A stretch of DNA of 64,000 bases, taken from Pseudonocardia sp. SCN 73-27. GTDB lineage: Bacteria > Actinomycetota > Actinomycetes > Mycobacteriales > Pseudonocardiaceae. Each line of letters opens with the position of its first letter. Position 1 is the stretch's first letter. Positions 1-64,000 of this stretch are shown piece after piece. Under the pieces are notes generated by a model, which worked only from the letters and a program-made list of their open reading frames with translations, was not told the origin of the DNA and made no database searches. The stretch covers positions 99,964 through 163,963 of the forward strand of contig MEGH01000004.1 in assembly GCA_001725415.1 (NCBI GenBank), written 5' to 3'. A program made the position numbers and the translations under genes.

Positions 1-6
1 TGCCGG

Positions 7-525
7 TCAGCTGGTGAGGCTCGTCTGAACCGGGGTGGGGTTGCGGAACAGGTCGAGCACAGGGCAGTGCTCGTCGACGGTGTCCTTGAGGCGCTGGTAG
101 TCCTCGGCCGAGGCCGGGCCGCGCAGGTCGACGGCGAGGCGGACCTCCCCGAAGCCGGGGCGGACGGCGTCGTCGAGCCCGAAGAAGCCCCGGACGTCGA
201 GGTCGCCCTCGGTGCGCACGCTCACGTCGTCGAGGGGGATGCCCAGCTTCGCGGCCCAGAACCGGTAGGTCACGACCTGGCAGGACAGCAGCGCGGCGAG
301 CGCCGACTCGACGGGGTTGATGGCGGCGTCCTGCCCGCCGAGCGCGGGCGGCTCGTCGATGGTGATCTCGTGGCGGCCGATGCGGATCTCGGTGCGGACG
401 CCTTCGCTCCCCTCACCGTCGGCGCGGAAGAGCGCCGTGGCCTTGGCCGGGTCGTCGGCGACGGCGGAGGTGGTGGAGTCGACGATCGCGCGCAGGTCGT
501 CGTCGCGGCTGGTGGCGGTGGTCAT
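7..525 (-). CDS. OsmC-family peroxiredoxin-like protein
   Basis: This 172-residue protein matches the OsmC/Ohr fold, whose members reduce organic hydroperoxides with a pair of cysteines. Two family cysteines are visible: one in SCQVVTYRFW after a long helix, and one in EHCPVLDLFRNPTPV near the C-terminus, followed by the usual short tail. The start at 525 (MTTATSRDD) is chosen because the reading frame upstream is arginine/proline-rich shadow sequence. The gene stands alone and reads left, with 350 bp of non-coding DNA upstream. Whether it acts on peroxides or is a general thiol protein cannot be told; OsmC-like proteins in actinomycetes are often uncharacterised. Confidence 0.85.
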   Translation of the reverse strand: MTTATSRDDDLRAIVDSTTSAVADDPAKATALFRADGEGSEGVRTEIRIGRHEITIDEPPALGGQDAAINPVESALAALLSCQVVTYRFWAAKLGIPLDDVSVRTEGDLDVRGFFGLDDAVRPGFGEVRLAVDLRGPASAEDYQRLKDTVDEHCPVLDLFRNPTPVQTSLTS

Positions 526-875
526 GGAAGGTCTCCGGGGGGGTCGGTCCCCGCGCGGCTCCCGCGCGGGCGGCACGGCACGCCGGTGGTCGGCTACCGG
601 CGTGCCCGTCGACACAGCGCGGCCCCGGTGCGGCACAGGTCGACGTGGCGGCGCTCGGTGAGGCGCGCGTCGGTCGGCCGGGTGCACACGAAGTCGATCA
701 CAACCGCCGCCGGCGCAGGAGTCAACACCGGTCCCGGATGGCGGGCCCGGGCCGCGAATGTCCGCTCAACCGCCCCGGTCCCGGTGCGTGAAGGACCCGC
801 CGAGTTCGACAGGAGACTGGTTCGATCATGAGATCGACCAGTGTCACGTCGAACTCGGCGAAGGGGGTGGGGCGG
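526..875. other. intergenic region upstream of the OsmC gene
   Basis: About 350 bp lie between the OsmC start and the end of the next leftward gene. The part near 800-860 is a long nested hairpin (listed separately). The rest is GC-rich and presumably contains the OsmC promoter, but I see no clear -10/-35 pair, and the open frames crossing it have arginine-rich shadow composition. I call no gene here. Confidence 0.5.
798..860 (-). terminator. nested hairpin terminator of the LLM gene
   Basis: A perfect 13-bp outer inverted repeat (CGCCGAGTTCGAC at 798-810, GTCGAACTCGGCG at 848-860) encloses an inner stem (816-826 with 833-842, one bulged base). It begins 15 bp beyond the stop of the leftward LLM gene. 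No T-run follows, as is common for actinobacterial terminators. The inner part could also be an operator for the OsmC promoter. Confidence 0.6.
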
Positions 876-1799
876 TCAGGCCGGTGCGTCCTCGGTGCGC
901 AGCAGGGCTCGGGTGCGGGCGCGGACCTCGGGGTCGGGGGAGAAGGGCAGTGCGACGAACTCGTCGACGCCGACCTCCCGCAGCTCCGCGATCCTGGCCG
1001 CGACCTGTTGCTCGTCGCCGATGATCGCGGCGTCGTCGGGACCGGTGTAGCCCTCGCGGTCGAGCATCGCCCGGTACGACGGGAGCTTGCCGTAGACGGC
1101 GAACTGCGTCGCGGCCTCGGCGCGGGCGGCGGCGAGGTCGTCGGTGACGGCCACGGGCAGCGACGCGACGACCCGCGCCGTGCGGCCGGCCTCCGCGGCG
1201 GCGTCGCGGATCGTCGGGATCACGTGCTCGGCGAGCGTGCGGGGTCCGGTCATCCAGGTGACGGTGCCGGCGGCGCGCCGGCCGGCGAGCCGCAGCATCT
1301 GCGGGCCGAGCGCGGCGAGGTACACCTCCGGGGTGGGTGCGTCGGGGTAGCGCAGCGACCCGCGCGCGGTGACGGTCTCGCCCTCGGCGGACACGCTCCG
1401 GTCGGCCAGCAGCGGCAGCAGCGCGTCGAGGTACTCCGACATCCGGCGCACCGGCTTGTCGAACGGCAGCCCCCAGGCACCCTCGACGACGGGCTTGTGG
1501 CTCAGCCCGAGCCCGAGCGTCAGCCGTCCGCCGCCGATCTCGTTGACCGTCAACGCCCGCTGGGCCAGCGAGTACGGGTGCTGCGGCTGGATCGGGACGA
1601 CGCCGGTGCCGACCTCGATGTCGGGCACCTCCCGGAGCGCAACGGCGAGGACGGTGAGCAGATCGGGGTCGGTGGGCAGCTGGGCGGTCCAGTAACGCCC
1701 GAAGCCCTCGTCCCGCACCTGCGCGAGCTCGGCGACGTAGGCATCGGTGACGGTGCGTCCGCCGCCGGCGGCGAGGTATCCGAAGAGGCTGATCCGCAT
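876..1799 (-). CDS. LLM-class F420-dependent oxidoreductase
   Basis: A 307-residue luciferase-like monooxygenase family protein. The N-terminus (MRISLFGYLAAGGGR) and the central block GTGVVPIQPQHPYSLAQRAL followed by GGGRLTLGLGLSH are typical of the coenzyme F420-dependent branch with a TIM-barrel fold. These enzymes transfer hydride from F420H2 to an alkene, ketone or nitro group, or run the reverse reaction; the substrate is unknown. The gene ends 15 bp before a strong hairpin and starts 9 bp after the stop of the leftward IclR gene, so the two are likely co-transcribed. F420 use is inferred from sequence type only. Confidence 0.85.
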   Translation of the reverse strand: MRISLFGYLAAGGGRTVTDAYVAELAQVRDEGFGRYWTAQLPTDPDLLTVLAVALREVPDIEVGTGVVPIQPQHPYSLAQRALTVNEIGGGRLTLGLGLSHKPVVEGAWGLPFDKPVRRMSEYLDALLPLLADRSVSAEGETVTARGSLRYPDAPTPEVYLAALGPQMLRLAGRRAAGTVTWMTGPRTLAEHVIPTIRDAAAEAGRTARVVASLPVAVTDDLAAARAEAATQFAVYGKLPSYRAMLDREGYTGPDDAAIIGDEQQVAARIAELREVGVDEFVALPFSPDPEVRARTRALLRTEDAPA

Positions 1800-1808
1800 G
1801 CCGTCAGG

Positions 1809-2591
1809 TTAGGCGTGGCCCAGCCGCCGGGACAGGACCGCCGCCGCCTCGACGACGGCTTCGCGGATCCGTTGCAGTGCAGCGGGTGCCGCCCGCGCGG
1901 TCGGGGCGGCCACCGACAGCGCGGCGAGGACGACGCCGTCGCCACCCCGCACCGGCGCCGCGCACGACACGACGCCGACGCGGCTCTCCTCCCGGTTCTC
2001 CGCCCAGCCGCGCTCACCGATCTCGCGCAGCCGTGCCCGCAGGACCTCGACGTCGACGATCGAGTACGGCGTCGGACGCTGGGGGCGCCAGCCGTCGAGC
2101 CGGGCGTCGAGCTCGGTGGGGGAGAGCGCGGCGAGCAGTGCCTTGCCGGTGGCGGTCGTCGTCGCCGGCAGCCGGGTGCCGACCCTCGAGAAGATCCGCA
2201 CCGTGTGCGGGCTCTCCAGCCGGTCGACGTACACCGACTCCAGCCCGTCGAGCACCGCGAGCTGCACGGTCTCGCCGGTGGTCTGGCGCAGCACCGCCAT
2301 CACGGGCAGGGCGGCCTCGTGCAGGTCGAGCCGGGGTGCGACGGCGGCGCCGAGGTCGAACATCGCGAGGCCGAGCCGGTAGGACCCGGCGGTGGTGCCG
2401 CGGTCGAGGAGGCGTTCCGCGGCGAGCGTCGCGAGCATCCGGTGGACGGTGCTGGTCGCGAGCCCGAGGCGCCGCGCCAGCTCGGAGACTCCGAGCTCGC
2501 GGTCGGTACGGGAGAACTCCTTCAGCAGTCGGGCGGCGTTGCGCACCGACGTCAGCTCCCACGACGGCCGTGGCTGGCGGTTTCCCTCCAT
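1809..2591 (-). CDS. IclR-family transcriptional regulator
   Basis: A 260-residue regulator with an N-terminal winged helix (about residues 14-75, with VSELARRLGLATSTVHRML as the recognition part) and a C-terminal effector-binding domain (about 85-255, with the usual TATGKALLAAL and SRVGVVSCAAPV segments). The ATG at 2591 is preferred over an upstream in-frame ATG, which would add a low-complexity N-terminus. It is divergent from the Rieske oxygenase gene across a 74-bp gap and probably controls it, as IclR proteins usually act on neighbouring aromatic-catabolism genes. It is the first of three IclR genes in 12 kb. Confidence 0.9.
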   Translation of the reverse strand: MEGNRQPRPSWELTSVRNAARLLKEFSRTDRELGVSELARRLGLATSTVHRMLATLAAERLLDRGTTAGSYRLGLAMFDLGAAVAPRLDLHEAALPVMAVLRQTTGETVQLAVLDGLESVYVDRLESPHTVRIFSRVGTRLPATTTATGKALLAALSPTELDARLDGWRPQRPTPYSIVDVEVLRARLREIGERGWAENREESRVGVVSCAAPVRGGDGVVLAALSVAAPTARAAPAALQRIREAVVEAAAVLSRRLGHA

Positions 2592-2665
2592 GCGGGAAGG
2601 ATTCCTTGTCGGGCCCCCCGGCGCCACCTACGTTTCGGCCACCACCACGAGCAGGGGGAGCACCG
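2592..2665. promoter_or_regulatory. divergent IclR / Rieske oxygenase promoter region
   Basis: This 74-bp gap separates the IclR gene from the Rieske oxygenase gene. It contains the perfect palindrome AAGGATTCCTT (2597-2607), a plausible IclR half-site pair, and a strong ribosome-binding site (GGGGGAG, 2654-2660) before the oxygenase ATG. The operator role is inference. Confidence 0.45.
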
Positions 2666-3919
2666 ATGCTGACCGCCGAACAGAACGACGAGCTCACGCA
2701 GGTCGACGCGGGCACGCCGATGGGCGAGGTGCTGCGCCGCTACTGGTACCCGGTGGCGTTCACCCGCGAGCTCGCCGAGTTCCCGGTCAAGCGCGTCGAG
2801 CTGCTCGGGGAGTTCTTCGCGCTGTGGCGCTCCCCGTCCGGTCGATACGGCATCGTCCCCGAGGCGTGCCCGCACCGGAAGGCGTCGCTGGCCTACGGCG
2901 TCGTCGAGTCGAACGGCCTGCGCTGCCCGTACCACGGCTGGGTGTTCGACGAGGCCGGTGCGTGCGTCGACCAGCCCGCCGAGCGTGACGACACCCGCTT
3001 CGGCGACCGCGTCTCCGCCCAGGCCGGTGTGGCCGAGGAGATGGGCGGACTGGTGTGGGCCTACGTGGGTCCTGCGCCGGCGCCGCGACTGCCGCGCTTC
3101 GACACCTACGTCATGGAGGGGTTCCGCGACATCGGCTGGGCCGACCTGCCCTGCAACTACGTCCAGATCATGGAGAACGCCGTCGACCCGCACCACGTCG
3201 AGTGGCTGCACGGCCGGTACTTCCAGTTCATCGGACGCCACGAGGGCTTCACGTCGCCGGCGTCGTTCGCGAAGAAGCACCAGAAGGTGGGCTTCACACC
3301 GTTCGAGTGGGGGATCATCAAGCGCCGCGTGCTCGAGGGCGCGAGCGAGGAGAACGACGACTGGAAGGTCGGCCACCCCCTGGTCTTCCCGTACAACATG
3401 CGCGTCGGCGGCGGCGGGGTGCACCAGATGCAGATCCGCGTCCCGATCAACCGGACCACCACCCGGTTCATGCTCTACACCGTGCACCGCCCCGACGAGG
3501 GCTACGAGCACGTCGAGCAGCCGGTCGTGCCCGATTACCGGATCCCGGTGGTCGACGCGGACGGCCGCCACGTCGTCAACTACGTCGAGGGCCAGGACAT
3601 CATGGCCTGGGTGACCCAGGGGGCGATCACCGACCGCACCACCGAGCACCTCGGACGCTCCGACATCGGGGTTGCCATGCTGCGCAAGATGTTCCGCGAG
3701 CAGATGGACCGGGTCGCCCGTGGTGAGGACCCGTTGGGCACCATCCGCGAGGAGCACGAGCGCATCGACCTGCCGTGCGAGAAGGACAAGTTCCACGCCG
3801 GTGCCCAGTTCGCGCTCGACTTCTGCGACATGGGCTCGACCCGCTTCTCCCCGATGCTCGACGCGATCAAGAAGATCCACGTCAGCGCGGCGGAGCGGGT
3901 GGCGTCCGGGTCGTCGTGA
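2666..3919 (+). CDS. Rieske non-heme iron oxygenase, alpha subunit
   Basis: A 417-residue aromatic-ring-hydroxylating oxygenase. The Rieske [2Fe-2S] ligands are C68, H70, C87 and H90 (CPH...CPYHGW). The mononuclear iron site is in ENAVDPHHVEWLH, with D174, H177 and H182 as likely bridge and ligands. The layout resembles the phthalate 4,5-dioxygenase/O-demethylase group, which needs a separate reductase and is usually homo-oligomeric. No reductase lies next to it; the Rieske ferredoxin at 4357 could serve it. Start: ATG with GGGGGAG 6 bp upstream. A small zinc-ribbon gene overlaps its stop (TGATG). It probably feeds an aromatic into the nearby meta-cleavage pathway (inference). Confidence 0.92.
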   Translation: MLTAEQNDELTQVDAGTPMGEVLRRYWYPVAFTRELAEFPVKRVELLGEFFALWRSPSGRYGIVPEACPHRKASLAYGVVESNGLRCPYHGWVFDEAGACVDQPAERDDTRFGDRVSAQAGVAEEMGGLVWAYVGPAPAPRLPRFDTYVMEGFRDIGWADLPCNYVQIMENAVDPHHVEWLHGRYFQFIGRHEGFTSPASFAKKHQKVGFTPFEWGIIKRRVLEGASEENDDWKVGHPLVFPYNMRVGGGGVHQMQIRVPINRTTTRFMLYTVHRPDEGYEHVEQPVVPDYRIPVVDADGRHVVNYVEGQDIMAWVTQGAITDRTTEHLGRSDIGVAMLRKMFREQMDRVARGEDPLGTIREEHERIDLPCEKDKFHAGAQFALDFCDMGSTRFSPMLDAIKKIHVSAAERVASGSS

Positions 3920-4137
3920 TGCAGGCGCCTCCGGATCGGCGGTTCGCGGCCGACGCCGAGGCCCATCGTCGTGACGCGCCCCGGCACTGCCCTGCCTGTG
4001 GCGCGCCGCCCGCGATCGCCACCGAGTTCTGGGAGGGGACGGCGCGGAGGTTCTACTGCTCCTGCTCGGCGTGCGGCTGGACCGGGGAGATCACCCCGAC
4101 CGGCGACGTCGCCGTCGGGCACGAACCGGAGCACTGA
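3919..4137 (+). CDS. small zinc-ribbon protein
   Basis: A 72-residue protein whose ATG shares one base with the Rieske oxygenase stop, so translation is probably coupled. It carries four cysteines in two knuckles (CPACG, then CSCSACGW), the pattern of a zinc ribbon or rubredoxin-like domain. No enzyme domain is visible. Its place suggests a helper of the oxygenase, for example in electron transfer or assembly, but this is only context. It ends 17 bp before a hairpin. Confidence 0.7.
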   Translation: MQAPPDRRFAADAEAHRRDAPRHCPACGAPPAIATEFWEGTARRFYCSCSACGWTGEITPTGDVAVGHEPEH

Positions 4138-4154
4138 CCCCGGCCTTGATCCGA

Positions 4155-4193
4155 ACGTGTCATCAGCGCGGTGAGCCCGCGCTGGTGACACGT
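4155..4193 (+). terminator. hairpin downstream of the zinc-ribbon gene
   Basis: Arms ACGTGTCATCAGCGCG (4155-4170) and CGCGCTGGTGACACGT (4178-4193) pair over 16 bp with one wobble and a 7-base loop. It lies 17 bp after the stop of the rightward zinc-ribbon gene. No T-run. Confidence 0.65.
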
Positions 4194-4286
4194 CCGGTTC
4201 CCGCGCCGCGCGCGAACGTGTCGTGGGAGCGCTCCCCGGGCGCTCGTGACCCGCTCGCTGCGGGACGGGTCTCGGACCCCTGCCGC

Positions 4287-4342
4287 CGAGATGCACATCA
4301 GGGTCGTGCGCCGGCGCGTCGGCGACGCTCATGTGCATCTCG
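4287..4342 (-). terminator. hairpin downstream of the leftward Rieske ferredoxin gene
   Basis: Perfect 12-bp arms CGAGATGCACAT (4287-4298) and ATGTGCATCTCG (4331-4342), with further pairing inside (GTCG/CGAC). It sits 14 bp beyond the stop of the leftward operon and faces the hairpin at 4155. Confidence 0.65.
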
Positions 4343-4356
4343 CCGAGTGTGTGTTC

Positions 4357-4725
4357 TCAGGGGGTCTCGCCGCGGGCGTGGGCGCGCAGGCGTTGCGACA
4401 TCGACATCGCGACGGGCTTCTCCCCGACGTCGGCGACCCAGCCGTCGCCGTCGCGCCGCACCGGGTACACCGCGAGGCGCAGCGTGGGCTGGGTGAGGCA
4501 GGCGCCGGTGGACAGGTCGAAGCGGTACCAGTGCCAGGGGCAGCGCAGGATGTAGCCGTCGACCTGCCCCTCGACCAGCGGGCCCTTGTTGTGCGGGCAC
4601 AGCGGGTCGGAGACCGTGTAGGACCCGTCGACGACGTGCACCGCGAAGGTGCGCCCGTCGTCGGCGCGCAGCAGCCGCGCCCCCTCGCCGGCGACGGGAT
4701 CGCCGCCGAGGGGGAGCAGCGTCAT
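4357..4725 (-). CDS. Rieske [2Fe-2S] ferredoxin
   Basis: A 122-residue Rieske-domain ferredoxin. The cluster ligands are C43, H45 (CPHNKGPL) and C62, H65 (CPWHWYRF), with the short spacing of toluene/biphenyl-type ferredoxins. It would carry electrons to a Rieske oxygenase. It is the last gene of the leftward meta-cleavage operon, and its ATG overlaps the tautomerase stop by 4 bases. The nearest partner is the oxygenase at 2666. An in-frame upstream start would run into the tautomerase gene and is rejected. Confidence 0.88.
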   Translation of the reverse strand: MTLLPLGGDPVAGEGARLLRADDGRTFAVHVVDGSYTVSDPLCPHNKGPLVEGQVDGYILRCPWHWYRFDLSTGACLTQPTLRLAVYPVRRDGDGWVADVGEKPVAMSMSQRLRAHARGETP

Positions 4726-4925
4726 CGGCGTCCGCTCGCCCGCAGGTCCGCGAGCGACTCGCCGCCGACGAACCACAGCTCGGGCTCGCACTCGTTGACG
4801 ACGACGCGCACGGCCTCCTTCGGCGCCCCGATCGACTCCTCGACGGCCGCGGTGACGGCGGCGCCGAGGGCGGCGAGCTGCTCGGGGGTGCGGCCCCGGG
4901 CGAGGGTGATCTGCACGAGCGGCAT
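4722..4925 (-). CDS. 4-oxalocrotonate tautomerase family protein
   Basis: A 67-residue protein starting MPLVQITLARGR. Pro-2, which becomes the N-terminal catalytic proline once Met is removed, and the short one-domain length are those of 4-oxalocrotonate tautomerase (XylH/DmpI type). That enzyme turns 2-hydroxymuconate into 2-oxo-3-hexenedioate in the meta-cleavage pathway. The start is fixed by the family's MP terminus and an AAGGAG ribosome-binding site just upstream. It follows the two hydratase/decarboxylase genes and overlaps the ferredoxin gene by ATGA, which fits the 4-oxalocrotonate branch. Confidence 0.9.
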   Translation of the reverse strand: MPLVQITLARGRTPEQLAALGAAVTAAVEESIGAPKEAVRVVVNECEPELWFVGGESLADLRASGRR

Positions 4926-4942
4926 CTCTTCTCCTTGAAATC

Positions 4943-5701
4943 TCAGCGGCAGCCGAGCTCGAGCGACCCGATGCGGTCGATCGAGGCGACGACGACGTCG
5001 CCCGGTACGACCGGCACCGCGGCGGTGAGCCCGCCGGACAGGACGACGTCGCCCGCGCGCAGGCCCTCGCCGTCGGCGGCCATGCGCCGCACCATCCAGG
5101 CGACGGCGGCGGCCGGGTGCCCGAGCGAGGCGGCGCCGGAGGCCGTCGCGACGACCTCGCCGTTGTGCTCGAGGACGACGCCGACGACGCGCAGGTCGAT
5201 GCCGTCGAGCGGCACGGGGGCGCCGACGACGAACCGGGCGGCGGAGGTGTTGTCGGCGACGACGTCGGCCATCGTGAACTTGTAGTCGCGGTAGCGGGAG
5301 TCGAGCACCTCGATGCCGACGGCGACCCCGGAGGAGGCGGCGATGACGTCGGCGGCGCCGACGTGCGGCCCGGCGAGGTCGCGGCCGAGGACGAAGACGA
5401 TCTCGGGTTCGCAGCGCGGCTGGATGAGCTGCGAGGTGTCGAGGGGCTCGCCGATGTCGAGGGCGCCGCTGCCGGGCAGGAAGCCGTAGACGGGGCTCGA
5501 CACCCCGACCTGGGCCTGCTTGGCGCGCGAGGTGACGCCGAGCTTCCACCCGACGAGTGGCCCGGCCGCGTCGCGCAGCACGCGCTGGACGGCGTAGCCG
5601 GCGTCGAGGTCGAGATCCGGGAACTCCGCGTTGAGGGAGTCGATGGCGGTGCGCTCGGCCACGGCCTTCTGCAGCCGCGTCGCGAGTTCCGTGGTGTTCA
5701 T
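4943..5701 (-). CDS. 2-oxopent-4-enoate hydratase / 4-oxalocrotonate decarboxylase family (paralogue 1)
   Basis: A 252-residue member of the MhpD/XylI-XylJ family, of the fumarylacetoacetate-hydrolase-like fold. Family marks include GWKLGVTSRAKQAQVGVSSPVYG, the metal-binding CEPEIVFVLG, and VLSGGLTAAVPVVPGD near the end. Its ATG overlaps the stop of the upstream paralogue by 4 bases. In known meta pathways, hydratase and decarboxylase are homologous, adjacent and form a complex. Which paralogue is which cannot be settled by eye; standing next to the tautomerase makes decarboxylase slightly more likely for this one. Confidence 0.88.
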   Translation of the reverse strand: MNTTELATRLQKAVAERTAIDSLNAEFPDLDLDAGYAVQRVLRDAAGPLVGWKLGVTSRAKQAQVGVSSPVYGFLPGSGALDIGEPLDTSQLIQPRCEPEIVFVLGRDLAGPHVGAADVIAASSGVAVGIEVLDSRYRDYKFTMADVVADNTSAARFVVGAPVPLDGIDLRVVGVVLEHNGEVVATASGAASLGHPAAAVAWMVRRMAADGEGLRAGDVVLSGGLTAAVPVVPGDVVVASIDRIGSLELGCR

Positions 5702-6507
5702 GCGCTCTCCTCCGCTCCGACGAGCTGCCCGACACGCGCGGTGACCGCGCCGAGCCGGTCGAACTCGGCGCGGAACACGTCGCCGGGCTTCATGGGGACG
5801 GCGGCGTGCAGTGCCCCCGTCATGACGATGTGTCCCGGTTCGAGCGCGACCCCGTTGGCGCCCAACACGTTCGCGAGCCACCCGACGACGGCGACGGGGT
5901 CGCCCAGCGCCGCGGCCCCGGCCCCGGTGTCGACGAGCTCGCCGTTGCGGGTGAGCGTCATCCCGAGCAGCCGGGTGTCGACGCCCTCGATCGGCACGAT
6001 CCGCGACGACGTGACGACGGCGCCGCAGGAGGCGAGGTCGGCGACGGTGTCGGCGAGCTTGATGCGCCAGTCGGCGATGCGGGAGTCGACGATCTCGAAG
6101 CCGGCGACGGCCCCGGCGATGGCTTGCCGGGCCGCGGTCACGGTGACGCCCGGGCCGGCGAGCCGCGAGCCCATGACGAAGACGATCTCGGCCTCGGCCT
6201 TGGGGGCGATGAAGCTCGACGGGTCGATGACGTCGCCGTCGGCGTAGACGGTGGAGCCGAGGACGGGCGAGTGGTCGGGGGAGTCGACGCCGATCATGCG
6301 CTGCATGGGTTTCGACGTCAGCCCGACCTTGTGCCCGACGATCGTGTCGCCGTCGGCGAGCAGCAGCGGGACCAGCTCCTGCTGGATGGCGTAGCCGTCG
6401 GCCATGCCGAGGTCGGGTTCGGCGTCGGTGAACGGCGCGATGGGCACGCGGGTGCGCCGGGCTTCGTAGAGCGCCCGGGCCTTGGCGGGCGCGTCCGTCA
6501 CGGGCAT
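5698..6507 (-). CDS. 2-oxopent-4-enoate hydratase / 4-oxalocrotonate decarboxylase family (paralogue 2)
   Basis: A 269-residue paralogue of the next gene, with the same landmarks (GHKVGLTSKPMQRMIGVDSP, AEAEIVFVMG, VMTGALHAAVPMKPGD). It acts in the lower meta-cleavage pathway, either adding water to 2-oxopent-4-enoate or decarboxylating 2-oxo-3-hexenedioate. The ATG at 6507 lies after a weak purine-rich stretch; the frame upstream is unlikely to be coding. It sits 77 bp downstream of the IclR stop. Confidence 0.88.
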   Translation of the reverse strand: MPVTDAPAKARALYEARRTRVPIAPFTDAEPDLGMADGYAIQQELVPLLLADGDTIVGHKVGLTSKPMQRMIGVDSPDHSPVLGSTVYADGDVIDPSSFIAPKAEAEIVFVMGSRLAGPGVTVTAARQAIAGAVAGFEIVDSRIADWRIKLADTVADLASCGAVVTSSRIVPIEGVDTRLLGMTLTRNGELVDTGAGAAALGDPVAVVGWLANVLGANGVALEPGHIVMTGALHAAVPMKPGDVFRAEFDRLGAVTARVGQLVGAEESA

Positions 6508-6584
6508 TTCTCTCCCTCGTGCTGCTGTCCGGGTTTCGACGATCGTCGCGGCGCGGCCGAGGTGTGTCAGCCCGCCCGTTCCGC

Positions 6585-7394
6585 TCAGTGGACCGGCGCC
6601 ACCGCCCGTCGTTCGCCTTCGGGCACCCACCCGAGCCGCCGGGACACGGCCTCGCCGGCCTCGACGAGCAGCCGTGCGTAGCGACGTCTGGCGACGGCGC
6701 CGAGGCGGGCGGAGGGGGCGCCGATGCTGACGGCGGCGACGACGTCGCCGTGGACGTCACGGATCGGGGCGGCCACCGAGGTCACGCCGATCTCGCGCTC
6801 GTCGACCGACCGGGCCCAGCCCTGCGCGCGGACGCCTGCGAGCTCGGCGCGCAGCAGGTCGGGATCGGTGACGGTGTGCGGGGTGTAGCCGGGCAGCCCG
6901 GCGTCCAGCACCCGGTCTCGCTCCCGTCCGCTCAAGAACGCGAGCAGCACCTTGCCCGAGCTCGTCGCGTGCGCCGGCACGCGGCGGCCCGTCTCGGTGA
7001 ACAGTCGCAGCGAGTAGGCCGACTCCAGCCGGTCGACGTAGACGACCTCGGCGCCGTCGAGCACCCCGACCTGCGACGACTCGCCCGTCTCCTCGCGCAG
7101 CCGGACCAGGACGGGCCCGGCGGCGGCGTGCAGGTCGAGGTGGATCTTGACCGCCTCACCGAGCTCGTAGACGACGATCCCGAGCCGGTACCCGCCGGTG
7201 CGCGGGTCCTGCTCCACCAGCCCCTCGCCCGCCAACGTCGTCAGCAGCCGGTGGACGTTGGACTTGCCGATGCCGAGGCGCCGCGACAGCTCGGAGACCC
7301 CGATCGACTCCTCGCGGGTGAGGAACGCCTTGAGCAGCCGGGCGGCGTTGGTGACGGTGGAGAGCGGGGCATCGGTCACGACGTGGGTCTCCAT
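6585..7394 (-). CDS. IclR-family transcriptional regulator
   Basis: A 269-residue IclR protein. The winged helix occupies roughly residues 12-72 (VSELSRRLGIGKSNVHRLL) and the effector domain follows (ATSSGKVLLAFL, REIGVTSVAAPI). It resembles the IclR protein at 1809 in several motifs. It is embedded in the operon it probably regulates, between an unknown gene (19-bp overlap) and the hydratase gene. The palindromes at 8106-8149 in the divergent promoter are its likely targets. Confidence 0.9.
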   Translation of the reverse strand: METHVVTDAPLSTVTNAARLLKAFLTREESIGVSELSRRLGIGKSNVHRLLTTLAGEGLVEQDPRTGGYRLGIVVYELGEAVKIHLDLHAAAGPVLVRLREETGESSQVGVLDGAEVVYVDRLESAYSLRLFTETGRRVPAHATSSGKVLLAFLSGRERDRVLDAGLPGYTPHTVTDPDLLRAELAGVRAQGWARSVDEREIGVTSVAAPIRDVHGDVVAAVSIGAPSARLGAVARRRYARLLVEAGEAVSRRLGWVPEGERRAVAPVH

Positions 7395-8062
7395 TCGCTG
7401 CGGCCACCCACCGACGCGAGCAGAGCCTTGCGGATGGCGTCGGGGTCGAGGCCGGCGGCGGCCTCGGCGACGCCGTGGTCGTGCGGCGAGATCGCCCTGG
7501 CCAGCAACGCCTGCGCGTGCGGCAGGCCGGCGGTCGCGGCACCGGCCAGCTCGTCGACGAGGTGCTCGCGGCCCCGGACGCGGCTGCGGATCGTCTCGAA
7601 GTCGCGCGCCGCGGCGGAGTGTCCGCTGGCGAGCCCGGACCCGACGTGCCCGGCGTGGTGCGGCGTCAGCCCCGATCCGGGCTGGGCGACCACGTGGTAC
7701 ACGACGGTCCCGATCCCGAGTGCGGCCTTCACCCCGTCGTAGGCGGGGGCGTCGTCCTCGTCGAGGGTGCCGAGTGCGGGGACGACGACGGGGTCGTAGA
7801 ACCGCAGCGTCCAGGCCAGCCCGTCGAGCGTTCCGGGGACCTCGACCTCCTGGCCGCGCAACGGTCCGAGCCCCTCGCGGGTGGCGAGCACGTGCAGGTT
7901 GCGCACCCCGACGGCGGCGACGGTGATCGGCGGGCCACCCGCGAGCAGCGGCATCGCCCCGCGCACGGCGGGGGCGAACGTGTCGGCCTGGGCCAGGTAG
8001 GCGCGGTGCAGCGCCGTCACGTAGTCGGCGACGGCGGCGCGCATGGTCTCCGGACTGCTCAT
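7376..8062 (-). CDS. uncharacterised protein, first gene of the meta-cleavage operon
   Basis: A 228-residue protein I do not recognise. It has no signal peptide or clear membrane segment. It is mixed alpha/beta by composition, with histidine-rich stretches (VVYHVVAQPGSGLTPHHAGHVGSG and SPHDHGV) that could bind a metal or act in catalysis. It overlaps the IclR gene by 19 bp, so the two are translationally tied. Its place opposite two extradiol dioxygenases suggests a role in handling a ring or ring-cleavage product. A second in-frame ATG six codons later is possible. Confidence 0.7.
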   Translation of the reverse strand: MSSPETMRAAVADYVTALHRAYLAQADTFAPAVRGAMPLLAGGPPITVAAVGVRNLHVLATREGLGPLRGQEVEVPGTLDGLAWTLRFYDPVVVPALGTLDEDDAPAYDGVKAALGIGTVVYHVVAQPGSGLTPHHAGHVGSGLASGHSAAARDFETIRSRVRGREHLVDELAGAATAGLPHAQALLARAISPHDHGVAEAAAGLDPDAIRKALLASVGGRSEWRPTS

Positions 8063-8204
8063 GACCTCGCTCCGGGCAGTGACCTGGTGGGAGTCCTGGT
8101 CGGACAGCGTTCCGGTTTCCGGAACGGCAAGTCTGTTCTCCGGAACGCTAAGGCGGCTAGCGTCGAACCGTCAAGACGCCCCGCCATCCCAGGGAGCTTG
8201 CACC
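8063..8204. promoter_or_regulatory. divergent meta-cleavage promoter with palindromic operators
   Basis: This 142-bp gap separates the two halves of the meta-cleavage locus. It contains GTTCCGG-TTT-CCGGAAC (8109-8125) and GTTCTCCGGAAC (8135-8146). A larger perfect 10-bp inverted repeat, AGCGTTCCGG (8106-8115) and CCGGAACGCT (8140-8149), spans both. The arrangement suits a dimer or tetramer of an IclR protein. An AGGGAG ribosome-binding site (8191-8196) serves the dioxygenase. Confidence 0.65.
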
Positions 8205-9119
8205 GTGGGGATCCTCAGACTCGCTCACATCGATGTCCGTACGCCGGACCTCGACCTGTCCGCCGCCTACTACGCCGAGGTCATGGGCCTGCAGCAGGTG
8301 ATGCGGACCGACGACACCGTCTACTTCAAGTGCTGGGACGAGGAGGACCACCACTCGCTGCGGATGCGCTACAACCCCCGCACCGGGCTGGACTCGTTCA
8401 CCTTCCGCGTCGAGTCCGAGGACGACCTGCACGACTTCGAGAAGCGCGTCGAGGCCTACGGCTGCCCGACGACGCGCGTCAGCCGCGGCGAGGCCGTCGG
8501 CCAGGGGGAGTCGCTGCGCTTCGAGGTCCCGAGCGGACAGATCATGGAGCTGGTCTGGGACCTCGAGAAGACCGGCAACATCCTCGGCAAGCACAACCCC
8601 TCGCCCGTCCCGCCGCCCGACCTGCCAGGCATCGCCCCGCCCCGGATGGACCACATGCTGGTCAACGCGGAGGAGGTCGCCGAGGCGGCACGCTTCTTCA
8701 TCGACGTCCTGGGCATGCGGCTCACCGAGCAGGTTCTCGACGGCAACGGCCACCAGCTCGGGGTGTGGCTCGCCGGGCGTACCAACTCGCCGCACGACAT
8801 CGCGATCGTCAACGGCCCCAACGGTGCCCTGCACCACTGGGCCTACTGGCTCGACGACTGGGACCACATCCGCAAGGCCGCCGACACCCTGGCCTACAAC
8901 GGCGTCCAGATCGACCAGGGCCCGACGCGCCACGGCGTCACCCGCGGCAACACCATCTACTTCTTCGACCCGCTCGGGATCCGCAACGAGGTGTTCACCG
9001 GCGGGTACTGGGTCGATCCCGACCACGAGATCATCACCTGGACCGAGCAGGAGTTCGGGAAGGGGCTCTTCTACTACGAGAACGTCATCAGCCAGCGCTT
9101 CCTGCGCATGCACACGTGA
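8205..9119 (+). CDS. extradiol (catechol 2,3-) dioxygenase, copy 1
   Basis: A 304-residue type I extradiol dioxygenase of the vicinal-oxygen-chelate fold, with two beta-alpha-beta modules per half. The iron ligands line up with those of XylE: H150 (RMDH), H211 (LHHWAYW) and E262 (NEVFTGG). The length matches the 2,3-catechol dioxygenase class. It cleaves a catechol ring next to the hydroxyls to give a hydroxymuconic semialdehyde. The start is GTG at 8205, 8 bp after AGGGAG. A second homologue follows 12 bp downstream. Confidence 0.93.
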   Translation: MGILRLAHIDVRTPDLDLSAAYYAEVMGLQQVMRTDDTVYFKCWDEEDHHSLRMRYNPRTGLDSFTFRVESEDDLHDFEKRVEAYGCPTTRVSRGEAVGQGESLRFEVPSGQIMELVWDLEKTGNILGKHNPSPVPPPDLPGIAPPRMDHMLVNAEEVAEAARFFIDVLGMRLTEQVLDGNGHQLGVWLAGRTNSPHDIAIVNGPNGALHHWAYWLDDWDHIRKAADTLAYNGVQIDQGPTRHGVTRGNTIYFFDPLGIRNEVFTGGYWVDPDHEIITWTEQEFGKGLFYYENVISQRFLRMHT

Positions 9120-9131
9120 TCGGGGAGTGAC

Positions 9132-10061
9132 ATGCCTGACCGAATCCTCCGCCTCCAGCACGTCGAGATCCGCGTCCCCGACCTCGAACTGTGCACCGCC
9201 TACTACACCGAGGTCCTCGGCCTGATCGAGACAGCGCGCGACGTCCGCGACGGCGTCGACCGCGTCTTCCTCAAGTGCTGGGACGAGCAGGAGCACCATT
9301 CCGTCGTCCTGCGCCAGGCGCCGACCTACGGGCTCGACCACATGTCGTTCAAGGTCGCCGAGGCCGGTGACCTCGACCACTTCACCGAGAAGCTGGAAGC
9401 CGCGAGCGTCCCGGTCAAGCGGTTCGCCTCCCGCGAGCTCGGACCCGGCTGGGGTGCGGCGATCCGGTTCGAGGCGCCGTCGGGGCACCTCGTCGAGCTC
9501 GTCCACGGCATGGAGCGCGTCGGCAACATGCTGCCGATGACGAACCCGCCGCCCCGGCCGCAGGACCTCGTCGGCATCGCGCCGCCGCGGCTGGACCACG
9601 TGTTCGTGATGGCCGAGGACGTCGAGGCGTTCACGGCGTTCTTCACCGAGCTGCTGGAGTTCCGGCTGACCGAGCAGATCCTCGCCAACGACGGCCACCA
9701 GCTCGCGACGTTCCTGGAGCGCAGCCACACCCCGCACGACGTCGCCGTCATCACCGGCCCCAACGGCGGGCTGCATCACTTCGCGTTCTGGATGGACGAC
9801 TGGAACGGCATCCGCGACGCGGCGGACACGCTGGCCTACCACGGCGTCCAGATCGACGTGGCGCCCACGCGTCACGGGGTGACCCGCGGCTACACGACGT
9901 ACTTCTTCGACCCCGTCGGCAACCGCAACGAGCTGTTCACCGGCGGCTACTGGGTCGACCCGGACTTCGAGCCGATCACGTGGACCGAGGAGGAGATGGG
10001 GCGGGCCATCTTCTATTACCACCGCGAGGTCAACGAGCGCTTCTTCACGGTGCACTCATGA
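9132..10061 (+). CDS. extradiol (catechol 2,3-) dioxygenase, copy 2
   Basis: A 309-residue homologue of the preceding enzyme, with iron ligands H156 (RLDH), H216 (LHHFAFW) and E267 (NELFTGG). The two share the C-terminal core closely (TLAY.GVQID...PTRHGVTRG and FFDP.G.RNE.FTGGYWVDPD) but differ in the N-terminal half, which lines the substrate entrance. They may prefer different catechols or form a mixed complex. The start ATG is 9 bp after GGGGAG. A phosphatase-fold gene follows 34 bp downstream. Confidence 0.93.
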   Translation: MPDRILRLQHVEIRVPDLELCTAYYTEVLGLIETARDVRDGVDRVFLKCWDEQEHHSVVLRQAPTYGLDHMSFKVAEAGDLDHFTEKLEAASVPVKRFASRELGPGWGAAIRFEAPSGHLVELVHGMERVGNMLPMTNPPPRPQDLVGIAPPRLDHVFVMAEDVEAFTAFFTELLEFRLTEQILANDGHQLATFLERSHTPHDVAVITGPNGGLHHFAFWMDDWNGIRDAADTLAYHGVQIDVAPTRHGVTRGYTTYFFDPVGNRNELFTGGYWVDPDFEPITWTEEEMGRAIFYYHREVNERFFTVHS

Positions 10062-10095
10062 GTGCCGACGTACGTCCTCCCGCGGAGGCACAGTC

Positions 10096-11124
10096 ATGAC
10101 CGACGCCCGCAAGCTCGACCGCTACGAGGCGCCGAACTACTTGGCGAAATACCGCGAACGCCGGGGTGGTGGCGCCGCCCCCGAGCAGAACGGCTCGGAC
10201 GGGACCCCGCTCTATCTCCGCCGGTTCCGTGAGCGCGGCGCGACCGCCACCGTGGCCCCGCCGGCGCCGACCGTCGAGTGGGAGGGCGCGACGTTCACCC
10301 CCGCCCTCGCGGAGGCCACGCGCGGCAAGGAGATCGCCGCGCCGGTCGAGCGGAAGGCGTCGGAGAAGGTCGCCTGCGAGATCTCGATCATCCGCCACGG
10401 TGTCACGCAGGGCTACTCGACCGACGCCGGCCTGACGCCGATGGGCGGCTGGCAGGCACACCGTCGCGGCCACGAGCTGGCCCGGCGCTGGGACGCGGGT
10501 GACAAGGTGCGGCTCGTCTGTGCGGCGACGAACCGCGCCCGGCAGACGGCCGAGCAGATCTACCGCGGCGCCACCGACGGCATGCAGATGTGGGGCCACG
10601 ACGTCGAGCTCACCGAGCCCGAGGCCATCCCCGAGCTGCGCAACTTCGGCGTCTGGACCCCCGACGGCCTGCGCGACGTGACGTCGGCGTTCCGGCAGTA
10701 CCAGGCCACCATGGAGAAGCTGGAGCGGATGGCGGTGGGGGACCGGCCGCGCTGGCTCGTCGAGATCGACCGCTTCTACCGGACTCAGCTGGGCGGGGCC
10801 GACCCGATCCAGATGTGGCTGACGATCCCGATGATGTACTTCGAGCCGCCCGCGCTGTGCGTGCGCCGGTTCTGGCGGGGCTTCCATCGGCTGATGGCCG
10901 AGAGCCCCGACCACAAGCGAATCGTCGCGGCCACCCACTCCGGCCCGATGCGCGCCTTCGCGACCTGGGCGCACGGCTACGACCCGGGCGAGCCGCTCAA
11001 CACCGAGGAGATCCGGGTCAAGCTGCGCGAGGGCGGCCGGACGGCGTTCGTGTCCTACCGCAACCGCGTCACCGAGGTGCACGTGCCACCCGCCGACGAG
11101 TTCCCTGCCTGGGACGAGGTGTGA
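10096..11124 (+). CDS. histidine phosphatase (phosphoglycerate mutase) superfamily protein
   Basis: A 342-residue protein. The catalytic RHG motif is IIRHGVTQGY (H102), the second histidine is in ATHSGPM (H282), and an NRARQTAEQI helix at about 148 supplies the phosphate-binding arginine. The first 95 residues form an extension not found in simple family members, and it holds a short repeat: NYLAKYRERR (14-23) and LYLRRFRERG (39-48). The gene lies between dioxygenases and an IclR gene, an unusual setting for a phosphatase. It may dephosphorylate a ring intermediate or be regulatory; the substrate is unknown. Confidence 0.85.
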   Translation: MTDARKLDRYEAPNYLAKYRERRGGGAAPEQNGSDGTPLYLRRFRERGATATVAPPAPTVEWEGATFTPALAEATRGKEIAAPVERKASEKVACEISIIRHGVTQGYSTDAGLTPMGGWQAHRRGHELARRWDAGDKVRLVCAATNRARQTAEQIYRGATDGMQMWGHDVELTEPEAIPELRNFGVWTPDGLRDVTSAFRQYQATMEKLERMAVGDRPRWLVEIDRFYRTQLGGADPIQMWLTIPMMYFEPPALCVRRFWRGFHRLMAESPDHKRIVAATHSGPMRAFATWAHGYDPGEPLNTEEIRVKLREGGRTAFVSYRNRVTEVHVPPADEFPAWDEV

Positions 11125-11128
11125 GCCG

Positions 11129-11941
11129 ATGACGGTGCTCGACGGACGCCCGGTGATCGTCGACGACACCGATGACGACACCTCACCGCTGCGGTCGGTC
11201 GCGATCGCGATGGCGGTGCTCGACTGCTTCGGCGAGGAGCCCGAGCTGGGGGCGACGAAGGTCGCGCAACGGCTCGGCGTCGCCAAGAGCACCGCGTGCC
11301 GGATGCTCGCGGCGCTGGCGTCCGGCGGGCTGCTCGAACGCAGCGGTGCCGGCCGGTACCGGCTGGGGCTGCGGCTGTTCGAGATGGGCCAGCTCGCCGT
11401 CGACCGGTTGATGCTGCGCGAGGTGGCGCTGCCGGTGCTGGGCGAGCTGCGCGACGTGCTGCGCGAGACCGCTCAGCTGGCCGTGCCCGTCGGTGCCGAC
11501 GTGCTCTACGTGGAGCGGCTGGAGAACTCCGACGTCGGGATCATGTTCCACACCGAGCTGTACCGGCGCGGGCCGGGCCACTCGTCGAGTGCGGGCAAGG
11601 CGATGGCGGCGGTGAACCCGGCGATGGCGAGGGCGATCCTCGACCGCGGGTTCGTGCGCCGGACGCCGTTCACGATCGTCGACCCGGGCCGCTACCGGCA
11701 GGTGCTGCGGCAGGTGCAGGTCGACGGGTTCGCGGTGTCGCGGGAGGAGCACACGATCGGCATGTCGTCGATCGCGGCGCCGGTCGTCGTGACGCGTGGC
11801 GAGCGGCGGGTGGCCGTCGCCGCGATCTCGGTGGTCGGGCGGACGGCGAGCATCCTGGGCACGCGCAAGATGGCCGTCGTCCAGAACGTCCGCCGGGCCG
11901 CGGCCGCGGTGTCCGCCGAACTGGACCGCTCGATGTCATGA
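11129..11941 (+). CDS. IclR-family transcriptional regulator
   Basis: A 270-residue IclR protein with an acidic N-terminal tail, a winged helix at about residues 22-80 (ATKVAQRLGVAKSTACRML) and an effector domain with SSSAGKAMAAV and HTIGMSSIAAPV. It closes the dioxygenase operon, 4 bp after the phosphatase stop. It is more distant from the other two IclR proteins than they are from each other by motif comparison, so it may sense a different effector. Its stop overlaps the end of the convergent reductase gene by 6 bp. Confidence 0.9.
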   Translation: MTVLDGRPVIVDDTDDDTSPLRSVAIAMAVLDCFGEEPELGATKVAQRLGVAKSTACRMLAALASGGLLERSGAGRYRLGLRLFEMGQLAVDRLMLREVALPVLGELRDVLRETAQLAVPVGADVLYVERLENSDVGIMFHTELYRRGPGHSSSAGKAMAAVNPAMARAILDRGFVRRTPFTIVDPGRYRQVLRQVQVDGFAVSREEHTIGMSSIAAPVVVTRGERRVAVAAISVVGRTASILGTRKMAVVQNVRRAAAAVSAELDRSMS

Positions 11942-12409
11942 GCCTGTGAGACGGGCGCGGTAAGGGCGGAGCCGGACGAGCGTGATCCGGCGCCGCACGC
12001 CGGCCTGGTACTTGTCGTACATCCCGCCGATGGCGCGGAACCGTTCCCACGCCGCGGCGTGCTCGTCGTCGGACACCGGTTCGGCGACGACCGCGCGCCG
12101 CTCGCCCCGGATCTCGATCTCCGCGTACGGGCTCGCCAGCAGGTTGAGCCACCACTGCGGCTCGGTGTCGACACCGCCGTTGGACGCCGCGACCAGCACG
12201 TCCTCGCCGTCGCGCACGTAGAGCAGCGGGACGGTGAACTGTGTGCCGCTGCGGCGTCCGGTGTGGGTGAGCAGCACGACGTCGCCGCCCCGGAACCGCC
12301 ACATCGCCTTGCCCCGGAACGCCCGCAGCACCGCGGTGTGCACGGGCCCGAACCGGCGCATGACGGTCGTCGCCCGGCGGTCCTTGGACGTCATGGTCGT
12401 GGTGCTCAT
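11936..12409 (-). CDS. deazaflavin (F420)-dependent nitroreductase family protein
   Basis: A 157-residue protein of the Ddn-like split-beta-barrel family. The marks are LLTHTGRRSGTQFTVPLLYV, which binds the deazaflavin, and DTEPQWWLNLLASP. Members use F420H2 to reduce nitro groups, quinones or unsaturated ketones; the physiological substrate is unknown. It is divergent from a TetR gene, with a palindromic region between them, so the TetR protein probably represses it. The 3' end overlaps the IclR gene tail by 6 bp. Confidence 0.85.
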   Translation of the reverse strand: MSTTTMTSKDRRATTVMRRFGPVHTAVLRAFRGKAMWRFRGGDVVLLTHTGRRSGTQFTVPLLYVRDGEDVLVAASNGGVDTEPQWWLNLLASPYAEIEIRGERRAVVAEPVSDDEHAAAWERFRAIGGMYDKYQAGVRRRITLVRLRPYRARLTGS

Positions 12410-12470
12410 GGCTCCTCCTCAATTCGCTGTAGTTGGAACTCTATGAATTGAGCAGTGCTACAGTCAAGAG
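12410..12470. promoter_or_regulatory. divergent TetR operator/promoter
   Basis: Two interleaved inverted repeats fill this 61-bp gap: TCAATTC (12419-12425) with GAATTGA (12445-12451), and CTGTAG (12427-12432) with CTACAG (12458-12463). The AT-rich TACAGT at 12459 would make a good -10, placing the transcript start at or next to the TetR GTG, so that gene may be leaderless. Confidence 0.65.
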
Positions 12471-13094
12471 GTGGCTACGCGTTCCTACAACTCCGCCCTG
12501 CGCGACGAGCAGGCCCGGCGTACCCGCGCCTCGGTGCTCGATGCGGCGATCCGCTGCTTCGAGCGCGACGGCTACGCGGCCACCACGATGAAGGCCATCG
12601 CCGCGGAGGCCGGCGTGTCGGCGCAGACGGTCTTCACCCAGGGCGCCAAGCCCGCGCTGCTGCTCGCGGCCGTCGACCGGGGCCTCACCGGCGACGACGA
12701 GGAGGTTCCGCTCCTGGCGCGGGAGGGCTTCCGCGCGTTCATCGCCGAACAGGACCGCCCCCGGAAGCTCGCGATGCTGCGCGAGCTGGCCGTCGCCTAC
12801 TACAGCGGTGCCCGGTCGATGCTGCGCGTGTTCCGCAACGCCGCAGGCGGCGACCCGGAGCTGGCCGCCGCGTGGGAGGAGTACGAACGACGCCGTTACC
12901 AGGACATCCGCGCGATCACCGAGTCGTTCGCGCCGATGCTGCGCCTGGACCTCGACGTCGCCACCGACGTCTGCTGGTCGATCGCCGGCCTGGAGTTCGT
13001 CGACGGCCTCATCCGTGTGCGCGGCTGGACCGTCGAGGAGTACGCGGACTGGCTGGCCGACGCGGTGGAACGCCTGCTGTTCGAGGAGTCGTGA
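12471..13094 (+). CDS. TetR-family transcriptional regulator
   Basis: A 207-residue TetR regulator. The N-terminal HTH spans about residues 14-62 (YAATTMKAIAAEAGVSAQTVF); the rest is the all-helical ligand and dimer domain. The GTG start follows directly after AAGAG with no room for a normal ribosome-binding site, and a -10-like TACAGT lies 7 bases upstream, so the mRNA may be leaderless. It is divergent from the deazaflavin nitroreductase gene and probably represses it and itself. Its TGA stop lies inside the 40-bp hairpin at 13091. Confidence 0.9.
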   Translation: MATRSYNSALRDEQARRTRASVLDAAIRCFERDGYAATTMKAIAAEAGVSAQTVFTQGAKPALLLAAVDRGLTGDDEEVPLLAREGFRAFIAEQDRPRKLAMLRELAVAYYSGARSMLRVFRNAAGGDPELAAAWEEYERRRYQDIRAITESFAPMLRLDLDVATDVCWSIAGLEFVDGLIRVRGWTVEEYADWLADAVERLLFEES

Positions 13095-13130
13095 GTGGCG
13101 TTGTCGGCCGGGGCCGACAACGCCACTCAC
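13091..13130. terminator. perfect 40-bp palindromic terminator (hairpin family, copy A)
   Basis: Arms GTGAGTGGCGTTGTCGGCC (13091-13109) and its exact complement (13112-13130), 19 bp each. It serves both the rightward TetR gene, whose stop codon lies within it, and the leftward MetE-like gene, which ends at 13135. It is one of at least four related hairpins in the window. Confidence 0.85.
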
Positions 13131-13134
13131 GACC

Positions 13135-14295
13135 TCAGTACAGCCGCTCCGTCGCCAGGCGGGCGCCCTCCGACAGCGCGCGGAACTTCTCCCACACGAC
13201 GGTCGGGTGCACCTCGGGATGGAACGACGCGCGCGAGGAGAATCCGCAGTCGGCGCCCGCGATGACGTTCTCCTTGCCGACGATCCCCGCGTACAGCTCG
13301 ATCGTGTCGGCGATCAGCTCCGGGTGCTCGACGTAGTTGCTCGCGTGCCCCAGCAGTCCCGGGATCAGGACCTTCCCGTCGGGGAGCTTCACGTCGCGCC
13401 AGATCTTCCACTCGTGCTGGTGGCGAGGGTTGGCCACCTCGAACGAGTAGGCGCCCGCGTTCACCTTGAGCATCAGCGGCGCGATGTCGCGGAAGGCCAG
13501 GTCGTGGATGCGGGGGCCGTGGTTGAGGCCGTAGCAGGTGTGGAGGCGAATCTTCTCCGTCGGGATGCCGCGCAGCGCGTGGTTGAGGATCTCGATGTGT
13601 TGCTCGGCGTCGCGTACGCGCTGGTCCGGGGTGGTCGCCGGGTTCTCCGACAGGTACTCGATGAGCCACGGGTCGTCGACCTGCAGCACGAACCCGGCGT
13701 CGATGATCGCCAGGTACTCCTCGCGCAGCGCCTCGGCGACGGCGGCCAGGTACTCGCCGTGGGAGCCGTAGAACTCGTTGCGCCCGAACCCACTCGGACT
13801 CGTCGACGGCAGGAACGCCTCGGTCACCTCACCGGGTGCGGCGGCGATCGCGGCCCGGAGGTTGTCGACGTCGGTCTGGAGCTGCGCGTGGCCGTCGTAG
13901 GCGATGGGCCCGGTGCACACCATCGTCGTCATGGGGGAGACCTGGTCCTTGTACTTGCCCAGGTAGTCGGCGTAGTAGCCGGGGAACGCGTCGATCTCGA
14001 CCTGCCACGACGGCGGCATCAGCTTCTCGCCGGTCCCGGTGTCGAAGCCCGTCAGCCGGTCCTTGACGTAGGTCAGGAAGCTGACCTTGCTCATCTCGCC
14101 GTCGGTGACGACGTCGATCCCCGCCGACACCTGTTCGCGGACGACCTCGTCGACGGCCGCGGTGACGCGCTTGGCGTACCCCTCGACGTCGTAGGGGCGG
14201 CCGTGCTCCTTCTCCCGCATCACCTCGAGCAGGTCGCGCGGCCGCGCGAGGCTCCCGACGTGCGTGGTGAGGATCCGATCGTCGCTGCGCTGCAT
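13135..14295 (-). CDS. MetE-like (cobalamin-independent methionine synthase C-terminal family) protein
   Basis: A 386-residue single-domain protein related to the catalytic C-terminal half of MetE. The zinc-binding signature is present: HTC (RLHTCYGLNHGP) and a distal cysteine (AGADCGFSS). Full MetE is about 750 residues, so this is the short form. That class includes methyl-transfer enzymes of unknown acceptor and epoxyalkane:coenzyme M transferases; coenzyme M genes are not visible here, so I do not assign that role. It is divergent from a TetR gene 83 bp away, suggesting it is inducible. Confidence 0.8.
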   Translation of the reverse strand: MQRSDDRILTTHVGSLARPRDLLEVMREKEHGRPYDVEGYAKRVTAAVDEVVREQVSAGIDVVTDGEMSKVSFLTYVKDRLTGFDTGTGEKLMPPSWQVEIDAFPGYYADYLGKYKDQVSPMTTMVCTGPIAYDGHAQLQTDVDNLRAAIAAAPGEVTEAFLPSTSPSGFGRNEFYGSHGEYLAAVAEALREEYLAIIDAGFVLQVDDPWLIEYLSENPATTPDQRVRDAEQHIEILNHALRGIPTEKIRLHTCYGLNHGPRIHDLAFRDIAPLMLKVNAGAYSFEVANPRHQHEWKIWRDVKLPDGKVLIPGLLGHASNYVEHPELIADTIELYAGIVGKENVIAGADCGFSSRASFHPEVHPTVVWEKFRALSEGARLATERLY

Positions 14296-14378
14296 GGTCG
14301 CGACGGTAGGAGGGGGCTCCCTGCCCGACCAGGGCGTTGTTCCCGCTCAGAGAACGCCGCCCGCGTTAGGCTCCCGGG
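14296..14378. promoter_or_regulatory. divergent MetE-like / TetR promoter region
   Basis: This 83-bp gap between divergent genes contains GGCGTT and AACGCC arms flanking a central TTCCCGCTCAGAG (about 14332-14357), a plausible TetR operator. No clear -10 box is visible by eye. Confidence 0.4.
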
Positions 14379-14993
14379 ATGCCCCGTCCCAGTCGTTGGT
14401 CGGAGATCCTCGTCGCCGCGGGTGAGGAGTTCCGCGAGCGTGGCTACGAGACGGCGACGCTGGAGAGCATCGGCGCGCGCGTCGGGATCCTGAAGGGCAG
14501 CATCTACAACTACGTCGCCAGCAAGGAGGAGCTGCTGCTGGCGGTGGTGGAGCAGCCGGCCAAGCAGCTGCTCGCCGAGCTCGACCGGCTCAACCAGGAC
14601 ACCGGCAGCAGCGCCGCGGTGCGGCTGCGGGAGCTGATCCGCACGCAGGTCCGCATCTTCAGCGAGTGCTACCCGGCCGCGTTCGTGTACCTGCAGCACA
14701 TCGGCCGGATGGGCGGCGAGCGTTTCGACGAGTTCCGCGCGATGGACGCCCGCTACATGGGCGCGGTCGAGGAGCTTGTCGCCGAGGGCGCGCGGTCGGG
14801 GGAGTTCTCCCTGGCGGGCGACGCGCGGACGACGGCGCGCGCGATCGTCGGCATGCTCGACTGGATGCAGCACTGGTTCACCCCGCGCGGGGCGAAGGCC
14901 GACCGCGAGCTCGCGGACCAGCTGTTCGCGATGGCGCTCGGCGGCCTCGCCGCGGGCGGCGGCATGCACGCCCTGGCCCGCGACCTGGCGTGA
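14379..14993 (+). CDS. TetR-family transcriptional regulator
   Basis: A 204-residue TetR regulator. The HTH is at about residues 6-52 (YETATLESIGARVGILKGSIYNYVASKEEL). The C-terminal part fits the TetR group that carries a KstR2-like all-helical domain, but the ligand is unknown. It is divergent from the MetE-like gene and is its most likely regulator. It ends just before a 40-bp hairpin shared with the convergent P450 gene. Confidence 0.9.
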   Translation: MPRPSRWSEILVAAGEEFRERGYETATLESIGARVGILKGSIYNYVASKEELLLAVVEQPAKQLLAELDRLNQDTGSSAAVRLRELIRTQVRIFSECYPAAFVYLQHIGRMGGERFDEFRAMDARYMGAVEELVAEGARSGEFSLAGDARTTARAIVGMLDWMQHWFTPRGAKADRELADQLFAMALGGLAAGGGMHALARDLA

Positions 14994-15000
14994 CGGGGTC

Positions 15001-15040
15001 GTGAGTGGCAATGGTCGCTATGGCGACTGTTGCCACTCAC
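15001..15040. terminator. 40-bp hairpin terminator (hairpin family, copy B)
   Basis: Left arm GTGAGTGGCAATGGTCGC and the matching right arm ending GTTGCCACTCAC pair over 18-19 bp with two G-U wobbles. It lies 7 bp after the TetR stop. It also overlaps the last codons and the TAG stop (15018) of the leftward P450 gene. Confidence 0.8.
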
Positions 15041-16223
15041 AGGGCAGTTCGACCAGGCCGCGCGACAGCAGCACCGGGTGCCAGCTCAGCGGTGCGTCGG
15101 TCAGCGCGAGACCTCTCAACGAACGCATCACGGCCGGGATCGCGACGGAGCCCTCCAGCCGGGCGAGCGGCGCGCCCAGGCAGTAGTGCAGCCCGACCCC
15201 GAACCCCAGCTGGCGGCCCGTGGGCCGGGCGGGGTCGAAGCGGTCGGGGTCGTCGAACACGTCGGGGTCGCGGTTGGCCGCCGACGGGCACAGGAACACC
15301 CGGTCGCCCTGGCGCAGGGTCCGGCCGCGGACCTCGACGTCGGTGGCCATCAGCCGGGCGATCGTCTTGGCGGGACCGTCGAAGCGCAGGACCTCCTCGA
15401 CGAGCCCGGGGGCCTCGGCGCTCACGCCGGGGTGGCGCAGCAGCGCGAGCAGGCCGTTGCCGATGAGGTTCGTCGTGGTCTCGTGGCCGGCGAACAGCAG
15501 CAGGACCCCGGTGGAGACGACCTCGTCGTGGGTGAGGGCGTCGTTGTCGTCGCGGGCCTGGATGAGGGCGGTGAGCAGGTCGTCGGCCGGTTCACGCTCG
15601 TGGGCGGCGACCAGCTCGGTCAGGTAAGCGGTCAGCTCGGCCATCCCGGCGGCGCCGGCGGAGTGCCGCTGCGGGTCGCCCATGCCGCCGAACACCAGGC
15701 CGGCGATCGCGTCGGACCAGTCCTTGAACAGGTCGCGGTCCGCGCGCGGGACGCCCAGCAGCTCCGCGACGACCGATGCCGTCAACGGGTAGGCGAAGTC
15801 GCGCACGAGATCGGCCCGCCCGTGCGACGCGATCGCGGCGAGCAGCTCGTCGACCAGCTCGACGACCCGCGGACGGACCCGCTCCACCGCGCGCGGGGTG
15901 AACGCACGCGAGAGGAGCTTGCGCAGCCGGGTGTGGTCGGGCGGGTCCTTGAACACCATCCAGTCCTCGAGCACCCCGAACGCCGCACGGACGGCGGGGT
16001 CCGCGCCGTCGCGGTCGAGCCGGGCCCGGCGGTAGGGAGCGATGCGGTCGGAGGAGAACCGGGGATCGCGCAGCGCGGCGTCGACGTCGTCGTAGCGGGT
16101 GAGGAACCAGGAGCGGTAGCGCTCGTTCCAGTGCACCGGGTCGTGCTCGCGCAGGCCGGCGAGCAGGGGATAGGGATCGGCGACGGCGTCCGGCCCGAGG
16201 ATGTCGGGCACCACGAAGGTCAC
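15018..16223 (-). CDS. cytochrome P450
   Basis: A 401-residue soluble bacterial P450. Visible are the I-helix LLFAGHETTTNL (oxygen-activating threonine), the ExxR of EEVLRF and the heme-binding FGVGLHYCLGAPLARLE with the axial cysteine. It needs a ferredoxin and reductase that are not adjacent. The start is GTG at 16223, overlapping the thiolase stop by 4 bases, so it is the third gene of a DUF35-thiolase-P450 operon. That suggests hydroxylation of an acyl-CoA-linked or related hydrophobic substrate. Its last codons run through a terminator hairpin, giving a WQQSP tail. Confidence 0.92.
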   Translation of the reverse strand: MTFVVPDILGPDAVADPYPLLAGLREHDPVHWNERYRSWFLTRYDDVDAALRDPRFSSDRIAPYRRARLDRDGADPAVRAAFGVLEDWMVFKDPPDHTRLRKLLSRAFTPRAVERVRPRVVELVDELLAAIASHGRADLVRDFAYPLTASVVAELLGVPRADRDLFKDWSDAIAGLVFGGMGDPQRHSAGAAGMAELTAYLTELVAAHEREPADDLLTALIQARDDNDALTHDEVVSTGVLLLFAGHETTTNLIGNGLLALLRHPGVSAEAPGLVEEVLRFDGPAKTIARLMATDVEVRGRTLRQGDRVFLCPSAANRDPDVFDDPDRFDPARPTGRQLGFGVGLHYCLGAPLARLEGSVAIPAVMRSLRGLALTDAPLSWHPVLLSRGLVELPCEWQQSP

Positions 16224-17350
16224 GGTGCCTCCAGCACGGCGACGACGCAGGCGTTGCCGTCGAGGGCGCTGACGCCGCCACCCATGGTCTCGACGAGCCC
16301 GATCCGCGCGCCCTCGACCTGCCGGCCGCCGGCCTCGCCGCGCAGCTGCCACACGATCTCGGCGAGCTGGGCCAGCCCGGTGGCGCCCAACGGGTGCCCG
16401 CGGGAGAGCAGCCCGCCGGACGGGTTGACCGGGTGCGCGCCGCCGAGGGCGGTCACGCCGGTCTCGGCGGCCTTGCCGCCCTCGCCGGGCGCGACGAGGC
16501 CCAGCGCCTCGGTGGTGACGATCTCGCCGATGGTGAACGCGTCGTGCACCTCGACGACGTCGACGTCGGTCGCGGCGTGCAGGCCGGCGGCGGCGAGGGC
16601 GTCGGCGGCGGTCTCGGCGACGATGTCGTAGCCCCACACGTGCGGGGACCGCCGTCCCCACGGTGCGCCGGAGCGCAGCGCGACGCCGCGGACGCCGACC
16701 TCGCGCGGGCCGCCGGTGGCGGGCCCGATCACGGCGGCGGCCGCCCCGTCGGAGGTGGGGCAGCACTGCAGCAGCGTCAGCGGGTCGGCGATCATCCGCG
16801 ACGCCAGCACCTCGTCGACGGTGTAGCGGCCGGAGTACTGGGCGCGCGGGTTGTGCAGGGCGTGCGCGTGGTTCTTCACCGACACGGCCGCGAGCTGGGC
16901 GGGGGTGACGGCACCCTCGTGCAGGTAGCGGGTGGCGGCCATCGCGTAGAGGGCGGGCAGGGCGAGCCCGGTGGCGCCCTCGGGGTCCGTGTCCTCGGGG
17001 GTGATGGCGCCGTCGAACGCGGTGCTCATCTGCTCGACACCGAGCGCGAGGACGCGGCCGTAGCGGCCGGTACGGACGGCCTCGCACGCCTCCGCGAAGG
17101 CGGTGGTGCCGCTGGCGCAGGCGTTCTCGACGGTGACGACGGGAACCCGGGTGATGCCCATGGCGCGCAGGACCCGTTGCGCCACACCGGCCGGGGCGAA
17201 CACGGTCCCGACCCAGACGGCGTCGACGGGCTCGGGACCGGCGTCGGCCAGTGCTTCGGAGACCGCGTTCCAGGCCAGGGTGACCAGGTCGGTGCCGGGG
17301 GCCCGGCCGAAGTGCGAGGTCCCGACACCGTGCACGGCGACGTCGCTCAT
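16220..17350 (-). CDS. thiolase family / lipid-transfer (SCP-x type) protein
   Basis: A 376-residue thiolase-fold protein. The nucleophilic cysteine is kept (C78, in VENACASGTT), as are VHDAFT and GHPLGATGLAQ near the C-terminus. It is shorter than a degradative thiolase and of the type that pairs with a DUF35 protein. That partner overlaps its start by 4 bases, and the P450 start overlaps its stop. The likely reaction is thiolytic cleavage of a 3-oxoacyl-CoA with a bulky acyl group, as in sterol side-chain shortening; the substrate is inference. Confidence 0.88.
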   Translation of the reverse strand: MSDVAVHGVGTSHFGRAPGTDLVTLAWNAVSEALADAGPEPVDAVWVGTVFAPAGVAQRVLRAMGITRVPVVTVENACASGTTAFAEACEAVRTGRYGRVLALGVEQMSTAFDGAITPEDTDPEGATGLALPALYAMAATRYLHEGAVTPAQLAAVSVKNHAHALHNPRAQYSGRYTVDEVLASRMIADPLTLLQCCPTSDGAAAAVIGPATGGPREVGVRGVALRSGAPWGRRSPHVWGYDIVAETAADALAAAGLHAATDVDVVEVHDAFTIGEIVTTEALGLVAPGEGGKAAETGVTALGGAHPVNPSGGLLSRGHPLGATGLAQLAEIVWQLRGEAGGRQVEGARIGLVETMGGGVSALDGNACVVAVLEAP

Positions 17351-17700
17351 CCGATGACCTCCACATGCGGGTCGGGAGTGTCGGTGCGCAGCCTGACGCG
17401 CGCGCCCACGGCGGGAGCGACGTCGTCGAGGTGGGCGAGGACGCGCGGGCCGTCGTCGAGATCGACGTAGGCCAACGCGTAGGGGGGCGTGCGGTCCGCG
17501 ACGGGGATGCGGACGACGGTCGCGCTCCACACCACGCCGTCGGGCCCGAACTCGGCCGCGACGACCGGTCCGCCGCACTCCGGGCACGCGGGCCAGGGGT
17601 AGGCGACGGGCTCGGCGCACGCCTGGCAGCGGACACCGGCGACGCGACCCGTGCCATCGGGCGCGACGACGATGCGCGGTCGTGGATCGGCAACGGTCAC
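17347..17700 (-). CDS. DUF35 (zinc-ribbon plus OB-fold) acyl-CoA-associated protein
   Basis: About 117 residues. The zinc ribbon is C25, C28, C39, C42 (CQAC...CPEC), followed by an OB-fold (VVWSATVVRIPV...YALAYVDLDDGPRVLAHL). DUF35 proteins form tight complexes with thiolase-like partners and complete their active site or hold the CoA; here the partner is the next gene (ATGA overlap). The start is uncertain: GTG at 17700 or GTG at 17706; no strong ribosome-binding site is seen for either. Confidence 0.85.
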   Translation of the reverse strand: MTVADPRPRIVVAPDGTGRVAGVRCQACAEPVAYPWPACPECGGPVVAAEFGPDGVVWSATVVRIPVADRTPPYALAYVDLDDGPRVLAHLDDVAPAVGARVRLRTDTPDPHVEVIG

Positions 17701-17934
17701 CTGCACATGAAACCAAACGACGGGTCGGCTATCAACGACACACTGCGTAGTCAGTCTTCGGGGCGACCGTGCACCGGAGCACGATGAACGCGGAGTCCTT
17801 GACACCTGGCAGCCCCTCGGGACACAGTGACCTGAAGCACCTTCAGCAAACCGGCGTTTGTCATTCATCGACCGGAGCCGTCGGGCGAACCGCCCGAATC
17901 CGGACGACCGGAGCCGTCGAAAGGACCCCGACCG
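17701..17934. promoter_or_regulatory. divergent promoter region
   Basis: A 234-bp gap between the leftward DUF35 operon and the rightward LLM operon. The sequence is less GC-rich than the genes, with TTGACA-like CTTGACACC at about 17799 that could be a -35. A short hairpin is possible at CTGAAG...CTTCAG (about 17832-17848). No gene is visible, and the AT box found further right is absent. Confidence 0.45.
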
Positions 17935-19044
17935 ATGAAGTTCGGCTTCTTCACCATGCCCGAGCACCCGCCTCGCGAGAACTGGACGCTGTCCTACGAC
18001 CGCGACATCGAGAACATCGTGGATGCCGAGCGGCTGGGCTTCCACGAGTTCTGGGTGGGTGAGCACCACACCGGCGGTTACGAGAACGTGCCGGTGCCCG
18101 AGTTCATGATCGCCAAGGCGTCGGCCCTGACCAGCCGGATCCGGCTGGGCACCGGTGTGGTCAACCTGCCCTACCAGGACCCGTTCATGGTCGCCGAGCG
18201 CCTGGCGTTCCTCGACCACCTCACCCACGGCCGCCTCGAGTACGGCTTCGGCGGCGGTGGGCTGCCCACCGACAAGGAGCTGTTCGGGCTCGAGCCGTCG
18301 GAGGCCGCGCCGCGGACCAACGAGGCGCTGGAGATCATCTGGGAGCTGCTGACCTCGGACGACCCGGTCAGCTACGAGGGCCAGTACTGGAAGTACGAGA
18401 ACCGCCAGCTGCAGGTCGGCCCGTACCAGGACGTGCCGCCCTTCGCGATCGCCGGCCTCACCGGCACCCACAACTACGCCAAGTGCGGTGAGCGCGGCTG
18501 GAAGCCCCTCTCGGTGCACTTCGCCCCGATCGACAACGGCTCCTACGAGATCGCGCCCGACCTCAAGGGCATGGGCAAGGCCATGCTCGACGCCGGTGCC
18601 GCCGCGGGCATCGACCCCGCCGTGACCCGCGACAACTGGCGGATCGTGCGCGAGGTCTACGTCACCGACGACAAGAACCAGGCGCTCAAGGACATCCGCG
18701 AGGGCGTCAAGCTCTCCTACGACTACCTCTTCGGGCTGGGCCTCGGCGCGCTGATGAAGATCGGCGACGGCATGGAGGACTCGGACCTGTCGTTCGAGTG
18801 GATGGTCGACAACATCCCGTGGATCGTCGGCAGCCCCGAGGAGTGCACCCGCCAGCTCAAGGAGCTGGAGGAGGAGGTCGGCGGCTTCGGCACGCTGCTG
18901 ATCAACGTCCGCGACTGGGTGACCTCGGACAAGTGGAACCGGTCCAACGAGATGTTCGCCCGCTACGTCATGCCGCACTTCACCAAGCGTGAGCGCCTCG
19001 ACCGGCGACAGAAGATGGCCAACCGCGCGCTCGGGATCGACTGA
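17935..19044 (+). CDS. LLM-class flavin-dependent monooxygenase
   Basis: A 369-residue luciferase-like monooxygenase. The N-terminus MKFGFFTMPEHPPRENW, the EHHTGGYENVPVPE block and RLGTGVVNLPYQDPF resemble the FMN-dependent branch that includes limonene monooxygenase. Such enzymes put one oxygen atom into an alkene, ketone or sulfur compound using reduced flavin from a separate reductase. It heads a four-gene operon; the SDR start overlaps its stop (TGATG). The substrate is not known, though terpenoid-like ketones or alkenes fit the later CoA ligases. Confidence 0.88.
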   Translation: MKFGFFTMPEHPPRENWTLSYDRDIENIVDAERLGFHEFWVGEHHTGGYENVPVPEFMIAKASALTSRIRLGTGVVNLPYQDPFMVAERLAFLDHLTHGRLEYGFGGGGLPTDKELFGLEPSEAAPRTNEALEIIWELLTSDDPVSYEGQYWKYENRQLQVGPYQDVPPFAIAGLTGTHNYAKCGERGWKPLSVHFAPIDNGSYEIAPDLKGMGKAMLDAGAAAGIDPAVTRDNWRIVREVYVTDDKNQALKDIREGVKLSYDYLFGLGLGALMKIGDGMEDSDLSFEWMVDNIPWIVGSPEECTRQLKELEEEVGGFGTLLINVRDWVTSDKWNRSNEMFARYVMPHFTKRERLDRRQKMANRALGID

Positions 19045-19877
19045 TGGAGGCGGGACTGTCGTCACCGGTCCCGCACCTCGACGGCCGGACGGTCGTGGTC
19101 ACGGGCGGGGGCAGCGGCATCGGCAAGGGGATCGCCGCCGCCCTGCTCGAGAAGGGCGCGAACGTCGTCGTCCTGGAGATCGAGCCGGCCAACATCAAGT
19201 CGGCCTCCGAGGAGCTCGGTGGCGGCGACCGGATCGCGTGGCACGAGGGCTCGGTGTCGGTCGCGGCCGACGTCGAAGCGGCGTTCGCGCTGGCCGCCGA
19301 CCGCTACGGGCAGGTCCACCACCTGGTCAACAACGCCGGTACCGCCGCGTTGTCGCTGGTCGAGGACACGACGGAGGAGGACTGGGACCTCATCGTCGAC
19401 ACCCTGCTCAAGGGCACGTTCCTGTGCACGCGGGCGTTCGCCCGGCAGGCGGCCGACGACGGGGAGCCCCGCTCGATCGTCAACATCTCGTCGTTGAACG
19501 CGATCGCGGCGACCGACGGCCTCGGCCACTACTGCGCGGCCAAGGCCGGCGTCATGCAGTTCACCCAGACCTGTGCGGGTGAGCTGGGCCGGCGCGGGAT
19601 CCGGGTCAACGCCATCGGCCCCGGCACGGTGAACACCCCGCTCGGCGCGGGCTTCACCGTCGGGCAGATCGGCAAGGAGTTCCTCGACCGGACGCTCGTC
19701 GAGAAGCGGCACCAGGACCCGTCGGACATCGCCGACGTGGCGCTGTTCCTGATGTCGCCCGCGGCGCAGCGGATCACCGGTCACTTCGTCCCGGTCGACG
19801 GTGGGCAGCACGTCCGCGGCCTGCACTCGTACTGGGACGTGGCGCTCGAGCAGGGCCTGGTCGAGAGGCCGTCCTGA
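19044..19877 (+). CDS. short-chain dehydrogenase/reductase
   Basis: A 277-residue classical SDR. The cofactor motif TGGGSGIGKG, the NNAG motif (LVNNAG), the catalytic Ser (NISSLNA) and YxxxK (YCAAKAG) are all present. The acidic residue after beta-2 (VLEIEPAN) suggests NAD(H) rather than NADP(H). It is coupled to the LLM gene by a 1-base stop/start overlap and is followed 3 bp later by an AMP-forming ligase. It likely oxidises an alcohol made by the monooxygenase. Confidence 0.88.
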   Translation: MEAGLSSPVPHLDGRTVVVTGGGSGIGKGIAAALLEKGANVVVLEIEPANIKSASEELGGGDRIAWHEGSVSVAADVEAAFALAADRYGQVHHLVNNAGTAALSLVEDTTEEDWDLIVDTLLKGTFLCTRAFARQAADDGEPRSIVNISSLNAIAATDGLGHYCAAKAGVMQFTQTCAGELGRRGIRVNAIGPGTVNTPLGAGFTVGQIGKEFLDRTLVEKRHQDPSDIADVALFLMSPAAQRITGHFVPVDGGQHVRGLHSYWDVALEQGLVERPS

Positions 19878-19880
19878 GAG

Positions 19881-21422
19881 GTGCGCACGACTCTGCGTGA
19901 GGAGTTCGACCACGCGCTCCGGCGGTACCGGGCGCGGGTCGCGGTGGAGCACGCCGGCCGGCGATGGACGTACCACGACGTCGACCGCTGGTCGGCGGCG
20001 GTCGCCGTGCAGCTCGCCGACCACGGCGTGCGCGCGGGCGACGCCGTCGCGCTGCACATGGGCAACTGCGTCGAGTTCGTGGTCGCCGACGTCGCGGTGG
20101 CCCGGCTCGGGGCGGTGAAGGTGCCGGTCAACCCGCTGCTGCCGCCGTCGACGGTCGAGCACGTGCTGCGCGCGTCGAAGGCCCGGGTCGTCGTCCGGGG
20201 CACCAGCCTGCCCGCGACGGCCGGCGTCCCGTCGCTGGTCGTCGACGACGGGGGAGGGCGGCCCCGCGCCCGCGACGAGGTCCTCGTCCCGTCACCGCCA
20301 CCCGGCAGACCCGCGCCGGGGCCGGCCCCGGCGCCGCCCGATCCCGGTATCGGCGCGGGCGACCGCGCCGCCATCTACTTCACCGGCGGCACGACGGGGC
20401 TGCCGAAGGGCGTCGTCCACACTCAGGCGTCGGCGGTCGCGGTGCACCGGGCCCAGCTGCTCGAGGCCGAGATCACCGCCGACGACCGGTTGCTGCTCAC
20501 CACGCCGCTCGCCCACGCCGCCGGGCTGTTCGCCCAGAGCGCGCTGATCCGCGGCGCGACCTCGGTGATCGAGTCCGGCTTCGACGCTTCCGCTGTGCTG
20601 CAACAGTTGCGGGACAACGGGATCACCTGGATCTTCCTGGTGCCGACGATGATCTACCGGCTCCTCGACGCCGCCGGCGGATCGGCGGCCCACGTGCTGC
20701 GGACCGTCGTCTATGGTGCAGCACCCATCGCGCCGAGCCGCCTCGCCGCCGCGCTGGAGGTGTTCGGGCCGGTGTTCGTGCAGCTCTACGGGCAGACCGA
20801 GTGCCCGAACTGGGGCACCCGGCTCGCCAAGTCCGACCACGACCCCGCCCGCCCCGACCTGCTGGGATCGGCCGGGCAGGCGTCGATCGACGCCGACGTC
20901 TGTGTGGTCGACGACTCGGGGGCCCCTGTGGAGAGCGGCGAGACCGGCGAAATCTGCCTGCGCTCGCCGTACACGCTGGAGTGCTACCTCGACGACCCCG
21001 CAGCCACCGCCGCGAAGTTCCTGCCCGGCGGGTGGATCCGTACCGGCGACGTCGGCTTCCTCGACGACGACGGCTACCTCCACCTGCGCGACCGCACGTC
21101 GGACATGGTCATCTCCGGCGGCATGAACGTCTACTGCCGCGAGGTGGAGGACGTGCTGGTCAGGCACCCCGCCGTCGCCGGCGCCGCCGTCATCGGCGTG
21201 CCGCACGACGACTGGGGCGAGGCCGTGCACGCCGTCGTCGTCCCCGGCCCCGGTTTCGACGTCGCCGAGCTGCTGGAATGGGCCCGCGGCGAGCTCGCCG
21301 GGTACGCCCGGCCCAAGACCGTCGAGATCCTCGACGCGCTTCCCGAGACCCCGTTCGGGAAGATCGACAAGAAGGTCCTGCGTGCCCCGCACTGGGCGGG
21401 CCGGGACCGCGCGATCGGATAG
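19881..21422 (+). CDS. AMP-forming acyl-CoA synthetase/ligase
   Basis: A 513-residue ANL-superfamily enzyme that adenylates a carboxylate and transfers it to CoA. The P-loop is YFTGGTTGLPKG, the A5-type motif is LYGQTEC, the hinge region is WIRTGDVGF...LHLRDRTSDMVISGG, and the catalytic lysine is near PFGKIDKK. The start is GTG at 19881, directly after GAGAG. A region of proline/alanine repeats at about residues 134-154 looks like a flexible linker. It is followed by a PaaK-like ligase 8 bp later, so this operon has two CoA ligases. Confidence 0.88.
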   Translation: MRTTLREEFDHALRRYRARVAVEHAGRRWTYHDVDRWSAAVAVQLADHGVRAGDAVALHMGNCVEFVVADVAVARLGAVKVPVNPLLPPSTVEHVLRASKARVVVRGTSLPATAGVPSLVVDDGGGRPRARDEVLVPSPPPGRPAPGPAPAPPDPGIGAGDRAAIYFTGGTTGLPKGVVHTQASAVAVHRAQLLEAEITADDRLLLTTPLAHAAGLFAQSALIRGATSVIESGFDASAVLQQLRDNGITWIFLVPTMIYRLLDAAGGSAAHVLRTVVYGAAPIAPSRLAAALEVFGPVFVQLYGQTECPNWGTRLAKSDHDPARPDLLGSAGQASIDADVCVVDDSGAPVESGETGEICLRSPYTLECYLDDPAATAAKFLPGGWIRTGDVGFLDDDGYLHLRDRTSDMVISGGMNVYCREVEDVLVRHPAVAGAAVIGVPHDDWGEAVHAVVVPGPGFDVAELLEWARGELAGYARPKTVEILDALPETPFGKIDKKVLRAPHWAGRDRAIG

Positions 21423-21430
21423 GAGCCCTC

Positions 21431-22777
21431 ATGTCCGGACCCCGCTCGGTCGCTGTCGACGCCCGCGGCTGGCCCCGCTTCTGGGACGAGGAGCGCGAGA
21501 CCCTCGAGCCCGCCGAGCGCGACGCCCTGATCCTCGACCGCATCCGCCACCAGCTCGCCTACGCGTGGGCCGAGCTGCCGTTCTACCGGCGGCACTGGGA
21601 GGCCCACGGCTTCCACCCCGACCAGGTCACCGCGCTGGAGGACTTCACGACGAAGGTCCCGGTGATCACCAAGAAGATGTTGGTCGCCGACCAGGCCGAA
21701 CACCCGCCGTTCGGCAGCTACGCCCGCGAGCTGCCGCCCGGTGGGATCGCCCGCATCCACGGCTCGTCGGGCACCTCCGGGACGCCGACGATGTACGCCG
21801 TCTCGAAGGCCGACTGGGACCGCGCCGGCGACGTCCACGCCATGGCGCAGTGGTGCGCCGGTGTCCGCCCCGACGACGTCGTGCAGATCGGCTTCCCGTT
21901 CGGGCTGTTCTTCGGCGGCTGGGGCGTCGTCCAGGGCGCGGAGCGCATCGGCGCGACCCTGTTCCCGCTGGGTGTGACCGACTCGGAGAAGCACCTGCAG
22001 CTCATCGCCCGCCTGGGGTCGACGGTGTTCAGCGCGACGCCGTCGTACTGCATCCACCTGCTGTCCGTGGCGGAGAAGCTGGGTATCGACCTGCGCGCGT
22101 CGACGATCCGGCACCTGCTCGTCGGCGGCGAGCCCGGTGGCTCCCTGCCCGGGACGCGGAAGATCATCGAGGAGGGCTGGGACGCGATCGTCTCCGACGC
22201 CGGCTCGACCTCGGAGATGTACCCGTTCCAGACCAGCGTCGGCTGCGAGGCCGGCACGGGCACCCACCTCTACACCGACGAGGTCTACACCGAGGTCGTC
22301 GACGGGTCCGACCTCAACGCGCCCATCCCCGCCGGCGAGCGCGGGGCGGTCGTCTACACCCATCTCTGGCGCGACTCCCAGCCGATGATCCGCTTCGCGC
22401 CCGGCGACGAGACCTACCTGGCGACGGACCCCTGCCCCTGCGGCCGCACCTACCCCCGGCTGCCCGAAGGGGTCCTCGGCCGCCTCGACGACATGCTGGT
22501 CATCCGGGGTGCCAACGTCTTTCCGTCCGCGGTGGAGACGGCTCTGCGCAGCGTCCCCGAGCTCGGCCCGGAGTTCCGCATCCGGGTCTCCAAGCGCGGC
22601 GCGCTCGACGAGCTGACCGTCGAGGCCGAGGCCGACCCCGGTGACGACGCCCTGCGCGCCCGCACCGAGGAGGCCCTGGCCCGCGTCCTGGGCATCCGCA
22701 CCGGCGTCACGCTCCTGACGCCCGGCACGCTCCCGGAGACGACGTTCAAGGCCCGCCGCGTGGTCGACGAACGCTGA
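21431..22777 (+). CDS. phenylacetate-CoA ligase family protein
   Basis: A 448-residue PaaK-type ligase. The family's shortened P-loop SSGTSGTPTMY, the SDAGSTSEMYPF segment and RLDDMLVIRGANVFP are clear. PaaK-like enzymes activate aryl- and arylacetic acids or other carboxylic acids as CoA thioesters. It is the last gene of the LLM-SDR-ligase operon. Start: ATG at 21431, with AGGAG 6 bp upstream. It is convergent with the dipeptidase gene, with 26 bp between stops. Confidence 0.88.
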   Translation: MSGPRSVAVDARGWPRFWDEERETLEPAERDALILDRIRHQLAYAWAELPFYRRHWEAHGFHPDQVTALEDFTTKVPVITKKMLVADQAEHPPFGSYARELPPGGIARIHGSSGTSGTPTMYAVSKADWDRAGDVHAMAQWCAGVRPDDVVQIGFPFGLFFGGWGVVQGAERIGATLFPLGVTDSEKHLQLIARLGSTVFSATPSYCIHLLSVAEKLGIDLRASTIRHLLVGGEPGGSLPGTRKIIEEGWDAIVSDAGSTSEMYPFQTSVGCEAGTGTHLYTDEVYTEVVDGSDLNAPIPAGERGAVVYTHLWRDSQPMIRFAPGDETYLATDPCPCGRTYPRLPEGVLGRLDDMLVIRGANVFPSAVETALRSVPELGPEFRIRVSKRGALDELTVEAEADPGDDALRARTEEALARVLGIRTGVTLLTPGTLPETTFKARRVVDER

Positions 22778-22803
22778 CCCCGTGACTGGCGCCTGTGAGC
22801 GGT

Positions 22804-24060
22804 TCAGCGGGGCCGTTCGACCGGCGTGTTCGGTGGGAGCGGCGCGCACCGCGGCCAGAGCGGCTCCGTCGCGGCCTGTTCGGCGTCGTGCAGGACGCGC
22901 AGGACGTTGCGGCCGGTCAGAGCCTCGAGGTCGGCGCGCGACCAGCCGCGCCCGGCCAGTTCCGCGAGCAGCCGCGGGTAGCACGACACGTCCTCCAGGC
23001 CGCTGGGCTGCACGTCGACACCGTCGTAGTCGCCCCCGATCCCGACATGCGCGACGCCCGCGACCTCCCGGACGTGGTCGACGTGGTCGGCCACCTGCGC
23101 GACGGTGACCTCGGGGCGGGGGTGCGCGGCGACCCAGGCCGCGAACCGGGTGTCCTCGCTGCCGGCCGCGCCGAACTCCGCGGCCACCGCCGCGGCGGAC
23201 TCGCCCGGGCGCGGGGCGCGGGGCCAGCGCCACAACGGATCCGTGATGCCGAGCCGGGTCCGCTCCGCGCTCGCCGCGCGACTCCAGTCCGTCATCTCCG
23301 GCGACACGAAGTAGGGAACGAACGTCACCGACACGACACCGCCGTTGCCGGGGATGCGGGCGAGGACGTCGTCGGCGACGTTGCGCGGGTGGTCGCACAG
23401 CGCCCGCGCCGAGGAGTGGCTGAACAGCACCGGCGCGGTCGCGACGTCGAGGGCGGCGTGCTGGGTCGTCGCGGCGACGTGGGAGAGGTCGACGAGGATT
23501 CCGAGGCGGGCCATCTCGGCGAGGACGGCGCGGCCGGTGTCGTCGAGCCCGCCGACGCCGGGTTCGTCGGTCGCCGAGTCGGCCCACGGCGTGTTGTGGT
23601 TGTGCGTCAGCGTCATGTAGCGGACGCCGAGGCGGGCGAACGTGCGCAGCACCCCGAGCGACGAGGCGATGCTGTGCCCGCCCTCGACGCCCAGCAGCGA
23701 CGCGATCCGCCCGGCGCGGCAGGCGGCGCGCACGGCGTCGGCGGTGCAGGTCAGGGCCAGGTCACGGGGGTAGCGGGCGATCATCCGGTACACCGCGTCG
23801 ATCTGTTCCAGCGTCGCGACGACAGCTTCGGACTCGGGCAGGTCCGACGGCACCCACACCGACCAGAACTGGGCTCCGACGCCGCCGGCGCGCAGCCGGG
23901 GCAGGTCGGTGTGCAGCTCGGGGCGGTGGTGGTCGAGGCCGTCGACGGCGTAGCCCGCGGCACCGCGGAGCGCGGCGGGCAGGTCGTTGTGCCCGTCGAT
24001 CACCGGTACGTCGCGCAACACCGTGGCCACCAACGACTCCGGGGGAACGGTCCCTGTCAT
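22804..24060 (-). CDS. M19 (renal dipeptidase) family peptidase
   Basis: A 418-residue membrane-dipeptidase homologue. The zinc-site residues typical of the family are seen: DGHND (H24, D26), LLGVEGGHS (E126), DLSHV and FSHSSARALC. Family members hydrolyse dipeptides or related amides; many bacterial ones have unknown substrates. The start at 24060 is preferred over an ATG 14 codons upstream because AGGAGGTG lies 6 bp before it. It appears to be a single gene and has no obvious link to the ligase operon it meets tail to tail. Confidence 0.88.
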   Translation of the reverse strand: MTGTVPPESLVATVLRDVPVIDGHNDLPAALRGAAGYAVDGLDHHRPELHTDLPRLRAGGVGAQFWSVWVPSDLPESEAVVATLEQIDAVYRMIARYPRDLALTCTADAVRAACRAGRIASLLGVEGGHSIASSLGVLRTFARLGVRYMTLTHNHNTPWADSATDEPGVGGLDDTGRAVLAEMARLGILVDLSHVAATTQHAALDVATAPVLFSHSSARALCDHPRNVADDVLARIPGNGGVVSVTFVPYFVSPEMTDWSRAASAERTRLGITDPLWRWPRAPRPGESAAAVAAEFGAAGSEDTRFAAWVAAHPRPEVTVAQVADHVDHVREVAGVAHVGIGGDYDGVDVQPSGLEDVSCYPRLLAELAGRGWSRADLEALTGRNVLRVLHDAEQAATEPLWPRCAPLPPNTPVERPR

Positions 24061-24265
24061 CGGGCACCTCCTCGCCGCCGACGGTGCCATACCGTGGGAC
24101 ACCCCACGACCCGGTCACCGACGGTGGCGAGGGCGGCGGGTGGCGCTACGGACAGTGACGCCGCCGACGGCAGGTTTACTGCTGACGTTCGGTCCCGTGG
24201 CTTTTCCAGGTGAGTGTGGGCCGTTCGGGTCTTGTGTCGTTGCCGTTGCGGTGCATCATGTTCCG

Positions 24266-24553
24266 ATGCTGTTCACCGGGACGATGCCCGGAGTGGAAGG
24301 GCACGTCGGATACCTGGCCGGTCGGTACCGCAACGGAGCGCTGAGCGACGTGTGGACCGACGTGTCCCGCTGCGCCGAGCGCACCTTCACCGCATGGGCG
24401 GCGGGGTGTTCGTGCGGCTGGTACGGCCCCCTCCAGCCGCTGACGACGGTGGGCCAGTACGGCGCCCGCCGTCAGTGGGCCGGCGAGCACATCCCGGCGG
24501 TCCTCGCGGGCGTGTCGGCCCCGGCCACGTCGACGACCGTCGCGGCCGGCTGA
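24266..24553 (+). CDS. small uncharacterised protein
   Basis: A protein of about 95 residues (MLFTGTMPGVEGHVGYLAG...) that I do not recognise. The segment AAGCSCGWYGPLQP with two close cysteines and two or more tryptophans is not shadow-like, and the codon third positions are GC-rich, which supports coding. An upstream in-frame GTG (24251) is an alternative start. It lies between the dipeptidase gene and the MFS gene, with about 264 bp downstream in which I see no gene. Confidence 0.5.
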   Translation: MLFTGTMPGVEGHVGYLAGRYRNGALSDVWTDVSRCAERTFTAWAAGCSCGWYGPLQPLTTVGQYGARRQWAGEHIPAVLAGVSAPATSTTVAAG

Positions 24554-24817
24554 GCCCGCACCACCAGTCGCGCCGCTCACCACGGGCCGCGGCGCCGCGC
24601 CCGGGCCGGCATCTCCTCCAGCGCGACGCCCGCGTCGACCTCCGGGTCGACGGGCCCGTGCGCGGTGGACGAGGTGGCCGGGGCCGACGAACAGGTCCAC
24701 GGCCACGGGACCCACCTCCTCGTCGCGGGAGGCCGGGGAGGCGTCCGCGTCGCGACGGGTCGCACCCGGACCGCACCCGCCCCCGAACGCGCGGTGAACG
24801 GACGACGTCCGCGGTAC
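24554..24817. other. intergenic region without a visible gene
   Basis: About 264 bp lie between the small rightward gene and the end of the leftward MFS gene. Frames crossing it are arginine/proline-rich and look like shadows. I see no terminator-grade hairpin and no promoter motif. Confidence 0.4.
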
Positions 24818-26221
24818 CTACACCGCGGGCGCGGCCACCCGGGCGAGGCGGCGGTCGCCGGCACGCTGCAGCAACGGGACGGCGACGGCACCGATCAGAC
24901 ACGCGACGGCCCCACCCCACGCGGCGACGTTCCAGCCGCTCACGAGGCTCGCGACCGGGTCGGGGGAGTCGGGGCGGATCGCCAGCACCGTCGCGATGGT
25001 GACGCCGAACGCCGCGCCGACGTAGCGGGCGGCGTTGTTGATGCCGCTGCCGGTCGCTGCCCGCTCGGGCGGGACGGCGGCGACGGCCTCCCGGCCGAGG
25101 GTGGCGTTGGCGAGCCCGGTCCCGGCGCCGGACGCGACCAGCCCGGGCAGCAGCGCCCAGAGCCCGCTCGCCGGGGTGAGCAGCGCGAGCGGCACGAACC
25201 CGGCGGCGGAGACGGCGAGCCCGATGGCGAGCCGGGCGCCGCCCGACAGGCCGGCGGGCAGCCTCCGGGCCGCGAGGGAGGCGAGGACGCTCATCAACGA
25301 CCAGGCCAGCAGGATCGCCGACGCCGCCACGGCGGTGTGGGCCATGCCGCGTTCGAGGACGGTGCCGATGAACGACATCAGCCCGATGATCGCGCCGCCG
25401 GTCACGAAGGCCGCGAGGGTCGCGCCGACGAGCGCGGGCCTGCGGAACAGCGACGGCGGGAACAGCGGCTCGGCGCTGCGCGCGAGGTGCACGCCGGTGG
25501 CGACGAGCGCGACGACGGCCGCGGCGGCGAGCACCGTGACGAGCGGCTGCGTCCAGCCCTGGCGGCCCTCGGTGAGGGCGGCGAGCAGGCAGCCGAGCCC
25601 GGCGCCGAGCAGCAGCGCGCCGACGACGTCGATGCGCCGCGCGGTGTCGCCGCGGGACTCGTCGAGCCACCGCTGCCCGGCGACCGCGATGCCCGCTGCC
25701 AGAACCGTGAGGACGAGGTAGCTCCACCGCCAGCTGTCGAGGGTGTCGCTCACCGATCCGAGCAGGGGGCCGACGGTGGGCCCCGCGCCCATGGCCGCAC
25801 CCCAGACCGCGGTCGCGCGGGTGCGGGGTGGCCCGGGGGCGAACGCGGCGCTGATCAGGGCGAGTGCGCAGGCGACGAGCGCGGCGCTGCCGAGGCCCTG
25901 CACGACCCGTCCGGCGACGAACACCGCGGTGGTGGGTGCGACTCCGGACAGGGCGGCGCCGACGGCGGTGAGCACGGCGCCGACGACGAACACCCGGCGC
26001 CTGCCGACGACGTCGCCGGTCGCGCCGGCGCTGAGCAGCGCGACCGCGAGCCCGAGGCTCATGGAGCTGAGGATCCAGGCGGTGCCGACGGGTCCGGCCC
26101 CCAGGTCGCCGGCGACGGCGGGGACGATCGAGAGCGGCGCGGTGAACGCCGTCATCGCCACGAGCGTGCCGCCCGCGGTGATGGCCAGGCAGCGCCCGGG
26201 AGCCCCGTCGGGTGCGGTCAT
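24818..26221 (-). CDS. MFS transporter, DHA2-like drug/efflux type
   Basis: A 467-residue membrane protein with about 14 hydrophobic segments, which fits the DHA2 drug:proton antiporter group. The family loop between helices 2 and 3 is seen as GATGDVVGRRRVFVVG, and RVVQGLGSAAL marks helix 4. It probably exports a hydrophobic or toxic compound using the proton gradient. It is divergent from an HxlR regulator gene 83 bp away, which most likely controls it. Confidence 0.88.
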   Translation of the reverse strand: MTAPDGAPGRCLAITAGGTLVAMTAFTAPLSIVPAVAGDLGAGPVGTAWILSSMSLGLAVALLSAGATGDVVGRRRVFVVGAVLTAVGAALSGVAPTTAVFVAGRVVQGLGSAALVACALALISAAFAPGPPRTRATAVWGAAMGAGPTVGPLLGSVSDTLDSWRWSYLVLTVLAAGIAVAGQRWLDESRGDTARRIDVVGALLLGAGLGCLLAALTEGRQGWTQPLVTVLAAAAVVALVATGVHLARSAEPLFPPSLFRRPALVGATLAAFVTGGAIIGLMSFIGTVLERGMAHTAVAASAILLAWSLMSVLASLAARRLPAGLSGGARLAIGLAVSAAGFVPLALLTPASGLWALLPGLVASGAGTGLANATLGREAVAAVPPERAATGSGINNAARYVGAAFGVTIATVLAIRPDSPDPVASLVSGWNVAAWGGAVACLIGAVAVPLLQRAGDRRLARVAAPAV

Positions 26222-26304
26222 CGTTGCTCCTGGCGTCGGCGGCGGGTCGGCGCGGACGCTACCACCGATGGTTCGGTGAACGAACTGTGTGCGACGATGG
26301 TCGC
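26222..26304. promoter_or_regulatory. HxlR operator between MFS and HxlR genes
   Basis: The gap contains GTTCG-GTGAA-CGAAC (26271-26285), a 5-bp inverted repeat in the style of MarR/HxlR sites. It overlaps the likely promoter of the divergent pair, which suits mutual repression. Confidence 0.5.
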
Positions 26305-26820
26305 ATGGCGCTGCCCCGCGAGTACCCCGGCCAGTCGTGCGCGATGGCGCGTGCCCTGGAGATCGTCGGGGAACGCTGGACGCTGCTGATCCTGCGCGAC
26401 GCGTTCTTCGGCGTCCGCCGCTTCAGCGACTTCTCCCGCCATCTCGGCGTCCCGCGTGCCGTCCTCACCGAGCGGCTGGAGTTCCTCGTCGCCGAGGGCG
26501 TGTTCGACCGCGTGCGCGGGCCCCGGGGCCGCGACGAGTACGTCGTGACCGACAAGGGGATGGGCCTGTGGCCCGTGCTGCGTGCCCTGGGCGCGTGGGG
26601 CGACGCGCACTACTCGCCCGCCGGCCCGCGCCGCACGTTCCGGCACGAGGGGTGCGGGGGCGCCGTCGCACCCGGCGGCCGCTGCGCCGGGTGTGGCGCA
26701 CAGGTGCCCGTCGGGGCGACGGTGCTGGTCCCGGGGCCGGGCTACGAGGGCCCGGCGGAGGGTGACGCCATCAGCGCCGCCCTGGCCGAACCGCACCGCC
26801 TACTGGAAGCACTGCCCTGA
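26305..26820 (+). CDS. HxlR-family (winged helix) transcriptional regulator
   Basis: A 171-residue HxlR protein. The start MALPREYPGQSCAMARALEIVGERWTLLILRD has the invariant family cysteine and WTLLILRD; the wing follows (RGRDEYVVTDKG). The C-terminal 60 residues add a cysteine pair region (CGGAVAPGGRCAGCGAQ) that looks like a small zinc ribbon, an extension beyond the ~110-residue core. It probably senses a thiol-reactive or electrophilic compound and controls the divergent MFS pump. Confidence 0.88.
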   Translation: MALPREYPGQSCAMARALEIVGERWTLLILRDAFFGVRRFSDFSRHLGVPRAVLTERLEFLVAEGVFDRVRGPRGRDEYVVTDKGMGLWPVLRALGAWGDAHYSPAGPRRTFRHEGCGGAVAPGGRCAGCGAQVPVGATVLVPGPGYEGPAEGDAISAALAEPHRLLEALP

Positions 26821-26849
26821 GCCCCGGGGCGGCCCGGCCGGGTGCTGCA

Positions 26850-26894
26850 CGAACGGCACAGTCGCGCAATTGGGTTGCGCCACTGTGCCGTTCG
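26850..26894. terminator. 20-bp-stem hairpin between convergent genes
   Basis: Arms CGAACGGCACAGTCGCGCAA (26850-26869) and 26875-26894 pair over 20 bp with a single C-C mismatch and a 5-base loop. It lies 29 bp after the HxlR stop and 27 bp before the end of the leftward ABC transporter gene. Confidence 0.75.
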
Positions 26895-26921
26895 TTCACG
26901 GAGGGCGGAGCTGCGGCCGGG

Positions 26922-28772
26922 CTACTCCGACAGGAAGCCGCCCGACTGCCGCTCCCACAGCCGCGCGTAGCCGCCGCCGCGGGTGAGCAGCTCGGCGTGC
27001 GTGCCCTCCTCGACGATGCCGCCCTTGTCGAGCACCACGAGCCGGTCCATACCGGCGACCGTGCTCAGCCGGTGCGCCACCGCGATCGCGGTGCGCCCTT
27101 CCATGAGCCGCCAGAGCGCCTCCTGGATCAGGGCCTCGCTCTCCGAGTCGAGCGCACTCGTCGCCTCGTCGAGCAGCAGGATCGGCGCGTCGCGCAGGAC
27201 CGCACGCGCGATCGCGACCCGTTGCCGCTGTCCGCCCGACAGTTTCACCCCGCGCTCACCGACGAGCGTGTCGAACCCGTCGGGCAGGCCCTCGACGAAC
27301 TCCAGCACGTGCGCCGCCCGCGCCGCGTCGACGATCTCCTGGTCGGACGCCCCGGGGCGGCCGAAGGCGATGTTCTCCCGCAGCGTGCGGTGGAACATCA
27401 CCGGGTCCTGCGGCACCGATGCGATCAGCCCGCGCAGGTCGGCCTGCGACAGCTTCGTGACGTCCTGGCCGCCGACGAGGATCCGGCCGCCCTGGACGTC
27501 CATCAGCCGCAGCAGCAGTCGCACGATCGTCGTCTTGCCGCCGCCCGAGCGGCCGACCAGCCCGACCCGCTCGCCGGGCGCGATCATCAGGTCGAGCCCG
27601 TCGAACAGCGGCTCGTCCTTGCCGGCGTGGGTGAACCGGACGCGTTCGAACGCCACGCCCGCGGGCCCACCGGCGACCGGTTCCGGATCGGGATCGTCGA
27701 CCACCGTCGGATCGTCGAGCAGCAGCTCGGCGAACTGGGCGGCCTCGGTCAGCGATCGTTCGAGGTGCCGGTAGGTCTGGTTGAACTCGAACAGGATCCG
27801 GGTGGTCTGGGTGAAGTACGCGACCGTCACGACGACCGCGCCCACGCCCGGGCCGCCCTCGCGGAGCGCGACCAGCAGCGCGAGCACGAGGCCGGCGGCG
27901 TTGGTCAGCACCGACATGGGGGCGACGACGGTGTCGATCCGCAGGTTGTTGTAGTCCCACGCGCGCAGCGTCAGCCGCTTGTGCTCGGCCACCCGGCGCC
28001 GGTGCTCCGCGGCCTCGCGCAGCTCGGAGGCATACGCGCGCACGGCATCCATGTTGGTGAGCGTGTCGGCGACGTGCCCGGACAGGCGCGTCCACGACGC
28101 TTCGCGGGCATCGACGAGCACCTGCCGGCGGCGGATCAGCGGGACCACGACGACCGCGGTCACGACGATCATCCCGACCAGCACGACGACCAGCCACGGG
28201 TCGTAGCGCCACAGCACCACCGACGCGAACGTCAGCGGCAGCACCTGCGCCACGATCTGGAACGCGAGCGTGTCGACGAAGTCCTCGTACTGGGAGGCGA
28301 AGCTCAGCACGCGTTTGGTCAGCGACCCGGAGAAGTTCTCGTGGAAGAACGACGCGTCCTTGGCGAGCAGCGCGTCCATACCGTCGACGTAGAGGTTCTC
28401 GATGCCCCGTGCGTCGGCCCGGTTGAGGCAGTGGATGCCGGCGCGCCAGAACGCCTGGCCGGCCAGCAGCGACGCGAAGAAGCCGAGCACGAGCGGCGCC
28501 ACGGTCGCCGTCGTGAAGGCTCCGCCGGTGGCGAGCTCGTCGACCAGGGCCGCGACGGCCAGCGGCGGGAGGTAGGACAGTGCGATGTTGCCCATCGCCG
28601 GCAGCAGGAGTGCGGAGCCGGTGAGCAACTTGTGGCGAGCGAGCTCGCGTCCATAGATGCGGGTGGCCAGGCGCAGCGCCGCCCCACGGCGCGACCGGAC
28701 CTCCGAGTCGGCAGGGGTGCCGGTCGGTGGTGCGGCCGCGGCCGCGGGGCGTGCTTCGGCCAGAGCGGACAC
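26922..28772 (-). CDS. ABC transporter, fused permease-ATPase (exporter type)
   Basis: A 616-residue half-transporter: an N-terminal linker, about six membrane segments (roughly 45-330), then the ATPase with Walker A GRSGGGKTT (408-415), signature LSGGQRQRVAIARA (from 511) and Walker B ILLLDEATSALD (531 on). It would work as a homodimer exporting a lipid, peptide or drug. The start is GTG at 28772, with AGGAGACC 5 bp upstream; the longer frame upstream has shadow composition. It is divergent from the AhpD-SDR-BKACE operon and may not belong to that pathway. Confidence 0.9.
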   Translation of the reverse strand: MSALAEARPAAAAAPPTGTPADSEVRSRRGAALRLATRIYGRELARHKLLTGSALLLPAMGNIALSYLPPLAVAALVDELATGGAFTTATVAPLVLGFFASLLAGQAFWRAGIHCLNRADARGIENLYVDGMDALLAKDASFFHENFSGSLTKRVLSFASQYEDFVDTLAFQIVAQVLPLTFASVVLWRYDPWLVVVLVGMIVVTAVVVVPLIRRRQVLVDAREASWTRLSGHVADTLTNMDAVRAYASELREAAEHRRRVAEHKRLTLRAWDYNNLRIDTVVAPMSVLTNAAGLVLALLVALREGGPGVGAVVVTVAYFTQTTRILFEFNQTYRHLERSLTEAAQFAELLLDDPTVVDDPDPEPVAGGPAGVAFERVRFTHAGKDEPLFDGLDLMIAPGERVGLVGRSGGGKTTIVRLLLRLMDVQGGRILVGGQDVTKLSQADLRGLIASVPQDPVMFHRTLRENIAFGRPGASDQEIVDAARAAHVLEFVEGLPDGFDTLVGERGVKLSGGQRQRVAIARAVLRDAPILLLDEATSALDSESEALIQEALWRLMEGRTAIAVAHRLSTVAGMDRLVVLDKGGIVEEGTHAELLTRGGGYARLWERQSGGFLSE

Positions 28773-28982
28773 AGGTCTCCTCACGGAAGGTGGGTGGGGG
28801 AACGAAATATTTTCCGCCTCCCGCGCGGCCGGGTCCACCGAGTTTCGCGACGATGTCGGGCAGAGGTCCGCTCGGCGCCGAACGGCCCGCGACGTCGGCG
28901 TCCGGCACGGTGTACACGACGAACGGCGGAGTCTAGGGTCATCGTTATCAGTCATTGCCGACTGAAAACGAGGAGGCACCGC
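28773..28982. promoter_or_regulatory. divergent promoter with AT-rich box 1
   Basis: In this 210-bp gap the sequence GTTATCAGTCATTGCC (28944-28959) lies 23 bp before the start of the AhpD gene. It matches box 2 (36174) at 13 of 16 positions. An ideal AGGAGG ribosome-binding site follows at 28971. The part nearest the ABC gene has GGGAACGAAATATTTTCCG (about 28798), an AT-rich stretch that could be its promoter. Confidence 0.6.
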
Positions 28983-29600
28983 GTGGCCCGGATCCGGATG
29001 CTGTCCGCCGAGGAGTTCCCCGAGGACCTGCGTGACATGGCGGAGTCGCGGACCCCGCTCGAGCTGGGCAACCTACGCTTCTACGCGCACCGCCCCGAGC
29101 TGGCCCGCGCCTACGCCACGTACATGGCCGAGCTGCGCAAGCCCGGGCTGCTGTCGCGGCGGCTCGTCGAGCTGCTGCGGCTGCGCGTGGCGTTCCACAA
29201 CCAGTGCCGCAGCTGCATGGCCGTGCGCTACGCCGACGGCGCCGAGGACGGCGTCGACGAGAACCTCGTGTGCCAGCTCGCGAGCCCCGACGACCCGACG
29301 GCCGCCCCCGACCTCACCGACGCCGAGCGGGCCGCACTGCGCTTCGCCGACCTCATGGCGACCAACCACCTCGCCATCGACGACGCCGCGATCGCCGACC
29401 TGCGCTCCCACTTCTCCGAGGCGGAGCTGGTCGAGATCGGGATGAACGTGGCCGCATTCGTGGGATACGGCCGGCTGTCGATGGCCCTGCACATGGTCGA
29501 CGAGCTGCCCGAACGGTTCCGCTCGGCGTCCGGGGCGGTGGTCACGCCCTGGAACTCCGAGGGCGAGGACGACGCCGTCCTGATCGGCGGTGCCCGATGA
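28983..29600 (+). CDS. AhpD / carboxymuconolactone decarboxylase family protein
   Basis: A 205-residue all-helical protein. The AhpD-type redox motif CRSC (C75, C78) follows LRLRVAFHNQ, as in peroxidase-linked members; the length is that of a single-domain AhpD protein. Members act as alkylhydroperoxidases or, without the cysteines, as decarboxylases. The GTG start has AGGAGG 6 bp upstream. It leads an operon with an SDR and a BKACE enzyme and may protect from or process peroxides formed by the pathway's oxygenases. Confidence 0.85.
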   Translation: MARIRMLSAEEFPEDLRDMAESRTPLELGNLRFYAHRPELARAYATYMAELRKPGLLSRRLVELLRLRVAFHNQCRSCMAVRYADGAEDGVDENLVCQLASPDDPTAAPDLTDAERAALRFADLMATNHLAIDDAAIADLRSHFSEAELVEIGMNVAAFVGYGRLSMALHMVDELPERFRSASGAVVTPWNSEGEDDAVLIGGAR

Positions 29601-30394
29601 CCGCGCAGATCGACCTCGCCGGCCGCGTCATCGTCGTGACCGGGGCGGGGCAGGGGCTGGGGGAGTCCACCGCCCACGTGTGCGCCGGGCTCGGGGCCTC
29701 GGTCGTCGTGCTCGACGTCGACGGCGCCGCCGCGAAGCGGGTCGCTGACGCGATCGGGGACGCGGCCCTGGCCGTCGAGGCCGACGTCGCCGACGAGGAC
29801 CAGATGGCCGCGGCCGCCGCCGCGACGGTCGCGCGCTTCGGGACGGTGCACGGCCTCGTCGCGAACGCGGGCGTCATCAGCTGGACGCCGATCGAGGACC
29901 TCGACGTCGCCGAGTGGGACCGCGTCATGGCCGTCAACGCGCGCGGGCTCTTCCTGGGCGCCAAGCACTTCGGCCCGCCCATGCTGGAGCAGCGCGACGG
30001 CAGCGTCGTGACGATCAGCTCGGTCGCGGGCACCGTGCCCGAGGCCCGCGCCGGCGCCTACGCGCCCAGCAAGGCCGCTGCGATCATGTTCGCCCGCCAG
30101 CTCGCCGTCGAGTGGGGCCCGCGTGGGGTGCGCAGCAACTGCGTCAGCCCCGGCATCATGCGCACCCCGATGTCGGAGAAGTTCAACTCCGACCCCGACG
30201 CGCTGCGCCGCCGGCTGGAGATGATCGCGAGCCGTCGCATCGGCGACCCCTCCGAGGTCGCCGCCGTGATCGCGTTCCTGCTCTCCGACGCGTCGAGCTT
30301 CGTCAACGCGCAGAACCTCGAGGTCGACGGCGGCATGATGCAGATGCTGATCGACGTCCTCCCGAGGCCGGGCGTGCCGGAGACCAAGTCATGA
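29597..30394 (+). CDS. short-chain dehydrogenase/reductase
   Basis: A 265-residue classical SDR. TGAGQGLGES binds the dinucleotide, D-rich VVLDVDG suggests NAD(H), VANAG replaces NNAG, and SS...YAPSKAA holds the catalytic Ser, Tyr and Lys. It overlaps the AhpD stop (ATGA) and the BKACE start. It likely oxidises a hydroxyl group to the keto group that the BKACE enzyme then cleaves. Confidence 0.88.
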   Translation: MTAQIDLAGRVIVVTGAGQGLGESTAHVCAGLGASVVVLDVDGAAAKRVADAIGDAALAVEADVADEDQMAAAAAATVARFGTVHGLVANAGVISWTPIEDLDVAEWDRVMAVNARGLFLGAKHFGPPMLEQRDGSVVTISSVAGTVPEARAGAYAPSKAAAIMFARQLAVEWGPRGVRSNCVSPGIMRTPMSEKFNSDPDALRRRLEMIASRRIGDPSEVAAVIAFLLSDASSFVNAQNLEVDGGMMQMLIDVLPRPGVPETKS

Positions 30395-31281
30395 CTGCGG
30401 ATCCGCTCTTCATCGAGGTCCGCTGCAACGAGTCGACGATGCGCGGCGCCAACCCGCACCTGCCGTACTCGACCGACGAGATCGTCCGCGAGGCCGTCCG
30501 CGCCCACGTCGCCGGCGCCGCGATCATCCATTGGCACGGCCGCGACCCCGACACGGGTGGGCCCGACAACAGCGTCGAGACCTACCGGGCGGCGCACGAG
30601 GGCATCCGCGGCGCGACCGACCTCATCACGAAGCCGACGCTGGGCTACATCAGCCAGACCGGCGTGGAGGACCGGGTCAAGCACCTCCGGGCTCTCGCCG
30701 ACGACCCGTGGCTGCGCTTCGACGCCGCCGCTGTCGACTTCGGGTCGCTCAACATCGACACCTGGGACGGGCAGCGGTTCACCCCGGGCGACGGTGTGTA
30801 CGTCAACAGCCGCAACGACATCGAGGCCGTCCTGCGGATCCTCGACGGCATCGGTACCTACCTGACGACGGTCGTCTGGGACATCGGCCAGATCCGCACG
30901 GCGAAGTGCTTCCGGGAGATGGGGCTCGCGCAGGCGCCGACGTTCTGGGAGCTGGTGTTCACCGGCGACTCCCGCCCGTCGGGAGCGGGGACGAACCTGC
31001 TGGCGCTGCAGGCGATGGTCGCCGAGCTTCCGCCGGGGGAGCCGTGGCAGCTGATGTGCTATGGCGGCGACGTGCTCCCGCTGGCAGCGGCGGCGATCGT
31101 GCTGGGCGGGCACGTCGCGATCGGGCTGGGCGACCACGACTACGCCCGCTTCGGCACCCCGCACAACGGCGAGCTGGTCGCGCGTGTCGCGGCGCTGGCG
31201 GAGACGATCGGACGCCCCGTCGCCACCCCGGCCCAGGCCCGCGAACTGCTCGGCATGCGGCCGCTACCCGAGAACCTGTGA
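30391..31281 (+). CDS. beta-keto acid cleavage enzyme (BKACE, DUF849) family
   Basis: A 296-residue TIM-barrel enzyme. The metal-binding HWHGRD (H47, H49) after strand 2 is the family signature, and GGDVLPLAAAAIVLGGHVAIGLGD is in the expected later position. Family members split a beta-keto acid with acetyl-CoA, giving a CoA ester and acetoacetate. The pathway with an upstream SDR fits a 3-keto acid made in place. The stop TGA (31279-31281) forms part of the terminator hairpin starting at 31278. Confidence 0.88.
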   Translation: MTADPLFIEVRCNESTMRGANPHLPYSTDEIVREAVRAHVAGAAIIHWHGRDPDTGGPDNSVETYRAAHEGIRGATDLITKPTLGYISQTGVEDRVKHLRALADDPWLRFDAAAVDFGSLNIDTWDGQRFTPGDGVYVNSRNDIEAVLRILDGIGTYLTTVVWDIGQIRTAKCFREMGLAQAPTFWELVFTGDSRPSGAGTNLLALQAMVAELPPGEPWQLMCYGGDVLPLAAAAIVLGGHVAIGLGDHDYARFGTPHNGELVARVAALAETIGRPVATPAQARELLGMRPLPENL

Positions 31282-31317
31282 GCGGTGACAGTCGCTACAG
31301 CGACCGTTATTGCTCAC
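31278..31317. terminator. 40-bp hairpin terminator (hairpin family, copy C)
   Basis: Left arm GTGAGCGGTGACAGTCGCT (31278-31296) and right arm AGCGACCGTTATTGCTCAC (31299-31317) pair over 19 bp with three G-U wobbles and one mismatch. The BKACE stop codon lies in the left arm, and the convergent P450 gene ends at 31346. Confidence 0.8.
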
Positions 31318-31345
31318 GACCCCCGACCGGCCGTCGGGCTGCGGC

Positions 31346-32398
31346 TCACAGGGCGGTCAGCAGCACCGGGTAGCTGTCATGGCGGCGCTGCGCCGTCGGG
31401 GCGAGGACGGGTGGGCGGTCCGGGTCGGGCCGCACGCCCAGCTCCCGCAGCCGCGCCAGGATCCGCAGGTGCACGCCCGGCGTGACGGCGGTGCCCGTCA
31501 CGACGGCCCGGCCCAGGCACAGGTGCGGCCCGCTGCCGAACGTCAGCCCCCACGGCCGGGCCCGCTGCGCGATCGCACGGCCGGGCCGGAACTCGTCGGC
31601 GTCGGCACCGAAGACGGCCGGGTCGCGGTTGGCGGCATGCAGGTCGACGGCGACGTACCCGCCCGAACGAACCAGCCGGCCGTCGCGCAGCGTCACGTCC
31701 TCGAGCGCCCGGCGCAGCAGCGCGACCGTCGGCGGATAGAGGCGCAGGGTCTCGGCGAGCGCGTCGGCGAGTCGGTCGTCGGGCAGGGGACACCGCGACA
31801 GCTCGTCGACGACGTGCACCAGCAGCGCGGCGTTGTTCAACGTCGACGCCGCGAGGAACAGCACGACCTCGCGGACCGCGGCCTCGTCGTCCCACTCGCC
31901 GGGATGGACGGCCATGATCGCCGCCAGCGTGTCCTTGTGCTCGTGCAGGGGGAACTCCGCGACGAGCGCCTCGCGCGCCGCGAGACCCTCCGCGAGCACG
32001 ACCTCGTGGTCGCGCGTCGACCACTCGACGGTCACCGCCTCCAGCAGCGGGCCGAGCAGGGCCAGCAGCCGCGGCGTCCGCGCGCCCAGGTCGCCCAACC
32101 CGATCATCGACGCCGCGAGCTGCAGGAACACCGACCGACCCAGCGGTACGAGATCGTCGGCATGTGCGCGAACACAGGAGTCCACGGTCGCTGCCACCAC
32201 CGAGTCGTAGCCCGCCAGCGCCGGCCGCGACATCAAGGGCGCCAGCAGCCGACGACGACGCAGGTGGGCGGGACCGTCCATGACCAGGACGGTCCCGCCC
32301 ACGAGCGGCGCGCTCTCGTGCTTGGACTCCTGCGCGAACCGGCGCGACGTCAGGATCTCGTCGGCCTCCGCGAAGGACGTCACGCGCGCGAGGCTCAC
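31346..32398 (-). CDS. cytochrome P450 (short form)
   Basis: A 350-residue P450, about 50 residues shorter than usual at the N-terminus. The core is intact: I-helix FLAASTLNNAA, ExxR in AETLRLYPP and heme motif FGSGPHLCLGR. The start GTG at 32398 overlaps the stop of the molybdenum-hydroxylase large subunit by 4 bases, so it is the fourth gene of that operon. The short N-terminus (SLARVTSFAEADEILTSRRF) starts at about helix B, so substrate access may differ. The substrate is unknown, probably the same ring system as the hydroxylase. Confidence 0.85.
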   Translation of the reverse strand: MSLARVTSFAEADEILTSRRFAQESKHESAPLVGGTVLVMDGPAHLRRRRLLAPLMSRPALAGYDSVVAATVDSCVRAHADDLVPLGRSVFLQLAASMIGLGDLGARTPRLLALLGPLLEAVTVEWSTRDHEVVLAEGLAAREALVAEFPLHEHKDTLAAIMAVHPGEWDDEAAVREVVLFLAASTLNNAALLVHVVDELSRCPLPDDRLADALAETLRLYPPTVALLRRALEDVTLRDGRLVRSGGYVAVDLHAANRDPAVFGADADEFRPGRAIAQRARPWGLTFGSGPHLCLGRAVVTGTAVTPGVHLRILARLRELGVRPDPDRPPVLAPTAQRRHDSYPVLLTAL

Positions 32399-34755
32399 TC
32401 CTTCTCGATCACACCCAGCAGCTCGAGCATCCGGGTCGGGGTGATCGGGGTCTCGGTGACCCGAGGCCGTCCGACCTGCGCGAGTGCGTCGTCGATCGCG
32501 TTGAGCAGCGCGGCCGGCGCGAGCACCGTGCCGCCCTCGCCGACGCCGCGCGACCCGACGACCTTGTCCGACTCGAACTCCAGGTGCTCGATCTCGATCT
32601 CCGGCAGCTCCGGAGCGCTCGGCATCAGGTAGTCCATGAACGTCGCCGTGAGGTACTGGCCGTCGTCGGAGTACGCCGAGTGCTCCAGCAGCATGCCGCC
32701 GACACCCATCGCGATCCCGCCGATGACCTGGCCCTCCACGACAGCCGGGTTGATCATCTTGCCGCAGTCCTCGACGACGAGGAACCGCTTGATCGCGATC
32801 TTGCCGGTGTCCTGGTCGACCTCGATCCAGCAGGCGTGGCTGGCCTGGGAGAACCCGCCACCCTCGCCGTCGTAGTTGGCGACGAACTCCATCTCGGTGT
32901 TCGTGCCCGGCGGCATCTGCTCGGGCGCCAGCCAGCAGCCCATCGCGATCTGCGCCATCGGCACCGAGGCGCCGGGGGCGCCCTTGACCGACACGACGCC
33001 GTCGGCGATCTGGAGGTCCTCGACGCTCGCCTCGAGGATGTGCGAGGCGATCTCCAGGACCCGCTTGCGCAGCTCCCGCGACCCGTAGACAACGGCACCG
33101 CTGGCCATCGTCGCGGCCCGGCTGCCGCCCGTGCCCAGCATGGAGAACGGGGTGGCGTCGGTGTCGCCGTAGACGATGCGGATGTCGTCGAACCCGACGC
33201 CGAGCTCGTCGGCGATCAGCTGCGACAGCGTCGTCTCGTGGCTCTGCCCGTGCGGGGTCTGCGGGGTGAACGCGGTGACCTTGCCGTCGATCTCGATACG
33301 GATGCGACAGGGCTCGGAGCCGAACGGGAAGCCGACGGCCGCCCAGAACTCCTGCGTCCCCGGCGCCGGCTCGATGAACGTCCCGACGCCGAACCCGAGC
33401 AGCCTGCCCTCCCTGCGGGCGTCCTCCTGCTCGCGCTTGATCTCGTCGAGGTCGACCATCTCGACCAGCTTCTGGAAGGTCTCCGCCGCGGTGACGTTCT
33501 CCAGCGTCACGTTGGTGATCATCTTCGTGGGCTGGTCGTCGAGGGTGATGAGGTTGCGGTTGCGCACCTCCACCGGCGAGATGCCGCACGTCTCGGCGAT
33601 CTTGTCCATCAGCCGCTCGCGCACCAGCGTCTCGACGGCCCACGGCCCGCGCAGCGAGATGTAGGACGCCTTGTTGGTGGCGACGATGTGGTGCTGGAAG
33701 TGGTACGCGGGCAGCTTGTACGGGCCGGGCAGCGTGGTGCGGACGAGGCCGGCATACACCGTCGACGGCGGGTTGATCGGGTACGCACCCGCGTCGAGCT
33801 TCATGGTGACGCGCAGCCCCAGCAGGGTGCCGTCGGCCTTGACCGCGGCGGTGAGCGTCAGCTGCTCCTCCCGGGCGGCGCCGGCCGCGACGAGGTGCTC
33901 GTTGCGATCCTCCACCCACTTGACGGACCCACCGATCGCCTTCGCCGCCGCGCAGACGGCGACGTCCTCGCGGTAGGCGGAGAACTTCAGCCCGAAGCCG
34001 CCGCCGATGTTGTTGGCGGTGACCCGGAACTGGTGGATGGGCTGACGGATCCAGCCGGCGAGCAGGAATCGCAGCGTGTGCGTGGTCTGCGTCGACGCCT
34101 CGTAGGTGAGCTGGCCGCTGCCCGTCTCGTAGGTGGCGACGCCACCCCGGGTCTCCATCGGGTTGCACGCCCAGCGGTGCTGGTCCAGCGACTGCTCGAC
34201 GATGTGGTCGGCCTGCGAGAACGCCGCCTCGATGTCGCCGAACAGCTGCTCGTCGGTGTGCACGACGTTGCCGGGGACGACGTCGCCGAAGATCTCCGGC
34301 GCGCCGTCGGCGAGCCCCGCGGTGGTGCTCATGACCGGTTCGAGCGGGTCGATGTCGATCTCGATGAGCCCGGCCGCGTCTTCGGCGATGTAGCGGCTCT
34401 CGGCCACGACCATCGCCACCGGTTCGCCGACGAACCGCACGACGTCGTGCGCGATCGCGGGGTACGACGGGCTGTGCAGGCCGGGGATCGGCTGGGCGAA
34501 GCTCAGGTCCTCGGTGATCGCGCTCATGTCGGCGCCGGTGAAGACGCGGACCACGCCCTCGACCTCGCGGGCCGCGGACGCGTCGATCGACACGATCCGC
34601 CCGTGCGCGACGGTGCTGCGCAGGAAGTGGCAGTGGAGCATGCCGCGTTCCTGCACGTCGTCGATGTAGCGACCGGTGCCGGTCAGGATCGTGCGGTCCT
34701 CCTTGCGGTGGACGCTCGCCCCGACGAGCCCGGAGATCGCGCTGCCGCCGGCCAT
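32395..34755 (-). CDS. xanthine dehydrogenase/CO dehydrogenase family, molybdopterin large subunit
   Basis: A 786-residue large subunit of a molybdenum hydroxylase. Landmarks are IGGGFGLKF, the region around TPHGQSHETTLSQLIADELG, TGGSRAATMASGA, and the catalytic-glutamate block RGVGEGGTVLAPAAL. The CO-dehydrogenase active-site loop (AYxCSFR, or AYRGAGR in form II) is replaced by SYISLRGPWAVE, so CO oxidation is unlikely and the enzyme probably hydroxylates a carbon next to a heteroatom or carbonyl. The ATG overlaps the small-subunit stop by one base. All three subunits are present in the order FAD, FeS, Mo. Confidence 0.9.
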   Translation of the reverse strand: MAGGSAISGLVGASVHRKEDRTILTGTGRYIDDVQERGMLHCHFLRSTVAHGRIVSIDASAAREVEGVVRVFTGADMSAITEDLSFAQPIPGLHSPSYPAIAHDVVRFVGEPVAMVVAESRYIAEDAAGLIEIDIDPLEPVMSTTAGLADGAPEIFGDVVPGNVVHTDEQLFGDIEAAFSQADHIVEQSLDQHRWACNPMETRGGVATYETGSGQLTYEASTQTTHTLRFLLAGWIRQPIHQFRVTANNIGGGFGLKFSAYREDVAVCAAAKAIGGSVKWVEDRNEHLVAAGAAREEQLTLTAAVKADGTLLGLRVTMKLDAGAYPINPPSTVYAGLVRTTLPGPYKLPAYHFQHHIVATNKASYISLRGPWAVETLVRERLMDKIAETCGISPVEVRNRNLITLDDQPTKMITNVTLENVTAAETFQKLVEMVDLDEIKREQEDARREGRLLGFGVGTFIEPAPGTQEFWAAVGFPFGSEPCRIRIEIDGKVTAFTPQTPHGQSHETTLSQLIADELGVGFDDIRIVYGDTDATPFSMLGTGGSRAATMASGAVVYGSRELRKRVLEIASHILEASVEDLQIADGVVSVKGAPGASVPMAQIAMGCWLAPEQMPPGTNTEMEFVANYDGEGGGFSQASHACWIEVDQDTGKIAIKRFLVVEDCGKMINPAVVEGQVIGGIAMGVGGMLLEHSAYSDDGQYLTATFMDYLMPSAPELPEIEIEHLEFESDKVVGSRGVGEGGTVLAPAALLNAIDDALAQVGRPRVTETPITPTRMLELLGVIEKE

Positions 34756-35255
34756 CAGGAATCCCCTCCATCGGCGCCGGCCAGTGCCGCCTCGGCGCCG
34801 TCGACGATCGACTGGTAGCCGGTGCACCGGCAGATGTTGCCCGAGAGCTCCTCGCGGATCTCCTCGCGCGAGCACGGCACCGGCCGGCCCGCCTTCTTCT
34901 CCTCGCACATGCCGTAGATCGACATGACGAAACCAGGCGTGCAGAACCCGCACTGGAAGGAGTGGTTGTCGCGCAGGGCCTGCTGCACCGGGTGCAGGGT
35001 CCCGTCGGCGGCGGCGAGGCCCTCGACGGTGGTGATCTCGCGGCCGTCGGCCTGCACGGCGAGCTGGGTGCAGGAGCGCTCGGTCTGGCCGTCGACGACG
35101 ACGGTGCACGCGCCGCAGACGCCGTGCTCGCAGCCGAGGTGGGTGGCGGTCAGTCCCAGGTCCTCGCGCAGGAAGTCGGCCAGCGTGCGCCGGACCTCGA
35201 CGTGGACGGTCCGCTTCCGCCCGTTGACGGTAACGGTGATCTCGCGGGTGCTCAT
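34755..35255 (-). CDS. molybdenum hydroxylase [2Fe-2S] small subunit
   Basis: A 166-residue iron-sulfur subunit. The plant-type cluster uses C42, C47, C50 and C62 (CEHGVCGACTV); the second, helical cluster uses C102, C105, C142 and C144 (QCGFCTPG...CRCTGY). It passes electrons from the molybdenum site to the FAD subunit. It overlaps the FAD gene upstream by 4 bases and the large-subunit gene by one. Confidence 0.93.
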   Translation of the reverse strand: MSTREITVTVNGRKRTVHVEVRRTLADFLREDLGLTATHLGCEHGVCGACTVVVDGQTERSCTQLAVQADGREITTVEGLAAADGTLHPVQQALRDNHSFQCGFCTPGFVMSIYGMCEEKKAGRPVPCSREEIREELSGNICRCTGYQSIVDGAEAALAGADGGDS

Positions 35256-36127
35256 CGGTTCTCCCGGGCGCGGGCGGCGGCGGTGGCGACGGTCTTGCGG
35301 ATCAGGACGCCCGCGACGTGCTTGCGGTACGCGGCCGATCCGTGCAGGTCCGACGAGGGGGAAAGGTCGGCGACGGCTGCCTGGGCGGCCTCCTCGAGGA
35401 TCGAGTCGTCGACGGTCCGTCCGGCCAGCGCGGCCTCGGCCCTGCTGGCGCGGACGGGTGCGATGTCGACCCCGGACAGGGCGATCCGGGCCTCGGCGAC
35501 GACGTCGCCGTCGAGGCGGACCTGGGCGCCGACACCGACCATCGCGAAGTCGCCGTGGCGGCGCGCGACCTCCTCGTAGGCGGCGCCGGTGCCCGGGCCG
35601 GCCGAACGGACGCGCACCGCGGTGAGGATCTCGTCCTCGGCCAGCGCGGTGGTGAAGAACCCGGTGAAGAACTCGGCTGCCGGGATGGTGCGCTCCCCGC
35701 CGGGGCCGCGGGCGACCAGTTCGGCGTCGAGGCACGCGGCGACCGTCGGGAGCTCGGCGGCGGGATCGGCGTGGGCGATGCTGCCGCCGATGGTGCCGCG
35801 GTTGCGGATCGCCGTGTGGCCGATGAACGGGAGGGCCTCGGCCATCAGGGGGCAGGCCTTCTTCACGACGTCGGAGTGCTCGGCCTGGCGCTGTCGCACC
35901 AGCGAGCCGATCGTGAGGACTCCGGCTTCCTCGGTGATGGAGGCCAGCTCGTCGATGCGGTTGATGTCGACGACGAGGCTCGGCTGCGCCAGGCGCAGGC
36001 TCAGCAGCGGGACGAAGCTCTGCCCGCCGGCCAGCACCTTGACGTCGCCTGCGTCGGGTGCCGAGAGGGCAGCGATGGCGTCGTCCAACGTCGCCGGTGA
36101 CACGTACTCGAAGACGGGGGGCTTCAT
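35252..36127 (-). CDS. molybdenum hydroxylase FAD-binding subunit
   Basis: A 291-residue medium subunit of the CO/xanthine dehydrogenase family. FAD contacts are AGGQSFVPLLSLR and TIGGSIAHADPAAELP. It hands electrons to NAD or a quinone acceptor. It is the first gene of the operon. The ATG at 36127 is the natural family start (MKPPVFEYVSPATLDDA); the frame further upstream has no family match. AT-rich box 2 lies 47 bp before it. Confidence 0.92.
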   Translation of the reverse strand: MKPPVFEYVSPATLDDAIAALSAPDAGDVKVLAGGQSFVPLLSLRLAQPSLVVDINRIDELASITEEAGVLTIGSLVRQRQAEHSDVVKKACPLMAEALPFIGHTAIRNRGTIGGSIAHADPAAELPTVAACLDAELVARGPGGERTIPAAEFFTGFFTTALAEDEILTAVRVRSAGPGTGAAYEEVARRHGDFAMVGVGAQVRLDGDVVAEARIALSGVDIAPVRASRAEAALAGRTVDDSILEEAAQAAVADLSPSSDLHGSAAYRKHVAGVLIRKTVATAAARARENR

Positions 36128-36326
36128 GGGCGCCCTCACCTCTCTGTGAGATCGTCCGTGGCTGGGGGATATTGTTATCAGAGATTGGCGTGGCGGGACA
36201 GTCCGGGGGTGGTATTCCGGAGTCACGGCGAGAGCTTCGAAATTCTTCCGAGAATGCGGATTTCTCGCCTCATGCAGGTGCTCGACCACCATAGGATCAA
36301 CGCCGGGACGAGGGGAAGTGCCGCCC
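36128..36326. promoter_or_regulatory. divergent promoter with AT-rich box 2
   Basis: GTTATCAGAGATTGGC (36174-36189) lies in a clearly AT-rich stretch (GATATTGTTATCAG) between the leftward Mo-hydroxylase operon and the rightward operon of the duplicated protein. The stretch GAAATTCTTCCGAGAATGCGG near 36239 is also AT-richer. An AGGGGAAG ribosome-binding site (36311) suits the GTG at 36327. Confidence 0.65.
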
Positions 36327-37169
36327 GTGACGAGCACGCAGGACCTGCAGACCGTCGTCGCCGAACACGATCGCGGACGCGTCGTCGCGATCGACTCGGC
36401 CTACGACGTCGACGACCGCAACACCGGACGCGACGTCGTCGTCTCCGCGTCGTACTCCGGTGTGCTGCCCGCCCGGTTCGTCGCCGACCGGCGGCCCCGC
36501 GCCGCCATCGGCCTCGACTGCGGGATCGGCCCCGAGGGCGCCGGGATCGCCGGGCTCTGGTTCTACGAGGCGCTCGGCATCCCCGCCGCCACCGCCGACG
36601 TCAACGGTGTCCTGCTCGGCGACGGCGTCGACGTCCACACCCACGGGCGGGTCAGCCGGGTCAACGCCGTCGCCGCCGCGTGCGGCGTCACCGTCGGAAT
36701 GCCGGTGGCCGACGCCGCGATGCTCCTGCTCACCACCGACCCCACCGCGAAGGCGCCGTCGGAGATCACCAACCGCACCGTGATGGAGGAGGGTCCCGGC
36801 GGGCGCGCCGTCGTCTGCACCGACTCCATCGCCTTCGGAACCCCGGCCGACCGTGACACCAACGTGCTCGTCACCGCCGGGCACACCGGCCGCTCCAGCG
36901 TCCCGTACCTGCGGAAGTTCCGGCCCTACGGCTTCATCTGTTCCGACGGCGGGCGCGGCCGGGACGACTCCGGCGTCGCCGGGCTCGCGATCGTCGAGGC
37001 CGACGGGCTCGCCGGCGCATGCGTCGACGCCCGCACCGCGATGATGGGTGACGGACTGTCCAGCTACCGCGACGGCGTCGTCTCCGCGCGCAACGCCCTC
37101 GCCGCCGCGCGCGGGGTCGAGGTCGGGATGGCCGCCCGCGACGCAGCCCACCTGCTGCTGTTCCGGTGA
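36327..37169 (+). CDS. uncharacterised internally duplicated protein, paralogue A
   Basis: A 280-residue protein of unknown function, made of two copies of a ~100-residue unit. Each contains [AG].(Y/H)(S/T)G, then G(V/I)AGL, a GDG or similar loop, a G(R/V)(V/S)S.(V/R)NA helix and a final GV.VGM..(A/R)DAA.LLL. The GTG at 36327 is chosen over one at 36318 because AGGGGAA would lie right against the latter. It overlaps the EthD gene by GTGA. A second copy of the family is at 56642. There is no signal peptide or membrane segment. Confidence 0.8.
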   Translation: MTSTQDLQTVVAEHDRGRVVAIDSAYDVDDRNTGRDVVVSASYSGVLPARFVADRRPRAAIGLDCGIGPEGAGIAGLWFYEALGIPAATADVNGVLLGDGVDVHTHGRVSRVNAVAAACGVTVGMPVADAAMLLLTTDPTAKAPSEITNRTVMEEGPGGRAVVCTDSIAFGTPADRDTNVLVTAGHTGRSSVPYLRKFRPYGFICSDGGRGRDDSGVAGLAIVEADGLAGACVDARTAMMGDGLSSYRDGVVSARNALAAARGVEVGMAARDAAHLLLFR

Positions 37170-37807
37170 TCACCCGGTTCGGGCTCGCGCCCCGGCTCGC
37201 ACCGCTGTCGGTGCCGGCGTTCCAGGACCACTGGCGCGACCGGCACGGCGCCGTCATCGGCGTGCTGCCCGGGCTGCGCCGGTACTGGCAGAACCACGCC
37301 CTGGCGTCGACGCTGCCGTGGCCGGGTTTCGACGCCTGCTCCGAGATGGACGCCGACGACGTCGCCGCCTTCGACGCCGCCTTCGAGCACCCGCACTACC
37401 TCGATGCGGGACGGGCCGACGAGCGCCGGTTCGTCGACCGCAGCGGCGGCGGAGCGGTGCTCACGGAGCGGGTCGCGGGCGCGATGTCCGAGCCGGTCGG
37501 CGTCCGGCTGCTGACGTTGATGCGCAGCGCACCCGGCGTCGCCACCGGGGACCTGGCCGCGGTCCTCGCCACCCCGGGGCGCGGTGGCGCCGCGACGGCT
37601 GTCGAGGCGTTCGTCCGGCTCCCGCAGCTGCCGGGGATCGTCGACGCCGTCGAGGCGCTCTGGTTCCCGTCCGCCGACGAGGCGCTCGCCCACCTCGGCT
37701 CGGAGGCCGCCGAGGCCGACCGGCGCGCGCTGTCCGGGCGGGTGGCCGCGACGGAGCGGGTACTCGCCGCGGTCCACGTCGTCCCGCTCGGTCAGCTGCG
37801 CGAGTAG
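37166..37807 (+). CDS. EthD-domain protein, likely duplicated
   Basis: A 213-residue protein. The first half has the EthD signature FQDHWRDRHGAVIGVLPGL with the trailing RRYWQNH; the second half has a weaker copy (QLPGIVDAVEALWFPSADEALAHL), so it is probably two ferredoxin-like domains. EthD-type proteins bind or convert small hydrophobic molecules, and some are decarboxylases or cyclases; the exact role is unknown. It is coupled to paralogue A by a GTGA overlap. Its last 16 bp overlap the convergent NTF2-like gene. Confidence 0.82.
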   Translation: MITRFGLAPRLAPLSVPAFQDHWRDRHGAVIGVLPGLRRYWQNHALASTLPWPGFDACSEMDADDVAAFDAAFEHPHYLDAGRADERRFVDRSGGGAVLTERVAGAMSEPVGVRLLTLMRSAPGVATGDLAAVLATPGRGGAATAVEAFVRLPQLPGIVDAVEALWFPSADEALAHLGSEAAEADRRALSGRVAATERVLAAVHVVPLGQLRE

Positions 37808-38331
37808 GCCTGCCACGTCGGCAACGACTCGGGGATGTCGGCGGGGGCCGGCTCGGTCCCGGGCCAGCGCCGGCGCAGTGTCCCGGCCAGCACGTCGGGA
37901 AGCTCCGCCAGGGGAGCGGCGTAGAGCTGCAGCGCCCGCCGCGACACGAACCGCCAGCGGCCCTCCTCGCGCCGGTACACGTCGAGATAGCGCAGCGCGA
38001 CCACGAACGGCGTCGGCAGGATCGCCAGCTCCGCGTGTGCCGAGACGACGCCCGTCGCGTCGTCGGGGCCGGTGAACTCGATCGTGTGGCTGTGCGGGTA
38101 GTGGTAGGTCATCCCGTAGCGGTCGAGCTGGCCGCGGTAGTAGTCCATCACCGCCGCGCGGCCGGTCATCGGGCCGTCGGTCGAGTCGAACACGGCGTCC
38201 TCGGTGTAGAGCGCGACCACTCCGTCGACGTCGCGGTCGTCGAGCAGCCTGCCGTAGACGGCGACCAGCTCACCCAGCTCGGCGCGGTCCTCCAGCCGCC
38301 GGATACGTGCTTCGAGGTCGTCGTCGCGCAT
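37792..38331 (-). CDS. SnoaL-like (NTF2-fold) protein
   Basis: A 179-residue protein. The N-terminal helix pair with LVAVYGRLLDDRDVDGVVALYTEDAVFDS and the strand RRALQLYAAP are typical of the SnoaL-like dehydratase/isomerase fold (NTF2). These are small cavity proteins that act as isomerases, cyclases, dehydratases or hydrolases. The ~40-residue tail (LRRRWPGTEPAPADIPESLP) is an extension. It is divergent from the crotonase operon, with box 3 between them. Confidence 0.82.
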   Translation of the reverse strand: MRDDDLEARIRRLEDRAELGELVAVYGRLLDDRDVDGVVALYTEDAVFDSTDGPMTGRAAVMDYYRGQLDRYGMTYHYPHSHTIEFTGPDDATGVVSAHAELAILPTPFVVALRYLDVYRREEGRWRFVSRRALQLYAAPLAELPDVLAGTLRRRWPGTEPAPADIPESLPTWQAYSRS

Positions 38332-38456
38332 CGTTGCCCGCTTCCGTTGTCCGGCCGAATCCAGGGTGATAGTAATCAGTGTATTGGCGAGCCAGCGAGC
38401 GAATCATCGGCACAGCGCCCGCGCGCGGCGCCGAGCTCGCGCAGCGAAGGAGAGCG
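38332..38456. promoter_or_regulatory. divergent promoter with AT-rich box 3
   Basis: GTAATCAGTGTATTGGC (38372-38388) lies 41 bp from the leftward NTF2-like gene start and 69 bp from the rightward crotonase start. It matches the box consensus with one extra base between the halves. AAGGAG (38447-38452) is the crotonase ribosome-binding site. Confidence 0.6.
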
Positions 38457-39230
38457 ATGAGCGACGGTTCCGGAGATGTGACGGTCGAACGACGAGGCGA
38501 CGTGACCTGGATCCGGCTGAACAGGCCGGACCGGATGAACGCCTACGACGCCGCGATGGGCCGCGAGCTCACCGACGCCGTCCGCGACGCCTCCGACGCC
38601 GGGGTGATCGTCCTGACCGGCAGCGGCCGCGCCTTCTGCGCCGGCGGCTACCTCGCCAACCTCACCGACCCGGACCCCGAGGAGCTGCGCGGCATGTTCT
38701 ACGCCTCGCTGGAGCTCTTCGACGTCATCCGCAACTCGCCCCGGCCCGTCATCGCCGCCGTCAACGGAGCGGCCGCCGGCGGGGGCAACGAGCTCGTCGT
38801 CGCCTGCGACCTCGCCATCGCCGCCCGCAGCGCCAAGCTCGGCCAGACCGGCCCCCGCGTCGGCAGCGCACCGGTCCTCGGCGGGACCAACCTGCTCGCG
38901 ATCTCGGTGGGGGAGAAGCGCGCCAAGGAGATCTCCATGATGTGCCGGCGCTACACCGCCGAGCAGGCCATGGAGCTGGGCTGGCTCAACGCGGTCGTCG
39001 ACGACGACGAGCTCGAGGCCGAGGTGACCCGCTGGGCCGACGAGCTCCTCGCGCTCTCCCCGCGCTACCTGGAGATCGCGAAGATCAGCTCCAACGTGTG
39101 GTGGAACGCCTGCCGCGACAACTACGTGTCCGGGCTCGGGATGCTGGTGCAGGCCATCGGCTCGCCCGACATGCGCGAGGGCGCGTCGGCGTTCATGGAG
39201 AAGCGCGCACCTCGCTTCCGGGACCTCTGA
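38457..39230 (+). CDS. crotonase-family hydrolase/lyase, BadI/MenB-like
   Basis: A 257-residue crotonase-fold enzyme. GSGRAFCAGG and GAAAGGGNELVVACD form the oxyanion holes. The segment SAKLGQTGPRVGSAPVLGG, with CRRYTAEQAMELGWLNAVV after it, resembles MenB and BadI, which close or open rings by Dieckmann-type chemistry, more than ordinary enoyl-CoA hydratases. This suggests ring opening of a cyclic 2-oxoacyl-CoA. The start is ATG with AAGGAG 4 bp upstream. It overlaps the ligase gene by TGATG. Confidence 0.85.
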   Translation: MSDGSGDVTVERRGDVTWIRLNRPDRMNAYDAAMGRELTDAVRDASDAGVIVLTGSGRAFCAGGYLANLTDPDPEELRGMFYASLELFDVIRNSPRPVIAAVNGAAAGGGNELVVACDLAIAARSAKLGQTGPRVGSAPVLGGTNLLAISVGEKRAKEISMMCRRYTAEQAMELGWLNAVVDDDELEAEVTRWADELLALSPRYLEIAKISSNVWWNACRDNYVSGLGMLVQAIGSPDMREGASAFMEKRAPRFRDL

Positions 39231-40861
39231 TGCAGACCTACCGCGACCTGCGCCTGACCTTCCCCGACCGCGCCACCTGGACATTGCCGTCGGTCCTGCG
39301 CCACCGTGCCACGACCCACGCCGACGCCGTCTTCCTCGACGTCCCGTTCCAGGACACGAAGCTGACCTACGCCCAGACCCTCGACGCGGCCGAACGCGTC
39401 GGCGGGGCGCTGCTCGCGGGCGGCTGCGTCCAGGGCGACCGGGTGCTGATCATGGGCGCCAACAGCGTCGAGTACCTCCTCGCGTGGATGGGCGCGTCCG
39501 TGGCGGGGCTCGTCGAGGTCCCGATCAACACCGCCTACCGCGGCACGTTCCTCGAACACCAGGTCCGCACGGTGTCGCCCAGCGCCGCGGTCGTCGACCC
39601 GGAGTTCGTCGAACATTTCCTGACGCTCGACGCCGCGCGTTCGGTGAAGACCTTCTACGTCACCGGAGCCGCGGGTCCCGCGATCGCGGCGCTCCGGGAG
39701 GCCGGCTGGTCTGCCGAACCGTTCTCCGCGCTCACCGGCGCCGACCGCCCCGCATCGCTGCCCGGGGTCGCCGCCTCCGACCTCGCCGCCATCCTCTTCA
39801 CCAGCGGCACCACCGGCCTGTCCAAGGGCGTGATGATGCCGCACGCCCACTTCCACTTCTTCGCCGACGAATGCGTCTCGCTCTGCCGGATCACCGACGC
39901 CGACGCCCACATGGCCGTCGGCCCGCTCTTCCACGGCAACGCCCAGTTCCTCGCCTGCTACCCGGCGATGATCGTCGGCGCCCGGTTCGTGCTGCAGCAG
40001 CGGTTCAGCGCCTCACGCTGGGTCGACCAGCTGCGCGACTCGCAGGTGACCGTCACCAACTTCATCGGCGTGATGATGGACTGGGTCCACAAACAGCCCC
40101 GCCGCGACGACGACGCCGACAATCCCCTGCGCTGCCTCTACGCCGTCCCGCTCGCCACCTCGATCGCCCCGGACTTCAAGGCGCGCTTCGGGATCGAGGC
40201 GTTCGTCGAGAACTTCGGGCTCACCGAGATCTCCATGCCGATCCTCACCCCCTATGGCGCGGAGCGGCCTCCCGGCGCCGCCGGGGTGCTCGTCGAGGAC
40301 TACTTCGACGTCCGGCTCGTCGACCCCGAGACCGACGAGGAGGTGCCCGTCGGCGAGGTCGGCGAGCTCGTCGTCCGCGCGCACCTGCCGTTCACGATGA
40401 CGTCCGGCTACTACGGGATGCCCGAGCGCACCGTCGAGGCCCAGCGCAACCTGTGGTTCCACACCGGCGACGGCCTGCGCCGCGACGCCGACGGCTGGTA
40501 CTACTTCGTCGACCGCCTCAAGGACGCCCTGCGCCGCCGCGGGGAGAACATCAGCTCCTTCGAGGTCGAGCAGCCGATCCTCGCCCACCCCGGCGTGGTC
40601 GACTGTGCCGTCGTCGGCGTCCCCGCCGACTCCGAGGCGGGCGAGGACGAGATCCTCCTCGTGGTCGTTCCCGAGGAGGGCGTGACCCTGACGGCGGCGG
40701 AGGTGTGGGAGTGGTGCGAGCCGCGGCTGCCCGCCTTCGCGATCCCGCGCTACGTCAGGATCGCCGACGCCCTCCCGATGACGCCGTCGGGAAAGGTTCG
40801 CAAGCTGGAGCTCCGCGAACAGGGCGTCGACGCCGCGACCGCGGACCGCGAGACCCGGTGA
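39230..40861 (+). CDS. acyl-CoA synthetase (CaiC-like AMP-binding)
   Basis: A 543-residue AMP-forming ligase. The motifs are LFTSGTTGLSKGVMMPH, FGLTEISMP, WFHTGDGLRRDADGWYYFVDRLKDALRRRGENIS and the catalytic-lysine end MTPSGKVRK. It resembles carnitine/crotonobetaine-CoA ligase-like proteins that activate unusual carboxylates. Its start overlaps the BadI-like crotonase stop, so activation and ring opening probably act one after the other on the same acid. Hairpin copy D lies 17 bp after its stop. Confidence 0.88.
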   Translation: MQTYRDLRLTFPDRATWTLPSVLRHRATTHADAVFLDVPFQDTKLTYAQTLDAAERVGGALLAGGCVQGDRVLIMGANSVEYLLAWMGASVAGLVEVPINTAYRGTFLEHQVRTVSPSAAVVDPEFVEHFLTLDAARSVKTFYVTGAAGPAIAALREAGWSAEPFSALTGADRPASLPGVAASDLAAILFTSGTTGLSKGVMMPHAHFHFFADECVSLCRITDADAHMAVGPLFHGNAQFLACYPAMIVGARFVLQQRFSASRWVDQLRDSQVTVTNFIGVMMDWVHKQPRRDDDADNPLRCLYAVPLATSIAPDFKARFGIEAFVENFGLTEISMPILTPYGAERPPGAAGVLVEDYFDVRLVDPETDEEVPVGEVGELVVRAHLPFTMTSGYYGMPERTVEAQRNLWFHTGDGLRRDADGWYYFVDRLKDALRRRGENISSFEVEQPILAHPGVVDCAVVGVPADSEAGEDEILLVVVPEEGVTLTAAEVWEWCEPRLPAFAIPRYVRIADALPMTPSGKVRKLELREQGVDAATADRETR

Positions 40862-40878
40862 GCAGGCCTGCGGCCCTC

Positions 40879-40918
40879 GTGAGTGGCGTTATTGGCTATA
40901 GCCAATAACGCCACTCAT
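40879..40918. terminator. 40-bp hairpin terminator (hairpin family, copy D)
   Basis: Left arm GTGAGTGGCGTTATTGGCT (40879-40897) and right arm 40900-40918 pair over 19 bp with a terminal G-U. It lies 17 bp after the ligase stop and 77 bp before the end of the leftward SDR gene. Confidence 0.85.
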
Positions 40919-40995
40919 CCGTGCGGGCGCGAGGCGCGCTCACGTGCATGTCGGCGCCGCCCCACCATCGCGCGCAACCTCATTGCTGCAGGGGG

Positions 40996-41802
40996 TTACG
41001 AGGCGACCCAGCCCGCGTCGACGGGGAAGACCTGGCCCGTGATCATCCTGGCCTCGTCGGAGGCCAGGTAGACGACCATCGAGGAGATGTCGTCGACGGT
41101 CACGTGGCCGCGTTCGCCCTTGAACATGTTGTTGGCGTTGAAGTCGACGAACGCGGCGTCGGAGTCGACGCCGAGCTGCCCGGCGATCCCGGTGATCATG
41201 CCGGTGTAGATGGTGCCGGGGGCGATGCCGTTGACGTTGATGCCCCACTCGGAGAGCTCGTTGGCCCAGCTCCTGGTCGCGAGCACGACGCCGCCCTTGG
41301 CCGCGGCGTAGTGCGACACCTGCGGCAGGGCCTTGAGCCCGCCCGCCGACGACGTGTTGATGACCTTGCCCGATCCTTGTGCCTTCATGATCGGCGCGAT
41401 GAACCGCATGGTGTTGAAGATGCCCTTGAGGCAGACGTCGATGACGGCGTCGAGGCTCTCGTCGGAGATCTCGTCGACGGCTTCGACGATGCAGACGCCG
41501 GCGTTGTTGCAGAGGATGTCGATGGTGCCGAAGCGGTCGACGGCGGTGGCGACGGCCTCGCGCATCTGGGCCGAGGAGCGGACGTCGGCCTGGATGGCGA
41601 TGGCCTCGGAGCCGATCTCCTCGACGGCGGCGACGGTGGCGTCGAGCTCCTCGCGGGTGGCGAGGGGGTAGATGGGTTTGATGTCCTCGCAGATGTCGAC
41701 GGCGACGATCTTCGCGCCCTCACGGGCGAGGTACTTCGCGTGCGAGGCACCCTGGCCGTGTCCGGCCCCGGTGATGAAGGCGACCTTGTCCTTCAGCTTC
41801 AC
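40996..41802 (-). CDS. mycofactocin-coupled short-chain dehydrogenase
   Basis: A 268-residue SDR of the mycofactocin-coupled family. The diagnostic N-terminus KLKDKVAFITGAGHGQGASHA, then VAVDICEDIKPIYPLATREEL, distinguishes it from ordinary SDRs. In this family the NAD is held tightly and reoxidised through the peptide-derived redox cofactor mycofactocin. YxxxK is YAAAKGG. The start is GTG at 41802, with GGGGGAAC upstream. It is third in an operon after a substrate-binding protein and a flavoprotein, so it oxidises a sterol- or terpene-alcohol-like imported compound (inference). Confidence 0.9.
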   Translation of the reverse strand: MKLKDKVAFITGAGHGQGASHAKYLAREGAKIVAVDICEDIKPIYPLATREELDATVAAVEEIGSEAIAIQADVRSSAQMREAVATAVDRFGTIDILCNNAGVCIVEAVDEISDESLDAVIDVCLKGIFNTMRFIAPIMKAQGSGKVINTSSAGGLKALPQVSHYAAAKGGVVLATRSWANELSEWGINVNGIAPGTIYTGMITGIAGQLGVDSDAAFVDFNANNMFKGERGHVTVDDISSMVVYLASDEARMITGQVFPVDAGWVAS

Positions 41803-41816
41803 TGTGTTCCCCCTGT

Positions 41817-43415
41817 TCAGAGTCGTTCTGCCACCAGCAACCCCAGCGTGATGGCGCGGCTCAGTGAGAAGCCGCTGTTGTAGGCGGTGCCCGACGACGT
41901 GAACGCCGCCGCGGCGCCCGCCGCGTGCAGACCCTCGACCGGCTGTCCGGTCGAGGTGAGGACCTGGCCGCCGGGGTCGACGGCGATGCCGGTGAGCCCG
42001 ATCCCGGTGCTGACCATGGTGAGCCGCATGCCGAAGAAGGGTGGCTCGTCGACGGGTCCGAGGTTGGGGTGCGCCATCGACGGGTCGCCCTGGAAGCGCT
42101 GCCACGTCGTGTTGGTGCCGCGCCCGAACTCCGGATCGGACCCCGATGCGACATCGGCGCTGAAGCGGGCAGCGGTGGCCTCGAGTGCGTCGCCGTCGAT
42201 GCCGAGTGCCGTGCCGAGCTCCCGCAGCGAGGGCGCCGACGACACGACCTCCGGCGGGTAGGTCCCGCCGGGTGGGGTGGGGCCGAGGCCGTAGCGCTGG
42301 TGGTGCCGGGAGTCCCAGATCATGAAGCAGGGCAGGTGCTCGCTGCCGGGCTCCAGGGTCGACTTGGCGATCTCCCAGTAGACGGCGTCGTCGCAGAACC
42401 GCTTGCCCGTCCGGTCGACGACGAACGTGTGCGGCAACGAGTGCTCGCGGGCGACCTGGAACCCGGGGTAGCCGTCGACGGGGTAGCCGACCTGCACGGG
42501 CACCCGGTTGGCCGGGATCTCGACGACCGCGCCCCCGGCCTGGCGGGCCAGCCGGATGCCGTCACCGGTGAGCGTGCGGGGTGCGACGCTGCCGCGGTCG
42601 GCGGGCTTGAGGCCGAGGAAGTCGTGGGCGAGGTCGTCGTCCCAGTCGTAGCCGCTGGTGGCGAGGACGACGTCGCCGTCGAGGATGCGCCGCGCCCCGT
42701 CGGCGGTGGCCGCGACCACCCCGACGACGCGGCCGTCGTCGAGGCACAGCTCGACCGCGGTGTGCCCCAGCAGGATCTCGACGCCTCGTTCGAGGGCGGC
42801 GACGAGGAACCCGGCGACGACGCCGGTGCCGAAGGTCAGCCGGTCCTGGGGTGGCGGCGAGGATGCGGAGGAGGCGCCGAACGCCGACGCCCGCAGCCCG
42901 GCGCCCAGGATATCGGCGTAGGTGGTGCCGACGGGGAAGTGCGGTGAGACGCGCAGCCGGTCGCGCCAGGGGCCGAGGCGCCGGGCGTCGTAGGTGGCGG
43001 TGAGGTAGCGGCCGGTGGGCCGGGAGCCCGGCGCGTCCTGGTGGTAGTCGGGGTAGTCCGGGATGATCTCCCAGGTCACCGCGCCGGCGTCCTCGAACCA
43101 GCGTGCGGCGCGCGGTGCCTCGGTGAGCCAGCGGGCCAGGGCGGCGTCGTCGATGAGCTCGGGGTGCGAGGCGCCGACGGCGCGGACGTACTGTTCGGCG
43201 GCGCCGAGGTCGTCCTGGATGCCTTGTGCCGCTTCGAGATGGTTGGCCGCGACCCAGACCTGACCGCCGGAGAAGGACGCCGCGCCACCGGCGAGGTCGC
43301 CCTTCTCCAGCACGGTCACGGCGATGCCGCGGTCGGCGGCGGCGACGGCCGTCGCGAGACCGGCGAGGCCGGCCCCGACGACGACCGCCGTGCGCGCACC
43401 GGGGGAGTGCGTCAC
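41817..43415 (-). CDS. FAD-dependent oxidoreductase, KSTD/fumarate-reductase-flavoprotein family
   Basis: A 532-residue flavoprotein. The N-terminal dinucleotide fold is VVVGAGLAGLATAVAAADRG, and GTAYNSGFSLSRAITLG near the C-terminus resembles the FAD-binding end of 3-ketosteroid delta-1-dehydrogenase-like enzymes. It would remove hydrogens from a ketone ring or reduce a double bond. The ATG overlaps the binding-protein stop by 4 bases; the SDR follows 14 bp on. Alternatives are other succinate dehydrogenase/fumarate reductase-like dehydrogenases. Confidence 0.85.
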   Translation of the reverse strand: MTHSPGARTAVVVGAGLAGLATAVAAADRGIAVTVLEKGDLAGGAASFSGGQVWVAANHLEAAQGIQDDLGAAEQYVRAVGASHPELIDDAALARWLTEAPRAARWFEDAGAVTWEIIPDYPDYHQDAPGSRPTGRYLTATYDARRLGPWRDRLRVSPHFPVGTTYADILGAGLRASAFGASSASSPPPQDRLTFGTGVVAGFLVAALERGVEILLGHTAVELCLDDGRVVGVVAATADGARRILDGDVVLATSGYDWDDDLAHDFLGLKPADRGSVAPRTLTGDGIRLARQAGGAVVEIPANRVPVQVGYPVDGYPGFQVAREHSLPHTFVVDRTGKRFCDDAVYWEIAKSTLEPGSEHLPCFMIWDSRHHQRYGLGPTPPGGTYPPEVVSSAPSLRELGTALGIDGDALEATAARFSADVASGSDPEFGRGTNTTWQRFQGDPSMAHPNLGPVDEPPFFGMRLTMVSTGIGLTGIAVDPGGQVLTSTGQPVEGLHAAGAAAAFTSSGTAYNSGFSLSRAITLGLLVAERL

Positions 43416-44605
43416 TGGCAGACCGGGTCGCCGTCGGACTTGAACACGCCCTGGGTGACCTTGGCCAGCTGGATGCAGGTGCTGGCGGTGCGGTCGGTCG
43501 CGGTGATGGTGATGGGCGGCATGATCCCGCCGACCTGCAGGTCCTTGGTCTCCTGCAGCGCGGCGAGGAACGAGTCACGGGTGACGTCCTTGCCGGCCCG
43601 CTGGAGCGCGTCGACGATGATCTTGCCGCCGACCCAGCTGTTGAGCGCGTACATGCTCTGCGACTTGCCGGGCTCGTACTTGTCCATCGCGGCGCGGAAC
43701 TCGGCGGTGCCGGGCACGTCGGACTGCGGCGGCGCGTACGGGTTGACGGTGACGACGCCCTCGGCGAGCGGGCCGGTCAGCTTGGCGAGGTCGGGGCTGG
43801 TGTTGCCCAGCGAGGAGTACCACTGCGGCTTGTAGCCGGTCTGGTCGGCTTCCTTGAGCGCCACCGAGATCTGGTTGACGTTGCCGATGAACACCAGGTC
43901 GGTCACGCCGGAGGCCTGCAGCTTCTGCAGCTGGGTGGCGTAGCTGGTGGTCGTGCGCTCGAAGCTGACGTTCTCGGTGAGGGGGGTCTTGCCCTTCTTG
44001 AAGCCGTCGGCGACCTCGGAGGACGTGCCGTCGTTCTGGTAGAGGATGCCCCACTTCCCGGCGGCCAGGTTCGGCTGCGTGGCGACCCAGTCGGAGAGCA
44101 GCTTGAACTGCGCCGACAGGGGCAGCATCGAGGCGAAGGACCGGTCGTAGGTGGCGAGCTGGGTGCTCAGCGCCATCGGGAACAGCAGGGGCACACCGGC
44201 CTGCTGCAGCGTCGGCATCCCGGCCAGCGTGGTGGCGGTGCCGTTGTTGCCCCACACGCCGAGGACGGGCTGCTGGGTGGCGAAGTAGCGGGCACCGGCG
44301 ACGGCCTGCTTGGGGTCGTACTGGTCGTCCTGGACGGCGAGGGCCAGCTTGCGGCCGTTGATGCCGCCGGCGGCGTTGACGGTCTGGACCAGCGCATCGG
44401 CGCCGGCCTGGCCGTCGGTGCCCAGCGCGGCGAAGGGGCCCGTCATCGGGCTGACCATTCCGAGCGTGATGGTGTCGGCGGTGATGCCGGGGGACGCCGC
44501 TCCACCCCCGCCCCCGGACTCCGACGACGACACCGTGGCGCCGCCGCAACCTGCGAGAACGGTGGCGGCGATCGCTGCCACGGCAACGCCCACTACTCGA
44601 CGCAT
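43412..44605 (-). CDS. branched-chain-type ABC transporter substrate-binding lipoprotein
   Basis: A 397-residue periplasmic-type binding protein with a lipoprotein signal (lipobox VLAGC, cysteine at residue 20) and a Ser/Gly-rich linker. LGMVSPMTGPFAALGTDGQAGADALV is the type I (LivJ/LivK) N-terminal motif. It would bind the importer's ligand outside the membrane. Unlike usual liv operons it is divergent from the permease and ATPase genes and is co-transcribed with a flavoprotein and an SDR. The ligand is more likely an aromatic, steroid or terpenoid acid than an amino acid. Confidence 0.9.
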   Translation of the reverse strand: MRRVVGVAVAAIAATVLAGCGGATVSSSESGGGGGAASPGITADTITLGMVSPMTGPFAALGTDGQAGADALVQTVNAAGGINGRKLALAVQDDQYDPKQAVAGARYFATQQPVLGVWGNNGTATTLAGMPTLQQAGVPLLFPMALSTQLATYDRSFASMLPLSAQFKLLSDWVATQPNLAAGKWGILYQNDGTSSEVADGFKKGKTPLTENVSFERTTTSYATQLQKLQASGVTDLVFIGNVNQISVALKEADQTGYKPQWYSSLGNTSPDLAKLTGPLAEGVVTVNPYAPPQSDVPGTAEFRAAMDKYEPGKSQSMYALNSWVGGKIIVDALQRAGKDVTRDSFLAALQETKDLQVGGIMPPITITATDRTASTCIQLAKVTQGVFKSDGDPVCQ

Positions 44606-44798
44606 GGGTCGTCCTTCCCCGGCGGCAGCACTGCCGCCTCGGCGGAGAATCTATGTTAATAGTGTGGCGACATTAGGTCCCGTCGCCGTCGTGCGCAAGA
44701 TGCCCGGGCGGGGTTCCCTCGGGCCCAATCCATGTATATCTTTATCAGTTGAATCGGCCGGCGCCCGCGGTGGACGCCGCCGGAACGGGAGGTCGACG
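44606..44798. promoter_or_regulatory. divergent transporter promoter with AT-rich boxes
   Basis: Box 4, TTTATCAGTTGAATCGGC (44741-44758), lies 41 bp from the start of the leader peptide that precedes livH. A weaker copy, GTTAATAGTGTGGC (44655-44668), lies 50 bp before the leftward binding-protein start. Both are in AT-rich patches (CTATGTTAATAG and ATGTATATCTTTATCAG) that could also be -10 elements. Confidence 0.6.
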
Positions 44799-44843
44799 AT
44801 GACCGCGCGCGTTCCGTCCGACCAGGTCGGACGATCCACGTGA
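44799..44843 (+). CDS. 14-residue leader peptide coupled to livH
   Basis: The open frame MTARVPSDQVGRST has an ATG behind an excellent GGGAGGT ribosome-binding site, and its TGA (44841-44843) overlaps the GTG start of the permease gene as GTGA. The permease GTG itself has only a weak ribosome-binding site. This looks like a short leader that couples translation of the permease to ribosomes loading at the leader. It has no run of one amino acid and so is not a classic attenuator. Confidence 0.5.
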   Translation: MTARVPSDQVGRST

Positions 44844-45715
44844 GCGCCTTCCTGCAGGCGATCGTCAACGGACTCATGACCGGTGGCGTCTACGCCCTGC
44901 TCGCGCTGTCCATCGCCCTGATCTTCAAGACCATGGACGCGGTCAACTTCGCGACCGCCTCCATGGGCGCCTTCTGCGCGTTCCTGTTCTTCCAGGTGGG
45001 GACGATCCTCAACCTCGGGTGGGGTGCCGGGCTCGCGGTCTCGATCGTCGGCGCGGTCCTGCTGGGCTGGGCCGTCGAGAGGGGGATCGTCCGGCCGCTC
45101 GGCTCGGGCGACCTGTTCCGGCTCGTGCTCGCCACGATGGGGCTCGACATCGTCCTGAACAACGCGACGCAGATCTTCTTCGGCTCCGGCGTACAGAACA
45201 TCAACGCGCCGTTGCCCGCCGGCGGTGTCGCGATCGCGGGCCTCAACATCGACCTGACCCGGCTGGTCATCCTCGGTGTCGCCGTCGCAGGCGCGATCGT
45301 GCTCGGTGTGGTGCTGCGCTACTCCAACCTCGGCGTCGGTATGCGCGCCTACGCCCAGGACCCGCAGGCCGCGACGCTCATGGGCGTCCCCGCCCGCACC
45401 GTCTCGCGCTGGACGTGGATCATCTCCAGCCTGCTCGGGCTGATCGCAGCGATCATGGTGGCGTCGGTGTCGGTGCTGTCGGTCGGCTTCCTGCAGGGCA
45501 CCTTCATCTCCGCGTTCACCGCGGCCGTCCTCGGCGGGCTCTCCAGCCTTCCCGGCGCCGTCGCAGGCGGGTTCATCCTCGGCGTCCTCGAGGCGCTCTC
45601 GATCGCCTACGCCCCGCGCGCGGTGACCATCGCGCTGCCCGTCCTGATCATCCTGGTGGTGCTGCTGATCCGGCCCGCCGGTCTGTTCGGCCGACTCTCG
45701 GCGTCGCGGGCATGA
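44840..45715 (+). CDS. branched-chain amino acid-type ABC transporter permease (LivH-like)
   Basis: A 291-residue inner-membrane permease with about eight hydrophobic segments, starting VSAFLQAIVNGLMTGGVYALLALS. The family loop GVPARTVSRWTWIISSLLGLIAAIMVA is at the expected site. It forms a heterodimer with the LivM domain of the next gene. The GTG start overlaps the leader-peptide stop. The stop overlaps the next start by 4 bases. Confidence 0.9.
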   Translation: MSAFLQAIVNGLMTGGVYALLALSIALIFKTMDAVNFATASMGAFCAFLFFQVGTILNLGWGAGLAVSIVGAVLLGWAVERGIVRPLGSGDLFRLVLATMGLDIVLNNATQIFFGSGVQNINAPLPAGGVAIAGLNIDLTRLVILGVAVAGAIVLGVVLRYSNLGVGMRAYAQDPQAATLMGVPARTVSRWTWIISSLLGLIAAIMVASVSVLSVGFLQGTFISAFTAAVLGGLSSLPGAVAGGFILGVLEALSIAYAPRAVTIALPVLIILVVLLIRPAGLFGRLSASRA

Positions 45716-47568
45716 GCGCCCCCGCCCCCGAGCGCGCCCGGCCGGTGTGGGCCCGCATCCCCGGCCGCGACGTCCTGCTCGCGCTGCTCGCGATCATCGT
45801 CGTCTTCGGCATCTCGGGGATTCTGACCGGCTACCAGGCCTACGTCGTCACCGTCGTCGTCATCTTCACGATCATCGGCGCCAGCCACACAGTCCTCTTC
45901 GGCGCGGCGGGCCAGCCCTCGGTCGGGCACGCGGCACTGCTGGGTGCCGGCGTCTACGCGACGATCGCCATGTCCCGGATCACGTCGTTCGGGATGGAGG
46001 GCGAGCTCGTCGCGGGCATCGTCATCGGCGCCCTGATCGGGGTCGTGATCGGCCTGCCGTCGTTGCGGATCGGCAGCCTCTACCTGGCGATCGCGACGCT
46101 CGCGCTGTGCATCGTCGCCCAGCAGATCTACTTCGAGTGGACCGGCCTCACCGGTGGCGGCGCGGGAACGCAGGTGCCGCCGCCGACGCTGTTCGGCACC
46201 GCCTACACCCCGCTGGGGCTGCTCTACATCGCGCTGGTCGTGATGGGCGTGGCGATGCTGTTCGCGCGAAACCTGTTGCGCGGCAGGCAGGGTCGGGCCT
46301 GGAACGCGGTGCGGACGAGCCCGCTCGCGGCCTCGAGCCTCGGGATGTCGCTGGGCTTGCAGAAGGTCGGCGCGTTCGGCGTCTCGGGCGCCATGGTCGG
46401 CTGCGCCGGCGTCCTGTACGCCCACACCGTCAACTACGTCTCGCCACAGGACTTCTCGCTCGAGCTGTCGATCGTCACGCTGGTCATCGCGATCATCGGC
46501 GGCCAGCGTTACCTGTGGGGTGCCGCGCTCGGCGCGATCTTCGTCGAGGGCCTGCCGGAGATGCTGCGCACCACCGGCGAGTTCCGCTACGTCATCTACG
46601 GCGTCGTGTTCGTCGTCATCATGATCTTCTTCCCGGGCGGTTTCGCGGGCGGGATCGTCGCGCTGTGGCGACGCTTCGGTCCGGGCCGCAGGCGCGCCGC
46701 GCCCGCGGAGATCGAGCTCGCGCCGACGGCGACGATCGTCGAGGCGGAGCTGGCCCAGAGCACGGCCCGTGGAACCGAACCGGCGTCGCCCACCGCCGTG
46801 GGGGAACGCGGCATCGGGCTCTCGATCCGCGACGTCCGCGTCGCGTTCGGCGGCGTCACCGCCGTCGACGGGGTGTCCGCCGAGATCGTGCCGGGCACGG
46901 TCGTCGGGCTCGTCGGCCCCAACGGCGCGGGCAAGACCACGCTGCTCAACGCCGTGTCCGGCTTCGTCGGCCTCGCGGGCGGCGAGATCGCGGTCGGCGA
47001 CACCGTGCTGCGCCCGCGCCGCCCCGCGCAGCGTCGCGCCCTCGGGGTGGGCCGCACCTTCCAGAACCTCAGCCTGCACGAGGGCCTGACGGTCATGGAC
47101 CATCTGATGATCGGACAGCACGCCGTCGCCGGGTACGGGTCGGTGAGCCAGGTGCTGCGGTTGCCGCCGTTCGTCCGCGGGGAGCGGCGGATGCGCGCCG
47201 ACGCCATCGAGACCGCGGAGATGCTCGGGCTGGCCGATCTGCTCGACGAACGCGTCGAGAACCTCGCCTACGGCGTGCAGAAGCGTGTCGACGTCGCCCG
47301 GGCCGTCGTGGCCCGGCCGCGGCTGCTGCTCCTCGACGAGCCCGCCGCCGGCCTGACACCCGACGAGGGCGACGACCTCGTCGGCCGGGTGCTGGTGCAC
47401 AGCCGGCACGTGGGCGCGACGGTCGTGCTCGTCGAGCACAACATCGAGCTGGTCATGCGGGTCACCGACCGGGTAGTGGCGCTGAACTTCGGCCGGGTCA
47501 TCGCCGACGACGTCCCAGACGTCGTGCGGCGCCAGGACGACTTCGTGGAGGCCTACCTTGGCGGCTGA
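45712..47568 (+). CDS. fused LivM permease - LivG ATPase
   Basis: A 618-residue fusion. Residues 1-320 are a LivM-type permease with about eight or nine membrane segments (GQPSVGHAALLGAGVY, then LPSLRIGSLYLAIATLAL). A ~45-residue linker follows. Residues 367-618 are a LivG ATPase with Walker A GPNGAGKTT (402-410) and Walker B LLLLDEPAAGL. The ABC signature is weak (LAYGVQKRVDVARAV). The ATG at 45712 overlaps the livH stop. Fusion ties one ATPase to the permease; the separate LivF follows. Confidence 0.9.
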   Translation: MSAPAPERARPVWARIPGRDVLLALLAIIVVFGISGILTGYQAYVVTVVVIFTIIGASHTVLFGAAGQPSVGHAALLGAGVYATIAMSRITSFGMEGELVAGIVIGALIGVVIGLPSLRIGSLYLAIATLALCIVAQQIYFEWTGLTGGGAGTQVPPPTLFGTAYTPLGLLYIALVVMGVAMLFARNLLRGRQGRAWNAVRTSPLAASSLGMSLGLQKVGAFGVSGAMVGCAGVLYAHTVNYVSPQDFSLELSIVTLVIAIIGGQRYLWGAALGAIFVEGLPEMLRTTGEFRYVIYGVVFVVIMIFFPGGFAGGIVALWRRFGPGRRRAAPAEIELAPTATIVEAELAQSTARGTEPASPTAVGERGIGLSIRDVRVAFGGVTAVDGVSAEIVPGTVVGLVGPNGAGKTTLLNAVSGFVGLAGGEIAVGDTVLRPRRPAQRRALGVGRTFQNLSLHEGLTVMDHLMIGQHAVAGYGSVSQVLRLPPFVRGERRMRADAIETAEMLGLADLLDERVENLAYGVQKRVDVARAVVARPRLLLLDEPAAGLTPDEGDDLVGRVLVHSRHVGATVVLVEHNIELVMRVTDRVVALNFGRVIADDVPDVVRRQDDFVEAYLGG

Positions 47569-48286
47569 GACATCGGGCGACGGGCTCGTCCTCCGCGGGG
47601 TCACCGGCGGCTACGGGCGCTCCACGGTCCTGCACGGCGTCGACATCGAGGTCCGGCCCGGGCAGAAGGTCGCGATCCTCGGCCCCAACGGCGCCGGCAA
47701 GACGACGATGCTGCGCGCCGTGTCCGGGCTGATCGACGTCCGGGCGGGGGAGATCCTGCTCGGCGGCGAGCCGCTGACCGGGCTGCGCCCCGACCAGGTC
47801 GTCGCCCGCGGCGTCGCACACGTGCCGCAGGGGCGCCGGGTCTTCCCCGACTTCACCGTCGTGGAGAACCTGCGTGCCGCGGCCTACACCCGGGGCGGGC
47901 GCGACGTCGACGACGACATCGCCAAGGTCCTCGAGGCGTTCCCGCGGCTCGGGGAGCGCAGCGGGATCCGCGCGGGCTTCCTGTCCGGGGGCGAACAGCA
48001 GATGCTCGCGATCGGCCGCGCCGTCGTGCAGCGGCCGCGGATCGTCCTGATCGACGAGATGTCGCTGGGGCTCGCGCCCATCCTGATCAAGGAGCTGTAC
48101 GGGCGGTTCGACGTGCTGTTCGCCGACACCCCCGCGGTGATCGTCGAGCAGAACCCGTCGGTCGCGCTCGAGCACTGCTCCTACGTCTACGTCCTGAGCA
48201 ACGGCCAGGTGAAGGCGTCGGGTCCGGCGTCGGAGTTCACCTCGCACGAGCGCCTGATGCAGGCCTACGCCGGCGCTGTCGACTGA
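47558..48286 (+). CDS. ABC transporter ATP-binding protein (LivF-like)
   Basis: A 242-residue ATPase of the liv importer. Walker A is GPNGAGKTT, the signature region is FLSGGEQQMLAIGRA, Walker B is IVLIDEMSLGLAP. The start is TTG at 47558, overlapping the LivMG end by 11 bp, with GTGGAGG 7 bp upstream. It forms a heterodimer with the LivG domain. It is followed 34 bp later by a damaged monooxygenase gene, then by thiolase, SDR and crotonase genes, all probably on the same transcript. Confidence 0.9.
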   Translation: MAAETSGDGLVLRGVTGGYGRSTVLHGVDIEVRPGQKVAILGPNGAGKTTMLRAVSGLIDVRAGEILLGGEPLTGLRPDQVVARGVAHVPQGRRVFPDFTVVENLRAAAYTRGGRDVDDDIAKVLEAFPRLGERSGIRAGFLSGGEQQMLAIGRAVVQRPRIVLIDEMSLGLAPILIKELYGRFDVLFADTPAVIVEQNPSVALEHCSYVYVLSNGQVKASGPASEFTSHERLMQAYAGAVD

Positions 48287-48320
48287 CGCGCGCCGACACA
48301 CGGAAGGGGGTTCGAACGCG

Positions 48321-48629
48321 ATGAAGCTCGGTCCGGTTCTCCCGACGATGAGCAACGGCTGGGTGATCGAGGACCACGAGACCGTCGCGGGACTGGCCGG
48401 GCGCGAGTGCGGCGACGGTGACGACGAGGCCACCACGAACATCTACGACAACTCCGACACCGTCATGCTCGGCTTCCCGACGACCGTCGGCGATGCGGAG
48501 ACGGTGGCGGAGAAGCTGCGTGTGCTCGGCGGCGTCGAGGGCGTCTCCGGGATCCTCATGACCTTCCAGGACTACACCACCGACATCGACCGGTTCGGCC
48601 GCGAGGTCGTCCCGCTGCTGCGCAAGTAG
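48321..48629 (+). pseudogene. internally deleted LLM monooxygenase remnant
   Basis: This 102-residue open frame joins the first ~16 residues of a luciferase-like (RutA-type) monooxygenase (MKLGPVLPTMSNGWVI) to its C-terminal ~75 residues (FPTTVGDAETVAEKLRVLGG...GILMTFQDYTTDIDRFGREVVPLL). About 270 residues of the TIM barrel, including the flavin site, are missing. It has a good ribosome-binding site and no stop, so a small product could be made, but it cannot be an active monooxygenase. It is most simply an in-frame internal deletion. It lies between livF and a thiolase. Confidence 0.72.
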
Positions 48630-48648
48630 CGGGCGAGAGGGGGAACAG

Positions 48649-49827
<1,179 letters not shown>

Positions 49828-49874
49828 TCCGGTCGAACATAGGGCAGGGCCAGGAACCATCCGAAAGGAATCAC

Positions 49875-50639
49875 GTGGACATCGCAGGCATCTCGGCCGT
49901 CGTGACCGGCGGCGCCTCCGGGCTCGGGCTGGCCACCGCGCGCCGGCTCGTCAAGGCGGGGGCGAGCGTCGTCCTGCTCGACCTGGAGTCCTCGCCCGGT
50001 GCCGAGGCGGCCGCCGAGCTGGGGGACCGCGCGCGGTTCGTCGTCGGTGACGTCCGCACCGAGGAGGGCGTCACCCCGGCGCTCGACGCCGCCGCCGAGC
50101 TGGGGCCGCTGCGCGCGGTCGTGCACTGCGCGGGCCGCGGGCACGCCATGCGCGTCCTGCAGCGCGACGGCAGCCCCGGCTCGCTCGAGGACTACGCGTC
50201 GATCATCGAGCTCAACCTGGTCGGCTCGTTCAACGTGCTGCGCCTCGCCGCGGCGCGGATGGCGCAGCTCGACCCGGTCGACGGCGAGCGCGGCGCGATC
50301 GTCATGACCGCGTCGGTCGCGGCGTGGGAGGGCCAGATCGGCCAGATCCCGTACGCGTCGTCGAAGGCGGGCATCGTCGGCATGACGATCGTCGCCGCGC
50401 GCGACCTCGCGACCAAGCAGATCCGGGTGGCGACGATCGCGCCCGGCATCTTCGACACGCCCCTGCTGGGCAGGCTTCCCCAGGAGGTGCGCGACTCGCT
50501 GGGCAAGATGGTGCCGCACCCCAACCGCCTCGGCGCGCCCGACGAGTTCGGCGCCCTGGCCGTCCACGTCCTGGAGAACCCGATGATCAACGGCGAGACG
50601 ATCCGCCTCGACGGCGGCATCCGTATGGCGCCTCGATGA
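49875..50639 (+). CDS. short-chain dehydrogenase, HSD10/3-hydroxyacyl-CoA type
   Basis: A 254-residue SDR with [18 protein letters not shown] in place of NNAG and YASSKAG (catalytic Tyr-Lys). LLDLESSPG favours NAD(H). The insert [49 protein letters not shown] (summarised here by its start, [13 protein letters not shown]) resembles human HSD10-like 3-hydroxyacyl-CoA dehydrogenases. It would oxidise the 3-hydroxyacyl-CoA before the thiolase. GTG start; its stop overlaps the crotonase gene by 4 bases. Confidence 0.85.
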
Positions 50640-51448
50640 ACGCCCCGCAGACCAACGGCACCGCGCCCGCCACGACCGAGACCTCGCCGGGTCTGCTCGT
50701 CGAGCGCGACGGGCCCGTCCTGGTCCTCACGATCGACCGGCCCCGGCGGCGCAACGCCGTCGACCTCGCCACGGCCCGGCTGATCAGCGCGGCCATCGAC
50801 GAGCTCGACGAAGACCCCGAGCTGAGGGTCGGGGTGCTGACGGGCTCGTCGGGCTTCTTCTCGGCCGGCATGGACCTCGCGGCGTACTCGGCGACCGGGG
50901 AGCGTCCCGTCGACGAGCGCCGCGGTGGGTTCGGCATCGTCGGCGTCCCGCCGCGCAAGCCGATCATCGCCGCCGTCGAGGGCCCGGCACTCGGCGGCGG
51001 CTTCGAGATCGCCCTGGCCTGCGACCTGGTCGTCGCGGGGGAGGGGGCGTCGTTCGGGCTGCCCGAGGTCAAGCGCGGCCTGGTCGCCGCGGGTGGCGGG
51101 GTGCTGCGGCTGCCGCGACTGGTGCCGCGCAACGTCGCGACCGAAGCCGTCCTCACCGGTCGCCCGTTGACGGCGTCGCGGTGTGTGGAGCTGGGCCTGG
51201 TCAGCCGGGTCGTCCCCGACGGGGGCGCGCTCACGGCGGCGAAGGAGCTGGCCGCCGAGATAGCGGCGAACGCGCCGCTGGCGGTGCAGGCGTCGAAGGC
51301 CGTGATGACGGCGTCCGCGCTGTGGCCCGACGACGAGCTGTTCACCCGGCAGGAGCCGATGCTCGCCGAGGTGCGGACGTCGGAGGACGCCAAGGAGGGG
51401 GCGCGCGCGTTCGTCGAGAAGCGGGCGCCGCGCTGGCAGGGCCGATAG
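50636..51448 (+). CDS. enoyl-CoA hydratase/isomerase family (crotonase)
   Basis: A 270-residue crotonase. The oxyanion-hole sites are [15 protein letters not shown] and [35 protein letters not shown] is typical of hydratases with the glutamate in LPEVKRG. An N-terminal ~20 residue tail is Thr/Pro/Ala-rich. It likely hydrates a 2-enoyl-CoA for the preceding SDR and thiolase. It is the last gene of the transporter-beta-oxidation operon; a hairpin follows 23 bp later. Confidence 0.87.
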
Positions 51449-51471
51449 ATCATGCCCCCTGTGGGCCCGGC

Positions 51472-51495
51472 CTGACGGACCGCGAGGTCCGTCAG
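51472..51495 (+). terminator. hairpin terminator of the transporter/beta-oxidation operon
   Basis: Perfect 10-bp arms CTGACGGACC (51472-51481) and GGTCCGTCAG (51486-51495) with a 4-base GCGA loop, 23 bp after the crotonase stop and 44 bp before the cold-shock gene. Confidence 0.8.
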
Positions 51496-51539
51496 AGAGA
51501 CTGTGGGCCTGTGCCCGCCCTCTCGACCTGGAGCCTTCG

Positions 51540-52487
51540 ATGCCGCAGGGGACCGTCCGTTGGTTCGACGCCGGACGGGGTTTCGGCTTCCTCGCGCCCG
51601 GGGACGGCTCGCCGGACGTGTTCGTGCACGCCTCCGAGATCGTCGGGAACGGCGGCGCGAACGTGCTCCGCGAGGGTCAGGCCGTCGAGTTCGAGGTCGG
51701 CGAGAACGACCGCGGGCCCCAGGCGCTGCGCGTTCGCGTCACCGCCGATGCGGCCACCGGCAGCGCCGTGGGCGTGCTCGGCACCGTCAACTGGTACGAG
51801 CCGGGCAAGGGGTACGGCTTCGCGTCGCCGGACGGCGGCGGCGCCGACGTCTTCGTGCACAGCTCCGCCATCGTGACCGGCGGCGTGGTCACCGAGGGGC
51901 AGCGGGTGGCCTTCCTGATCGTGGACGGCGAGCGCGGCCCACAGGCCGGGCACGTGATCCCGCTGGGCCCGGGGGCCGGCTCACCCGCTGCGGCCGGCTT
52001 CGCGGACGGTGCCGACGGCACGGTGGCCTGGTACGACGAGGACAAGGGCTTCGGCTTCATCACTCCCGACTCCGGCGCCGGCGACGTCTTCGTTCACGCC
52101 AGGGCCCTGGCCGAGGGGCTGACGTGGCTCGCGGAGGGCGACCGCGTCGCCTACGAGGAGGCCGGCGGGGACAAGGGCCCGCAGGCCCGCGACGTGCACC
52201 TGGTCCGGGGCGTCGAGCCCCGGACGGCGCCGCAGCGGTCGGCACCTGCCGCGGCCGCACGGCCGACGGCGCGGGACGTGCCCGTACGGGGCGGTGAGGG
52301 CGTCGTCGCGCGCTACGACGGCGACCGCGGCTTCGGCTTCATCACCCCGGATGCAGGCGGCGACGATCTGTTCGCCCACGTGTCCGTGATCATGGGGTCG
52401 GAGCCGCTGCAGAAGGGTGACCGGGTCCGGTACGCGGTGCGTCAGAGCGACCGGGGCCCGCAGGCCGACCGCGTCGAACGCCTCTGA
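51540..52487 (+). CDS. four-domain cold-shock protein
   Basis: A 315-residue protein made of four tandem cold-shock domains, at about residues 4-67, 81-141, 160-223 and 254-315. Each has the RNP1 (GFGF or GYGF) and RNP2 (VFVH, or LFAH in the fourth) nucleic-acid binding motifs. Normal bacterial CSPs have one domain of about 67 residues. The linkers are Ala/Gly/Pro/Arg-rich (longest before domain 4). It probably binds single-stranded RNA or DNA at several sites at once. It has no apparent link to the catabolic genes beside it. No classic CSP 5' leader is evident. Confidence 0.88.
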
Positions 52488-52520
52488 AGCGGCGGCCCCG
52501 GCGAATCGTCGGGACCAGGT

Positions 52521-53663
52521 CTAGATCTCGTCGCAGAGGGCGCGGGCGATGCCCAGCTTCAGGACCTCCGAGGCGCCCTCGTAGATGCGCATCGGGCGGG
52601 CCTGGCGGTAGTAGCGCTCGATCGGGCTGTCGGCGACGAGCCCCCAGCGGCCCATGACCTGCACGCACCGGTCGACGACGCGGCTCGCGGCCTCGGTGGC
52701 GGCGACCTTGGCCATCGACGAGCGGTTGAGCGCCCCCGCGGCGTCGCTCCGGGCGGCGGCCGCGGCCTGGTAGGTGAGCAGCCGGGCCATCTCGACGTCG
52801 TTCCACGAGTCGGCCAGCAGCTGCGCGACGGGACCGTGCCTGAGCAGGGGGCGGCCGAACTGCTCGCGGGTGCGGGCGTGCCGGGCGGCCTCGGCGAGCG
52901 CGCCGGCGGCGAGCCCGCAGGCCGCACCGGCGACGGACACCCGGAACACCGCGAGCGTGCCCAGGACCAGCGACATCGCCTTGCCGGGCACGCCGAGGCG
53001 GGCCTCCGGGGGGAGCACGACGTCGTCGAACCCGACCTCGCCGAGCACGTGCGGGGCGATCAGCTCGGGGCTGGGCGTGGTGGTCAGCCCGGGGGTGTCG
53101 GCGGGGACGAGCACGAGTGAGAGCCCGGCCTCCTCGGACACGAGCGTCACGAAGAAGTCGGCCGCGCCGGCGTTGGAGATGAACGACTTGGCCCCGCGGA
53201 CGACGAGCGAGCCGTCCTTCTCGGTCAGCGTCGTCGAGACGTTCTTGAGGTCCGACCCCGCGTTCTCCTCGGTGAGCGCGAGCGCCGCGAGGGTCTCCAG
53301 CGACGCGACCTTCGGCAGCCACTGCGCGCGCTGCTCGTCGGTACCGCCGACGGTGATCGCGTAGCTGCCGATGCCCTGCAGCGCGAACATCGAGTCGAGG
53401 TGCGAGGAGGCCCGCATGAACACCTCGCGGACCAGGCAGACCGCGAGCGGGTCGACGCTCTCGGACCGGCCACCGTAGGCGGCCGGAACCATGAGCCCGG
53501 ACAACCCGCTGGCGCGCAACGCCTCTCGGATTCCGGGGTGGATCTCGCTCATCGCGTCGGCCTCGGCGGCGATGTCGGCGACGGACGCCGCGACGGCCTC
53601 GGCCTCCTCGCGCAGGGCCACCTCAGCGGGCCCGAGACCGAACCACTTCTCCGTGGAGTCCAT
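52521..53663 (-). CDS. acyl-CoA dehydrogenase
   Basis: A 380-residue FAD acyl-CoA dehydrogenase, three-domain fold. Landmarks are LTEENAGSDLKNVSTT, ISNAGAADFF and the catalytic-base region RIYEGASEVLKLGIAR near the C-terminus with Glu. It introduces the 2,3 double bond into an acyl-CoA. The gene is single and leftward, divergent from the AhpD-like gene, with box 8 in the gap between them. It is convergent with the cold-shock gene, 33 bp apart. Confidence 0.92.
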   Translation of the reverse strand: MDSTEKWFGLGPAEVALREEAEAVAASVADIAAEADAMSEIHPGIREALRASGLSGLMVPAAYGGRSESVDPLAVCLVREVFMRASSHLDSMFALQGIGSYAITVGGTDEQRAQWLPKVASLETLAALALTEENAGSDLKNVSTTLTEKDGSLVVRGAKSFISNAGAADFFVTLVSEEAGLSLVLVPADTPGLTTTPSPELIAPHVLGEVGFDDVVLPPEARLGVPGKAMSLVLGTLAVFRVSVAGAACGLAAGALAEAARHARTREQFGRPLLRHGPVAQLLADSWNDVEMARLLTYQAAAAARSDAAGALNRSSMAKVAATEAASRVVDRCVQVMGRWGLVADSPIERYYRQARPMRIYEGASEVLKLGIARALCDEI

Positions 53664-53758
53664 GCATACTATGTTACTTTATTGGCGGGCTGAGCGACAG
53701 GACGGGCACCGTCACCCGGCCCTCCCGACCCGGTGTACTCGACGAGGAGTGGTCACCC
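53664..53758. promoter_or_regulatory. divergent promoter with AT-rich box 8
   Basis: GTTACTTTATTGGC (53673-53686) is a 2-base-shorter version of the box, inside ACTATGTTACTTTATTGGC. It lies 10 bp from the leftward acyl-CoA dehydrogenase start and 73 bp from the rightward AhpD-like gene. Confidence 0.5.
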
Positions 53759-54517
53759 ATGGCAGGCACTGTCTCGACCTCCGGCGGCCGGCGCACGGCG
53801 GAGCTGATCGGCGAGGCGTCCTGGCTTCCCCGTCTCGAGGTCTCGACGCCGAAGTTCGTCGAGGGTCTCGCCCGTGTCGCCGACGTCATCACCACCGACG
53901 GGACGCTGACCGTCGGGCTCAAGGCACTGTTCGCCGCCGCGATCTGCGCGGTCAAGCGCGACGAGGCGCTCGTCGACCACTTCCTGGCCGTCGCCGCCAA
54001 GGAAGGTGTTCCGCGCGAGCACGCCGAGGGCGCGTCGGTCGGCCTGCTGATCTCGCGGGGCGTGACCCCGCACGGGCTGTTCGTCGCGGCCACCGACCGC
54101 GCCTACGGTCCCGCCGCCTCCGGTGAGGCGGCCGCCGACGCGACCGACGGGTTCGCCGCCGACGTGCCCGGCGCCTTCGCCTATTTCCAGGAGTACTTCG
54201 GCTTCGTCCCCGACTACGTCGAGCTGCTCGGCGATCGTGTCGGCGCCGGGCTGGAGGGCTACTTCCTCATGCGCGAGTCGTCGTTGGGGGAGACGCCGTT
54301 CCCCGCGATGGACATGGAGCTGCTGCTCTGCGCGGTCAACGCCGCCGAGTACCAGCCGCGCTTCGTCGCCATCCACTCCCGCGGCGCGCGGCGCGCCGGT
54401 GCCACCGAGGAGCAGCTCGTCGAGGCCACGCTCGTCGCGATGCCGTTCGCGGGCGTCGCGAGCTGGCTGCCCGCGGCGCAGGGCGTCATCGACTCACGCG
54501 ACGTCGCCGGTTCCTGA
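53759..54517 (+). CDS. carboxymuconolactone decarboxylase/AhpD-like two-domain protein
   Basis: A 252-residue helical protein with two AhpD-like units. The first is around LFAAAICAVKRDEALVDHFL (about residues 57-100), the second around LLLCAVNAAEYQPRFVAIHSRGARRAGATEEQLVEATL (from LLLCAVNAAEY on). Each unit has one cysteine rather than the CxxC of peroxidase members, so a decarboxylase- or lactonase-like or purely structural role is possible. It leads an operon with two small NTF2-like proteins. Confidence 0.75.
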   Translation: MAGTVSTSGGRRTAELIGEASWLPRLEVSTPKFVEGLARVADVITTDGTLTVGLKALFAAAICAVKRDEALVDHFLAVAAKEGVPREHAEGASVGLLISRGVTPHGLFVAATDRAYGPAASGEAAADATDGFAADVPGAFAYFQEYFGFVPDYVELLGDRVGAGLEGYFLMRESSLGETPFPAMDMELLLCAVNAAEYQPRFVAIHSRGARRAGATEEQLVEATLVAMPFAGVASWLPAAQGVIDSRDVAGS

Positions 54518-54567
54518 CCGCCGGTTGCTGAATCCGCATCTCCCGCCACCACGAGAGGACCCCTCAC

Positions 54568-55119
54568 ATGGCCGTGCTGGATCTGAAGAAGGGCTGGGAC
54601 AGCTACGACGAGCTGGCCCGCAAGACCGAGAACCCCCGTCACAAGGCGATCCTCGAGGTCATGAAGGAGCACCTCAAGTGGGAGGTGCTCGGCTACCCGG
54701 ACAAGGTCCTGGAGACGGTGGCCGACGGCGGGGTCTACAAGTTCTGGGGCCTGGGCGCCTACGTCGAGCTCCCCGACTTCGACGCGATCCGCGGCTTCTA
54801 CCAGTCGATGGTCGACGACGGCACGAACGTGCTGCAGCTCGACATCGACCACCTCGCCGTCGCCGACTGGGGCATCGCCGCCCACGGCACGTGGCACCAG
54901 GCGTTCCCGGGCGACAAGGTGCCCGTCGTGAAGGTCGACGACCCGGGTGCGAAGTACCTCGTCAGCAGCCGGCTGGCCTGGTTCTTCCCGTTCTCCGAGG
55001 GCCCGGAGCCCAAGCTGGTCAGCGAGCTCGTCTACTTCGACCCGGCACCCACCGCGGTCCGCAAGCTCGACCCGTCGGAGAAGCTCTACGACGAGCTGTC
55101 CGAGGACGTGTTCAGCTGA
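54568..55119 (+). CDS. uncharacterised small protein, possibly NTF2-like
   Basis: A 183-residue protein with many Trp, Tyr and Phe residues (FWGLGAYVELPDFDAIRGFY, HLAVADWGIAAHGTWHQAFPG) and alternating strands after an N-terminal helical part. This composition fits the NTF2/SnoaL cavity fold, but I cannot show it by motif. It is linked to the next gene by a TGATG overlap, and that gene is a clear SnoaL-like protein. Start: ATG with GAGAGGA upstream. Confidence 0.65.
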   Translation: MAVLDLKKGWDSYDELARKTENPRHKAILEVMKEHLKWEVLGYPDKVLETVADGGVYKFWGLGAYVELPDFDAIRGFYQSMVDDGTNVLQLDIDHLAVADWGIAAHGTWHQAFPGDKVPVVKVDDPGAKYLVSSRLAWFFPFSEGPEPKLVSELVYFDPAPTAVRKLDPSEKLYDELSEDVFS

Positions 55120-55547
55120 TGTCCGGCGACGACGCCGGGGCCGCGGTGGTCACCGCGTACCTCGACGCCGTGGGGGCGCTCGACGTCGACGCGATCGTCG
55201 CGACGTTCCACCCCGACATCGTCGTGCACATCCCGTACGCACCGCCGGGGATCCCGACGGTCGTCGAGGGCAAGGCGGCGGCCACGGACTGGTTCGCCGG
55301 GCTGCCGGGACTGCTCGCGCCGATGAACTTCGCGGGCTACGACGTGCAGCCGCTCGTGGCCGAAGGTGAGTACGTCGCCGAGTACACGAGTGACTCGACG
55401 GTGCTCACGACCGGCCTGCCGTACGCCAACAGCTACATCAGCCGGTTCACGATCCGGGACGGGCTGATCATGCGGCTCGCCGAGCACTTCGACTCGGTGG
55501 CGCTGGTGACGGCGCTCGGCGGGACCGTGGAGATGCCCTCGTCCTGA
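55119..55547 (+). CDS. SnoaL-like (NTF2-fold) protein
   Basis: A 142-residue protein. VVTAYLDAVGALDVDAIVATFHPDIVVHIPY and a late NSYISRFTIRDGLIMRLAEHFDSV strand pair are typical of the SnoaL/NTF2 fold (ketosteroid isomerase-like). The class includes isomerases, cyclases and dehydratases; catalytic residues cannot be fixed here. It ends 8 bp before a 14-bp stem hairpin that probably terminates this three-gene operon. Confidence 0.82.
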   Translation: MSGDDAGAAVVTAYLDAVGALDVDAIVATFHPDIVVHIPYAPPGIPTVVEGKAAATDWFAGLPGLLAPMNFAGYDVQPLVAEGEYVAEYTSDSTVLTTGLPYANSYISRFTIRDGLIMRLAEHFDSVALVTALGGTVEMPSS

Positions 55548-55554
55548 GCGAAAG

Positions 55555-55596
55555 GCCCGGCCGGGTGGGGGTAGCCTCTGCGCCACCCGGTCGGGC
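55555..55596 (+). terminator. 14-bp stem hairpin after the SnoaL gene
   Basis: Arms GCCCGGCCGGGTGG (55555-55568) and CCACCCGGTCGGGC (55583-55596) pair over 14 bp with one G-U. It lies 8 bp downstream of the stop of the rightward SnoaL-like gene. Confidence 0.75.
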
Positions 55597-55626
55597 CCGT
55601 ACCGTTCGGTGGGCCGGATTGCTGAG

Positions 55627-55650
55627 TATTATCGTCAGGATCTGGGTCCC
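55627..55650 (+). promoter_or_regulatory. AT-rich element upstream of the GntR gene
   Basis: TATTATCGTCAGGATCTGGG lies about 60 bp upstream of the GntR start. It resembles the AT-rich box only loosely (TATC, CAG, GATCTGG). It could be the GntR gene's own -10 or autoregulatory site. Confidence 0.35.
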
Positions 55651-55697
55651 GTGACCCGGACCGATGCAGTCCGGGTGTCGCAGAACAGGGAGCCGAC

Positions 55698-56471
55698 ATG
55701 TCCGTCGTCCGCAGGGACGTCCCGCCGCGCTCGGCGCCGACGGGGATGCCGCCCAAGCGCGCCACCGTCATCGCGCAGCGGATCGTCAAGGAGATCAAGG
55801 ACCGCAACCTGGCACCGGGCAGCCATCTGCCGCCCGAGCGCGACATGCTCGAGACGTACAACGTCGGCCGCAACACGCTGCGTGAAGCGCTGCGGGTCCT
55901 GGAGCTGCAGGGCGTGCTCACGATCCGCCCCGGCCCTGGCGGTGGGCCGGTCATCACCTCGCCCGACTCGCGGCACCTGGCCAGCACGCTGGCGCTGCTC
56001 ATGCAGTTCGCCGACACCCCGTTCCGTGCGGTGATCGAGACACGGCAGCTGCTGGAGCCGATCACGGCCCGGCTGTGCGCCGAGCGCGGCGACGCCGGCC
56101 TGCTGGCCGACCTGCGCCACTCGGTCGACCGCATGGGCGAGAGCCTCGACGACCGCGACGCGTTCCTGGCCGAGAACCGCCGCTTCCACGACCTCGTGGC
56201 GTGGGGCTCGGAGAACCCGCTGTTCGGCTACTGCATCAACTCGCTGCACTGGATCACCGACGGTACGGTCCTGGGTGTCGACTACCCGCGCCGGTTCCGC
56301 AAGCTCGTCTGGCAGGCCCACGACGCGGTCTGCATCGGCATCGAGTCGGGCGAGGGCGACAAGGCCGAGGCCGCGATGCGCACGCACATGGACGACACGC
56401 TCGCGTACTTCGAGCGGCACTACCAGCGGCAGATGGACGAGGTCCTGAGCTGGGAGATGTACGGCACCTGA
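55698..56471 (+). CDS. GntR-family (FadR subfamily, FCD) transcriptional regulator
   Basis: A 257-residue regulator. The GntR winged helix (about residues 20-85) has APGSHLPPERDMLETYNVGRNTLREALRVLE. The C-terminal FCD domain holds the metal/acid-binding histidines in ENRRFHDLVAWGSENP and AMRTHMDDTLAYF. FCD proteins usually sense carboxylic acids of the pathway they control. It is a single gene between two operons that carry the AT-rich box and is the best candidate for the regulon regulator (inference). Confidence 0.9.
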   Translation: MSVVRRDVPPRSAPTGMPPKRATVIAQRIVKEIKDRNLAPGSHLPPERDMLETYNVGRNTLREALRVLELQGVLTIRPGPGGGPVITSPDSRHLASTLALLMQFADTPFRAVIETRQLLEPITARLCAERGDAGLLADLRHSVDRMGESLDDRDAFLAENRRFHDLVAWGSENPLFGYCINSLHWITDGTVLGVDYPRRFRKLVWQAHDAVCIGIESGEGDKAEAAMRTHMDDTLAYFERHYQRQMDEVLSWEMYGT

Positions 56472-56492
56472 CCCACGTCGCACCTGGCTCCA

Positions 56493-56528
56493 CGGCGCCG
56501 TCTCCCGCGTGCTGGGGAGGCGGCGCCG
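56493..56528 (+). terminator. GntR gene terminator hairpin
   Basis: Arms CGGCGCCGTCTCCC (56493-56506) and GGGAGGCGGCGCCG (56515-56528) pair over 14 bp with one G-U and an 8-base loop, 21 bp after the GntR stop. Confidence 0.75.
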
Positions 56529-56641
56529 TCGTGTGTGGCGAGACGCCCCTGGCTCCGTGCTGCTGTTAATGATATACAGAGATTCAGGCGCTGATCGGTA
56601 GTCGGCGCCTCGCATGAACGACGACGACGTCAGGACGGCGC
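56529..56641 (+). promoter_or_regulatory. promoter of the terminal operon with AT-rich box 5
   Basis: TATACAGAGATTCAGGC (56573-56589) lies in CTGTTAATGATATACAGAGATTC, 52 bp before the paralogue-B start. It shares CAGAGATT with box 2 (36174). AGGACGG just upstream of the ATG is a weak ribosome-binding site. Confidence 0.55.
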
Positions 56642-57511
56642 ATGGACGGCAAGACGCTGCTGGAGCGGGAGCAGGACCACCCGCAGGACATCGTGGTCGA
56701 GCGCGACCGCGGCCGGATCTGCACCATGGACTCGGCCCGCTACGTCGACGCCCGCAACACCGGGCGCGACGTCGTCGTCCCGGCCTCCTACGTCGGTGTG
56801 CTGCCCGCGCGGATGATGGCGATCCACCGCCCCCGCGGTGTCATCGGGCACGACGCCTGCGTCGGCAAGGACGGCGCCGGCATCGCCGGGCTCTGGTACC
56901 TCGAGGCCCTCGGGATCCCCGCCGCCACCGCCGACGGCATGACCGCCGAGATGGGCAACGGCGAGGACCTCTACACCAACGGCATCGTCAAGCACGTCAA
57001 CTACGTCGCCGAGACGTGCGGGGTCAAGCCCGGCATGCCCGTCCGCGAGGCCGCCGAGATCCTGCTGGCCAACGACCCGACCGACGTCGAGGTCGGCAAC
57101 AAGGTCCGCCGCGAGATCATGGAGACCCACCCGAGCGGGCGGCGCGTCGTCGTCACCGACTCGATCGTCTGGGCCTACCCCGAGGACGAGAACCGCAGCG
57201 TGCTCGTCACCGCCGGGCACACCGGCCGCAGCGGCGCGAAGTTCCTGCTCGAGGCCAGCCCGTGGGGCTTCATCTGCCACGACGGCGGCATGAGCAAGAA
57301 CCGCTCCGGCGTGTCCGGGCTGGTCACGGCCGACGAGGCCGGCCTCGCGGGCGCCTGCATCGACGGCACCACCGCGCCCATCGGCGACGCGTTCCTCGGC
57401 TACGAGCACGGCCTGATCAGCGCCCACAACGAGTCCGCGGCCAAGCGTGGCGTCGAGGTCGGGATGACGGTCAAGGAGGCCGCGCACCGACTGCTCGTCG
57501 GCGGGGAATAG
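56642..57511 (+). CDS. uncharacterised internally duplicated protein, paralogue B
   Basis: A 289-residue paralogue of the protein at 36327, also of unknown function. Residues 43-142 and 186-285 are two copies of the same ~100-residue unit, at a constant offset of 143. Shared points include VxxA..(V/T)G, G(F/V)I.HD, SG(V/I)(A/S)GL, GNGEDL/GDAFLG, and GV..GM.V(R/K)EAA. The two copies and the two genes show the duplication predates the gene pair. It leads an operon with DUF35, a thiolase-like protein, amidohydrolases and a CoA ligase. No membrane segment. Confidence 0.8.
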   Translation: MDGKTLLEREQDHPQDIVVERDRGRICTMDSARYVDARNTGRDVVVPASYVGVLPARMMAIHRPRGVIGHDACVGKDGAGIAGLWYLEALGIPAATADGMTAEMGNGEDLYTNGIVKHVNYVAETCGVKPGMPVREAAEILLANDPTDVEVGNKVRREIMETHPSGRRVVVTDSIVWAYPEDENRSVLVTAGHTGRSGAKFLLEASPWGFICHDGGMSKNRSGVSGLVTADEAGLAGACIDGTTAPIGDAFLGYEHGLISAHNESAAKRGVEVGMTVKEAAHRLLVGGE

Positions 57512-57515
57512 CTCG

Positions 57516-57899
57516 GTGTCGACATCAGGGCTGACCGAGGACTTCTGGACCGCTGTCGGTCGCCGCGAGCTGGTCCGCCCCGTCTGCGGTGACTGCGGGC
57601 GCAACTTCTTCACCCCGCAGGTCGCGTGCCCGGCGTGCCTGTCGGAGAACTGGACCTACGAGACCTCCGACGGCCGCGGCCGCGTCTACTCCGCGACGGT
57701 CGTGCACAAGCCGCCGAGCCCCGGGTTCGCGGTGCCGTTCCGGCTGGGCATCGTCGACCTGGACGAGGGCTGGAGCATGCTCGCCGAGCTCGTCGGCGGC
57801 CCCGGCGAGCGGCTGCCCGCGATCGACGCGCCCGTGCACGTGACGTGGATCGAGCGCGAGGGCCGGGTGCTGCCCGCGTTCACCGAGGACATCTCATGA
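57516..57899 (+). CDS. DUF35 (zinc-ribbon plus OB-fold) protein
   Basis: A 127-residue DUF35 protein. The zinc ribbon is C24, C27, C38, C41 (CGDC...CPAC), then an OB fold with GRVYSATVVHKPPSPGF and FRLGIVDLDEGWSMLAELVGG. It starts with GTG 5 bases after the stop of paralogue B and overlaps the thiolase-like gene by ATGA. DUF35 proteins of this type partner thiolase-like or aldolase (Ltp2-like) enzymes, here the next gene. Confidence 0.88.
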   Translation: MSTSGLTEDFWTAVGRRELVRPVCGDCGRNFFTPQVACPACLSENWTYETSDGRGRVYSATVVHKPPSPGFAVPFRLGIVDLDEGWSMLAELVGGPGERLPAIDAPVHVTWIEREGRVLPAFTEDIS

Positions 57900-59053
57900 A
57901 CCTCTCCGACATCGCGATCGTCGGGGTCGGGCTGACCCCGCAGCAGAAGCGCTCCGACCGCAACTCCCTGCAGGTCGCCCTCGACGCGGCCAAGCTCGCG
58001 CTGGCCGACGCCGGCCTGAGCCACACCGACCTCGACGGTATCGCCGCGCGCTGGCCCGGCCCCGGCGGCACGGTCCTCGCACCCGGCTCGGCCGACTGGT
58101 CGACGCTGCTCGGCGTCCCGCTCGACTGGATCGGCGACTCCTACCCGCAGGGCGTCCCCGCGCTCGTCGACGCCGCCGGCGCGATCCTCACCGGCCAGGC
58201 CACGACGGTGCTGATCACCGGCGGGCAGGCCGGCGTCCTCGGCGGCGGCCGGGTCGCGGCGTACACCCAGCCCGGCAACGAGTTCGTCGCGCCGTTCGGG
58301 GCGTTCACCTCGGCGCACTTCGCGCTCGTCGCCCAGCGCCACCTCGCCCGCCACCCCCATGCGCGACAGGGGATGGCGGAGATCGCGGCGTCGATCCGCA
58401 ACGTCGGCTCCGTCAACCCCGAGGCCGTCATGGCCGGGCGCGGCCCCTACACCGCCGACGACATCCTGGCGGCACCGCCGATCGTCGACCCCTTCACGCT
58501 GCTCGACCTGTGCCTGGCCTCGGAGGGCGGCGCGGCCGTGATCGTCACGACGCTCGAACGCGCCCGCGACCTGCCGCACCCGCCGATCGTCGTGCTCGGC
58601 GCCGGGATGGAGTGGTTGCGTCAGCAGTACGTCGACCCCGCCCGCTACGAGCAGACATGGACGATCGGCGCCTCCGCCGCCCGGAAGGCGTTCGCGCAGG
58701 CCGGGATCGGCCCGTCGGACGTCGACGTCGCGCAGCTCTACGACGTCAACTCCCTCGAGGTCGCCCGCCAGTTCGAGGCGCTCGGCTTCTGCGGGCCCGG
58801 CGAGGGCACCGACTTCGCGCTCGCCACCGGCATCGGCCTCGACGGCAAGCTCCCGACCTGCACCGACGGAGGGCTGCTGGCCTGCAGCCACATCGGGTGG
58901 GGCGGGCCGACGCTGAAGCTCGTCGAGGCCGTCCGCCAGCTGCGCGGAGAGTGCGGCGACAGGCAGGTCGCCGGCGCCGAGGTCGCGATCGCATCCGGCG
59001 CCGGATCGGGCGCCCAGTACTACAACCTCGCGCTGCTCGGCCGGGCGCGGTAA
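57896..59053 (+). CDS. thiolase-fold protein lacking the catalytic cysteine (Ltp2-like)
   Basis: A 385-residue thiolase-fold protein. At the position of the thiolase nucleophile (ACASG in the paralogue at 16220) it has DSYPQG, with Y83 in place of the cysteine. The VHDAF histidine is replaced by Tyr (LYDVNS, Y282), while H332 (CSHIGWGG) is kept. This pattern, with a DUF35 partner right before it, resembles Ltp2, the retro-aldolase of steroid side-chain breakdown. Retro-aldol cleavage of a hydroxyacyl-CoA is therefore more likely than thiolysis. The start overlaps the DUF35 stop. Confidence 0.85.
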   Translation: MNLSDIAIVGVGLTPQQKRSDRNSLQVALDAAKLALADAGLSHTDLDGIAARWPGPGGTVLAPGSADWSTLLGVPLDWIGDSYPQGVPALVDAAGAILTGQATTVLITGGQAGVLGGGRVAAYTQPGNEFVAPFGAFTSAHFALVAQRHLARHPHARQGMAEIAASIRNVGSVNPEAVMAGRGPYTADDILAAPPIVDPFTLLDLCLASEGGAAVIVTTLERARDLPHPPIVVLGAGMEWLRQQYVDPARYEQTWTIGASAARKAFAQAGIGPSDVDVAQLYDVNSLEVARQFEALGFCGPGEGTDFALATGIGLDGKLPTCTDGGLLACSHIGWGGPTLKLVEAVRQLRGECGDRQVAGAEVAIASGAGSGAQYYNLALLGRAR

Positions 59054-59089
59054 CCCGACAGCGGTAACCGAGACAGGGGAGGACAGCTC

Positions 59090-60232
59090 ATGACGACCAT
59101 CGAGGCGCCGCGGAGCGCCGAACAGACCGATCCCAAGAAGACCGGGATCATCGACTCGGACGTGCACCCGAACTTCGTCAACGGCATCCGGGACCTCACC
59201 CCGTACATGACGGAGACGTGGCGCAACCGGCTCGGCGTCAGCGGTGACGACTGGGCCAAGGGCATGGCCGCCGCCCAGTTCACGCTCCCGCTGGACTACC
59301 TCTACATCAACGCCGCCGGCGCCTACCGCGAGGACGCGGCCCGCCCGGGCATGCCGCCCGCGACCGACCCGGACTTCACCGCGCAGCACCTGCTCGACAA
59401 GCACGGCATCTACCGGGCCGTGCTGCTCGCCGGGCAGTGCCTGGGCATCGGCGCGATGCCCGACGGCATGGTCGCCGCGACCATCGCGTCGGCCTACAAC
59501 GAGTGGATGTGCGAGCGCTGGCTGCAGAACGACGTCCGCTGGCGCGGCGCGCTCGTCGTCGCCCCGCAGGACCCGCAGGCCGCGGTCGCCGAGATCGACC
59601 GGGTCGCCAAGCGCGACGGCATCGTCGCCGTCTTCATGCCGCTCGGCGAGATCCTGATGGGGGAGAAGCACTACTGGCCCATCTACGAGGCATGCGCGCG
59701 CCACGAGCTGCCGCTGATCGTGCACCCGTCGGGCTGCGAGAACGTCTTCGCCAAGGCGCCCCGGATGGCCGGCACGCCGACGTTCTACCTGGAGTGGCAC
59801 ACCGCGCTCGGCCAGATCCACCAGTCGAACACGCTGTCGATGATCTGCCACGGCGTCTTCGAGAAGTTCCCGAAGCTGAAGTACATCATCGCCGAGGGCG
59901 GCTTCCTCTGGGCGCTCGAGGTGATGTGGAAGCTCGACCGTGACTGGAAGGGCCTGCGCAACGAGGTCCCGTGGCTCGTCAAGCCGCCGTCGGAGTACCT
60001 GCTCGACCACATCCGCTTCACGACGCAGCCGTTCATCGAGCCGCACGACCCGAAGCACATCGGGCCGCTGATGGAGATGCTGCACGCCGACCGGACGCTG
60101 ATGTTCTCGTCCGACTATCCGCACTGGGACTTCGACAACCCGCAGCGCTCCCTGCAGACGGTGTCGAAGGAGCTGCGGCAGAAGATCCTCGTCGACACCC
60201 CCCGCGCCGTCTACGGAGACCGCCTTGACTGA
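59090..60232 (+). CDS. amidohydrolase-2 family (ACMSD-like) hydrolase/decarboxylase
   Basis: A 380-residue TIM-barrel metal enzyme of the amidohydrolase-2 group. Ligand positions are DSDVHP (start of the barrel), LIVHPSG, and FSSDYPHWDF with the catalytic Asp. Family members decarboxylate (for example ACMSD, resorcylate decarboxylase) or hydrolyse ring compounds. It resembles proteins placed beside Rieske ferredoxins in catabolic clusters. It follows the aldolase gene by 36 bp, with GGGGAGG as ribosome-binding site. Confidence 0.87.
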   Translation: MTTIEAPRSAEQTDPKKTGIIDSDVHPNFVNGIRDLTPYMTETWRNRLGVSGDDWAKGMAAAQFTLPLDYLYINAAGAYREDAARPGMPPATDPDFTAQHLLDKHGIYRAVLLAGQCLGIGAMPDGMVAATIASAYNEWMCERWLQNDVRWRGALVVAPQDPQAAVAEIDRVAKRDGIVAVFMPLGEILMGEKHYWPIYEACARHELPLIVHPSGCENVFAKAPRMAGTPTFYLEWHTALGQIHQSNTLSMICHGVFEKFPKLKYIIAEGGFLWALEVMWKLDRDWKGLRNEVPWLVKPPSEYLLDHIRFTTQPFIEPHDPKHIGPLMEMLHADRTLMFSSDYPHWDFDNPQRSLQTVSKELRQKILVDTPRAVYGDRLD

Positions 60233-60611
60233 CACCGTCTCCACAGGGACCGTCTCGCGCACCCGCCACGTGGTCGAGAAGCTGGCCGACTTCCCCTGGG
60301 GGGAGCGGCGGATTCTCGAGATCGACGGCCGTTCGATCGGCGTGATCAACGTCGGCGGCACCTTCCACGCCCTGCGCAACAACTGCCCGCACCACGGCGC
60401 ACCGCTGTGCGAGGGCGTGGTCAAGGGGACGATGGACGACACCCCGGCCCACGAGTACTCCTACATCCGCCACAACGAGTACATCGTCTGCCCGTGGCAC
60501 GGCTACGAGTTCACGCTCGCCACGGGCCGGTCGCTCGTCGAGCCGGACACGCTGCGCGTGCGCACCTACGAGGTGGCGGTCGAGGGCGACGACGTCGTTC
60601 TCTACGTCTGA
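60225..60611 (+). CDS. Rieske [2Fe-2S] protein
   Basis: A 128-residue Rieske protein. Ligands are C54, H56 (CPHHGAPL) and C89, H92 (CPWHGYEF). The 32-residue gap between the ligand pairs is about twice that of classical ferredoxins (an insert of about GTMDDTPAHEYSYIRHNE), a variant found in Rieske proteins near amidohydrolases. The start is TTG at 60225, overlapping the amidohydrolase end by 8 bp. It may be the redox partner of an oxygenase elsewhere in the genome. Confidence 0.88.
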   Translation: MTDTVSTGTVSRTRHVVEKLADFPWGERRILEIDGRSIGVINVGGTFHALRNNCPHHGAPLCEGVVKGTMDDTPAHEYSYIRHNEYIVCPWHGYEFTLATGRSLVEPDTLRVRTYEVAVEGDDVVLYV

Positions 60612-60626
60612 TCGGGAGATCCCAGC

Positions 60627-62162
60627 ATGGACATCGGCGTCGCCGTCGCCGCCCACGCCCGCAAGACCCCCGGCGCCGACGCGGCGTTCGAGGGTGATCG
60701 CACGCTCAGCTACGCCGAGCTCGACGAGCGCACCAACCGGCTCGCCAACCTGTTGCAGGGCCGCTACGGCGTCGCCCCGGGCGAGCGGGTGGCGGTGTTG
60801 CTGCGCAACAGGTTGGAGGTCGCGGAGGCGATCGTCGGCGTCACCAAGGCGGCCGGGGTCTACTGCGGGCTCAACTTCCGGATGAGCCTGGAGGAGTACC
60901 GCTCGATCCTGGGCAACGCCCAGGCCCGGGTGCTCGTCACCGAGTCCGGGTTCCGCGAGATGGCGGCGACCCTGGCCGACGAGTTCGGCCTGGTGGTGGT
61001 CGACGTCGACGACCCGTCGGAGGCCGGCTGGGGCGGGCTCGCAACGGCGTCGGCGTCGGCCCCGCCGACGCTGCACTCCCGGGCGCCGTCCGACGAGTTC
61101 TGCATCGTCTACACGAGCGGGACGACGGGCCAGCCGAAGGGCATCCTGTTCGACGCGGCTGCCGTCGCGACGCACGCGATGGTCGCCGGGCTCGAGTACG
61201 GGATGTCCAAGCACTCCCGCTGGCTGACGACGATCCCGCACAACTCGTCGGTGCAGATCACGTTGGCGCCCACGTTCTTCCTGGGCGGGGCGGTCGGGTT
61301 CCTCGACGGCCGGGGCTTCGACCCGGGGCAGTTCGCCGCCGAGGCGACCACGCAGGCCGCGACGCACACCTACCTGGTCCCGACCCAGCTCTACCGGGTG
61401 CTGGAGGCCGGCCTGGGCCACGACGACGTCGCCACCCTGACGTCGATCGGCTACGGCGCCGCGCCCATCGCGCACGACCGCGTCGGCGAGCTCGTCGGCC
61501 GGTTCGGGCCGGTGTTCAGCCAGCTCTACGGCATGGCCGAGATCGCCTCCATCGCGACGATGTTGACCCAGGACGACCACCGGCAGATCGCGGCCGGCCG
61601 GACCGGGCTGATGGCGTCGGCGGGGCGGGCGTCGTACCTGGCCGATGTTCGGGTCGTCGACGCCGACGGCAACGACTGTGCGCCCGGCGAGCGGGGCGAG
61701 GTCCGCTTCCACACGCCGTACACGATGCGCTGTTACCACCGGAACCCGGAGAAGACGGCGGAGACGCTGGTCGACGGCTGGGTCCGGTCCGGCGACGTCG
61801 GCATGTTCGACGACGAGGGCTACCTCTACATCGTCGACCGGATGAAGGACCTGATCATCCGCGGCGGCTACAACATCACGCCGTCGGAGATCGAGCACGT
61901 CCTCTACTCCCACCCGGCGGTCATCGAGGCGGCCGTCGTCGGGGTCCCGGACAAGGAGTGGGGCGAGGCGGTCCTGGCCGCGGTCGCACTGCGGGAGGGA
62001 TCGGGTGTCGACGAGGCCGAGATCCGGGCGCACTGCAAGGCGGCGGGCCTGCCCAGCATCAAGATTCCGGAACGGGTGCTGACGATGGACTCGCTGCCGA
62101 AGAACGCCGTCGGCAAGATCGCGAAGCGTTCGGTGGTCGAGATCGCGACCGGAGGCACGTGA
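60627..62162 (+). CDS. AMP-forming acyl-CoA synthetase
   Basis: A 511-residue ANL enzyme. YTSGTTGQPKGILFD is the P-loop, YGMAEIAS the A5 motif, WVRSGDVGMFDDEGYLYIVDRMKDLIIRGG the hinge, and LPKNAVGKIAKR carries the catalytic lysine. It activates a carboxylic acid of the pathway; which one is unknown. The ribosome-binding site is GGGAG 9 bp upstream. The stop overlaps the SDR start (TGATG). Confidence 0.9.
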   Translation: MDIGVAVAAHARKTPGADAAFEGDRTLSYAELDERTNRLANLLQGRYGVAPGERVAVLLRNRLEVAEAIVGVTKAAGVYCGLNFRMSLEEYRSILGNAQARVLVTESGFREMAATLADEFGLVVVDVDDPSEAGWGGLATASASAPPTLHSRAPSDEFCIVYTSGTTGQPKGILFDAAAVATHAMVAGLEYGMSKHSRWLTTIPHNSSVQITLAPTFFLGGAVGFLDGRGFDPGQFAAEATTQAATHTYLVPTQLYRVLEAGLGHDDVATLTSIGYGAAPIAHDRVGELVGRFGPVFSQLYGMAEIASIATMLTQDDHRQIAAGRTGLMASAGRASYLADVRVVDADGNDCAPGERGEVRFHTPYTMRCYHRNPEKTAETLVDGWVRSGDVGMFDDEGYLYIVDRMKDLIIRGGYNITPSEIEHVLYSHPAVIEAAVVGVPDKEWGEAVLAAVALREGSGVDEAEIRAHCKAAGLPSIKIPERVLTMDSLPKNAVGKIAKRSVVEIATGGT

Positions 62163-62911
62163 TGGACCTGGGACTCGACGGCAAGGTCGCGATCGTCACC
62201 GGCGCCAGCCGGGGGCTCGGTGCGGCGGCGGTGGAGGCGCTCGTCGCGGAGGGCGCGCTCGTCCTCGCGGCGGCCCGCACCACCGAGGCGCTCGAGAAGC
62301 TGCAGGCCACGGCGCCGGAGCGGATCGCGGTCGCGACCGTCGACATGCGTGACGCCGACGCCGTCGGTGCGCTCGCCGACCTCGCGGTGGAACGGTTCGG
62401 GCGGCTCGACATCGTTGTCAACAACGCCGGGATCGCGCCCGCGGGCAAGTTCTCCGCGCAGCCGCAGACCGAGTGGGACGAGGTGTTCGCGGTCAACGTT
62501 GCCGCCCCCGCGGTACTGGCCCGGGCGGCGGGCAAGCACTTCCTCGCCCAGCGCTCGGGCAAGGTCATCAACATCGCCAGCACGTCAGGGATCAACGGCA
62601 AGCCGATCCTGGTGTCGTACTCGGCGTCGAAGGGCGCGCTGGTGCAGTTCACCAAGGCGCTCGGCGCGGAGTGGGCGCCCTTCGGCATCCAGGTCAACGC
62701 CATCGCACCCGGCGCGTTCACGACGGATGCGCAGGCGGCGGTGACGGGCGACCCGTCGATGCTGGAACGCCGTCTGCGGAAGATCCCGGCCGGGCGGATG
62801 GCCGACCCGGCCGAGTTCGGGCCGCTCGTCTGTTACCTGGCGTCGCCGCTGTCGGACTTCGTCAACGGCTCGGTTCTCGTGATCGACGGGGGAGAGGTCA
62901 CGAAGCTGTGA
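62162..62911 (+). CDS. short-chain dehydrogenase/reductase
   Basis: A 249-residue classical SDR. TGASRGLGAA, VNNAG and Ser plus YSASKGA hold the usual sites; VLAAARTTEA after beta-2 (Arg) favours NADP(H). It would reduce or oxidise a keto or hydroxy group of the activated substrate. The stop overlaps the amidohydrolase GTG by 4 bases. Confidence 0.9.
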   Translation: MDLGLDGKVAIVTGASRGLGAAAVEALVAEGALVLAAARTTEALEKLQATAPERIAVATVDMRDADAVGALADLAVERFGRLDIVVNNAGIAPAGKFSAQPQTEWDEVFAVNVAAPAVLARAAGKHFLAQRSGKVINIASTSGINGKPILVSYSASKGALVQFTKALGAEWAPFGIQVNAIAPGAFTTDAQAAVTGDPSMLERRLRKIPAGRMADPAEFGPLVCYLASPLSDFVNGSVLVIDGGEVTKL

Positions 62912-63687
62912 TCATCGACGGACATACCCATGTCTATCCGGATGCGGTGGCGCGCAAGGCGATCGCCGGGTCTCCAGCCGACCTGAAACGCTTCGGCGAC
63001 GGCACCGTCTCGTCGCTGATCGAGGTGATGGCGGCCTCGGGCGTCGACCGCTCGGTCTGTCTCGGCATCGCCAACACACCCGACCGCGTCGACAACGCCA
63101 ACCGCTTCGCCGGCTCGCTGGACGCCGACCGGTTCATCGGGTTCGGGTCCGTGCACCCGGGGCTGTCGCCGGAGGAGAACGTCGCGAGCCTGCGCGCCCA
63201 CGGCCTGCGCGGCGCCAAGGTCCATCCGATGTTCCAGCAGCTCACCCTCGACGACCCGCGGCTGCTCGCCACCCTCGACGCCATGTCGGGGGAGTTCGCG
63301 GTGATCGTGCACGTCGGCGGGGCGGGTGACGACCCCGGCGACCGCTGCAGTCCCGCGATGCTCGCCGACCTCGTCCGGCAGTTCCCGCGCCTCGACCTCA
63401 TCGCGTGCCACTTCGGCGGCTACAAACGCTTCGAGGAGGCCGCCGAGATCGTCATCGGGCTGCCCGTGCACCTCGACACGTCGTGGCCCCCGTCGCTGGC
63501 CACGCTCGATCCGCGCCGTGTCCGGGAGATCATCGAGAAGCACGGCCCTGAGCGGATCTGCTTCGCCTCCGACTGGCCGATGGCCGACCCGGCCGCCGAG
63601 ATCGCCACCATCCGCGACCTCGGGTTCTCCGACGACGACACCGACGCGATCCTCGGCGGGAACCTCGCGCGGCTGCTGAAGCTCTGA
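62908..63687 (+). CDS. amidohydrolase-2 family protein
   Basis: A 259-residue metal-dependent hydrolase, shorter than the enzyme at 59090. IIDGHTHVYP (HxH at the first metal site), VIVHVGGAGDD, IACHFGG and ICFASDWPMADP are at the usual places. It may hydrolyse or decarboxylate a pathway intermediate, for example by opening a lactone, lactam or ring ketone. The start is GTG at 62908 (overlap GTGA). Followed 2 bp later by another SDR. Confidence 0.87.
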   Translation: MIIDGHTHVYPDAVARKAIAGSPADLKRFGDGTVSSLIEVMAASGVDRSVCLGIANTPDRVDNANRFAGSLDADRFIGFGSVHPGLSPEENVASLRAHGLRGAKVHPMFQQLTLDDPRLLATLDAMSGEFAVIVHVGGAGDDPGDRCSPAMLADLVRQFPRLDLIACHFGGYKRFEEAAEIVIGLPVHLDTSWPPSLATLDPRRVREIIEKHGPERICFASDWPMADPAAEIATIRDLGFSDDDTDAILGGNLARLLKL

Positions 63688-63689
63688 GC

Positions 63690-64000
63690 ATGAGCACGCG
63701 GCGGGTGGCGCTCGTGACCGGCAGCGCGCGCGGCATCGGCCGCGCGATCGCCCTGCGGCTCGCGGCCGACCACGACTGCGTCGTCCACGGCCGTCGCGAC
63801 GCCCGCGCCGCCGCCGAGGTCGCCCGCGCCGTCGAGGAACGCGGCGGCCAGGCACTCGTCGTCACCGCCGACCTGGCCGATCCTGCGCAGGTCGCGGGCC
63901 TGGCCGAGGCCGCGCTCGAGCGATTCGGCCGCATCGACACCCTCGTCGCCAACGCCGCCGCGACCGCGTTCCGCCCGCTCGTCGACGTCACGGCCGGCAC
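63690..64000 (+). CDS. short-chain dehydrogenase/reductase, cut off by the window end
   Basis: The first 103 codons are present. MSTRRVALVTGSARGIGRAIA is the cofactor motif, and FGRIDTLVANAAA stands in for NNAG (here ANAA). VVHGRRDARA after beta-2 (Arg) favours NADP(H). The gene starts 2 bp after the amidohydrolase stop and runs off at 64000, so the operon continues to the right. Confidence 0.85.
   Translation, partial: MSTRRVALVTGSARGIGRAIALRLAADHDCVVHGRRDARAAAEVARAVEERGGQALVVTADLADPAQVAGLAEAALERFGRIDTLVANAAATAFRPLVDVTAG

What the first reader, a model, noticed from the sequence alone, without database searches (positions are those of the whole stretch)
36327..57511. Two paralogues of an unknown protein made of two internal repeats
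The proteins at 36327 and 56642 are clearly related and each consists of two ~100-residue units (residues 43-142 and 186-285 in the second, offset 143). I recognise no known domain. Each leads an operon with the AT-rich box, with catabolic partners (EthD; DUF35/aldolase/amidohydrolase/ligase). They are good candidates for a new enzyme or sensor family of this pathway.
Basis: partly seen in the sequence, partly recalled or inferred. Interest (0 to 1): 0.75.

Follow-up and report, generated by a model that had tools for sequence, protein, structure and literature searches.

The report
Unnamed two-unit enzyme family, catabolic operons
Two related actinobacterial proteins are each built from two copies of a small domain that has no model of its own in the libraries searched; the domain also occurs singly or in pairs in other bacteria and in salt-loving archaea, often beside enzymes that break carbon-carbon bonds, so it is probably a catabolic enzyme whose reaction is still to be found.

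Summary
P1 (36327-37169) and P2 (56642-57511) are 55% identical; each consists of two homologous units of about 130 residues (41% and 33% identity between units, far above shuffles), under purifying selection. The unit has no model of its own in Pfam or NCBIfam and no credible PDB relative by sequence. P2 passes Pfam cut-offs for DUF1805 and IMS only by a short C-terminal motif summed over both units; Foldseek gives a partial resemblance to 1qw2.

The family is wider than this pathway: single, paired or fused relatives occur in Pseudomonadota, Chloroflexota, Bacteroidota, Rubrobacter and haloarchaea (386 stretches in one scan). Of the best 80 loci, 44 lie near RuBisCO-like, acid-sugar kinase, PGDH_C, BKACE or IorA genes. 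P2 is directly upstream of a DUF35 gene, with an LTP2-type thiolase/aldolase close by, in 15 of 15 loci examined. Unit duplication preceded the P1/P2 duplication. Ser36 is kept in unit 1, His37 in unit 2.

Best reading: a catabolic enzyme, not a sensor, doing a proton-transfer-type step on an oxo-acid or acyl-CoA intermediate beside a C-C-cleaving enzyme. The chemistry is inferred, not shown.

The parts
36327..37169 (+). P1: two-unit protein, 280 aa
36348..36731 (+). P1 unit 1 (residues 8-135): SY.G instead of SHGG
36774..37160 (+). P1 unit 2 (residues 150-278): GHTGR
56642..57511 (+). P2: two-unit protein, 289 aa
56681..57067 (+). P2 unit 1 (residues 14-142)
   Evidence: model
57110..57508 (+). 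P2 unit 2 (residues 157-289)
   Evidence: model
57516..57899 (+). DUF35 protein (zf-ChsH2 + OB_ChsH2_C), directly after P2
   Evidence: adjacency
57887..59053 (+). LTP2-type thiolase-like protein (Thiolase_C_1; best NCBIfam models 'lipid-transfer protein'/'thiolase domain', all below their cut-offs)
55698..56471 (+). GntR/FCD regulator upstream of P2
   Evidence: conserved
37166..37807 (+). EthD protein overlapping the P1 stop
30391..31281 (+). BKACE, beta-keto acid cleavage enzyme, about 5 kb before P1
   Evidence: the same family lies near 11 of 80 single-unit loci

Best explanation
P1 and P2 are catabolic enzymes, not sensors. Each is a fused pseudo-dimer of two alpha/beta units of an unnamed family (signature DS...SHGG...NDAGxGKD...ARIGD...N). 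Shown: duplicated architecture, family breadth, operon partners, and which residues are invariant. Inferred: in the ancestral unit the invariant residues, several of which fall at strand ends of the model, form one pocket that carries out a proton-transfer type reaction (isomerisation or tautomerisation; hydration or hydrolysis not excluded) on an oxo-acid or acyl-CoA intermediate next to a C-C-cleaving enzyme (RuBisCO-like protein, BKACE, IorAB; here the DUF35/LTP2 pair). P2 probably works with, and perhaps docks on, DUF35-LTP2, the place that the MaoC hydratase takes in ChsH1-ChsH2-Ltp2. In the actinobacterial tandem branch the pocket has diverged between the halves.
For: P2 is immediately followed by DUF35, with LTP2 next or after one ligase gene, in the window, in 12 of 12 fetched relatives' loci and in 2 Rhodococcus plasmids: 15 of 15 examined (Rhodococcus USK10 and genome G490 not looked at). 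Best 80 of 386 single-unit stretches: RuBisCO-like 22, acid-sugar kinase 23, PGDH_C 18, BKACE 11, IorA 15, against 0, 0, 0, 1, 0 of 20 control windows. In 5 of 5 haloarchaeal plasmids the next listed genes downstream are RuBisCO-like and acid-sugar kinase. Over 86 units S36, G38, G39, D58, A59, G60, G62, A66, G67, I91, G101 are invariant; S36 and D58 lie at or just after strand ends of a model with pLDDT 97. D18, G39, D58 and N107 are kept in all 50 P1/P2 units scored; S36 in every unit 1, H37 in every unit 2. DUF35 joins a hydratase to its aldolase in Shy-Sal and ChsH1-ChsH2-Ltp2 (PMC11321319, passages).
Against: No convincing fold match to an enzyme (Foldseek: nothing at E <= 0.001). 36 of the 80 loci had none of RLP, DUF1537 kinase, PGDH_C, BKACE or IorA within the held DNA. 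The marker genes were picked from these same loci, the loci are related to each other, many are cut by contig ends, and the controls come from only four genomes; TRAP transporter genes hardly differ (13 of 80 vs 2 of 20). G38 and N57 are changed in all P1/P2 units and K63 is lost in P1; three Bacteroidota first units have Asn at D58. EthD is directly downstream of P1 in only 6 of 11 relatives' loci. The window's DUF35 was not found by tblastn near any of the 80 loci. No substrate, oligomer or complex was tested.
Confidence: 0.4

Rival explanations
1. Non-catalytic assembly or scaffold protein of the DUF35-thiolase pair (P2) and of other C-C-cleaving enzymes: it stabilises the complex and does no chemistry of its own.
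For: Constant adjacency to DUF35; residues of the SHGG and NDAG motifs are altered in P1/P2.
Against: Single units beside unrelated enzymes (RLP, IorAB) share invariant polar residues, which a scaffold for different partners would not need; purifying selection and kept D18, D58, N107.
Confidence: 0.2
2. Small-molecule sensor: binds the pathway substrate or an intermediate and controls the regulator or uptake.
For: First gene after the GntR/FCD regulator in the window and in 11 of 12 relatives' P2 loci; no enzyme fold match.
Against: No signalling or DNA-binding domain recognised; the GntR protein already has an FCD domain, which usually binds the ligand (established knowledge); regulators listed beside other members differ (FCD, IclR, LysR).
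Confidence: 0.12
3. Hydrolase or lactonase opening a cyclic ester, or hydratase of an enoyl/oxo intermediate, rather than an isomerase.
For: A Ser-His pair (S36-H37) is invariant or nearly so in the 86 units of A3; neighbours include amidohydrolases and a dienelactone hydrolase.
Against: The Ser-His pair is divided between the halves in P1/P2; no alpha/beta-hydrolase or MaoC match to P1 or P2 in Pfam.
Confidence: 0.2
4. Nucleic-acid function, as the Pfam name IMS (Y-family DNA polymerase) would suggest.
For: IMS score above the cut-off in both proteins.
Against: Best stretch covers only 28 (P1) or 51 (P2) of 148 IMS positions; the same motif gives the DUF1805 hit; neighbours are catabolic.
Confidence: 0.02

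Closest known systems
DUF1805 (PF08827; that the solved structure 1qw2 TA1206 belongs to this family is recalled)
   Same: C-terminal strand-helix-Gly-helix motif; P2 35.2 bits over a cut-off of 29.5; Foldseek aligns 58 columns with 1qw2 at 1.9 A
   Different: Best stretch covers only 28 of 64 model positions in P2, and each stretch alone is below the cut-off; P1 has 21.3 bits; of 86 units 45 match at E <= 1, best E 5.8e-06; the SHGG and NDAG region is not covered in P1/P2; I saw no function for DUF1805 in the listings
ChsH1-ChsH2-Ltp2 and Shy-Sal hydratase-DUF35-aldolase complexes
   Same: DUF35 and an Ltp2-type protein beside a protein of two related, diverged units (paper: ChsH2's MaoC unit lacks the catalytic residues; PMC11321319, passages)
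   Different: P2 has no MaoC match in Pfam at E up to 10; its DUF35 is a separate gene; Shy works with a single MaoC unit, so doubling is no requirement
Acid-sugar catabolic clusters with RuBisCO-like protein, DUF1537 kinase and PGDH_C dehydrogenase (D-apionate type, recalled)
   Same: Single- or two-unit relatives lie inside such clusters
   Different: None of these three genes was found in the 64 kb window; only BKACE is shared

Membership tests
DUF1805 (PF08827) | Score over the curated cut-off (29.5 bits) | tested here: inconclusive
   P2 35.2 yes, but as a sum of two stretches (21.2 and 17.5 bits alone); P1 21.3 no; Rhodococcus P2 homologue 24.7 no; 45 of 86 units match at E <= 1, best E 5.8e-06
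DUF1805 (PF08827) | Match along the whole 64-position model | tested here: not met
   best stretch positions 35-62 in P2, 36-60 in P1
DUF1805 (PF08827) | TA1206-like fold | tested here: inconclusive
   Foldseek 1qw2 prob 0.87, 58 columns, TMt 0.44-0.46, E 0.21-0.27
IMS / Y-family polymerase (PF00817) | Score over cut-off | tested here: met
   25.8 (P1) and 33.5 (P2) vs 23.2 bits
IMS / Y-family polymerase (PF00817) | Palm and catalytic region, most of the 148-position model | tested here: not met
   best stretch covers model positions 31-58 (P1) and 31-81 (P2)
MaoC hydratase | MaoC/hot-dog domain match | tested here: not met
   no such Pfam match listed at E up to 10
SHGG/NDAG unit family (defined here) | Sequence homology to the single units | tested here: met
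   P2 and the Rubrobacter unit 39% identical over 124 residues, E 1.5e-21 in a small locus set
SHGG/NDAG unit family (defined here) | Aligned D18, S36-H37-G38-G39, N57-D58, K63, N107 | tested here: inconclusive
   D18, G39, D58, N107 kept in all 50 P1/P2 units; S36 or H37 kept in one half each; G38 and N57 changed in all, K63 lost in P1
SHGG/NDAG unit family (defined here) | Enzymatic activity | not testable with these tools
   needs a purified protein and a substrate

The most novel reading that the evidence does not exclude
An unnamed enzyme family, shared by bacteria and haloarchaea, performs an undescribed step (keto-enol or positional isomerisation of an oxo-acid or acyl-CoA intermediate) coupled to C-C bond cleavage by RuBisCO-like proteins, BKACE, IorAB or DUF35-LTP2 aldolases. 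In actinobacteria it duplicated, fused and split its active site between the halves, and P2 forms a ternary complex with DUF35 and LTP2.
Probability: 0.25. Interest if true: 0.75.

Novelty: new variant of a known kind. Interest (0 to 1): 0.5.

Why it matters
If right, catabolic gene clusters in bacteria and haloarchaea, among them RuBisCO-like acid-sugar clusters and a DUF35/aldolase cluster, contain an enzyme step that is still listed as 'hypothetical protein', and whose short motif lets a DNA-polymerase model (IMS) match it above its cut-off. The invariant residues and constant partners make the step directly testable, and single-unit, paired-gene and fused forms offer a natural series for how an active site is divided after duplication.

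Tried and rejected
IMS (DNA polymerase) annotation: rejected, one short motif only. PDB relatives by sequence: best E 1.1, 0.24, none. Foldseek against PDB (two models) and BFVD (single unit): nothing at E <= 0.001; the weak resemblance to SteA (prob 0.51) was not pursued. Genuine DUF1805 proteins for a profile-profile test: not obtained; 0 of 396 genomes of this phylum and 0 of 10 other genomes had a match over the cut-off. P1 and P2 as obligatory partners: 13 of 14 P2-bearing genomes also carry P1, but each of the three Rhodococcus plasmids has one place only, P2-like (their chromosomes were not searched), so not settled. Substrate of the pathway: not identified; in the WAY2 genome paper the words steroid, OB-fold, thiolase and P450 do not occur in the main text (PMC7276702, 12 of 20 passages shown). 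Literature: searches for DUF1805, TA1206, YunC, apionate and combined terms gave listings only, none of which I opened; of the papers listed I saw passages of PMC11321319 and PMC7276702. Plasmid hits: 11 of 13 records opened (H3 and H6 not). Rows dropped: three fragment hits (two in L064, one in L104) before alignment A3; L026 and the duplicate L033 before the two-unit rows; 145 units were thinned to 115 for the tree.
Full report
The observation. P1 and P2 are real, constrained genes, 55% identical over 271 residues, and each is a tandem of two homologous units. The halves of P2 align at 33% (E 1e-17), those of P1 at 41% (E 2e-19), far above 1000 shuffles each. dN/dS against three relatives each is well below 1. 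The units are about 130 residues.

Known families. Pfam gives only short stretches in the C-terminal part of the units: DUF1805 and IMS over cut-off in P2, IMS in P1; for DUF1805 neither stretch of P2 passes alone. NCBIfam gives nothing near a cut-off. PDB sequence searches give nothing better than E 0.2. AlphaFold models: P2 pLDDT 88, pTM 0.65; a single unit from a Comamonadaceae relative pLDDT 97, pTM 0.92. Foldseek finds no match at E <= 0.001; the match of highest probability among those shown is 1qw2 (TA1206; that it belongs to DUF1805 is recalled), 58 columns at 1.9-2.5 A. So the units may be distant kin of DUF1805; this is not established.

Distribution. Among 100 relatives' genomes 12 have a match: 10 carry P2, all among the 60 genomes of the same genus (own included), 9 of these also P1, and 2 carry other forms. 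In 396 genomes of the phylum 9 match. In one further family 4 of 5 genomes carry both. A scan of the one-genome-per-species collection (84,980 species) with a five-row alignment of single and SHGG-type units found 386 encoding stretches, of which the best 80 were kept: Rubrobacter, many Pseudomonadota, Chloroflexota, Bacteroidota and others. Plasmid records add Rhodococcus, alphaproteobacteria and haloarchaea, 13 records. Forms: a single unit; two adjacent genes in six alphaproteobacterial loci (one broken up), in Amycolatopsis and in one genome of the window's genus; fused tandems in Bacteroidota, haloarchaea, some alphaproteobacteria and actinobacteria.

History. In a quick tree of 115 units (midpoint root), all first units of P1 and P2 group together (SH-aLRT 99) and all second units together (100), so duplication and fusion of the unit preceded the duplication into P1 and P2. 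The tool warned of few columns and of long branches meeting, and deeper forks are unresolved.

Conserved residues. In the 86 units of A3, S36, G38, G39, D58, A59, G60, G62, A66, G67, I91 and G101 are invariant, and D18, H37, N57, K63, D96 and N107, among others, nearly so. Set against the DSSP strands of the model (12-17, 31-37, 53-57, 102-106), D18, S36-H37, N57-D58 and N107 lie at or just after strand ends, as ligand pockets of such folds usually do (inference; coordinates were not inspected). In the 50 P1/P2 units scored, D18, G39, D58 and N107 are kept throughout; S36 is kept in all 25 first units (H37 is Tyr), H37 in all 25 second units (S36 is Gly); G38 and N57 are changed in all; K63 is lost in P1 only. 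Three Bacteroidota first units have Asn at D58.

Neighbours of P1/P2. P2 is directly followed by a DUF35 gene (zf-ChsH2 + OB_ChsH2_C), with the LTP2-type gene next or after one ligase gene, in the window, in 12 of 12 relatives' loci and in two Rhodococcus plasmids. In G341 ECH, ligase, P1, P2, DUF35, ligase and LTP2 form one run. P1's neighbours vary more: EthD lies directly downstream in 6 of 11 relatives' loci.

Neighbours of the relatives. Around the best 80 loci: RuBisCO-like 22, DUF1537 kinase 23, PGDH_C 18, BKACE 11, IlvD 10, IorA 15 and IorB 15, against 0, 0, 0, 1, 0, 0, 0 of 20 control windows from four of the same genomes; TRAP genes 13 and 13 against 2 and 2. 36 of 80 have none of RLP, DUF1537, PGDH_C, BKACE or IorA. 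The markers were chosen from these same loci (family names), many loci are cut by contig ends, and the loci are not independent. An independent set, five haloarchaeal plasmids, has the two-unit gene followed by a RuBisCO-like gene and an acid-sugar kinase as the next listed genes in 5 of 5 (in Natrinema only a RuBisCO-like fragment is listed, about 1 kb on). Other plasmid contexts: an aromatic cluster in Aminobacter, an acyl-CoA cluster in Rhizobium, a place between replication genes and PQQ-dependent dehydrogenase genes in Ponticoccus, SDR genes in Methylovirgula. BKACE (30391-31281) is shared by the window and by single-unit loci, with 48% identity to the Rubrobacter one. The window's DUF35 was found near none of the 80 loci, LTP2 near one.

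Mechanism. Several of the recurring partners cleave C-C bonds of oxo-acids or hydroxyacyl-CoAs (established family knowledge, not tested). DUF35 domains tie a hydratase to its aldolase in ChsH1-ChsH2-Ltp2 and Shy-Sal; in the former one MaoC unit has lost its catalytic residues and holds the bulky rings (PMC11321319, passages). By analogy I propose that P2 occupies the hydratase's position as an enzyme of the step before or after cleavage, with chemistry of the proton-transfer type. The analogy concerns how it works; membership of MaoC is not supported by sequence. Substrate, reaction, complex and oligomeric state are all untested.

Verdict. A real, unnamed family with informative contexts; function inferred only. 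Interest 0.5.

Noticed in passing
window 51540-52487 (+): A 315-aa protein made of four tandem cold-shock domains (PF00313, four stretches), inside the catabolic region.
   Followed up: partly
window 36175-36186 and about 56564-56584: AT-rich elements upstream of P1 (TTATCAGAGATT) and P2 (TGTTAATGATATACAGAGATT) that recur, by eye and with variation, upstream of 5 of 11 P1 and 9 of 12 P2 relatives; the P1 element occurs exactly once in the window. Possible operator of the GntR/FCD regulator.
   Followed up: partly
L149 (Microvirga massiliensis genome): A 310-aa open frame with two SHGG-type units, in a genome that also has an adjacent pair of single-unit genes (L084).
   Followed up: no
window 54568-55119 (+): A 183-aa open frame between the CMD and SnoaL genes without any Pfam or NCBIfam match; its conservation was not tested.
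   Followed up: no
15 Bacteroidota loci between L088 and L119: iorA-iorB followed by a two-unit gene in 15 of 80 loci, an unexplained fixed partnership.
   Followed up: partly
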